Origin: Paraglomus occultum
Lineage: Eukaryota; Glomeromycota; Glomeromycetes; Paraglomerales; Paraglomeraceae
DNA length: 45,267 nt
Direction: 5' to 3'
NCBI GenBank assembly: GCA_910592205.1
Contig: CAJVPJ010000095.1
Coordinates: 1 to 45,267 of the forward strand
Position 1 is the stretch's first letter. The number at the start of each line of letters is the position of its first letter. Shown here in pieces: positions 1 to 45,267 of the stretch. Under the pieces are notes generated by a model that saw only the letters and a list, made by a program, of their open reading frames with translations, was not told where the DNA came from and did no database searches. A program made the position numbers and the translations under genes.

Positions 1-3000
1 AAATGATTTTCGGTGAAATGATCGTCGGCGAAATATTACGTCGGTGAAATGATTTTCGGCGTTATGATTGCCTCCCCAAGACAAATGCTATACCCAAATT
101 TTATGTGTTTCCGGAATATGAGCTGTGGACCGGACCGGACGTTGATAATTTATTTGTGATGACAGAAAATGAAAATATTTCTTACCTGATTTGTTTCGTA
201 ATTGTTTGATTAGTGTCTTGTACTCTTTATAATAAATTCGAATTATCTCAGATTATGTAAAGCAACATCAGCCTTGCTTTGTTAAGAAATATTATCTACA
301 GGAAAAGTTTTTTTCCTATCGATATCGGTATAATCGAGTAAGTCTTCCATTTTCAAGTCACGATAGCAGTACGGTTGGAACTTGATGTAACCATATTTGA
401 AGTGCCAGAGTTATTATTGTCCGAGACAGCTTTGGGTTGCCTTGGCCAATTTTTTAGCTCACATGGTTAGACGTTCACTTTGTCTGGTTTTGATGCAGTC
501 TGCTCCAATTATCAATGAATGTGAAAAAAATTAGAGACTCATGTATATTTCATGTTTGAAAACTCTTGCGCTAAACATTTTTAAGAACGGTTCACCAGAT
601 TGTCATAGATGTTGTTAACTTACCAGAACTTGACCCATGTTTATTATGTAATCTCATCGTACTTACCTGTTTCACCGCAATTGTCTTGTAAAAATTCTTT
701 CCCATTGTCCCAAGTGCGAACAAGAGATTGAATGGGTCTCCGGTTTAACCATTATACCTGTTGAACGAGATTTTTCACAACTATTCCAGTCGACTACTTT
801 ATCACTAGTTAGGATGACTGATCAACATCTCAAGAGATTCCTGGGATTTCGCATCTAGAATGCCCGACTTATCAGATGATACAATAGTAACGAATACTCT
901 TCCATTTTACCATCTAAGCGTGCTAAAGTTCCCGAGAAAGGTATATCCGGCAAAAAATTTCTGCCAAAAGACAAAGACTGGTAAAAAAAGGAGAGTCTTC
1001 TATCGTAAAGAAATTGATTGAAGAATTGATAGCAGAAAAGTTTCAACGTTTTTTTAAAAGCTTTACGCTTGGGAACGAAAATGGCATTTTCGAGACTCTA
1101 TCTTGTATGAGTCGTTATATTTGATCTTTCGAAATTCTGGCAAGTGACTTTGAAATTGATTTCAACGTCATTTAACCCTCATGGCTACGCCTTATTTAAT
1201 GTCCTATTATTATACATTTGAAAGCAACAGTTTAGCGATTTCTCGATTTGACAGAGAAAGAGCTGTGCCGATTATACAGTATACACAATTTTTATCATCA
1301 TTATATATGGCATAATCGTTAGTTGACTAGAAAATAATCCATCTTTTAAAGCATTACAATTTTACCTATAACAGTGATAATAATTATACATTTCACCGAC
1401 AGTATATTTCACTGGACCAAGAAAGGATAATTTCAAGTAGTACATTTAATGTAACTGTGTAGTTTTACATGTAGCGTAAAACCTCCTAAGGTAAGACCTG
1501 TACATTCAGAAATTCAACTACGATTCGTTAATTAGGACGGGTAAAAGGATTTGTGTATCTGGGTATCAGAAATCAGGCCGCAGACATATGTGGACCGGTT
1601 AACGCACGTCAAAAACGAATCTAGTAAGCTGTTCTTTCGTTATTTTTTTTATATCTGTTTGCTTTTTTCGTTTTTTAGTGTTTATCCTGTTTTTATTTGT
1701 TTGTGTGTCGTTATCGTCGTGTAAGTTATAATCTCTAGATGGTCGTCTAATGAAATATTTTCACTGTCGCGAAGACTTTCCAATGTATCGCATAGTTGTC
1801 CGTAATAAGGATAAGAATTAGCTCGAACGAATCAAATGTCTTCTTTGCTTTGAACGTCGTCCATTTATTCACAACGATTACAAAGATCGCATAATTATCG
1901 GTAATTGCGCAACTCTACGTCACGTGTTTAGGGTGCTATTCATACATTAATTTTAAACTTTCAGTCATGAATAACATAGAAATGCAGAACTTTAATAAAG
2001 AATGCCTCATTGTCTGTTATTTGCAAAGGTCAAAATCGGGATAATTTCTCACATTATTTTCCATTAACCCAACAAGTACCCACAAGTATGCTTTCTTCTT
2101 GGTTAGGCTCTTCCCCTTCGTTAATTCAGAAGGTGTTTTGGCATTTTTTATTCTTAAATGTCTTAAAGCACACGCGCCGTTTTTGCATTTGAGGGTTGAT
2201 ATCAAAGAGCTCTTCATATTGTATCTGTGTATCTGTTAACAGAATGTCACAACGTGATTTAGTAAATTGAATTCGATTTTTGCGATACCATATTGAAGCG
2301 ATGACACTGGTAAAGATAAAAAGTTACCTCAATTGAGATAATGTGTCCTTCTGTTCATTGCTAAACGTAAGAACAAAAGTTATTTTTCTTCATACTTTTG
2401 TCATTGTTAATAACTCCCAGAGCTTGTGGTATGACTTCCGATATTAATAATTGTTTTCAACCGTCGTCTGCTGAGGCTGCAGCTTAGATTTCTTTTTCAT
2501 GTTGCCTCGTACATTGCAACAGAAAGTTTATTCTTGATTTAAAGTATTAGCGTTTCAATGAAGTAAATGCAACCTGAATTGAGTCATTCTACCAGGAACG
2601 CTCCATAGAAACCTACCGTCATTCCAACCATTGCATCGATACACGTCTATTGGCTATCAAATCGCGTGTGCCACTTTCATTTTAAAAGATTCGTCTTCTC
2701 TACATATAGTTTCGGACTTAATCATATCTTCATAAACTTTCTCTAGCCATTTATTTAAGTTTTTCATTTCTGTTTACCGATCTTCTAAAATGTTTTGTTA
2801 CATCCATACCAATAGTTCCGTGTTAACTCTGATGGCGTTCCTGCTGTGCAAATTGTAAACGTTATTTAGCCTCTTCAAGTTCGACCAATAGATCAGAATA
2901 TGTATTCCTTCACAATCGGATCAAATCTCTTTTTTTTTGAGTAAAAGCCTATCAGTGTTGATAGAAGTAACTCATAGAAAACGATTCGGTTGTAATGTCT

Positions 3001-3200
3001 TTCACATAAAGCTGGCAATATAAAGTGCACCTCACTTAACAGTTTCTTAATTGCCCACATAACCCGAGAAATACAGAATGCCAGTTTTTACTTTTTTGAT
3101 GTTATAATTTATTATAATTCACCTTTTTAATGTACATTTTTGCAAAAATGTAGACGACGTCGATATCATAGCTGTTATTATTATCATAAAGATCAGTCTA
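1..3200. other. gene-poor AT-rich region
   Basis: I see no supportable gene here. The first 62 bases hold an imperfect short repeat built on TCGGYGAAATGAT-like words. Around 870-1050 (+) there are short coding-like stretches interrupted by stops in every frame, which could be decayed coding sequence, but I recognise no family. The rest is AT-rich with no repeat I can define. Confidence 0.5.
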
Positions 3201-3212
3201 AATTGAAATTAT

Positions 3213-3748
3213 ACGCGTGGCTTATCCGCAGTAAATTCCCATTGTCCCACTAGTCGTCACCCCTTACATATCCAAAATGTCTTGTTCTTATTATTATTTA
3301 TAGAAACCAATTATGACAATATGTCATAATGGTTTTCTATTGATGTAAAGACTTATTATCATTATCGCTATTATTAGTATGCATATGTATAGCTTATTAT
3401 TATGAGCAGTATTACGTCATGTTGTTATATTATACTAGACAATATATTGGTTGAGTTTGACAGTTCAGTCTGTTAAAATACGCTGGCTTATCCGCAGCAA
3501 ATACCCCTTACCCCTGATTGAAAAGATTTTTTGTCTTGTTCTTACTTATAGAAACCAATTAGAAACCAATTACAACAATTGCAATAAATATTATGTTATT
3601 ATCTCATAACACGTTCACTGATATTGTGCCATAATGTTTTTCTATCGCAAAGAATTAGTCTTCATATTTATAGCTCATTGTTATCAGTAATATTACGTCA
3701 TGTCGCGTATGTTATACTTAGACAATATATTGTTGAAGATTGACAGAT
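3213..3748. repeat. imperfect direct duplication (~265-285 bp unit, two copies)
   Basis: Copy A runs about 3213-3463 and copy B about 3479-3748. Both open with ACGC(G)TGGCTTATCCGCAG. Both carry TCTTGTTCTTA...TAGAAACCAATTA, a GTCATAATG/GCCATAATG-TTTTCTAT block, and ATTACGTCATGT. Both end in GACAATATATTG(G)TTGA...TTGACAG. The offset grows from 266 to 283 bases because of indels, so this is an aged tandem duplication of a noncoding unit, possibly a non-autonomous element. Confidence 0.75.
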
Positions 3749-3953
3749 AGATAATAACACAACATTTATAAGGCTATTAAGTACAAGCATATGTCATATT
3801 CCATCATCCAAGAGGTAAACACGCGTCTCTAGTTGTACATACATATATATACCCAGACGCTTTTATCGCTTCACTACAATTTTTCAACGACACTACAGTT
3901 TTAAATTATTGCGATTGCTTGATGTTTTCTCAGCGAAGCAATAATATTCTTAA

Positions 3954-4870
3954 TGGATATGTCTAAAGCGGAGCAGATCCCTCGCAATTCCATTGGTCAG
4001 ATTTGTATGGCAGCCAATAAAACTGCAAACACACTCTTCTTTCTTCTTTTTCGAAGGCAACAATGGTAGGCTCTATTGTACAATACAATGCAAATGTGTT
4101 TAAATTTAAAACTAACAAGTTTGCGTCTTTCCAGGCACAACAACAATAGACACAACAGCAACCTGACTTCAACAACTTGTCTCATCTTCTAGGTGATGGT
4201 AAAGCTACTGACAAATCAGTAATTTCCACTCCCATGGAAATCAGTTCCCCCCATCTTCCGAATCAGATCTCGACAATATTCTAAGCAACATGAAGATTCT
4301 ATTCATGATACCTCACAACTCACATTTCTTCGATAATCGGTGATAACACCAACACCAACAACTTACCAATCATAAATCTGCAAATTCAGCTTAACGCTAT
4401 TGTGCTGAATAAAGACTTCGAAACCTCAGCTTAACGCTATGCAAACTCAGCTTAACACCATGCAAAACACCATGCGAACTCAACTTAACTCTATACATAC
4501 ATGCAATAGCTAAATTACAGTTACTCTCTTCAGACGAAATAATATAAGGGGGTAGCCATTGTGCAACTATGACGTGATTTTTGAGATTATAAGCCATGGT
4601 ACCTGCAACGATTAGGTAACAGAAAATCGGTCACGAGGATTTCAGCATCAGCCGTGACATGATATATTATTTAGAGACATGCGAGGTTATGCCAGAGCAT
4701 TAAATTCACGCGTTAATGATTCCGCTGCGATTATTCGACCAATACCAAATTTACAAAATCAGATGCCGGACACTTTTCCAAACAACATCTCGCGCAATTT
4801 CATGGATTAAAACAACTCGATACAAACAATATTATTAGCACTTGGATTAAGAATCTCATAACCCCAACAT
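3954..4870 (+). pseudogene. decayed repeat-type gene (Gln/Asn-rich, coiled-coil-like repeats, conserved-looking C-terminus)
   Basis: Several coding-like pieces lie in order on the plus strand but are separated by stops and frameshifts. From 3954 an ATG opens about 38 codons. About 4135-4282 reads Gln/Asn-rich (TQQQPDFNNLSHLLGDG) with one internal TAG. About 4340-4530 carries repeats of QLNAMQTQLNTMQ type, where the DNA word CAGCTTAACGCTATGCAA recurs. About 4673-4870 reads as an ARALNS...IIRPIPN...LLALGLRIS-like end with two stops. Order and spacing resemble repetitive low-complexity proteins common in large fungal genomes, but the family assignment is from memory of pattern only. It is non-functional as read. 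Confidence 0.4.
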
Positions 4871-5206
4871 TGCTCTTCTTTAAGTTATTCCTTCGATAAA
4901 CACAAATATCTTTTTTGAACACCTGTTAGTGTAACCCGCTTTATTTACTAATTATACTTTTATTGTTCATCTGTTTTTTTTATTGTTGCGAACGAGAGTA
5001 AGAATTTATGATAAAAGCATCAAAATTTTGATTAATTTGTTTTAATTTAATTGATATGATGTTCTGTTCGATAAAATGATTACCAATTATGGTGATGATT
5101 TGCGCACTTTGTTATAGCGAGCTCGTTTTACTAAGCCTGGTTTTATATAAATCGCACAAAAACATCATTATAACGTTATATCGCGATATTATAAGTATCT
5201 TTATTA
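4871..5206. other. AT-rich intergenic sequence
   Basis: I see no gene here. Words such as TTATAGCGAGCTCG (from about 5112) and ATAACGTTATATCGCGAT (from about 5171) resemble the strand-symmetric ends of pogo/Tigger-type DNA transposons and may be the older host of the MITE that follows. Confidence 0.3.
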
Positions 5207-5208
5207 TA

Positions 5209-5442
5209 CAGGTGGTATCAAAAAGTTTGTGAATTTTGTAAATACAATAACTTTTTTTCAAAAACTTTTTATTTTTGTATTTACAATATAAGTACTCATG
5301 CTGTTTAATTAAGTTGAAGCAAAGTAGTTGGACTTTTAAAAAAAAAGAAGATAGGACAAAATACGCAATTGTTACAACACTGCAGTCTAATAAAAGTGCT
5401 GTTGATTTACATAAAAATTCACAAACTTTTTGGTACCACCTG
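5209..5442. mobile_element. Tc1/mariner-like MITE, 234 bp, with TA target-site duplication
   Basis: The left end reads CAGGTGGTATCAAAAAGTTT and the right end is its reverse complement with one mismatch (CAGGTGGTACCAAAAAGTTT on the other strand). The inverted match extends about 29 bases. TA dinucleotides flank both ends (5207-5208 and 5443-5444), the classic Tc1/mariner duplication. The interior is AT-rich with no ORF, so the element is non-autonomous. The near-perfect termini suggest a fairly recent insertion. Confidence 0.9.
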
Positions 5443-5522
5443 TAGCTAATTTGGTTCCGGGGGAAAGCATCATATTAGGCCACTTCATCTTATCGGGGGA
5501 TCATTATATCGAGAGTGACTGT
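5443..5522. mobile_element. possible pogo/Tigger-like transposon end
   Basis: Read on the minus strand from 5522, the sequence starts CAGTCACTCTCGATATAATG followed by ATCCCCC. This is the style of pogo/Tigger termini (CAGT plus a CTCGATATAA core). No partner terminus or clean TA duplication could be defined. If real, the MITE at 5209-5442 is nested in this older element. Confidence 0.3.
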
Positions 5523-6944
5523 GTATTGAACTTCATTTCACTCATCTCTGAGTAAGGAATCCATCTAAAGAGGATTTTTTACTGCTAAAACTAACGACAT
5601 CGTTTCTGAAGTAAAGATTTCGAGGAGCTCACTTTTTTATGCAATTGCTTTTATGCCAATAAAGGCTCAAAACCTCACTTTTTATGCTGCATATTTGACC
5701 TTTTCGTGTCTGCTTTGTTACAGACTAAGATTCGAGACGAGCGCATACCAATAACTTTTATCAGATGCTGATTGCAATTATGTACGTGACTTTAGCTAGT
5801 TTCCTCGGGCAAACGACATGTAACTCTAAGATGAATGCGATAGGTTATTTTTTATTATGTTGGCATTGTCGTAGATTTGAATATTTCTGCAATCGAAAAA
5901 TCCTGACTGACTTAATAGGCGATTAACGTTGCGTAAACAATTGGAGGTATTTTTTTCCGCAGCTGCCAAGTTAATGTGCTCTCATCAACATTTGGTAGTA
6001 GAAACCAGTCATCGTACCACCGATACATTGGATGCTATAGAGAAGTCAGAGGTTGATTGCTAGTTTGAAGCATCCTCATTGATATTAGTTACATTTACTC
6101 GCCTGCCTTTGTTAATTGGATCATGCCTTATAAACTCAAGTGCTTCATTATCTTAGGTGTGAGCAAAAGCAGGGAATGTTGATATTGGGGCGGGAAAGCA
6201 TGAAAAAGTGGCTTGAGTGCAAGGCCGAATTTGGCAAAACGTCAACTTAAATCAAATTTTAAATATGGCATATCGGTGCTAAGAACACCAGCCAAATCAA
6301 TAGCCCGTTTACTATTTTGGACTTGCATCAGGCTTAGTAATAGACACAATACAATAATGTATTGTTATTTCCTCTTCTTCCTTTCATAGTTTGTAAGCAA
6401 GGTTCCTTTGTTAATTATGTGGATATTAAAGCACTCGTCGCTGCAAGTTCTGAAGGATAATTTTCTTACTTCAAAAACATTAGTAGTTCAAGTTCATATG
6501 TAAATTTTATACGAAGTTTAATCCCACGATAAAAATTTATCGAGATGTCCCTTTTGTTTGTACCGAATATCTAAACTCCTAATATATTATTGTTATGACA
6601 AGTAAATACTGTGCTAATTTCGAATTAGTTAATACTACCGATTTAGCTAGCTGAATAGAAAACTACGACGCTAACAAAACGGTTGACAAAGAGCCATAAT
6701 CCATCCTGTACACTCCCGGTAGAAATTATAAAGATAATCTAAATCTAACCCTCTTCTATCAATATTCTCATATTGACGTATTATATATGAACTAAACAGC
6801 GAGGTCCCTGTTGTTGCTATGCTAATTCATAATCCTTGAAGCAATTGAATTCCAGCTCAAAGTGAAACGGCTCACGTATAAAACTCATTTACACTTTGTC
6901 ACAAGATCGTCCTAATTCTTTATGTTCGCGACCCCCACACCCTC
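5523..6944. other. intergenic region, no gene seen
   Basis: This is AT-rich sequence downstream of DGK1 (which ends at 6945 on the minus strand). I find no ORF with coding character and no repeat that I can define. Confidence 0.5.
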
Positions 6945-8103
6945 TCATATACCACCAAACCCAAAGCCGATTAAAATAACCCATAACAAACATCCTGCAA
7001 CTACCGGAATGACAAAGTTGTCATCCAATCCCCAGACATCAACTAGCTCACTCGACCCCCCAATAATCCCAGTCAACAGAATCAAGACGGGCAATGACAA
7101 CACGCTCTTCTCGGGCTGCCAGCTGGGCGTTCGGACGATGTCTTTATGATCTATCCAACCACCCCAGAACACGTAAGCGGCCAAGCATCCAGTGAGGATG
7201 GCACCCAATGTCCCTGCCACCGATTTACCACTCGAGAATTTATACGTCAAATGTCCAAATGCACGGCCAAAGCAAGAAGCAGCGGTGTCACACCAGGATA
7301 GAATTAAGATTGATATGGCCGCTATATCCTATAACATATAAAATGGAAGAGAATAAACGTAAGAAAATGCAAGAGAAAAGCAAGAGAAGGCGAAGGGAAA
7401 GGAAATGTTCGATATGCATATGTAAACACACATGTATAGTGTAAATCTACTAAAAGAATTATAACACAGCAAACAAAAACTTTACAATTCCACACTGCTC
7501 GCTCTCACTCTCGCTCTCTCCCACTGATTTTTACCTGAGGAAATATCGATAAAACCAAAATACACCCAGCGAGATAGAACACCACTCCGTTGATCTTGTC
7601 ACGTTTCTCGACCTCTCTCATAAGAAATCCAAATATCTTGATGTATATGGTATTAAACCATTGGATGTTGAAGCGAAGGAGATCCGCCGTTATTCCCATG
7701 ACGAACAAGATAGCGAGGACATTTCTGATTGCCAAGGCATCTGCGTGCGTGGAGTATAAGTAAAGAACTGGAAAGCCTAAAGAGGGATAATGTTCAATTT
7801 GTAAGCAAAGTTGTAAAGATACGGGATAATAAGAGGAGAACCATTTAATGCAGCTCAGCCCATTATCTGCAACAACCCAACCAAACATATCCTTCACTTC
7901 CTCCCTCATATTACTGATAAATTCTGCCACTATTTTTTGAGAACCCAACTGCCCTAGTTACCTATTGACGAATGAAACAATTTCCTCGGTATTTCCCAAA
8001 CGTTTTTCTTTTGTCCGATGTTCTTCACAGTAGGAGACACCGGTTTATCATGTCTTTTCTTCTGATTCCTCTTGTGGAGTGCAAGATTCTTGTGGATAGC
8101 CAT
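6945..8103 (-). CDS. DGK1: CTP-dependent diacylglycerol kinase (Dgk1/Hsd1-like), 3 exons, 255 aa
   Basis: Phosphorylates diacylglycerol to phosphatidate using CTP at the ER/nuclear membrane, opposing lipin. Exons on the minus strand: 8103-7962, 7776-7535, 7328-6945; introns of 185 and 206 nt are GT-AG and phases close exactly (142+242+384 nt). The start is supported by an in-frame TGA just upstream of the ATG at 8103. The N-terminus is Lys/Arg-rich and cytosolic, followed by WEIPRKLFHSSIG (about residues 36-48). The core motifs are ALAIRNVLA...TADLLRFN, FGFLMRE, NGVVFYLAGC (exon 2), then SWCDTAASCFGR and GKSVAGTLGA (exon 3), with several hydrophobic helices to the C-terminus. This is the Dgk1/SEC59-type CTP-transferase arrangement. 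Length is near yeast Dgk1 (290 aa). The alternative, a dolichol kinase, is less likely given the small size and motif order. Confidence 0.88.
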
Positions 8104-10480
8104 TTCCCACTTCTTTTTGTTTCAATACCGCACGACCGAGGAGTGACGTATACAGAGAGATATGATACAAGGAATATAATGTCGGGTATAAATGAGAGAC
8201 ATCAACTGACAGAGAACTGAGCGTCAAGGAAAAATCGACGGAGCACAAAGTTCTGTATCTCGAGGGGACTAGAGTATATAGGGGGATATTCAGGTATGAC
8301 AAGTGACATGTGAGATAGTGTGAGTCGTTATGGCTATTAATAAAGCAATAGGAAGGTACGAAACCTTGACAAAATTTTATTTACTGTTATTGTTATTTAT
8401 TTTATTAGTATTGTCATTTATTTAAAAATAACAATTTGATTGGATGGAACGTAAATAATACATTTTATAAGCTCTTCAAATGGAAATACTCATACTGTAA
8501 CACACATGTGTTGCCCCAACCCAAAATTATAATAGTAGCACGCTGCACCCCTAAAAAAAATACACTTCCTCCACAAATAACACAGTAGGGAACTTTAGTA
8601 GGGAACGCGCACCTGGATATGGATATTTACCACAATAAAAAAAAAAAAAAGAGCGATCTTATCCGTAAAGGTCGTATCCAAATATAGAAACGAGTGTTGC
8701 ACGCATGACGACTAACATATCAATGAAGGTGATTTAGAAAGTACAAACGTCGATCAAAGGATATTGCAAAAAACTAAAAGCATCTTCTTGTCAACACTCG
8801 GAAAGTACAGTATGAAAAACAAAGGAAAAGTTTGACCTATTACTATGAAAGTCTGGTCGGTTGCGGTTTTATAAATTCAAGTGGTTGTACGATAAACATT
8901 CTTTATTTCGTTTATATCACATGTTTAGTGTTCTAAATTTAAATTGGCAAGGCTGAGAGCGTAAATATGTAAGTACAGTATATGTGTACCATAGTGCATT
9001 CTCACACTCATCTTTATCATAATCAATCAATTCATCTATGCACCGGATATTCCTTACAAGGTTACTCAAGACTTTTCTACTTGACAAAAATGTTTAAAAT
9101 TTCCGGATGTTGTTCTGGTGCGACGTCCGGTTGTAACCTTATATCTATTTCGCTTGTTTCTAATAGCATTTACCTTATAAGGGCACGTTCAATCTCCAAG
9201 AATGGACATAACCGATAAGAATAATAAACTTACTAGTAAAACATAGTGCATAATATGAATATTGGTATCGCTAATCACTGGAAGCTATTTGACAGCTCAT
9301 AATCGATTTAAAGTATTATGCTACACATCTGAAAAATATGTATATCGTAATACTGTCAATTCATCGTACTACTCTTCTTATGGTAACTAGTTCGAATTCG
9401 AAAAATACAATTATAATCAACAATCCCAAAACCGTATAATCATCGGCAAATTTTATAGCATGAAAGATTTCAGGGTTGGTCGTAATATTTGTCAAACAAC
9501 GTCATACCGTTATGAGTATGTCTAGATTTTTTTAGTCATTTAGTCAACCGCTGGGAGAGCGTTTAATGATTGGCCTTTGGTCTCAACATTTTCAATCGAA
9601 GCTCAGTTAACTGTAATATAACTTTAACACAGTTTTGATTGTCAATTACACTCCTAAATTGATGGGACGTTACATCAGGGATATGTGAATATTAATATTA
9701 GTGAATTTCATAACATAAAAGCATGTCCAGATTGGACATTAATATTAATACGAAAAGGCAAAATATGTTGCTCAGCTTCTTGTCCAAAATATTTATGGAT
9801 TTTGGCTATACCACAGATCTTACATTCTAGCAGTTTGATTTGTATAGTCTTTACCTGAAAACATTGTAATAAATGGTCATTTGCATCATTCCAAATCAAC
9901 AAGAGTTAGTGGAATGACATGCTGGAGAGATTAAACTTTCAGCCTGGTTAGACATGAAACTGGAGTCGGCCAAGCACATTCAGCTTTGCTTTAATAAAGG
10001 ACTCTATAACCAAGAGATTAAGAATGAGAAAGACATACCAGATAATGTAGATGTACACAATATAAATAATATACGTGTAAATTTGACGTGTAAATAGAAT
10101 TCATAATACCAGTTAGATGTACCTGCCACTAAATGTTTACCTATTACTATTGATAAAAAATAACAGAAACAATGTACATAAATATAGAGCAGTAGTAGAG
10201 AATAATTATGGAAAATGACATGTTAATCAAACATTCACTGTTGGAGACCCAGTACAATTAACATTCTTCAGATAGATTGAGCAAACATTGAACAAAGGTT
10301 ACCTTCATGGGAATCTTGATTATCATCTTAGGTTGCATCAAATTTAGTTTTAAAACTGAAAATATCCTAACATCTTATGGTAATAGGAGTTCTAGTCCTA
10401 CCATGGTTAGGAGATGTACGTCAGATTGCTAATTATATAGAGAGTTAATCAGGTGATAGATTTAGGGATAATCAAGGACG
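8104..10480. other. AT-rich intergenic region upstream of DGK1
   Basis: Mostly featureless. There is a poly-A tract at about 8636-8650. One coding-like stretch is listed separately at 9918-10097. I see no tRNA and no definable mobile element. Confidence 0.4.
9918..10097 (+). pseudogene. coding-like stretch, about 59 codons, unrecognised
   Basis: An open frame with protein-like composition reads HAGEIKLSAWLDMKLESAKH at its start and ends NNIRVNLTCK-stop at 10095-10097. It is preceded immediately by an in-frame TGA and has no start codon before residue 13. It may be the last exon or a relic of a gene. I do not recognise it. Confidence 0.2.
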
Positions 10481-10486
10481 ACATTT

Positions 10487-10557
10487 GCGCGCAGTGTTTG
10501 AAAAAAGTTTCAAATATGGCGTTAATATCAGGAGGAGTAAATAATTCAGCGGAGTGA
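10487..10557 (+). pseudogene. 5' relic of the kinase family (fourth copy)
   Basis: Upstream words GCGCGCAGTGTTTGAAAAA match GCGCGCGGTGCTTGAAAAA just 5' of kinase copy 1 (about 12544-12562). An ATG at 10516 then opens MALISGGVNNSAE, which parallels MSLTSRVVNNPAV in copy 1 and MSLVSGKNPAI in copy 3. Similarity stops after 13 codons at a TGA (10555-10557), inside the left arm of the palindrome at 10553-10594. Only the 5' flank and first codons survive. Confidence 0.6.
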
Positions 10558-10594
10558 GATATTTGTAGTTTATATAGACTACAAATATCCCACT
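10553..10594. repeat. 17-bp-arm palindrome at the relic breakpoint
   Basis: The arms AGTGAGATATTTGTAGT (10553-10569) and ACTACAAATATCCCACT (10578-10594) are inverted copies with one mismatch around an 8-base centre. The left arm begins where similarity to the kinase 5' end is lost. Confidence 0.7.
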
Positions 10595-10618
10595 TAGTCC
10601 GGAATACAACCATTCCAA

Positions 10619-10790
10619 TGGGAATTAGCGCTTAAATCGTTTTTTTTTTCGATGGAATTAGCACCTAAATCAGTTAAGGAACTATAACCATGCCCAAGAT
10701 AATGAAATGGGGCCATTTTTGATGGTATTAGTATCTAAATTGGTTAAATTTGTTGAGGGACTATAATTATCCCAAGACGATGAGTTTACA
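10619..10790. repeat. degenerate tandem repeat, ~67 bp period
   Basis: The word GATGGAATTAGCACCTAAAT (10652 on) recurs as GATGGTATTAGTATCTAAAT (10719 on). Each is followed by a GGTTAA/CAGTTAA, GGGACTATAA and CCCAAGAYRATGA sequence. A third partial copy starts about 10619. Confidence 0.6.
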
Positions 10791-10864
10791 TTTGTGTCGT
10801 TAATCGAATATCGTATTTGCATCGTCATGTCATAAAGGAAATCAGCTGAGGTGTTAGTTGGAAA

Positions 10865-11096
10865 AGTCAGCCGCTACGTAGAGTGACGACGAGTTTGCGA
10901 TTACGTCGTCGTGGTAGGAGTTGACAGTTAGCCTACGGCGTTAGTCAGCAGAGACGAAAAAAAATATCGTTTATTTGTTAGTCGTACGGCCAAATGACGA
11001 CGAGTTTGCGATTGCAAAAGTTGGCTTGTGGAGTTGCCAGTAAAGTTGTTTATTTGTCAGCCGTACGGCCAACTGCCGACGAGTTTGTGGTTGCAT
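10865..11096. repeat. degenerate tandem repeat, 79 bp period
   Basis: A unit starting GTTTATTTGTYAGYCGTACG occurs at 10969 and 11048. Both continue GCCAAMTGMCGACGAGTTTG. A diverged earlier copy containing TGACGACGAGTTTGCGATTA lies at about 10866-10903. No ORF spans the array. Confidence 0.7.
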
Positions 11097-11307
11097 CGTT
11101 ATTGCGGGAGATTTTTCTGTAATTACGCATTCAAATAAATTCATGGAGAACCAAATAGTTGATGTATCTTGATCATATTTTTAGACCGATCAAAAATATA
11201 TTGTCATTTTCTCTTTCTACCACCTGCTCGTGACGACTAATGCCAATTTGCGAAAATTTTTTACCAAGAACGGCGTTACTACATGGTGTTTTACTATTAA
11301 CTTTACA

Positions 11308-11505
11308 CTAGGCGGAATACTTTTGATATAAATTCGCTGAATTGAGACTATCGATTCTATTTTCGGGCCATAATAAAATAAAAAACTGAATATGGTCGAG
11401 ATAAACTAAAATTGAGAAAGCAAATCCCCGAGTCTTTGACTCATGCAATTTAATATCTATTATATCTTCATTAGCTGTATAATATTCTTCATCAGAGCTT
11501 GACAT
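11308..11505 (-). CDS. hypothetical small ORF or first exon, 65 aa
   Basis: An ATG at 11505 opens MSSSDEEYYTANEDIIDIKL, an acidic, protein-like start. The frame continues to a hydrophobic stretch (LVYLDHIQFFILLWP) and stops at 11308. I do not recognise it. The N-terminus looks genuine, but the tail does not resemble a domain, so it may be a truncated gene or a first exon whose partner I could not find. Confidence 0.25.
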   Translation of the reverse strand: MSSSDEEYYTANEDIIDIKLHESKTRGFAFSILVYLDHIQFFILLWPENRIDSLNSANLYQKYSA

Positions 11506-11585
11506 TGTACATGCGTTTATAGGTGAATCTCAAAAAATTTCTGTAAGTTACTTCTGTATGTAGCGCCAATCATTAATACTATATA

Positions 11586-11990
11586 AATCCGTCCTAATTA
11601 TTCTAGGACACGTCCTAGTATAAAAAAAGTTACTAGGACGAGAAAAAGCCTTATTTCGTCATTTAACTTGTTATGTAAAAAGTAATATTCTGGGAAAAAT
11701 AAAATTTATCAACTCATGATACATTTATACTATACATATGATGTATACATGCTATATACGTATAATATATACTATGTATATCTATAGATAAAAAAAGAGA
11801 GAAAAAAAAGTAAGAAGATCTGAGATTTACTAGGACAACTAGGACACTAGGACGAGTGGTCTAAAACTTCCCTATTTAGCTCAAAACTACTATAAACTTT
11901 TACCTTTTGGTCATAGAAATTGTCTATTTGGCTCGAATTTCATCTTTTGATCCGTCTTAGTAAAAAAAAAACCTAAGACGGCAATTTTTT
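11586..11990. repeat. repeat cluster with CTAGGAC words and two hairpins
   Basis: CTAGGAC and GTCCTAG form an inverted pair at 11603-11618. CTAGGAC recurs at about 11633, 11830, 11839 and 11847. A second hairpin, CCGTCTTAG / CTAAGACGG, lies at 11952-11981 with a poly-A loop. GTCCTAATT opens the block and AAGGACGG closes it (about 11991-11998), so the interval could be an old non-autonomous DNA element, but no target duplication is clear. Confidence 0.45.
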
Positions 11991-12146
11991 TAAGGACGGT
12001 TTTTTTTTTTTTGCAAAGCGACTGCTATTTTACAGTAGGTATTCGAAATATAAATTACTCAGAAGCGGGAACTTCCTCGCTCCGCGAGTCAGTTACGTGC
12101 GTTCTCTTTTGCTGTGGTGTTACGCTAAGAAATTACACAAAATTTG

Positions 12147-12270
12147 TACCCACGATTATAGACGAAGACCATATAAAGAAATTTCTGTGCGCACGATTAT
12201 AGACAAAGACCGAATAAAGAAATTTCTGTACGCAAAGACCAAATAAAGAAATTCTGTGCCCACGATTATA
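12147..12270. repeat. tandem repeat, ~40 bp period, three copies
   Basis: CCCACGATTATAGACGAAGA, then CCATATAAAGAAATTTCTG, recurs from 12192 and, partly deleted, from about 12231. The array ends with another CCCACGATTATAAAATA. Copies differ by small changes, suggesting recent slippage or unequal exchange. Confidence 0.75.
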
Positions 12271-12310
12271 AAATAATCTGTATTAACGAGTCTTCAAAAA
12301 TTTTCTACAG

Positions 12311-12415
12311 CAGGATAATGCTGAGGAATTGTTCAAACACGTCAAAGCTCTTGACAAATACATTAATGTAAAAAAGATGACCGCAATGAAACAGACAACG
12401 ATGGATCCTCTCTAA
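12311..12415 (+). other. orphan exon-like stretch, unrecognised
   Basis: Directly after an acceptor-like TTTTCTACAG, an open frame of 34 codons starts QDNAEELFKHVKALDKYINV after one more Gln and ends in TTMDPL-stop at 12413-12415. Composition is protein-like. It could be the last exon of a lost gene. No upstream exon could be found, and the region before it is repetitive. Confidence 0.25.
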
Positions 12416-12582
12416 ATGCACACCCTCCATAAATACACGCTTTCCTCCATTATGACGATTATCCTACATATGGGAATATACTGTGCGCATCATAATTTGC
12501 AAGATGGACCAATAATAATAACAATCAACTGATTAGACCAAAGCGCGCGCGGTGCTTGAAAAATTCTTTTGTAACTCAAACT

Positions 12583-14976
12583 ATGTCGTTAACGTCAAGA
12601 GTCGTTAACAATCCAGCGGTTGATGATTTGGTTCAATCGTCCTTGGAAAGTGAAAAAGAATGCTTAAGACTTGCATGGATTCCTTGCTCAGATATTACCG
12701 ATATAGCGCCAACTCAAATTGACAACGTCTACTATGCTATTTGCAAGGATGAAGGTGAAGTCAAGGAAACGATAATGCTTTTGCTGCTTGGAAGTGACGA
12801 AATATGTACACCACAATTTGTGCGTGCGTTCGCCAGAATATACGCACTTCCAACACACGAGTATAATAGTAATAGTAACGACAACTTTAAAAGGTACAAA
12901 AGATGGCTCGAAAGTCGCAACGCACTGATAAAGGGATTTACCGAGCATAATAACAACTACTACATGGTGGCTGATAAACGCTTTTACGATTGCTATTCTC
13001 GATATGGATTCTGTACCGCATGCGGAATACTCCGTTGTAGTCCTGTATGGTGCATTTGTGGTCATAAGGAATTATCCGATGGATGGACCAGCAACAATAA
13101 GCGACTCGACGAGTTTATCAAGAAAACTCAATTACAGACAAACTCACCCAATGACGCCTATTTGGAATGGATTCCATACAATTGTGTTGAGGATAGGAGA
13201 TATGAGGTATACTTGTGTGGTCTGCCTACTGATGCATGTATTGGTCCTGGTATGATAATGACCCCGCTTGAAATAAATGATCGAACGGATAATGCATATT
13301 ATGCCGAGGTAAACTATTTACATGTTTATTGAATATTTAAAATAATTGTTGACTTGTACTGTGTATCATTTCCCTCTAGTTATGTGATGTGCATCCAGAT
13401 ATTCTTACCACGGATGTTTGGCTTACTATCGGATTCACATATGATGCAAGCAAACAAAAGTATTGTCTAATACAACCGTCGTATGGGGATGGATTATGTC
13501 TCGTGTGTACAGATCACTTAGAATCTAATATAAAAGTATTCTGTCTTCATTGTAAATCGCCAAGACTACGAGGTTGGACTACTGGCAATAAGTCATTGGA
13601 TTCATTTATTATAGAATCATGGAATAATACAGAGAATAGATATGATGCCTATGTACATTGGATTGAATACTCTCAATTGGCAAATGTACGAGAAATGACA
13701 CCATTACGCCATGGATGCACGCACATGGCAGATTGTTTAAAACTGATAACAAATGAATTGACACATGTGATATTCAAAAAAATAGTTGATGGGCAAACTG
13801 AACAGCCGTTTGATTTTCATCAGGTACAGTAAACTATTTTTATTTTGTGTAAAACAATGCAATAAGTGCGTATCATACAACCAGTGTTGTAATAACTGTA
13901 TATGTGTTGTTTATTCAAATAGCTAACTAAAGAATATCCAGACATATTAACACCGGAGAATATTTGGATACTTGGAATCACCCAGGAACCATCTACTCGG
14001 GAATACTATTTGGTGTTTTACCATGACATACATGCACTATTGAAGTTTATGATTATACAAAATCATATTAATATGGTAAAATACATGCAGTATAGAGACT
14101 TTTATGAACTCAATGAGATTGGATCTAGAGGTTATACAACTGTCTATACTGCCAAATATAAAAATTATTCAGAAGAGAATATGCCACAAACTGTTGCACT
14201 CAAACAGTTTAAGAATTTTGATGAAATGCCAGAATTATTTATTTCTCAGGTAAGTGACTGTTGATGTTATAAATTAAAGTATGCTTAACCTGACTCTGTA
14301 TTCATTTTATTAACAGTTCAGAAATCATGTCAAGTGTGTATATGTATCTCTTCTTGGTCATATTATTTGTGGCGTTACACAAAACCCCTCAACAAAAGAG
14401 TACATGATTGTTATGCAATATGCTAACAATGGTAATCTTTTGTCTTGTTTGGATCAAAATATTAACAAATTGACGTGGAAGAAGAAATTACACCATTTGA
14501 GGTATATTGCATTGTATCTGGTGGATATCCATGGCGCGGGATTAGTGCATTGCAATCTTCATGGCGGAAACGTTGTTGTGCAGAAGAATAGCAATGACAT
14601 TACATATTCCGTCATATACGATTTTGGACTCTCACGATCAGTGAATTCACGCGAGTCAAATCCAAACCTTCGTGGCGTTTGCCCCTTTATTGCACCCGAA
14701 GTCTTTTATACCCGCAAATATACTCAGAAATCAGATGTGTATTCTTTTGGTATCATTATGTATTTAATGGCTACTGGTGAACCGCCTTTTATTGACAGAA
14801 AGATTGATAGTGATTTAATACACGATATTATGGACGGACTACGACCGTCAATGCCTGATTCCGCACCGGAAGAATACAAGAAATGTGCCGAGTCGTGTTG
14901 TGATGCTGATCCTAATAAGCGTCCGGATGCAGGGTCACTTTTTCACAATCTTAACAAACTTGCTAAAGAGCTTTGA
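12583..14976 (+). CDS. zinc-module protein kinase family copy 1, probable pseudokinase, 4 exons, 718 aa
   Basis: Exons 12583-13308, 13380-13823, 13923-14249, 14317-14976. The introns (71, 99, 67 nt) are GT-AG and all phase 0. Residues 144-159 hold Cys in a CX2CX4CX4CXC pattern, then WTSNN...LDEFI and LEWIPY. Residues 282-300 hold CX2CX11CX2C, then WTTGN...LDSFI and VHWIEY, a diverged second copy. The kinase domain is about 449-710: glycine loop IGSRGYTTV (456-464), VALK with Lys484, DFG at 601-603, FIAPE, KSDVYSFG, DADPNKRPD. The catalytic loop is HCN (577-579), so the catalytic Asp is Asn. The glycine loop is altered, and the likely helix-C Glu is Gln499. Copy 2 keeps all three, so this copy is probably catalytically dead or weak. 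The start is the first ATG in a frame conserved with copies 2 and 3. Confidence 0.85.
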
Positions 14977-16020
14977 CAAGGACAATTCTGTTGATAATAC
15001 GTGGAACGCTGCTCATCACGCTGATGTAAAACCCTTACCGCGTCTCGAGGAGAGTAAATACTTTTAACTACTGGGGGTCTGTTTAATGGGAATTGGTTGC
15101 TTCTCAAGTTTAGAGGAAGTAAAGGAATTTAATAACGGTTACAAAGACAACAATTGGGTCTGCTCATGCAAACGAAATCATCTACAATATCAAAGTCGTC
15201 TACTGTTTATTGTAAACCCGTTTATTCAAAGATTGACCCCTCGTCAAACTAAATAAAGCAAACATTATTCATCCATATATAAGATACGTTGATTACCTAA
15301 AGCATGTCTAAGGGCTGCGAAGCAAATGGATCGATAAACTCGAAAGTGAATAACTGACTCCGATCGGCGCTAGGTCGTGAGTAGTAAGTATAGTTTAACT
15401 TTCACTATACTTAACTGACAATAAGCCATTCCCCAAAAAATTGCGCCAATGCGCCACTGCAATCACCAAAAATAACGGGTCGGATAATCTTGAGACACAA
15501 ATCCATTATGAGCGGGTAAGTAATGTTGTTAGAACATTAGTTGTAAAGCCGGAGATTTTTAGTCCATATGATCAATAGTAAAATACGTAATCATACTTGT
15601 ACAATCGTCAATAGATGTCCTGTGAATTATGCATAGTTAATAGTTATATTTGAGGTTTGTCAATTATAAAGTCTTTTTTTCCTTTTCTTTTTTTCTTTTA
15701 AATACAAAATAATAATCATTCGAAAATATTTAACTGCAATCACTGATCAATGTCCATTACAACACCAATTCCCCTCTTGTTCAGCAAATCGTTGCTATTA
15801 AAATTAGATTACATATCAATCCCAACTACACACTCCCCCACCCCCCGAACTCGTTCAGAAGAAATGCCGTGTCATCCCCATTTCCTCCTCTCCAGCTTTT
15901 TTATCTTCTTCGCTGTGAAATTACAAAAAAAAAAAATCAGACCAATGTTTTCAACATGCAATCCCGTCCCCCCCCCCCCTTCCTCCTCCTCCTCCCTTCC
16001 CTCGGTTAAAAACGTGACAC
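14977..16020. other. convergent intergenic region with C-rich tract
   Basis: Lies between the 3' ends of kinase copy 1 (+) and the F-box gene (-). It holds AT-rich sequence, a T-rich tract at about 15667-15698, and a C-rich stretch with a run of about 12 C at 15968-15979 followed by TCCTCC repeats. No gene is seen. Confidence 0.5.
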
Positions 16021-17655
16021 TCACCACAACTTCACTTCTATGCGGACCAAGTCAGGAAACGCGGGATTCCCCGTCACATGTGGTTTCTGCACTATCCTAC
16101 CTATCCTCATTGAATAGTCCTTTATTATCTTGAGACTCTGCTTCACATCATTCAACGTGCAAATCCACGATATGACATCGAGTTTGGCCTCGCAATGCTT
16201 CAACAACCACCGTAACGGTTCTCGTATCGACGTCCATTCGGTATCTATTGACAATTTCCGTATGTGTGACGGTACACTGATCATATTTTTCGCTCGATAA
16301 CTGCTGTAGACAGTTAGAACGTCTTGGGTACTAAGTACATTCAGCGACGATATGCTCAATTCTGTTAATTGAGTGAATCCTCGTAGTGAATGCAACAATA
16401 TTAGTACATCCTCGGCTCTTGTCAATGTCGCGGAAAATCGAGTGACGTTCGTACAATATTTCATCAGTGTTGGGAGCACTGATTCAATGTCCGTTATCCA
16501 TAATCCAAGATTGACTTCTTGTAACGTGCCGGCTGCGCGTGTCAACAAGATCGAAAGCTCCTCAATCGGTGGAGACCCCCACGTGCCTACCCATGAAGTA
16601 TGCGTTCTGTAATCGTATTTGATGCCAATGAAATCCAACCGTTTTAACCGGGGGAAGTGGCAACTGGTAAATGAGAAATACTGTGCGTTCAAGTTGCGGC
16701 GACATGATATTATGCGTAGTGTCTCTATGTTTTGGCATATGGAGTAGTTTCCCAGTAACGCAATGTCGTTCAACCAGCAACGATAGAATTCTATGTATGT
16801 TAAAGAGTGCTGTGAATTTAGTGCGGGAAGGACTGTCTGAAGTTTAGTCACCCAGAATCCATCGATCGTCAGCTTGCGCAGCTTCCGTTGAGATTCAATG
16901 AACGACTGAAGGTAATCTGCGGGCTTGCAAAAACCTTCGATTCGTAAACACTCGACGTTGGTGCTGTGTTTCAGGATCCCAGTACTATACAACTGCTCGA
17001 GCAAAGTTGGCCCGATAACCAGACCGTTTAAACGAGTGACGCATTTAGGTGATGGAGTAAAGCGATAAAGATTAGGATAGAGTTCTTGCAGTTGTGATAA
17101 CTGATACTTGTTTGGCTCCTTCTCGTTGAAGCATAGAAAGTCAAAACGTTCACAACGATCCAAAAACAGTTTGCACAGTTCATCTGCCAGGCTACGATAT
17201 TCTGTCTTTTCGGGATCAGTGTTATTATGCCCACCTTTAGTTTCCGATACGGGATGATGCGCTTCACACCAGTAATAAGCCGCAGTCTGTAGATCAGAAA
17301 GATCGAGTTCTCTTAATAGCTTTGGATAATCAAAGGTGGGAGGACGATTTGTCGGGTTTAATCGTATGCCAAAGGCCGATCTGGTCTTTTCGCTCAGAAA
17401 GGGAAGATACGAATTTACGAGTTTGACGTATCGATATCCGCATAGCAGTCGGCGTCGTTGGGCTGGGACGAGATTAATTGCATGGTCAGAGTCAATCCGG
17501 CCAAGTACATTAAATGGTTGTCTCCAAAGTAAAGACGTTACTTCGGTGCACCAACGTCTGTTGATTAATAAGGCACAATGAAGGGTGGATAAGTCGTAGT
17601 GGTGAATATGTTCGAGAATATTAGCTATACATTCATCGGGAAGGGAAAATGTCAT
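16021..17655 (-). CDS. F-box protein with degenerate leucine-rich repeats, 544 aa
   Basis: A single open frame from ATG at 17655. The N-terminal F-box reads FSLPDECIANILEHI (residues 3-17), then LSTLHCALLINRRWC and SLLWRQPF, the usual Skp1-binding layout, so it is expected to act as a substrate receptor of an SCF ubiquitin ligase. The remainder alternates short beta/alpha segments such as VECLRIEGF, LRKLTIDGF, IETLRIISC, LKRLDFIGI, LQEVNLGLW and LTELSISSL, which is a degenerate LRR solenoid. Large expanded F-box/LRR families of this shape are typical of Glomeromycotina. The stop TGA overlaps a donor-like GTGAGT, so a 3' intron with further coding cannot be excluded, but no matching exon was seen. 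The substrate is unknown. Confidence 0.85.
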   Translation of the reverse strand: MTFSLPDECIANILEHIHHYDLSTLHCALLINRRWCTEVTSLLWRQPFNVLGRIDSDHAINLVPAQRRRLLCGYRYVKLVNSYLPFLSEKTRSAFGIRLNPTNRPPTFDYPKLLRELDLSDLQTAAYYWCEAHHPVSETKGGHNNTDPEKTEYRSLADELCKLFLDRCERFDFLCFNEKEPNKYQLSQLQELYPNLYRFTPSPKCVTRLNGLVIGPTLLEQLYSTGILKHSTNVECLRIEGFCKPADYLQSFIESQRKLRKLTIDGFWVTKLQTVLPALNSQHSLTYIEFYRCWLNDIALLGNYSICQNIETLRIISCRRNLNAQYFSFTSCHFPRLKRLDFIGIKYDYRTHTSWVGTWGSPPIEELSILLTRAAGTLQEVNLGLWITDIESVLPTLMKYCTNVTRFSATLTRAEDVLILLHSLRGFTQLTELSISSLNVLSTQDVLTVYSSYRAKNMISVPSHIRKLSIDTEWTSIREPLRWLLKHCEAKLDVISWICTLNDVKQSLKIIKDYSMRIGRIVQKPHVTGNPAFPDLVRIEVKLW

Positions 17656-20600
17656 AGTAGTAATGTTCGATAATTAGTCATTCGGTATGTTTGCAACCCA
17701 ATTTTATAGTCCAATAAGCTATATGTAGTGTTAATCATTTTAGGACCAATCAGAGCGTAGTGGTAATAAAACGGAATTTACGAGGATTTTGTCCGTGTAG
17801 CCTTCGGATCGTTCTGTGTACATTCGATCATCAATGTTTGTCGGAAATTAGTCACCAATGGCTTTTAATGGAATAAAATAACCAATAGAAAAGCACACTA
17901 TTGTAAATTATAAAGGTTATAGTCATGTGATATAATCATTTCGCCCTTGATGTTTGGACTTGTAAAATGGGTATTTCCGTAAAGGACAAAAAGTCTGATC
18001 TTTTTTTTTTTTTGAGCCAATCTTTTCAAGTTTTGGTGAGCGAACGGGTAAGTGAGAGCGTGATTCTGGAAGAGAAAAAAGGGAAGAATGTGCTTATCCG
18101 ATGTACCTATCGTGAGAGTGTACGAAAGTATTTATCATAATATAAATTAGTGCGTGCGATCTACAATACCCGATTCATTAGTATGATCCCATGACTTGCG
18201 TGCCTCATTTATTGCAATTAATTTTACGTTTTAGATTCTAACAATCGGACATACTTGGTTAACAAAATAGTGGAGGGCGGAGTGACTCTGTTGGTGTAAC
18301 TTTCGAATATACACTTCGCCATGATTCGTTCCGTTATCGGTGCCCTAACCAGTTGCTGCAATTGGTTTACAAGACTTTACACCCATTTTATATAAAAATG
18401 GTGGGAATAGTGTGGGGGGGGTTAGTATTAATATTAAGTGGGAAGGGTTAATTATTAATAAATCAACCTTAAAAGTGACGAGTTTGATTAGATTGTCTAT
18501 GGATGGATAAAAGTTGAACTTGATAAATATTTGACCTACATATAATAAATATTTGTGCACAAACTGTACAATTAATTTGTCTTGTATAATTAGAGAAGGG
18601 GAAAGGGTCTCTGATTGCCACATGAGTGTATGCTCTGTCGTGAATAGAAAACTGATATTATTGTATGCAGGCGTGATCAGTTACAACAATCGTGGGAATC
18701 GATTACCATTAAGAGTTAGAGCATAATAACTACAAAAGCAAGAGTTATACCGTCTTTGGTTGCTGGGGTGTTATACAATAAAGAATTGGTCGAAATGTGG
18801 TCCTCTCAAAAGATGTCACGCATATATATGCATGCGTCACTCACCGTATAGATCGGTAATATTTGCTACCCTCTGTTTCACTGCAGAAAGGGTCTCTGGA
18901 ATGTTGTGGGGAAACGAGAGATACCAACCGTTTAACACATAATAACCGGTGATACTAAGTTTCTTACCATTATATATGTAATCCATATGACATCATTTTG
19001 ACAAAAGTTGCCCAAAATAAAGTCTTTCCAATGATCTACTCGTTGGCGTTTCACAAAATTCCCCATTGTTAATGGACTTCCCACACATCTTCTTTCGATG
19101 CGCCAAGCAACGCGTAAATTGGGACAAAGTAATAATTTATGCATACGTATTTACTCGCAGTTATTAATGCTATAAAACAAACACTTAAATAGAAATCTGC
19201 TGTTTATTCGAAACACCAAACGGTTTAACCTTTCGGACCGAGCAAATGTTTCGGTCCTTGCTACGTACGTATATGCAAACTAGTTATTGCTAGCAGTTGT
19301 CTGTTATACTCTTGGTCCTACAAAATACAATCGTGGGCATGAATAAACTCTCGTTAGTAAGGCCAATTAGAACCAGTTCTACTCAAAAAATCACACCTCT
19401 CTTTTGATTGGATGCTTTATGAACAATCGGCTTCCCAACAATGAATACAAATTTGGTAATTAAGGGGCGCAAAATGGCTAATACTAAAGTTTAACTCCAA
19501 TACCGCGTCTAATAAAAAATAGCAGGGTTAATACACGCAGACAGCCTCATGCAATCCAATATAATACAGATAATGTTATATACGAACCAAAGAATGTCAA
19601 AGCATTGCTATTTTGACTCGTCAACTGCAAACTTTATTTCACCATATCAAGTTTGATATAACTTAGCCATTAGCCTGGACGCATTACTTTAGTTGTGTTT
19701 TTTTTTTCTCAACTCTTTCAAGACTTTTAAACTTAGCTCTTTGTTATTTTTAATGTTTGTATTACTACGTTACTACATTCGATCATAATAAGTATATTCT
19801 CTCTCTTTGGCAATTAAATTTACTAAACAACATGAAAGTTGTGTACATCGCTCTTGGAAGAAATGTTATTTAAAATACATAAATACAAGTTTTTTCAAAT
19901 TTGCCATAATAATATGACAGTAAATTTGATGTTATATTGGTATAACCATTTTTTAAAGAGTTCTTCTCGATAAATGTAAAATTCTACTCATTATTGTTGA
20001 AACTACTATTCGTTATCTTTGTCAGTGTATGGTTATAACTTGGATTTCAAATAAGTGTCTCGTTGTTGATGTCACCAGCGCTCGCGCTGTAGGCTTATTC
20101 ATAATGATTAGCCACAGCAATATTTAAACCGAGACTTATTTCCGACCCGATACATTAAAACAAAAAACATAACGTATTTCTGCACATAAAGCTAACACAT
20201 TAAACGCAGCTTACTGCTGAAAGTAATTGGTGAATATTCGAACGACTGGACAACTAGCTTTGGTTAAATTTTAAATTAATCAATAAAACAACAATTCTCC
20301 AACATGTTGATATTGTCAGGCTCTTGATTCGATATTATTGGTACAGAATCTGACCAAGGACATTACACGGTCGAATAGCCAGTCATATTACAGTATTATC
20401 ATCGTACAAGACAAGCTAACGTCTTCGATCTTAGATGCGTATCGATCTTAGATGCGTAAGCATTCTGACTAATCAATAAAAAGTACGCAATATTAATAGT
20501 TTATATTTCAAGAAAATAACAAAAACGTAAACTTGCCAACTTATTTTCTCGGCTACTCAATATGATTGATGTTTATGGAATAAATTAAATATGTTATAAG

Positions 20601-21962
20601 TCAAGAATATTTAAGCAATTGGTATACTTTAAAAACAACGAGCAAAAAACAGTAGATAAAATAATTTTACTGGCAAATTACACAGAAAACCTAAAGTGAT
20701 TTGTAACTTGATAATATACAACCTCTCGAGGGTTAAGATTTTCTTGATCACGACAAGAATAAATTGATAAAATTGTCAACTCATCCAAATAATACTACGC
20801 GCTCACTATTATATCTCGACCAATTTGACTAATTCGATACTGTAATAAGCTATCAAAAGTATTGATATTTTTCCAAATTTTGACTACGTATCAAGACATG
20901 TTGCAATTAACAAGTAAATTTGTCGTATGCTGCTGCGCAAATAGCAAATAAATTTTTATTTAAAAAAGCACTCGAAGCATTACATTCTACACATACGTCC
21001 GGAAAAAGTTACTTTACGTTTGCACTTTGCACCCAAATTCTACGTTACCGTAAAATGTTTCATATTACTATTTCAAAAGTACAGCGCCAGAACTGGAGTA
21101 TTGTAAGTAAACTGTAGAAATTAACTGCTAATAGCTTATCCGTTTTTAATTCATTTATTTTTAGGCAAGTAAGCTTCGAAATTTATGCCGTTTCTGGACT
21201 GGATAATGAATCTGAATGTCTATTCGTATCGCTGAGCCCAATTCTTTAACAAAACACGCAAAGCCTCGCACGGCATATCGGCACTTGTGTCGTAATAATA
21301 GTTTGCCATTTTCATATGCCAATGATCAGAATTGTCTCGTCAGGGCGAAAACAAAACTGAAATTTTTCAAAGTATTTTCAACATTTTGCTGATTGGAAAG
21401 AGAAAGTTTAGGAAGCAATTTGTAATGTTGACAACAAATCGCTATCAACTAATAACATTTATCTTTTGAAAATGTATGACACTGTGTTAGAAATTTGTGG
21501 GTCTATATGGATAAACTGATATCAGAGAATCAATTTATCATTTCTTACGGTATCCAAATTTACAAGGAGATCCTTTATTTGCACGCGGAAACTAACTGTT
21601 CAAGCAGTCTCGGTTCTTCCGACCACCAATACAATCGCATAAAACAACGTGCGTGGCTTTTGTCAAATAACTCAGCGACCCCGGTGGAGATAAATGACGG
21701 TTTATTGTAAAGTTGACAGTCCGTTTGATGATTTGAAGAATTAGGTAATGAAACTACGTCACTTTGATGAAAGAAAACAATGTCGTGAGAATAATTGTCG
21801 GAATAGATAATAACGGTACATATGGAAATTATTCCCCAAATTGGGCCAATTAGAGAAAGCAATCCACGCAACACCAAGGATCTGCACCTGACACATTTTT
21901 GCTTGTTCCATAGATCTTGGTAATAGTTATTGATTTCCCTTATTGACACTTACAACAAGATA
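17656..21962. other. 4.3 kb gene-poor region
   Basis: Promoter of the F-box gene, then AT-rich sequence. It contains a small open frame listed separately (17967-18140), a duplicated 16-base word CGATCTTAGATGCGTA (20425-20457), and short hairpins GGACCGA...TCGGTCC (about 19227-19249) and CAGCG-CTCG-CGCTG (about 20078-20091). No tRNA, transposase or conserved gene was recognised. Confidence 0.45.
17967..18140 (+). CDS. hypothetical small ORF or first exon, 57 aa
   Basis: ATG at 17967 opens MGISVKDKKSDLFFFLSQSF and runs to TAA at 18138-18140. A strong donor-like GGTAAGTGAG sits in the middle of the frame (about 18047), so it could equally be the first exon of a spliced gene. No family was recognised. 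A poly-T run of 13 lies within the frame. Coding status is doubtful. Confidence 0.2.
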   Translation: MGISVKDKKSDLFFFLSQSFQVLVSERVSESVILEEKKGKNVLIRCTYRESVRKYLS

Positions 21963-22694
21963 ATGTTATCTCTTTGTGCCTCACTAAAACGATCCTTATC
22001 ACAGATAATTCCGGCCCAATTTTTACTTCCAAGCTCGTTCACCGCTAAATCTTCCTTCACTAATCCTCTCCTCAAATCCACCTTTTTATCTCCCTGCATC
22101 AAATATCCATTATCAAGCTCTCCTCTTATTGTCAACAACTTCAAATTCGCAAATTATGCAACATTAAATCAAGTGATACGTAAATGTCGAAAGACCAAGC
22201 GCAAACCAGCAAGATCGCCTGCAATGGAAGGCAATTGTCAGAAAAAAGGAGTGTGTAACAAAGTATACACAACAAAACCAAAGAAACCTAATTCTGCTGT
22301 GAGGAAAGTAGCGAGAGTCAAACTATCTACTGGGAAAGTTATTATTGCATATATTCCAGGCGAGGGACATAATCTGGTATGTGATTAAACGTATGTAAAC
22401 TCTAATCGTGCTTGCGCGCTGATTTTATCTCGTTTCGAATCGAATAATTTATTAGAGTGAACATTCCGTCGTGTTGGTGCGTGGAGGTAAGGAATCAATG
22501 CATGTTGTGCCGACTTGAAATATCGAAACTTATACTAAAAATTCCTATATCGTCACCCTGCAGGTCGTGTAAAAGATCTTCCGGGTGTCAGATATCATCT
22601 GGTCAGAGGATCCATGGACTTTCAAGGTGTACCCAACAGAATGACTTCGAGATCGAAGTACGGAACAAAGAAACCCAAAAGCTCTAGCAAATAA
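21963..22694 (+). CDS. MRPS12: mitochondrial small ribosomal subunit protein uS12m, 3 exons, 191 aa
   Basis: Forms the decoding centre of the mitochondrial ribosome. Exons 21963-22376, 22456-22486 (31 nt), 22564-22694; introns of 79 and 77 nt are GT-AG and the total (576 nt) closes in frame. The first ~64 residues are Ser/Lys/Arg-rich with few acids, a mitochondrial presequence. The mature part starts near [18 protein letters not shown] and contains the universal uS12 signatures [48 protein letters not shown] and the basic tail [11 protein letters not shown]. It has Ser where most homologues have Gln after GEGHNL, exactly at the exon 1/2 junction. A cytosolic uS12 is excluded by the bacterial-type motifs. 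Confidence 0.93.
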
Positions 22695-23443
22695 TCACGT
22701 ATACTTGTATGCCTGTTGCGAGAGTAATCGTCTATCGTAATAATGTTCATATGTGGCACTGCTATATGCAGTTGTGAGAATAAGGCCCGCAAAGGTCTTG
22801 TTATTAGTATTATCCGGTTGTAGCAGGTCGAAAGAACCGAACAAATTAGTCGTTTTATGGAAGAGGCACATAAGAAGTTTGTCACAAGCGGAGCGAGAGC
22901 AGTAAAATGGGGAGTTTCATGAGTAATGCAAGTAGAATGTTGTCGATTTAGTATTGTTGATTCTGAAGCTACGCATGTAAAACGTTCGATGAGTACGGAC
23001 GCTATTAGTAAAGACTCTATGAACGGATTTGGATGTCCTGCCTGAACCGTAATTAGACGGAATAATATATTTTTGTTACTTTAATGTATACCTCTGTACG
23101 CACTGTACTTGACCGGTTAAGTTATAAACACAATGGCTAAGAAACTGGATTATCATAAATACATGCGGAATTCCCATTCTTCTCTAATAATGCTTTCCCA
23201 CCTTCCCCATACTCTTACCGTAATATATAATATATTAGTCGGAATGATCGAATATCCTTGAAGAAGGGCGCTCGCTGTCATCGTGCACAGACGCCCTGTG
23301 TCTTATTAAATATCACACAAGACGAGTATGGTTGTGTTAGTGGACAAAATTGCGCTGGCAAGATATATTATTGTCTAAATCTTGTATTGAACTTGATATT
23401 TCGCTCAAGATTATGCAAAGTTGTAACAAATTTCATTTATCCA
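22695..23443. other. intergenic region, no gene seen
   Basis: AT-rich sequence between uS12m and the Sel1-repeat relic. Short open frames here lack start context or conserved motifs. Confidence 0.4.
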
Positions 23444-23896
23444 TTATGAAAGTGGAACTAAAGTGGAGACAAATGAACAAAAAACAGTTGAATGGTATCA
23501 AAAAGCAGCTGATCAAGGTGATGCTGTTGCACAAAAGAATCTTGGTTGGTGTTATGAAAGTGGAATTGGAGTAGAAAAAAATGAACAAAAGGCAGTTGAA
23601 TGGTATCAAAAGGCTGCTGAACAAGGATATGCAAGTTGCACAATATAATCTTGGTGTGTGTTATGAAAGTGGAATTGGAGTAGAAAAAGATGAACAAAAG
23701 GCAGTTGAATGGTATCAAAAAGCTGCTGAACAAGGATATGCAAGTTGCACAATATAATCTTGGTGTGTGTTATGAAAGTGGAATTGGAGTAGAAAAAGAG
23801 GTTTTATTCGCAGCACATTTCCACGGAACTGCTATTCCGACCATTATTGTCTATATGGGACAAAATAAATTAAAGTTCCAACAATTTGCAATATAA
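23444..23896 (+). pseudogene. Sel1-repeat (SLR) gene fragment, frameshifted tandem units
   Basis: Units of the form CYESGIGVEKNEQKAVEWYQ + KAAEQGYA are repeated about 3.5 times. The unit start ATGAAAGTGG occurs at 23446, 23554, 23663 and 23772, so the spacings are 108, 109 and 109. The last two units carry the same extra A (GCAAGTTGCAC), which shifts frame and yields a stop (SCTI-stop) in each. Intact Sel1 units are 36 residues (108 nt). There is no kinase or other partner domain in frame upstream; downstream the frame runs to an unrelated tail ending at 23896. Sel1 proteins often accompany kinases in these fungi, but this copy cannot make a continuous protein. Confidence 0.75.
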
Positions 23897-25268
23897 TTTC
23901 TTGTAGACAAGGAATAGAATGCCAGCTGCATCAGCAACATTTTTTTTTCGACTTTGTAAGGCCATTTTTAAACGGTCATTGATCGGATAAATAGCGTGTT
24001 TGCGTATGGTTGGAATTTATTCCTTGATATATATGGTTTTATTTCAGCATTACTGGTCGTATTGCTGATTAAATAAGCGATAGACATGAATGTCATCTTC
24101 GTACGTGTAATTGTATGCTGGTCGTAATTGGCATGTTAAAAATTTTCCTTGGGTGTAACTTCATACGAAGTATTCTCTGCGTCAAATATGCGATAAACAT
24201 GCAGACTTGGTAACAATTTTCCGTATATATTCTTGAGTAGAAGCAATATAGACAATAGCTGTAAGAAATTGTCATCATTGTTGTAATTGAAGTATTTATA
24301 TCAATAATGTAATTTAGATTGGGAAAATGATAAAGGCCAATTACAATGGATATATACTATATATTAATATATATATATTTATTTACTTTATCTGATTGAT
24401 AATTCGTGTCCGCGTTTTTGTGTCTTTCACTGTAGACTTATCACCCTTTGGGCAAATACGGATTGGTTGTAATGTTGATGACGTTATAGAAAGAGTCTTT
24501 CCCAAGCAGTTGGCATATGCAATTGGAAACTTTTCATAATATGCTACGCTTACATTGTTAATCATACTATAAATCTAACAGTATCAAAAAGTTTTATTTT
24601 TTTTTTTGGGAGGATAATTCAGTTTACTAAAAGAATAGGCTGGGTAAAATCTTAGTTTATATAAGCTTCTTGTCGTTCATATGTAATAATACGTGAAACT
24701 AAAATGACTAGTATTTATAATCGCGATGGGACTCTCCATTAAAATGAAGTTGTGGCAACTTGGAAACGTCGCGTCGCTGCAATTGAGCCATCACAATTAA
24801 TAATTCTCATGTGTCATTCTCGTCTCTCTCCTGGGCATTCCACAACTAGCCATAATGTTTAACAACCAGGAAAAAAGCCTTTCTGCTTTGGCATAATCAA
24901 CTCTTATTGACAAACTGAGAGTAATTGCTGATGTATTATTGAATATATTCTATTTTATTTTTCCTTTAGATCTGTTACTCTAATTGTTCTCTATAATGTA
25001 TATTAAAAGACTAAAAATTCAGCAAAACAAAATAACATGCCTCGTGTTGAAAATCATCACTAAACCCCACCGGACATACCAATCTGGTACTGGCATTTCA
25101 AGCAAGCTCAAATTGTAGCCGAAAAAGTTTCATGTCCATAATGTAAAGTAGAACCAATTGTTCAACCAATACATTTCTTTTTTGTTTTATTAGACCCTCC
25201 ATTTTAGATCGCTCCTATTATAAATATCTATTATTACAATCGTTCTCTTTTCTCCCCAATTAAAAATG
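23897..25268. other. intergenic region with (TA)-rich tract
   Basis: AT-rich sequence with an alternating TA tract at about 24349-24381. No conserved gene was recognised. Confidence 0.45.
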
Positions 25269-27906
25269 TCATTCCCGTGGTCGTCGAGCCAGCCTACCCC
25301 GGAGACTTCTTCGGGAATAGAAACTTTTGTCTTCACTGGAAGGAGATGGGCGTGATTTTCCTGCCGAGGACGGAAGGAGAGATTGAAGTGTTTCTATTTG
25401 GTCGCTCTGAGTGTATAGTTTTCAAATCGGTAGAGAGAAAGAGTAGAGAATGTGATGAGTATTTTACTGAGTTTTCTAACCGATCCGCATAATGGCACTA
25501 TTATGGTCCATTTTACCTTCAAATCCATACTGTGAAGCACTTCGTTGATCTGTTCCTTAATAGAATGCCACTTGTTCCGTGAATTTACGGGATCAATTGT
25601 ATCTGATTCGTATGAGAGCTGGTTATAAACCCTATACAGGAACAACGTGTGAGTCGTGTACGGTCGGTAATCCCGTCTTGAAATTTCAGGCATTTTATTC
25701 TGCTCTATCTTCTCATTAAAATACTAATACATACATGTGTAGATGACTTAATTCATCTCTCAAATTATCAATGACTTTTTCCAGCGCCATATCAGGAGAC
25801 ACTTCGTCTTCGTCTCCTTTGCTATAGTAACTATTCGTTCGGGCGTGCGTTGCTAAAAAGAAAGACGAGCATCCTTCATTAGTATTATTGTCTAGACTGA
25901 ATGATAAAAGAAAATCCAAAAATCCAAAAATGAGAACGTACATTTGTTGTTATTTTCATCCTTCCCAATCTTACATATCGAACATGTTTTTGAATTATGT
26001 TCTTTCATAAGACTTAGCGCTCGTTGCGTTTTTGCTGTAACCGAAGGCGACTTTCCCGTACTCTGGAAAACCGTAACAATTCAACCTTTGAGAAAAATGA
26101 CTTCTTTCCTCGATAATAAATGTCATTCAACATACCGTTCCAGGAGGGAAAGATGACTCTCTCCGCCTGTCCCCGGGGGACTTTTTTCTTGCTTTTTCTC
26201 TTTTGATATCGCTTCCTGTATACCCTCGCCGACGCAGATACGATTTTGAATTTTTGACATCGTTCCATTTAGGCATTTCGTGGACCACTGAAATCGGAGA
26301 TGGTCGGTAATAGTAACTACCATATCCATGATCATACGCATCATATGGGTGAATGTAATATTCTCTCGGATCTGATTCGTATCCATAGTCATATCGATCA
26401 TCAACCCGTGAATAGTGCAGATAGTTTTCGTCGTATAGCTCGGGATGTCGGTGCGGTGTTTTATAATACATTGGCGGGTAGTTGCGGGAACTCGGTGGAG
26501 GTGGTGGTAGTGGTGGTTCGTAATAACTGCGAGGAGGTGCAAAAGGCGGTAATTTGTAATATTTCGGAGGATAATTGTGTGAGTTTGGTATGTATGGCGG
26601 TAGTGGCGGTGGTGGTGGCAGTGACGCAGAACAATAATTTCGTGGTGTTGCGGAATAGGGGAGGCCTGCAGTCTATAAGCCAGTGAGTACACTTTGGCAA
26701 TGATGGATAGATAGAAAATGTAATAAATTGGTATTCCACCTCTCTTCGATCGGTCCCCGTACTACTTCGTTTTCGTCGATTATCTGCGATTTCTTCCTCA
26801 ATTATATTGACCTGTTCCGGCTACACATGATTACTACTAGTGAGTATTCCGACATTCTTTTAATCGCAGTGATTCTAACAAACAGCTTACATCGATGTAA
26901 ATTCCAGATTCCTTGTTCTCTTCGCTATCGTCACTGCTCTCATCTCTTCTACTCTTCCTATCCCAATTTTCCCAGCCTTCTTTTCTCTTTCCTTTATCCT
27001 GTCTACTTCCTTCTCCTTCTGTTATTACAGATAAGTCATATTTAGCTTTGCTAGTTAGCATTGCATGAACCGACAAGGATTAGAAAGAGAATGGAGTGAG
27101 TTTACTTTCAAAATTTCTAGGCGTATATCCTGTAGCTGACGTTCGAGACGAATCAGATTTCTCTGCAGTTATTTCAGAAAGTTTTTCTTCGTATTTTCTT
27201 AACTTCTGTTGTAACTCTTGCACAAGTCTGTCAGATTCTCCTTTTTCTTGCTCTAGCTTCTTTATCTTGTCTGTTACGGTACGGAATGCAGCCATTGGTC
27301 CTGAAATAAATCAAACAGTAGTTGAGCAAGTGTTAAATCGTCACTTTACACATAAAGTATCTATATTCTAATGCTAATTGGCTTACCTTGTGAATTAAAG
27401 TCAGGTAAAGCCATGTGCTTTCGTTGCCGTCCCGGACTGGTTGTTATAGTCAAGCTAGATAGCATTGATTTAGATCCGGTTTGACGGGATTCATCTTTCA
27501 ACGATTGGTCGCTCCCATCCACTGAAGAATTATCTGCATTTACATTTTTGTTGCGTTCAAAGGCAGCTCTAAGTTTTCGACGTCGAGCTTCGCCCAACGG
27601 ACGAGAAAGATCAAGCGAAACGTCATCGTCATATAGCATACTCTCGTCACCAACGACGTCTCGATATTCCTTTTCGCTAACTCCTCTTGGTGGGGGCATG
27701 TTTGAAACGCTATCTAGGGTAAATGCAGATGTATGCTCAGCCAAATCGATTGACGGCGGTACTGGAGGTCTGTAGTCCTCGTCGTCGCTTTCACCCTCCA
27801 CTGGCATGTGTTCTGATATAACTGAACTAATGCTTGAAAGGTCGAGAGAATCTTGACTGACATGGTCATGGTTCAGTTTCCGGCCAGATTTGATAGAATA
27901 AGCCAT
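25269..27906 (-). CDS. Cep57/Ppc89-type microtubule-binding-domain protein, 9 exons, 656 aa
   Basis: Probably a spindle-pole-body (centrosome-equivalent) scaffold. Exons: 27906-27387, 27300-27106, 27045-26891, 26811-26740, 26672-26136, 26062-25942, 25852-25735, 25631-25517, 25406-25269; introns are 60-110 nt, all GT-AG, and 1971 nt close in frame. Order: acidic/Ser-rich N-terminus with a basic patch (ARRRKLRAAFERNK); coiled coil about 180-222 (KIKKLEQEKGESDRLVQEL); charged linker; Pro/Tyr-rich low-complexity region in exon 5; a short CSIC motif preceded by ALSLMKEHN; then the family's C-terminal helices: MALEKVIDNLRDELSHLHM, SIKEQINEVLHSMD and LKSDQIETLQSLL. These match the Cep57/Ppc89 microtubule-binding layout (a helix of ..DEL.HL.., then ..I..LL..M..KSDQI..L). 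The tail is Arg-rich. The exon 3 acceptor (AAAG) was chosen by phase. Confidence 0.75.
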
Positions 27907-29927
27907 TGTATATACAAAAAGGTGTTATATAAAGACTCGTCTTTGAGCCAAACATTTATGCAACTTTTTTACGCGGGTTGGTTGTTTACTTTTTATGGCC
28001 AGATGATATGCACGCAAGGAATTCAGGGGTCTAAATCAGATAATCATGTTTTTAACGCCTGGCAAATCGAAATCTTAATGCTCACTGAGGCCAATTTCGA
28101 AACGCGTTGAAAAAGTTATCCACTTTAACAAATAGCCTATATCTGGTAAGTCAAATTGTCATGTGTTGCAAACACATACTCAACGTTTATGGCGGGAAAA
28201 TCAACTCATCAAATATCACGTGCATTTACAAAATATATTGTACGGATATACGCTCTGCTTCGTCAGCATGCTATGTACAGAGATCGTTCTGCTTTCTTCA
28301 GTATAAATTGATGCAAGCGATTACCTGTGACAAGACAGGGAATGTGAATGGATTGTTTTTTGACGATCTCCGTAATCAAACAAAAATCTAATCGTACAGA
28401 GTCAAAGAAACGAACCATTTATATATTTAATGGCGAAAAAGTTATCGGTTAGTCAAAAACTTTTGGCTTGGCCTTTAACATTATTAATAATTAATTTTGG
28501 TTTAGACAATAAACAACTTTGGTTTAATATTAATGCAATTTTAGCTGGAGAATTCTATTAAGTATACGCCAGAATATCATTCAGGCCTTTTAGAAAGTTT
28601 TACATCGGATTATTTTAGTCGCGTGTAAGAAGCTTTTTTGAGGTCTTGGGAAAGACAGTACACGAAACTGTAAATCTCTTCCTGACAATGGCTACTGACT
28701 CGTAGCGTTCTTGGGCTTCTTTATAAGAAACTTTTTCTCACAAAGGATTGAGAAAATGGCTTGGCTGAATATTCCCATAGCGTGTTTACATTGAATGAGA
28801 TGGGCAGTGACATTAAGCATGAAGAGCAGTCATTGTTTTATTAAGGGCAGAACAATAACTTTCACCGTCTCCGACGCCCACGTTAGGAAACAAAACTCCC
28901 TGAAATTACTTGTTATATCCCAATTTCTTGTCGTGTATAATTTGTCGTTATTACAATAGTTACGGTATAAGAGAATAGCGTAGACGATAGCAGAAAAGCA
29001 TCTTCAGCAGACGACAATCAATTTTTGCTTTAGAATAGTTTTTTTTATATTCTAATAGAGACCGTGTTAAAGGATAATTATTTTATTTTGTTCGTTATTA
29101 TATAATATAAGAGCAACCGCGGTATAGTTGTTGGACTGTTGAGAAAACAAAACGTACAACCGCGCGTATTTCTGAGATTACAATCCCCTTAATCTTGAGG
29201 TAATCTGCGATTATTATTTAATTTTTGTGCATAGTTTAGTTTATATTCTCCAACTAAAAGGCTTTTAGTCTAAAAGAATCAACAGTGTATGTAAAATGAT
29301 TGGCCTACTTATTAACTAACTTGAACTATTAATATTAACTCAAAGTTTTGAATAAATTCCGCTTTCTATAAAGTAAGGTTGACTTCGGTCAGTTTTTATA
29401 TCTCAAAAAATACTTCACAAAAAGAGTATGTAATTTGTTAATATGAACTGCGAAATGGCGAGCAGTGTTCATTCTAATATCGAAATGTTGTTTGGTTCAT
29501 GAGCTTGTTACTTATTATTATATAAAGTCAGTGATATGTTGTTGGAACCCATAATTCAGCAATAAAATGACCTGACTTTAAAATTCTTCAACTTCTCCAA
29601 ATTTTATATTTTTAAAGGCTGATAATTTATCAAATGAAGTACCATTATTGTAAAGTGTGACAATGTTTCTATACTGATGACACAATTTCCTTGTAACCAC
29701 CAATTCTTTTAGATATTACTGTAAAGCATAATTGAAAGCTGTATTTATATTGTTTGTGGAATTTGAAAATTATTGGACGAAATACAAAAGAGTGTCTTAG
29801 CCTATTATAATTAATATATTTAGCAGTAGCATACCATCACTATTACTATTACTATTATCAACATGTATCAATTAACTGCTGTCATTATACCTATGGCAAA
29901 TCTCCAGGGTTTACTAGAATATTAATA
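27907..29927. other. intergenic region, no gene seen
   Basis: 2 kb upstream of the Cep57-like gene and downstream of kinase copy 2. AT-rich, no conserved motif. Open frames on the plus strand around 27853-28391 start at the Cep57-like promoter and lack recognisable domains. Confidence 0.45.
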
Positions 29928-32304
29928 TTACTCTCCTTGTTGTGATGTAACATTGTTATTATAATAAATAGCATTCCATATGTCATTGTCCACAGTTTTA
30001 ATAAGCTCACAAATCCAATACCAAAGTCCCCGAGTATTTGGCCGTTTATCAGGATCAGCATCACAACACAGCTCAACAAGTTTCTTGTATTTCCTTGGTG
30101 TGGAATCAGGCATCATTGGTCGTAGTCCACCAATAATATCACATATTAAACTCTCATCAAACTCCCTATTTCTAAAAGGTGGTTCACCAGTAGCAATCAA
30201 ATACATAATGATACCAAAAGAATACACATCTGATTTCTGAGTAAATTTGCGGGTATGGAAAACTTCTGGTGCAATAAAAGGCAAAACACCTTGCATGGTC
30301 AGACTTGACCTGGGTGAATGCAATGATTGAGAAAAACCAAGATCACAAATGAATAGAGTACACACATTATTATTGTTATGCAAAACAATGTTTCTGTCAT
30401 GAAGATCACAATGCACTAATCCTGCATCATGAATATTATACAAATCATCTGCAATCTCCTTCAAATGGTTCAATTTCATCTTCCATGTCAAATTGTTAAT
30501 ATTCTGACCCAAATAAGACAAAAGACTACCATTGTTTGCATATTGCATAACAATCATGTACTCTTCTGTTTCTGGAATTTGTATGACCCCATAGATTTGA
30601 AGGAAAAAATTAGAACGATACAAGTTTGTGCACTTGACATGGTTTCTGACCTATTAAATAAATGAATAAATGAGTCAGATTAAACACCATGTTATTGTTA
30701 GTTGGTATATTAAAAAGTGCTTACCTCAGAAAGAAATAATTCCACTGTCTGATCAAACTTCTTAAACTGTTTTAGCACAACAGTTTCTGGAATATTTGCT
30801 ACTAAATGCTCTTTATACTTGGCTGTATAGACTGTTCTGTAACTACCAGATCCAATCTCTTGAAGTTCATCAAAGTCACCATATTCCATATACTGCATAT
30901 GCCCATAAATGCTTACAATTTTGTCCAATATTGGACGAGTTTCATGGTGAAAAACTAAATAATATTCTCCAGTAAATGGTTCCCGAGTAATTCCAATTAT
31001 CAACATATTCTCAGGGGTTAATATTTTGGGGTATTCTTTAATCAGCTATTTAAATGAATAATATGTTGTTAACACGTAATACACGTTAATAACAGCATCT
31101 GCATTTTATACATAAAATAATTTACCTGATGAAAATCAAATAACTGTGCGTTCTGTCTGTAAACTATGTTTTTGAGTGTTACTTTGATCCATTTATTTGC
31201 CATCGGTTCTAACCAATCTGCTACAAGTTTGCATTTGCCGTGTAATGGGGTTATTTTTCGTACATTGATCAGTAGGGAATATTCAATCCATTGTATATAT
31301 GTATCGTGTTTGTTCTCTGTATTACTCCACGACTCCATAATGAATGAATCCAAAGACTTGTTGCCAGTCGTCCAGTTGGGCGGTCTCGGTGCTTTGCATT
31401 TCAAACAGAATGCATTTATCTCGGGTTCTAGTCGACATGTACACGCCAGACATATTCCATCCCCATATTCCTTTATTAGACAATACCCTTGCCATTCTTT
31501 GTGATATGTAACGCCGATAGTAACCCAAACATCCGTGGTAAGAATATCTGGATGCTTATCACATAGCTAGCGGAAATTATACACAATAATTATTAAAACT
31601 GTTCAATAAACGTGATGCATAAGTAAATAGTTTACCTCGGCATAATACGAATCATGTGTCTTGTCTGTTATCTCAAGTGGAATCAAGTTAACGCTTTCAT
31701 AAGTAGGTAGACCATACGTGTGTATGTCACATTTCCAAACATGAATACAATCGAATGGAATCCATTCCAAATAGGCATCATTTGCTGAATTTGTCTGTAA
31801 TTGGGATTTCTTGATAAACTCATCGAGTTTCTTATTGTTGCTAGTCCACCCGTCAGATAATTTTTTATGACCGCAAATGCACCACACGGGACTACATCGG
31901 AGTATTCCGCATGCAGCGCAGAATCCATATCGGGAATAGTAATGATAAAACTCTCTCGAAGCAACCATGTAATAGTTGTCACCATACTTGGTAAACCCCT
32001 TTATGAAACTGTTGCGATGCTCAAGCCATTTGTGATATCGTCTGAATTGATTGACATCATTATTATACTTGTATGTCGGAAGTGAGTGTTTTCTGGCATA
32101 CTCACTCACAAGTGTTGGTGTACATTCTTTGCTACTTCCAAATAATGATAGTAACATTATCTTGGTACCATTATGGTCGATAGAGTAATAAACGTTGTCA
32201 ATTTTAGTTGGCTTTATTACGACAATGTGTGTGCAACGAATCCATTCAAGTCCATAACTTTCTAAGGAGGATCGAATCGGGTTGTCAATTGCTAGATTAT
32301 CCAT
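29928..32304 (-). CDS. zinc-module protein kinase family copy 2, 4 exons, 717 aa
   Basis: Exons 32304-31636, 31566-31126, 31045-30725, 30650-29928; introns 69, 80, 74 nt, all phase 0, at the same places as in copy 1. Exon 1 carries CAACGILRCSPVWCICG, WTSNN, LDEFI and LEWIPFD. Exon 2 carries CLAC...CLKC, WTTGNKSLDSFI and IQWIEYS. The kinase domain spans exons 3-4: IGSGSYRTV (434-442), VVLK with Lys462, probable helix-C Glu477, HCD with Asp559 followed by LHDRN, DLG at 580-582, FIAPE, KSDVYSFGIIMYL and DADPDKRPN. All catalytic residues are present, so it is probably an active Ser/Thr or Tyr-like kinase. Exons 2 and 3 start with related segments (LCDKHPDILT, LIKEYPKILT). The start is the first ATG in frame. 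Substrate and pathway are unknown. Confidence 0.87.
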
Positions 32305-32876
32305 ATTATTATTAAGATCTCTGCACCGTATGAAATAAAATTTTGCATCCGCATCTTCCAGAGTTGTGACACAAATACAAACAGTTGCACCATACGCAGT
32401 ACAGTCAACTCTTTTGCGATTGGGATAGCACAGCAAGTTCTTTTATTATGATGCAGTACTAATTCGTCGGATGTGAATAAAATGTATTTTATTGTCAATA
32501 ACTTCATACATGTGGTGGTTTTCCGGCAAGCATTTTTGCCACCCAAAGTATAGCGTATGCATATGGAGTATAACTTTAAGATGGAATGTGCAAATTTTGA
32601 GATATTTCAATCACAAAAAGCATCTTCACCTATTACAATCGTTCTTATAGTATCACGGACGCTATGTCTCCCCAATATGAGCTATCAACAGTCTCACACT
32701 CTCACTGCCTGCATTATGTTCGCTTCATTGCATATTAATATGATACGTACAATCAATTTAATTGGCTGACCACACCATTATCCAACATCGTATTTATTCA
32801 AGGCAAAGAATACGGATCAATTAATCAATACAATTGCTCGCTGACTTGTGCCTTTCCATACAAAGTTCTGGTATCT
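32305..32876. other. intergenic region between kinase copy 2 and peroxiredoxin
   Basis: Promoter region of kinase copy 2 (minus) and 3' flank of the peroxiredoxin gene (minus). No further gene is supported. Confidence 0.5.
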
Positions 32877-34522
32877 TCATCTTCCCTGTTTCTCAAAATA
32901 TTCTTTTGAATCCCTTGGATTTGGCTTGATAGCTTGACTGCCTCTTTTCCAGTTAGCTACGGACAAAAAGTATCGGATGTAAATCAATCACCAATGAATA
33001 TGTATTAACCGCAGAGCCTACAATGAATGGAATGGTATCTACCTGGGCATACTTCACCATAAGTATTAGCGTGTTGTATTGCTTGAATCAATCGAAGCGT
33101 TTCATCAACCGATCGGCCTAATCACATAAATGGTAACGTCTGTATAAGCATTCGTTCAAATTATTGAATCCCCATGTTTGTCTCAACAGAGTCGAAATAG
33201 ATCATGTTACCAATTTCGGTATCATAGATTTGGGATACTCGAAGCAAGCCCTGGAAAATATATTATGGATTGTGAGTATATGCGCGATCGAATTCACGCC
33301 GCAAAAACAGAAATAACCTATGCGCCACTCACTAGATCATCAATTATAAATAAACCTCTACAAAAATATCAATCGTTAACGTTAAATAAACCAACGAGTC
33401 ACATGTCCAATAATCATTGTCCGTACCGGAATGCGAAGCCTTTTTCTTCAAACAATACTCCGTACGCAGTTGATATCTCTTTCTTTATATCAGATACTGC
33501 AAAATCGTAAAGTCGATATAAGAAACCAATAATCAGGAACAAACAAATGGAAAAGCGCGTTAATATTACCGAGTGGAATCCTACACATAAAACACCGGTT
33601 AAGAAAACGATCAAGGTAATGCGTTATTATATAATAAATACACAACTAATAACAAATCATCTCGATAATAACCTGATATCACTAATGCCACCTTGGTCGC
33701 GGGGTAGATTACTATTATTGCAAATCATTATTAGTAAAAACGATTTAGCCCACTCCCTATTTCACACTGACCAATTACATAAGCACAAAAATGTTCCCAT
33801 TCTGGCATTACATTGATTGCTAACAATTTCACTTATATAGCTTGTTTACCTCCAGGCCAGATGAGAATACTCAGAGTCAACAGATACGCCAATCACCTCT
33901 GCATTCAATTCCTGAAACTCCTCGATCCGATCACTATCAATAAATCGCATGAGAATTCATATAAGAGCCAAATAGTGGACATGTTGATATAACCAACTCA
34001 CGAAAATGCAGTCAACTCGGTGGGACACACTAGACATGTCAAGAAACAAAGGAGCATTATAATCACGCGTAATTCAGGTATGTTGGTCACGTTTCTATCA
34101 CTTTATCGAATTCAACAATGTCAAAATTGCTTACCAAATGTGAAGTTAAGTGGGAAAAAGAGCAACACTAAATATTTGTTTGCGAAATCAAGATGAGAAA
34201 GATTTCTTATATTTCCGTTAATCACTGCATTGGCTTCCCAAGCTGGAGCAGGATGCTATCGCGAGGACGAGAATGTTAACACACAAAACATTTAGCCGCC
34301 TTCGAATAATACCCTCTCTGTCACTGCACGTATCCCCACCTTGATTTTGGCAACACAGTTCGATTTGGGTTTGGGACCTGAAGCACAGCGTCGTTGGCCG
34401 ATGACATCTGCGTTACTAAATTCGGTTCTGTTCAAAATGCTCCTTGTCACAAAGGGGACACTTGGGCGAGTCACAGCGCGTGATAGTGCTCGTAGTGTGG
34501 GATTGAGACGTAGCAAAGACAT
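32877..34522 (-). CDS. mitochondrial typical 2-Cys peroxiredoxin (Prx3/AhpC-TSA type), 11 exons, 251 aa
   Basis: Thiol peroxidase reducing H2O2 and peroxynitrite with thioredoxin. Exons: 34522-34340, 34255-34135, 34029-34002, 33933-33850, 33711-33673, 33580-33570, 33496-33427, 33357-33333, 33250-33211, 33117-33043, 32956-32877. All ten introns are GT-AG and 756 nt close in frame. Residues 1-48 are an Arg-rich, acid-poor presequence ([20 protein letters not shown]). The catalytic core reads [15 protein letters not shown] with peroxidatic Cys103, then [27 protein letters not shown], and GEVCPANW with resolving Cys224. The C-terminus keeps a YF motif (EYFEK); the GGLG loop is GGIS. Together these imply a 2-Cys enzyme, possibly less prone to over-oxidation than GGLG types. 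Exon 6 is only 11 nt (encodes part of RIPLV). The alternative, a cytosolic Tsa1, is disfavoured by the presequence. Confidence 0.92.
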
Positions 34523-35766
34523 GTTGATCAGGTAATGAAAGTGTGGGCGCAAAACGGAAAAAGAAAATAGAGATTGATTAATTAATTATCGATCGCACGT
34601 GCTTGAAAAGAAATTCTCGTGTTACCAAAAATTTCGCGTGTCAAGTTAGTTATTTTAATAGCATATTAATATTAATATGGTCACATGAGATGTCACGAAG
34701 CGTTTTATGGAATTAACGAACAATATCTATTTCCATCTTAAATTCGGTGAGCTGGAATTCTGGTATAGGTTTAAACTCGCTCAGCAGGAGACACGATTGG
34801 TTTGGAGACTTGATTTTTTTGTTTCATAAATTATAAAATGTTAAAAGCGTTGTTTGGTGAACGTTCGGCGGTTGATAAAATGGACCGGGATTTTTACTTG
34901 AAATAAAAAAGACAAACTGCAAACGATCGCATTGCAAGCGCACTGTCGAGTTCTACGGAATCAGATAACTGTCCACTCAAAAATGCTCGCTACGAACGGC
35001 TACTTTATCACAAAGTACCATCTTGCTCATTAAGCAAAAATATTTATCAAGTATACTATGGTAAAACTCTGAGTTAGACTCAGTTTTATTCTACAAAGTA
35101 CGCGAAAGAAAAACATTATTACTTTCATTCTGCAAGGCCATTCTCGAGGAAAATAACAATCAATTGGAATATAGATAAATAAAGAGGAAAAGTGGAGAGA
35201 GCTCGAGTAATGGCACTAATGTACTGTACGTTGTTTGTTTTAAGAAGACCTCGGCAATTAAGTGTATCGACTGTCCCTTGTTTCGCAATTCATATGTAAA
35301 CCTTAAATTACAAAATAGCATTTTGGGAAAAACATCTCGTCATACCTCCGTGCAATCATGATACGGCGACCTCACCTAAAACCAGTTATCTGCTGAATCC
35401 GGGGGCTCATCATCGAAAAATTCAAGGTGCAAATAAGCAACATGTTTATTGAATTAAGCAGCTCATGGCCGATATTACCGAACTTGGTTGAAGCCGAAGC
35501 TGAGAATGCAAGCTTCGGAAGGCGTGAAAAAAAACGTACTCCAATAGTTTCATCCTAATAGTATTCCTGAACTGGATAATAATATCGACAATTTGCATTC
35601 AATAACGAGAAAGGCTTCGGGATATTATTACTCTCAGCAAATCATATTAATATTCATTAGCCAGGCCTTACGTCACGAGAATTTTCAATCACGTGTTAAA
35701 TTTTCGTATACACGACCACACACACAGTTCACTCTTCCTCTTTCAACTTAAAACGATCGCTTGTAT
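34523..35766. promoter_or_regulatory. divergent intergenic region (peroxiredoxin / NDC1)
   Basis: 1.24 kb between divergently transcribed peroxiredoxin (minus) and NDC1 (plus). Both promoters must lie here. Pyrimidine-rich CTCTTCCTCTTTC sits about 30 nt before the NDC1 start. No other gene is seen. Confidence 0.5.
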
Positions 35767-38613
35767 ATGTCTTCTATAAACCAACCAACGATAACTCCAC
35801 CCCAACCACCCGCTCCACCCAAACGCACAAAGCATGGATTAACATATCAGAACGCGTGTGTTAATGTTGCACTTAATGAAAGACAATATCTGTTTTTGTT
35901 TGATGTTGCGGTGAGAGCGTATGGTACTGTCGCCGTACTCAAACTCTTACAGCCATGGTTCGGTGAGTTAACTGACGTAGGAATGACAACACATGTCGCG
36001 TCATGGAGATTTTTAAATGTGCAGAATTACTTGCGATTGCTTTTTGTTCGATCATTGACTTTTACTGCAACCACTTTACATTGATTCCGTAGTTAATCAC
36101 ATTTTTTGATATTTGACATACCCTTAAACTTGACTTTTTTTTATTTCAATTTATTCGACTTTCTCACTAGGCAGTCAAAAAGATGAAATATCATTTCCAT
36201 CTATATTAGTATCATCGGATACGTTAACTGTCTTCGTCCAGCTGTATCTGTTTGGGCTGTTACCGCTGTGGGCAATAAAAAAGGTTTCCATTGATAAATT
36301 AGGCAAGTTATAACAATCGGCTGATACTGTGTGATCGATTTATTGCTAACTAATCTAATAATGTATTCGGCTTGTAGTTCGCCCTGATATACCAAAGAAT
36401 CTTCTATTACATATAAAATCATTCTTTACGTCATTCCATGCTCTTTTGACGATTATCACATACATTATATCTTCGTTTGTCATAACGAAATGTTTTCATC
36501 AAATTATTGGGAAAAAACACACAAGAAGCTGGATTATACTTCCTGGCGATGAAAAGTAAGTTAAATGAAAGATAAATAACACAAGACAAGTCGGATTTGA
36601 TTTCATACGTGAATTTCGACTAATTGTTTACTTTTTTTTTGCAGTTTCTGGTGTCCATCATACAGAAAAGACAAATGTCTGAATGATCCGTCAGTGCTGA
36701 ACGAATATCGTGCAATTGCTGGGTTTTACAGTATAATATTTGGATTCATTTTCGCATTAAAATATACAATTAATTATGAAAACGAAATCCACTTTTATAA
36801 AATAAGAGTAAGTTATCTCAAGCAGATATCATCTGCGTATAGAAAGCAAATTTTATACGAACTTGTGAAGTGTATACATACGCGCATGCATGCATTACTA
36901 ATGAACGCAAATAACTTTTTTTCTTCACTTTTTGAGCAGACATACTCCTCAACTATCCACTTCCTCTATTCAAACTACCAATCTCTTCTCTCTCCCAGCA
37001 CGTGGCGTCGCTATGGCAGTCCACTTATTGCCAGACCGCTGCTATATCTTGAATCGAAACATCCCATTGATTACAAGAGATATACGTTTTTATTTTTATT
37101 CACTCTTGCATATTGGACATGGCATCTGATATTCTGGAAAACATGGTATCATGGAATAATTAGATGGACACCATGGAGGTGAGCACGGTGATTATATCAC
37201 GCATTACAACAGAAAGACCATTGTAACTTGGTGCCGGTTGTGAAATATCGTTTCTTGTCGGCACTATCAAGATATGTACTAATCATGACTCTTGCTATCT
37301 TCGTAGTAAGGTCGAATACGAATGGATGAAGGCACCATTGTTTGACATCGAGACGTTCAATCGCACACTGTTCAGCGCATTTGCATGTTTAGCTCTGTGG
37401 GACACTTTAGACAAGTTATTCTCATTCTATTTCACCAACGTAATCACAAGTTTCTAATAATTAAAGTTTTATTTTCAAATATGGTTATTTTCCATTTCTT
37501 ATGTCATTTAACTCTTTGCAGAATTATTATAGGTAATATTTGCAAGTGCGCCTTACATGGATCCCAATTCGGTATTAGTTGATGGACTGCGAGCAACAGA
37601 GAAACCATATACTCAGGTAATTAATAAGATGGCAAGATGGGTTAATAATTATATATGTTTGTGCTGCCATAAAATTGTTAGACGTAGCGAATGTATTAAT
37701 TATACTCATTTTCTCTTCAAATAATTTATTGATTCAGCATTTGGCATTCCTAGAGCTCCATTATATAGCGCGTATAGCAACACCGCAGACAATAGCTCGT
37801 CGCACTTCAATATTTAAAGATCGCGACTCGTGGGATACAGTATCACGGTCCTGCATGTCTTTTCTGTTCTCGTTCGCTCTTTGTAGTCAAGCCCATCTCA
37901 TACTTCAAAAGCCAGATGAAAAGAAGAAACCAGACAGACATGAAGAATTGATGAAAATGATACTACCTCCTCATTATGCATCAGAGAGGAAGAAATTCGG
38001 AAGGGGGAAGAGATTGTTTTATGACCTAGTTTTTTTACTTTTGAATGAAAGCGTTGACAGGAAGACAAGAAGATTGTGCAGAGATAAGGAACTGGTTGTG
38101 TTTGGCGTTGAAGGTGAATGAAAACGCGGATTTATATGTTTCTGCGAGTTAATTAATCTTACTAAGCAATTTTCTAATGGTTTTATCATACCTGTTCCCC
38201 ACGATACAGCTTTAGCATCACTTACAGCTGCTTCCCTCACGCTAGACCAGTATGGAGTGGTCCAGTCCGATATACCAAAAGTATTTGAATGTCTCATAGA
38301 CGTGTTGATTAGTCTGGAGAAGTACTCAAATAAACCGCCAGTAGGGTTATGGGATGGTCGTAGCCCTTCCGAAGTACAGTTGAGAGCATTGAACGATATC
38401 GTTGGGTTAACTCTTGGTGGGTAAGAGTGAGACGGGAAACAGTTTATGTGATATCGTGCTCCAGCTATTTACACATTGTTTATTTGCCATTTTGTAGTTG
38501 TGAAAGATGCGATAAATGAATTGACTATGGCGTTACATGAATATTTGGACACGGTCCGATTACCTCCGCCGCATCATAATAGATTGGAGAAACTGTTAAA
38601 TGAACATATGTGA
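35767..38613 (+). CDS. NDC1: nucleoporin NDC1 (Cut11/Ndc1 family), 10 exons, 607 aa
   Basis: Integral pore-membrane nucleoporin; in yeasts it also anchors the spindle pole body in the nuclear envelope. Exons: 35767-35962, 36171-36302, 36378-36555, 36645-36807, 36940-37178, 37307-37439, 37533-37616, 37738-38113, 38210-38416, 38498-38613; 1824 nt close in frame. A Pro-rich cytosolic N-terminus precedes six predicted membrane helices (about residues 42-62, 83-101, 124-145, 190-209, 271-289, 324-345), the family number. The soluble half has GLRATEKPYTQ, HLAFLELHYIA, ARRTSIFKDRDSWD and the conserved end ALASLTAASLTLDQYGVVQS. Length matches S. pombe Cut11 (~600 aa). Intron 2 is best explained as GC-AG (TTAG|GCAAGT at 36302/36303); no GT donor keeps the frame. 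The last donor (38417) is GTGGGT. Confidence 0.88.
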
Positions 38614-39170
38614 TCAAAGATAGAATATATACTGATATTAATATTGGCACCAGCATGAGTTGCAGGCCGTTGAGCCGCGTTGAGCAATTATTTCGGTAGC
38701 ATTTTGGATTCTTTGCAGGTGCAAATAAACAACCGTCATACGTATCAATAGCGTTAACTAAGTGGGTGAAATTATATCGGCGAGAATTTATAAACTCCTC
38801 ATTTGGTATATTCTGGAATCTCTCATGGCGAAGTAAGAAAGAGGAATGTTGCTCATGATATTGTAAACGTCCATGTCCAGAACAACGATTTCGTGTTATC
38901 GTTAACATAGTAAAAATCCGAAAGCTTTGGTGGTCGTCGTATTAATAAATTAAATAATATGATATTATCGAAATATTTATTGACAAGTCCAGTTGAATGG
39001 ATATGTGAAGGAATGTTGTGTTCAGTTGAATGTTATACACAGTGAAATACATGAATAATAAACAATGATAATGAGCGCACATATGCAAATCTAACATGTT
39101 CAATGATTATAAAGTGACCAGCGATCCAATGTCCCTTTTCACCCATAGTTCGTTTGAAACTTCATGCCAA
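38614..39170. other. convergent intergenic region (NDC1 / MTRR)
   Basis: Holds the 3' ends of NDC1 (+) and MTRR (-). A minus-strand open frame of 127 codons (38525-38908) overlaps the NDC1 last exon and shows no family motif; I treat it as chance. Confidence 0.5.
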
Positions 39171-42100
39171 TTACCACTGTGACAATACAACGGTGTAATT
39201 AATATAATAATGTATGTAATTATCAAATTATGATCAAAATGAAATTAACGCTTACCAAATCAAGAAGATATTTCTTCTCGTCCGTCCATTTCAGCAGCTG
39301 CTTTAGTGCATCGGCGTGTGAGATACCATTGTATTCAGACAAAATCGCCGCTAGCGTATCATTCACCGCTTTAGCCATCCCCTTTGCATCTCTGTGAACA
39401 TGAGTAATGGTTATTTTTGAGCTAGAATTCCATACCCAAGATAATATTCATATAAAATTGCGCATATTAACTTACCCACAAACAAAGACGACTGCGTCCT
39501 TGTCATAAATCATCTCGTAGACTTCTTTGGCATGAATCTTGATCAAATCTTGCACATACTTTGGTTTCCCGTTCTCGCCCGCTCCGGGCTCCCTACTTAC
39601 AGCAACGCTTAATCTGCCTAGTATGCCACGAGAGAGGTATCCTTCTATTTCATTCTTGTATAAAAAATCCTTGGATTTATCCCTACAGCCGTAGAATAAC
39701 CAACTTTCGCCGTATGAGGAAGAGATGCTTTGAGTCTTTTTGTGTTCGATGTCACCATGGTCGGTTCCATTGGTGTCTACCCCATTATGATCTATGTCTC
39801 CAATATCTTTTCTGTTCACATTGGCTATACTCTCCATAGTCTCGTAAAGTATTTTCAATTGACACTCTCTATGTTGAAGGAATCCCAAAAACGGCGCAAC
39901 CCCCGTTCCAGGTCCAATCATAATGATATTTCTTTTCAAATCCGATGGTACATTAAACTCGTGCGTATTCGGCTTGAGGAATAGCGGTATAGCAACTCGT
40001 TCGTCCTTGTTGATTTCAACCCTAACCCCTCTTTCTGTCACTTTCCCCGATAATTCATCTAGCCACGGTGTACACACACCACGCTTACTTACATCAAACT
40101 CGTTTGTAAACTCAACTACGTTGAAAGCAAAATGCATAGAACGAGGATGAGCAAGCAAAGAATTGATTGCAGAGTAATAACGCGGTTGCAATGGTAAGAG
40201 TACGTCGAGAAGGCGATCGAACGGCGGCTGGCAGGATGGGAAGGTGGCGAGAACGTCTAAAACCGTTGGTAATTGATTACGGAGAGCCGTAAACTGGCCG
40301 AGACCTTATGGTGGCGAGGGACGGGGAGGGAAAGAGAAAAATCGAGGGTGAGTGTATAAATGAAAAGGGCAATAGATGTTTGAGTACGGTAATTGGCGCC
40401 GAGTCAGTAATAGTTGGCCACATTTCTTACATTGACCTAATCAGTGGATTAACTGTTCATTATACACGTTTAAAAGTCACTTCATATCTCACCTTGCTTA
40501 CTACACAGGAATAGTAAGGTCTTTTTCTCTTCGGCGTCGACAGCACATTCTGCCAGCATTCTCAACAATGGTTTTCGTATTAATGATGTTAAGTCCAAAC
40601 CATATCTCAACAGTTCATATAACGATGTTGACTTTGCTTCCTTCAAATGACTTGGAAGATCTATTAATTCAATTGATAACCAAAATGCAAAGTTTGGTTA
40701 AGAGTGATGACAAAGCACATATGAACAATATCTTTAATAGCTGCCCTAACCATCTCGAACCACCAGTAACATACCACCATGTTTTGCGACATCGATACTC
40801 TGTATCTCGACTTCTTTATGCATTTCATCTTCACCAATTCCAAGCCTATTCAACAGACCGCGAACCAACCCATCGTCGTTGGGCGCTATCACTCCGAATG
40901 CATCACCCGGCAAAAATGTAACTGTATCTTTTTCTTCTTCGTCCACTTCAAGTTCTATTTGTAGTGTCCGTTTGACTGCATCAGGATCAGTGAGAAGTGT
41001 AGCGGCAGAGAGGTAGGCTTGGAAGATTGGAGATGGCGTTGAAATAAACGATGGTGGAAGAAATTTTGAAGTGTGTTTGCAAGTAGAATGAAAAGTTGTG
41101 CGGCAAATGGAGGAGGGAATGCGTGGGATGGCTGTTAGTTGGGTGATTGTCGACAACGTGGAAAGATCGATGGTCAATGGCGTGCCAAGCGAGAAGAGCT
41201 TTGGGGTGGTGATGCTTAAAGCTGCTGTAAAGGTCGTAACGGATGAAGTGTCATCTGTGGACATAATTGTCAAATTGTTGGCAGTTTCCTCATTAAGAGT
41301 TGTTTCTTTGATGATGAGTGTTGTGGCAGTGGCGCTTGTGGATGTTGTAACAGTTGTAGCAGTCGTAGATGAAACCGCATGATTCATACGGGTCGCATTT
41401 GTGTCATCTGTGGGCGTACTTGCGTTATTGTTGGCGACTACGTTTTCAATTGTTGTTTCTTTGGTGGTATTTGTATCCTTGTTTTTTGTTGGCATTGCTT
41501 TCATGCTGAAATCATTAGTAGATATAGTTTGCGTTGTTGCAGTCGATGTTCGTTCACATACTTTCTCTAATGCTACCCACAAGTTTGATATCCATGGCTC
41601 GACGACTGTTTCTAAGCTTTTAATATGAAAGAAGATTACTTGATCATTTGATCTGGTAACAAAATTGTCTAAAACTCACTATTTCACCATAGTTTACGCT
41701 AACTTATTCTTAATACACATTCTCTAGCACTCGTCAACACCTTAAAAAATGTCTAGCTCGACGCTCCTTACCCTGATGCATCGTCAGCCAATCCTTTATC
41801 ATAGAATGGTCTTCCTCCCAATTCCAAAAATTTCTTCTCAATGCGCTTTGCGGTGTTATTAAAATTAGTATAATTAGTATCGCCTAATCCTTTTGATTAA
41901 ATTAGACTTCAAGTTAGAGAATACACGCTTTTGACAACATAATCAATTCGCATGCCTTATCCGCTCATCATTGCGAAAAACAGAAAAAACAAATTTCTCT
42001 GTTGTATATACATTGTCGATATCATACCAAGAATAGCGAATTGACAATGGGATAAAAATGTCTTTGATTTGATTTTTCTAAGATAACGAAAAAACTTTAT

Positions 42101-42406
42101 TGCATTTTCGGGCGGATCTCCGTCTCCCGTATTGGCAGCCACAACGATCAAAACCTTTGTATGTTCCAGATCAGCCTATGTAGATGTAATGACAGACAAA
42201 GAGCCGGTTGATTATGATAATAAGGCTGTGAATAGTACGGCAGCGGTTTTATTTTAGGTTACCTGCTCATAGTCATCGGTTACGTAGCATTCACTCTTGA
42301 AACCACGTTGAACAGCCTCCTGATTTATGCTCTTTGCTATCCATTCTGCATTGCCTGTTTGTGAGGCATAGAGAACGACCAATTTATTGCTTTTGTTTAT
42401 TGTCAT
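39171..42406 (-). CDS. MTRR: methionine synthase reductase (diflavin reductase), 8 exons, 796 aa
   Basis: Transfers electrons NADPH-FAD-FMN to reactivate cobalamin-dependent methionine synthase. Exons: 42406-42263, 42175-42028, 41889-41772, 41616-40775, 40660-40493, 40304-39476, 39391-39256, 39176-39171; 2391 nt close in frame. Flavodoxin part: YASQTGNAEW (FMN phosphate loop, 13-22), AANTGDGDPP (61-70), LGLGDTNYTNF, FYDKGLADDASGLETVVEPW. This last block, with RGVCTPWL (548-555) and KYVQD, is what points to MTRR rather than NDOR1/Tah18 or P450 reductase. FAD/NADPH part: FLPGDAFGVIAPN (371-383), LCSKQG, FPSCQPP, QPRYYSA (513-519), GPGTGVAPFLGFLQHR (604-619), WLFYGCRDKSKDFLY, VCGDAKGMAKAV, terminal Trp796. 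A ~190-residue Thr/Ser-rich linker (about 157-350) joins the halves. There is also an insert after QHR relative to the human enzyme. The last exon encodes only Trp and the stop. Confidence 0.87.
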
Positions 42407-42775
42407 ATTGCAAATTCTCTCATAAAACTTCTGACAGATCAAGTTTTTATAAGAAATTTTGCGGCCAAATTTTTTGCGCCACAACTGGATGATTAAGCTG
42501 CGTCACGTGTAATTCGATATCATACTCGTAATAAACGTGAGTAGTTATTTTAAGTACTTGAACCATATTTTAATGACGAACAGTAAATTATTGTCCAAAA
42601 AACTCATTTGGATTGCGGGAGTATCAAGGATACGTAACGGAAGTGCGACGTCAGCTAAGAGAACGAGGAGACGGTGCATTTCTCACTACAGTCCTCTACA
42701 TACTAGTGGAAACAATTTTATGGTCTTTTATGTATTTTCACAGTGGTTGAGATACTACAATCCATGTATCATCTA

Positions 42776-43333
42776 TTAATCTAACTTGTAAGGGAATCTC
42801 CCTTCCTCGCGGGCTTGATCCCATTGATCAGTCTTGATGTCCCAGTAATAATATAGCGAGACGTTAATAACGGGAAAGTATGTGTATAGATAACTGACGA
42901 ACTGGTACAAAATCATCTCTCAACAACGACTTACCCAAGAAATAGGACACAAGCTGTGATATGCTTTCCAAAACTGCTTGCATGGTTTGTAATTTTCCCC
43001 ACGAGCATTGATACAGCGATAGTAGTCAACGTAGTTTTGCCAACAGTGACGACTTTGGTTCGTATTGGGAAAACGGGCGTCAAATGTAGCTGTTGTTGGC
43101 GGTTATTAGAATATTATTTGACCAAGTTAAGGAAAGTACATTTCATGATAGAGTATGTCGAGAACAAGGACAACAGTAATTGATTATATCATGTCTTACC
43201 CGTTTGCAGAATGACGGTTTTCTCGTCAGACCTGTAAGCAATTTATCAATTAATTCCCTGTTGTACTCGAAAAGGCTTTTCCATGCTTTCAATAAACACT
43301 TCCGTGTACTAAAGCGACTCACCCTCCAGACAT
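42776..43333 (-). CDS. COX12: cytochrome c oxidase subunit 6B (Cox12), 4 exons, 84 aa
   Basis: Intermembrane-space subunit of complex IV. Exons: 43333-43323 (11 nt, ATGTCTGGAGG), 43231-43200 (32 nt), 43089-42935, 42832-42776; introns are GT-AG (91, 110, 102 nt) and 255 nt close in frame. The protein starts MSGGSDEKTVILQTATFDAR, then FPNTNQSRHCWQNYVDYYRC and PCKQFWKAYHSLC, ending REEGRFPYKLD. The twin CX9C (CWQNYVDYYRC) and CX10C (CKQFWKAYHSLC) motifs define the COX6B fold and Mia40-dependent import. Length equals yeast Cox12 (83 aa). The two tiny 5' exons were found by phase: only this combination gives a start codon joined in frame to the conserved core, so exon 1 is less certain than the rest. 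Confidence 0.9.
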
Positions 43334-44820
43334 TTTTATCAAAAGATGAAAAAGGGAAAACGAATGACATCTACGATCACATGCGTTTTAATGTGTGACA
43401 ACTTCGAAATTCACGTCATGTTCTACACATTTTTAGTAACATGACTCTTTGGCTATTAAATATTAACGATCCTGCACATTACCATATCGTGTTCTCTATA
43501 TTACTGCTAACTTCTTATATTATAAACTTTGCATCGCTATTGATAATGTTACAATGAGTGCAGGTGAGTTAATTCAAACGCAGAGACACAACTTGTCAAA
43601 TTGAGGCATTTCCATTGAGTAAAATGTATTAATTACAATTAGTTATTATTATATTCAGCTTTCGTCTAAATGTAAACGAATAATGTTAGTTTTGAGATGA
43701 AGGGCAGGGCATTTGTAATACAGCGAGCACATTGTTGTGAAGAAAAGTTCTTCGCAATAGTAATGTCAAATAATACAAGACCCCGACTTGGGTTAAAATA
43801 CGTTCTCGAACCTCCCCAACAAAGGATTGAATTTTTGATTTTAACAATTCAAAGTTGTTGCCTTTAAGAAAACTTGTACGATCGTCAGACTAGTAAGACG
43901 ACCGTTTCACATCAAACTCGGTCAGCTTTTCATATTATAGCAAGGAGACGTGAACTAAATGTTACCGGACGTCACCTGATACTAGGAGTTGGCTACTATA
44001 TAAGCTTCTGTGTGCGTATCAGAGCATTATGAGTTACTACAATGTATTGTATAAAAAATGTTGACGAATACGCGGAAAAGTGACTTGTATGGCAATTATT
44101 GAAATAACATTTATTTGATTAAGTTTATCAAACTTGAGCATATTCTCCTACGTACGCTCTCTAAGATCGAGATCATATGCAAAAACGTTTACGATACTAA
44201 CATGTTAAGATTATAGATAAAAAATGATGGTGGTGTTGATTCCGCCTGATAGTAGATACCAGTTGTTTATAATTGCTCTAAGCAAAATCTTCCATAAAAG
44301 TTTTTATTAATTTAATGCCAAATTTAATAATAATCTGTTTACCACGTATCGCTAATGATTTTGATGGCTGTATCTGAATTCTTCAAATCACAAGTCCATC
44401 TCCATATTTAAGAACATATTAGCTTTATGACTTTTGAGTTGTAGGCTTGTCTTTCCGACAATTCGAACATTCTTGATTACAAATTCTTGTTAGGCACAGA
44501 CAACGTATAAAATAAATCGCGTAGACATGGACGTTTCATAACCTAAACATAACATGGGAAATCCAGCAGTCTACATTACCCTACAATAAATTACGGGATT
44601 TTTTGTCAAATACATATGAAATTTTTAATTTTACCAAAGAGCTTTATTGCGCGTATCCACTATATAAGTCACACCAATTTTTTTTATCGATCTAGTCCCA
44701 TCTGCAAATCGAAAGGTTTACCCCATGCGATAATCTCAAATGGACAGTTCCTACAAAACTGTTGGTACACCCGTGTGACGTAATACAATAAACGTGGAGT
44801 GAAACTTGTTCATTCAAAAC
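43334..44820. promoter_or_regulatory. 1.5 kb divergent intergenic region (COX12 / kinase copy 3)
   Basis: AT-rich promoter region. TATA-like TATATAAG occurs at about 44661-44668, roughly 155 bases before the kinase copy 3 ATG, and CTATATAAGC at about 43996-44005. No ORF or RNA gene is supported. Confidence 0.35.
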
Positions 44821-45267
44821 ATGTCGTTAGTATCAGGTAAGAATCCAGCAATTGACAACTTGATTGAATCCAACTTGAAAAGTGAAAAGACGTACATAAG
44901 TTATCTTGGATGGATTCCTTACAAGGAAATCACCAACGTAAAACCTACTCAAATTGACAACGTCTACTTCGCTATTCGCGGGTATGAAGAAATGTTGCTG
45001 TTACTTGGAAGAGATGAAGAATGCACACCAGCACTTGTGAGTGAGTTTGCTAGAACATACTCACTTCCAACACGCAAGTACGATGACAATGACAATAACT
45101 TTAGACGATATTCCAAATTGCTTAATTATCGCAACTGGCTCATAAAGGGATTCACCAAGTCTAATGACGATAACTATTACATGGTGGCAAATAAACTCTT
45201 TTACCATTGTTATTCTCTTTATGGCTTCTGCTCCACATGTGGAATACTCCGATGTAGTCCCGTGTGG
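44821..45267 (+). CDS. zinc-module protein kinase family copy 3, 5' part only (149 codons, runs off window)
   Basis: ATG at 44821 opens MSLVSGKNPAIDNLIESNLK and stays open to the window end. It aligns along its length with exon 1 of copies 1 and 2: LGWIPYKEITNVKPTQIDNV, CTPALVSEFARTYSLPT, KGFTKSNDDNYYMVA, CYSLYGFCSTCGILRCSPVW, so the first zinc-module Cys pair and the third Cys are present. It is distinct in sequence from both other copies, so this is not a recent duplicate. Whether its kinase domain is intact lies beyond the window. Confidence 0.85.
   Translation, partial: MSLVSGKNPAIDNLIESNLKSEKTYISYLGWIPYKEITNVKPTQIDNVYFAIRGYEEMLLLLGRDEECTPALVSEFARTYSLPTRKYDDNDNNFRRYSKLLNYRNWLIKGFTKSNDDNYYMVANKLFYHCYSLYGFCSTCGILRCSPVW

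Follow-up and report, generated by a model that had tools for sequence, protein, structure and literature searches.

The pseudokinase domains of the JAK family control the kinase, and JH2 is a complete, two-lobed pseudokinase. Plant tandem kinase proteins contain at least two kinase or pseudokinase domains, and in KIND (the kinase noncatalytic C-lobe domain) one half of the kinase fold serves as a noncatalytic module. Here, we analyzed a 45,267-bp stretch of DNA from Paraglomus occultum (contig CAJVPJ010000095.1, hereafter the window), whose two complete genes of interest (copies 1 and 2) recall each of these systems in part. They share with JAK-family JH2-JH1 proteins a degenerate module of kinase fold that precedes a kinase in the same chain, but the Paraglomus proteins, as we read them, repeat N-lobes only. 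They are like plant tandem kinase proteins (e.g., wheat Lr9 and Pm57) in combining kinase and pseudokinase parts in one chain, possibly with a decoy logic, although those proteins occur in plants; assignment to the plant type was rejected because Pfam identifies just a single kinase domain in each of copies 1 and 2. Half-fold reuse is shared with KIND, but KIND is a C-lobe whereas the Paraglomus repeat would be an N-lobe, in tandem. Among the titles, abstracts, and passages covered, the literature on AMF kinases and N-lobe repeats yielded no description of N-lobe arrays, which is not proof of absence.

Kinase-like proteins of Rhizophagus irregularis, R. clarus, R. diaphanus, Glomus cerebriforme, and Diversispora (P0001, i.e., RirG_066690, as well as P0002, P0008, P0011, P0012, and P0118) contain tandem units, each a Cys module, WTSGN, WIPY, and an N-lobe that ends at the hinge, and in some cases the units are followed by a full kinase. 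At least two WIPY-type starts were counted in 95 of 120 hits listed (a simple pattern count from an array query, so the share is not representative). Identity between P0001 and the window protein is just 22%. By eye, the Rhizophagus arrays have more uniform units, in variable number and often with three-Cys modules, whereas the clean Paraglomus copies (defined below) have three strongly diverged units plus a kinase, with no Cys module in the first and last. The copies fit a glomeromycotan Cys-WTxxN-WIPY kinase class, in that the kinase unit matches a Rhizophagus kinase N-lobe at E 6.2e-21 and the linker motif is common to units 1 and 2; the kinase unit has, however, lost its Cys module, and its motif reads YMQY, YMEY, or WIDY. 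When the arrays P0001 and P0002 were searched with Pfam, no kinase domain was reported even at E-values as high as 1. Five kinases of the Paraglomus genome (L053, L056, L057, L058, and L059) apparently have a single unit, as judged from the 1.35–1.5 kb read, consisting of a Cys module, a WTxxN-like helix, WIPY, WIPF, or WINY, and a kinase. This single-unit layout is likely the ancestral plan.

Gene models in the window

Two of the genes in the window are complete, and a third (copy 3) runs off the contig end; exons are shared among them. Copy 1 (12583–14976, forward strand; 718 aa) has exons at 12583–13308, 13380–13823, 13923–14249, and 14317–14976. Copy 2 (29928–32304, reverse strand; 717 aa) has exons at 32304–31636, 31566–31126, 31045–30725, and 30650–29928, with modules and introns as in copy 1. 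Copy 3 (44821–45267, forward strand) encodes 149 N-terminal residues, comprising N0 (see below) and the start of Cys module 1. The contig end falls inside the best conserved DNA motif of the family. This motif has 71 exact sites, 11 of which start within 115 bases of the start of another contig. Because motif sites also lie near other contig starts, the truncation of copy 3 appears to reflect a break introduced by assembly within a repeat.

The original prediction of three diverged copies that share exon 1, with two Cys modules per full copy and common intron positions and phases in copies 1 and 2, held up well. Copy 3 matches over its first 149 residues before the contig ends, exon 1 of copy 2 is found with copy 1 as the query at E 1.9e-84 (far above chance), the three introns are all in phase 0, and copies 1 and 2 each have both Cys modules and encode proteins that are 59% identical.

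One gene or two

We began with 76 chains of exon matches and left out of the splicing 31 that had a single exon match (many of them secondary matches). The 45 spliced copies come from 39 family regions, mostly around the best-scoring exon-1 matches, plus the window. As spliced, 39 of the 45 have no in-frame stop. Eighteen were classed as not clean (five with in-frame stops, five with missing exons, some of these at contig ends, five with odd introns, and three short) and were dropped before the alignment statistics were computed, so the statistics given below for the 27 clean copies describe intact copies. The clean copies are 55%–79% identical.

It could be argued that the upstream exons and the kinase are separate neighboring genes, given that the splicing procedure assumed one gene and that the evidence is from sequence only. 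However, all 27 clean copies have frame-keeping GT-AG junctions in the same columns, with gaps of only 59–103 bases (the splice-site score rewarded similarity to the junctions of the window copies, and thus favored window-like junctions), and Rhizophagus protein models unite the same parts. We consider separate genes extremely improbable. Separate upstream and kinase genes, the outcome named as refuting the original prediction, are not supported: every one of the 27 clean copies allows splicing at the same junctions, albeit by a window-biased script.

Family size and genomic distribution

A degenerate motif pattern (no more than one mismatch) has 204 sites in the 32.3-Mb assembly, compared with no matches for a reversed-pattern control. 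Exon 1 of copy 1 has at least 151 matches (150 scored of 633 first-look candidates). With 204 sites, 0.29 would be expected per 45 kb; the window, with three, is above average, and contigs C216, C277, and C287 also have three sites each among the matches listed. The reading of the three copies as a special local cluster is rejected, given this genome-wide spread. It had also been suggested that the inverted pair could drive local inversions, but two-copy contigs include nine same-strand and seven opposite-strand pairs (the window's included) among the matches listed, and we do not retain the idea. The approximately 200 kinase-like genes may represent a large signaling family overlooked by protein catalogs.

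Probable degenerate kinase N-lobes upstream of the kinase

Our preferred reading of the ∼440 residues upstream of the kinase is a series of three degenerate kinase N-lobes (N0, N1, and N2), with two Cys modules and WTxxN-WIPY linkers connecting them, ahead of one full kinase. In copy 1, N0 (12664–12987, approximately residues 28–135) has an additional helix between alpha-C and beta-4. It is followed by Cys module 1 (13012–13059; C144, C147, C152, C157, and C159), N1 (13162–13475, residues 194–274), Cys module 2 (13497–13553; CxxC-x11-CxxC, with C282, C285, C297, and C300), and N2 (13653–14024, residues 334–424). The C-terminal protein kinase domain (14082–14949, approximately residues 444–710) matches PF07714 with a protein E-value of 5e-36.

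The best supported assignment is that of N2, and through N2 also N1, as degenerate N-lobes that end at the hinge and have no C-lobe. Among the upstream units, N2 gives the best profile match to kinase N-lobes, at E 5.2e-9 in an alignment spanning 86 columns and at 4e-6 in one spanning 82; N1 in turn aligns with N2 at 2.1e-7 over 45 columns and, when the linker is included, at 1.1e-13 over 103 columns. Direct profile comparison with the kinase N-lobe is weak for N1 (E 0.24 over 10 columns) and also for N0, which is probably a degenerate N-lobe and is the weakest of the assignments. Profile methods were used because a simple four-unit alignment was sensible for units 1–3 and not for unit 0. Predicted structures of the Rhizophagus relative P0001 and of window exon 1, the two that were modeled, also retrieve kinase N-lobes, with JAK and TYK2 chains among the matches listed; families outside that listing may match as well.

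Might the N-terminal half instead be an unrelated new domain, perhaps of a receptor or adaptor, that shares only WIPY/WTxxN motifs with the kinase linker? N0 and N1 alone match kinase N-lobes poorly, and the half has no Pfam or NCBIfam match above cut-off (the single NCBIfam match, at E 0.17, is far below it); direct sequence search of residues 1–440 against solved structures found nothing up to E 1. To this extent, the original prediction of an architecture that could not be named stands, but a receptor or an unrelated architecture is not the preferred reading, since kinase N-lobe repeats explain the region best. An unrelated domain would have to accommodate the N2 match over 82–86 columns, the match of N1 to N2, the model-based structural matches, and an intron whose placement is the same in each unit as well as in five single-unit kinases. 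A crude hydropathy scan (19-residue stretches above 1.6) was positive in four of 27 copies and in neither copy 1 nor copy 2, so these two have no membrane-like segment by this measure, and the suggested receptor kinase was rejected. Overall, we regard an unrelated domain as quite improbable, and read the region as N-lobe repeats.

Introns and the origin of the array

All three introns directly follow the alpha-C Glu position of their unit. In copy 1, intron 1 (13309–13379, phase 0) splits N1 between YYAE and LCD, intron 2 (13824–13922, phase 0) splits N2 between DFHQ and LTK, and intron 3 (14250–14316, phase 0) splits the kinase domain between FISQ and FRN. The five apparently single-unit kinase genes introduced above also have an intron after this position, which is Glu in three of them and Lys in two (donors were picked by eye in translated frames, then checked for GT).

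The shared intron position, extending to the single-unit genes, suggests that a segment carrying the intron was duplicated serially. The ancestor would have been a single-unit glomeromycotan kinase gene, and the duplicated segment would have run from the Cys module through the WTxxN helix, WIPY, and beta-1 to alpha-C, then the intron, to beta-4/5. We are highly confident in this architecture and origin, that is, a string of half-kinases built by serial segment duplication. In the placement of introns after the alpha-C Glu position, the array carries a direct record of its own assembly.

Catalytic state and selection

Copy 2 retains the beta-3 Lys, the alpha-C Glu, the catalytic-loop Asp, and the Asp of the DFG position, and from these residues its kinase looks active. 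In copy 1, the catalytic-loop Asp is replaced by Asn and the alpha-C Glu by Gln, making it a likely pseudokinase. The catalytic Asp is lost in eight of the 27 clean copies, which requires four changes on the tree, three of them on well-supported branches. The cysteines of Cys modules 1 and 2 are each present in 27 of 27 clean copies, and these modules may bind zinc.

Could the upstream repeats be relics, either fossil duplicates beside a functional kinase or parts of a repeat-like gene family that is decaying altogether without function? The 18 spliced copies that were not clean and the eight that lost the catalytic Asp would fit such decay, as would the high dN/dS reached by single modules in the six closest pairs (up to 1.6 for N1, from few changes). 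However, 39 of 45 copies are free of in-frame stops and the clean ones remain 55%–79% identical. Moreover, dN/dS in the clean copies is ∼0.37 (a simple Nei-Gojobori count, with median pS of 0.44), and no module has a median as high as 1; the values for N2 (0.24) and for Cys module 1 (0.12, the most constrained) are lower than that for the kinase (0.37). Relics are thus an improbable explanation.

Proposed function

In the working model, the string runs N0, Cys module 1, N1, Cys module 2, N2, and then one complete kinase. The pseudo-N-lobes would bind no ATP productively and would act as docking and regulatory modules, packing on each other and on the N-lobe of the kinase and setting its alpha-C position, in a manner comparable to that of JAK pseudokinase domains. 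The variable strands of N0 and N1 may recognize a partner or cue specific to each paralog, and the conserved Cys-WTSNN-WIPY chassis would keep the string joined. In copy 1, the variable stretches lie at residues 49–69 in N0 and 205–225 in N1. Some paralogs, copy 1 for example, may be kinase-dead scaffolds or decoys.

A simpler possibility is that the repeats form a rigid spacer or scaffold with zinc-binding modules, that the kinase is constitutively active, and that the family is large for dosage rather than recognition. In favor of a spacer, Cys module 1 ranks with the WTSNN-WIPY linker among the most strongly conserved segments (identity ∼0.82), while some segments of the lobes are variable. 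On the other hand, all 27 clean copies keep the N2 beta-3 Lys position and 24 of them keep the alpha-C Glu position of N1, neither of which a mere spacer would need, and the losses of the catalytic Asp imply that the output is not uniformly kinase activity. We therefore view a spacer as unlikely, though less so than the alternatives above. The regulatory-array function itself is a tentative proposal, to which we give somewhat less than even chances. Taken as a whole, the explanation by a half-kinase string, serial duplication, and regulatory modules is the best available and probably correct.

Implications for AMF kinases

AMF have very large kinase repertoires, with a count of 2,533 given for R. 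irregularis (PMC10234402). More speculatively, and with doubts that outweigh our confidence, N-lobe-only half-kinases may be a distinct, reusable AMF module, serially duplicated into an array of approximately 200 paralogs that serves recognition and decoy roles and controls or replaces kinase output. By the same speculation, the Paraglomus family would be largely missing from public proteins (the search covered proteins of at least 395 aa), as genes were predicted on a repeat-masked assembly, and the picture of an early AMF genome as gene-poor, with signaling only modestly expanded, would need correcting. If many such chains are half-kinase arrays, they could be overlooked or misdescribed in kinome counts that depend on Pfam. 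The P. occultum case, if true, would show that repeat masking can make an extensive gene family disappear from a proteome, and with it from comparative claims about early AMF evolution.

Copies in the window and across the genome

Copy 1 (12583–14976, forward strand) and copy 2 (29928–32304, reverse strand), both spliced in silico, encode 718 and 717 residues that are 59% identical. The intron positions and phases held to be common to the two proved to be so, with three introns in each, all of phase 0. The frame of copy 1 ends about 25 residues earlier than that of copy 2, and at 14900–15060 an adjacent frame encodes a tail similar to that of copy 2. Copy 3 (44821–45267, forward strand) is a third gene, cut short after 149 residues by the end of the contig, all 45,267 bases of which the window covers. 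This cut falls within the best conserved DNA motif of the family, which has 71 exact sites, 11 of them starting no more than 115 bases from the start of another contig; the truncation therefore looks like an assembly break.

The original prediction singled out the cluster of three, but the family is genome-wide. The 32.3-Mb assembly contains 204 sites of a degenerate family motif with at most one mismatch (reversed control, zero), and exon 1 of copy 1 found at least 151 matches (150 of 633 first-look candidates scored), so three copies on one contig are nothing special. Among the exon 1 matches listed, two-copy contigs have the copies on the same strand in nine cases and on opposite strands in seven.

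Elsewhere in the window, the gene for mitochondrial ribosomal protein S12 (from about 21963) matches a protein of the arbuscular mycorrhizal fungus (AMF) P. occultum at 100% identity over the query, and a 109-base unit occurs in four tandem copies at 23418–23852 (62%–94% identical to the reference unit). Two long reverse-strand frames look, by eye, like genes for an F-box protein (16021–17673) and for a flavoprotein reductase (39472–41675).

For comparison within the family, 45 copies from the window and 39 fetched regions were spliced, 39 of them without an in-frame stop. The 27 clean copies share 55%–79% identity (median 63%); the 18 left out had in-frame stops (five), missing exons (five), or atypical introns (five), or were short (three).

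Probable arrays of degenerate kinase N-lobes

The roughly 440 residues upstream of the kinase had been considered unnameable. Pfam indeed names the C-terminal kinase alone in the window proteins, but from its sequence the region reads as kinase N-lobes joined by Cys modules, in the apparent order N-lobe 0, Cys module 1, N-lobe 1, Cys module 2, N-lobe 2, kinase. A search with residues 1–440 against 5.8 billion proteins, covering those of about 395–1256 amino acids, returned one relative, RirG_066690 of Rhizophagus irregularis (P0001; E 1.3e-9, 22% identity), and no P. occultum protein of the family. The repeated unit of P0001 is a Cys module followed by WTSGN, WIPY, and a segment resembling a kinase N-lobe as far as the hinge, with no C-lobe. 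As a query it found 1,173 relatives, and the named ones among the 120 listed belong to Rhizophagus, Glomus, and Diversispora. A pattern count gives 95 of these 120 between two and five WIPY-type unit starts, and some relatives with several such starts end in a full kinase.

Profiles built from the clean copies relate units 1 and 2 to each other, with E 1.1e-13 over 103 columns when the linker is included and 2.1e-7 over 45 when it is not. N-lobe 2 matches the kinase N-lobe of the same family over 82 columns (4e-6) and Rhizophagus kinase N-lobes over 86 (5.2e-9); the kinase unit itself matches the latter at 6.2e-21. In scored comparisons that had, for every pair, ten shuffled controls and one reversed control, the unit 1–unit 2, N-lobe 2–kinase N-lobe, and kinase unit–Rhizophagus relations score 35.6–113.6, against 26.3 for the best control and at most 14.3 for C-lobe pairs. 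Other results speak against this reading. Stripped of its linker, N-lobe 1 shows no direct match to the kinase N-lobe (E 0.24; against Rhizophagus, 10 columns), and its assignment depends on unit 2. The evidence for N-lobe 0 is weak (E 2.4e-4; 7.7e-7 over 43 columns with the preceding helix), and profiles of units 0 and 1 gave no match to the kinase unit that follows them in the same genes (E 0.18 and 0.27).

Intron positions and a probable origin by duplication

Each intron directly follows the alpha-C Glu position (after YYAE, DFHQ, and FISQ or FLSE), and the three occupy identical alignment columns in 27 of 27 clean copies, although clean status required phase 0 and the splicing score favored junctions resembling those of the window copies. 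In units 1 and 2, 18 residues separate the intron from the G of the G-x-T motif in all 27 copies; in unit 3 the spacing is 13–22. Counted from the beta-3 Lys position, the intron lies 15 residues on in unit 3 (26/27), 12 in unit 1 (25/27), and 15 in unit 2 (12/27).

The genome also has apparently single-unit Cys-WTxxN-WIPY kinase genes, of which seven regions were fetched (the upstream part of one, L054, was unreadable). In five (L053 and L056–L059), a GT donor comes right after the codon for the alpha-C Glu position, which encodes Glu in three genes and Lys in the other two; all five also have an AG candidate in phase 0. Another, L055 (C190:2700–3900), belongs to the multi-unit family; instead of the YMQY or YMEY of copies 1 and 2, it has WIDY ahead of its kinase unit, a remnant of the WIPY linker. 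Serial duplication of one intron-bearing segment is the simplest history, although hhalign itself sets introns 2 and 3 about eight columns from each other and compensates with gaps.

Constraint and possible function

Median Nei-Gojobori dN/dS over the 27 copies is 0.37, and by module 0.35 (unit 0), 0.12 (Cys module 1), 0.57 (N-lobe 1), 0.48 (Cys module 2), 0.24 (N-lobe 2), and 0.37 (kinase). The six closest pairs give 0.36–0.52 overall, with single modules up to 1.6 on few changes. All 27 copies carry the same five Cys in module 1 and the same four in module 2. The Cys-WTSNN-WIPY chassis has a mean identity of about 0.82, compared with 0.34–0.38 in the most variable stretches (about residues 49–69 of N-lobe 0 and 205–225 of N-lobe 1) and 0.42–0.45 after the catalytic loop.

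All 27 kinases keep the Lys; 26 have the alpha-C Glu, 23 the DFG Asp, 20 the DFG Gly, and 19 the catalytic Asp. Judged by these residues, copy 1, in which Asn replaces the catalytic Asp and Gln the alpha-C Glu, is probably a dead kinase, and copy 2 looks competent. The Asp/Asn difference requires four changes on the tree, three on well-supported branches.

The likeliest mechanism, which we infer from the parallel with JAK pseudokinases and with plant tandem kinases, is that the pseudo-N-lobes would provide docking and regulation for a mostly soluble kinase; their variable faces would select partners, and kinase-dead copies might act as scaffolds or decoys.

Endobacterium-like contigs

Kinase matches in six contigs of the assembly (C393, in L030 at 1–10000, C970, C593, C16, C662, and C877) are broken almost only by TGA, and therefore read as code-4 genes; one piece of C877 is also broken by TAA. 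C393 carries the kinase with a protease that we take to be Ulp1-like, and the kinases of the other five are 46%–54% identical to one of Glomus cerebriforme. All six contigs look like Mollicutes-related endobacteria that acquired host kinases, a transfer already reported (PMC10507103).

A possible reason for absence from protein sets

P. occultum proteins are present in the database searched. For a set of de novo AMF assemblies, the likely source of the window contig, genes were predicted on repeat-masked genomes, and the paper mentions two Paraglomus isolates (PMC10512289). Such masking would explain why no P. occultum family protein of about 395–1256 amino acids was returned, and may be why the family was missed. 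A second P. occultum genome paper describes a small genome with Sel1, BTB, and WD40 expansions, mostly less abundant than in other AMF, and its main text lacks the word kinase (PMC9453076). Kinase expansion in AMF is well known (PMC8647823, PMC4219462), with 2,533 kinases given for R. irregularis (PMC10234402). In the literature searched on AMF kinases and N-lobe repeats, we found no description of such chains as N-lobe arrays. Neither P0001 nor P0002, another Rhizophagus array protein, is matched by a Pfam kinase family at E values up to 1, so proteins built of N-lobe arrays only could escape kinome counts that rely on Pfam.
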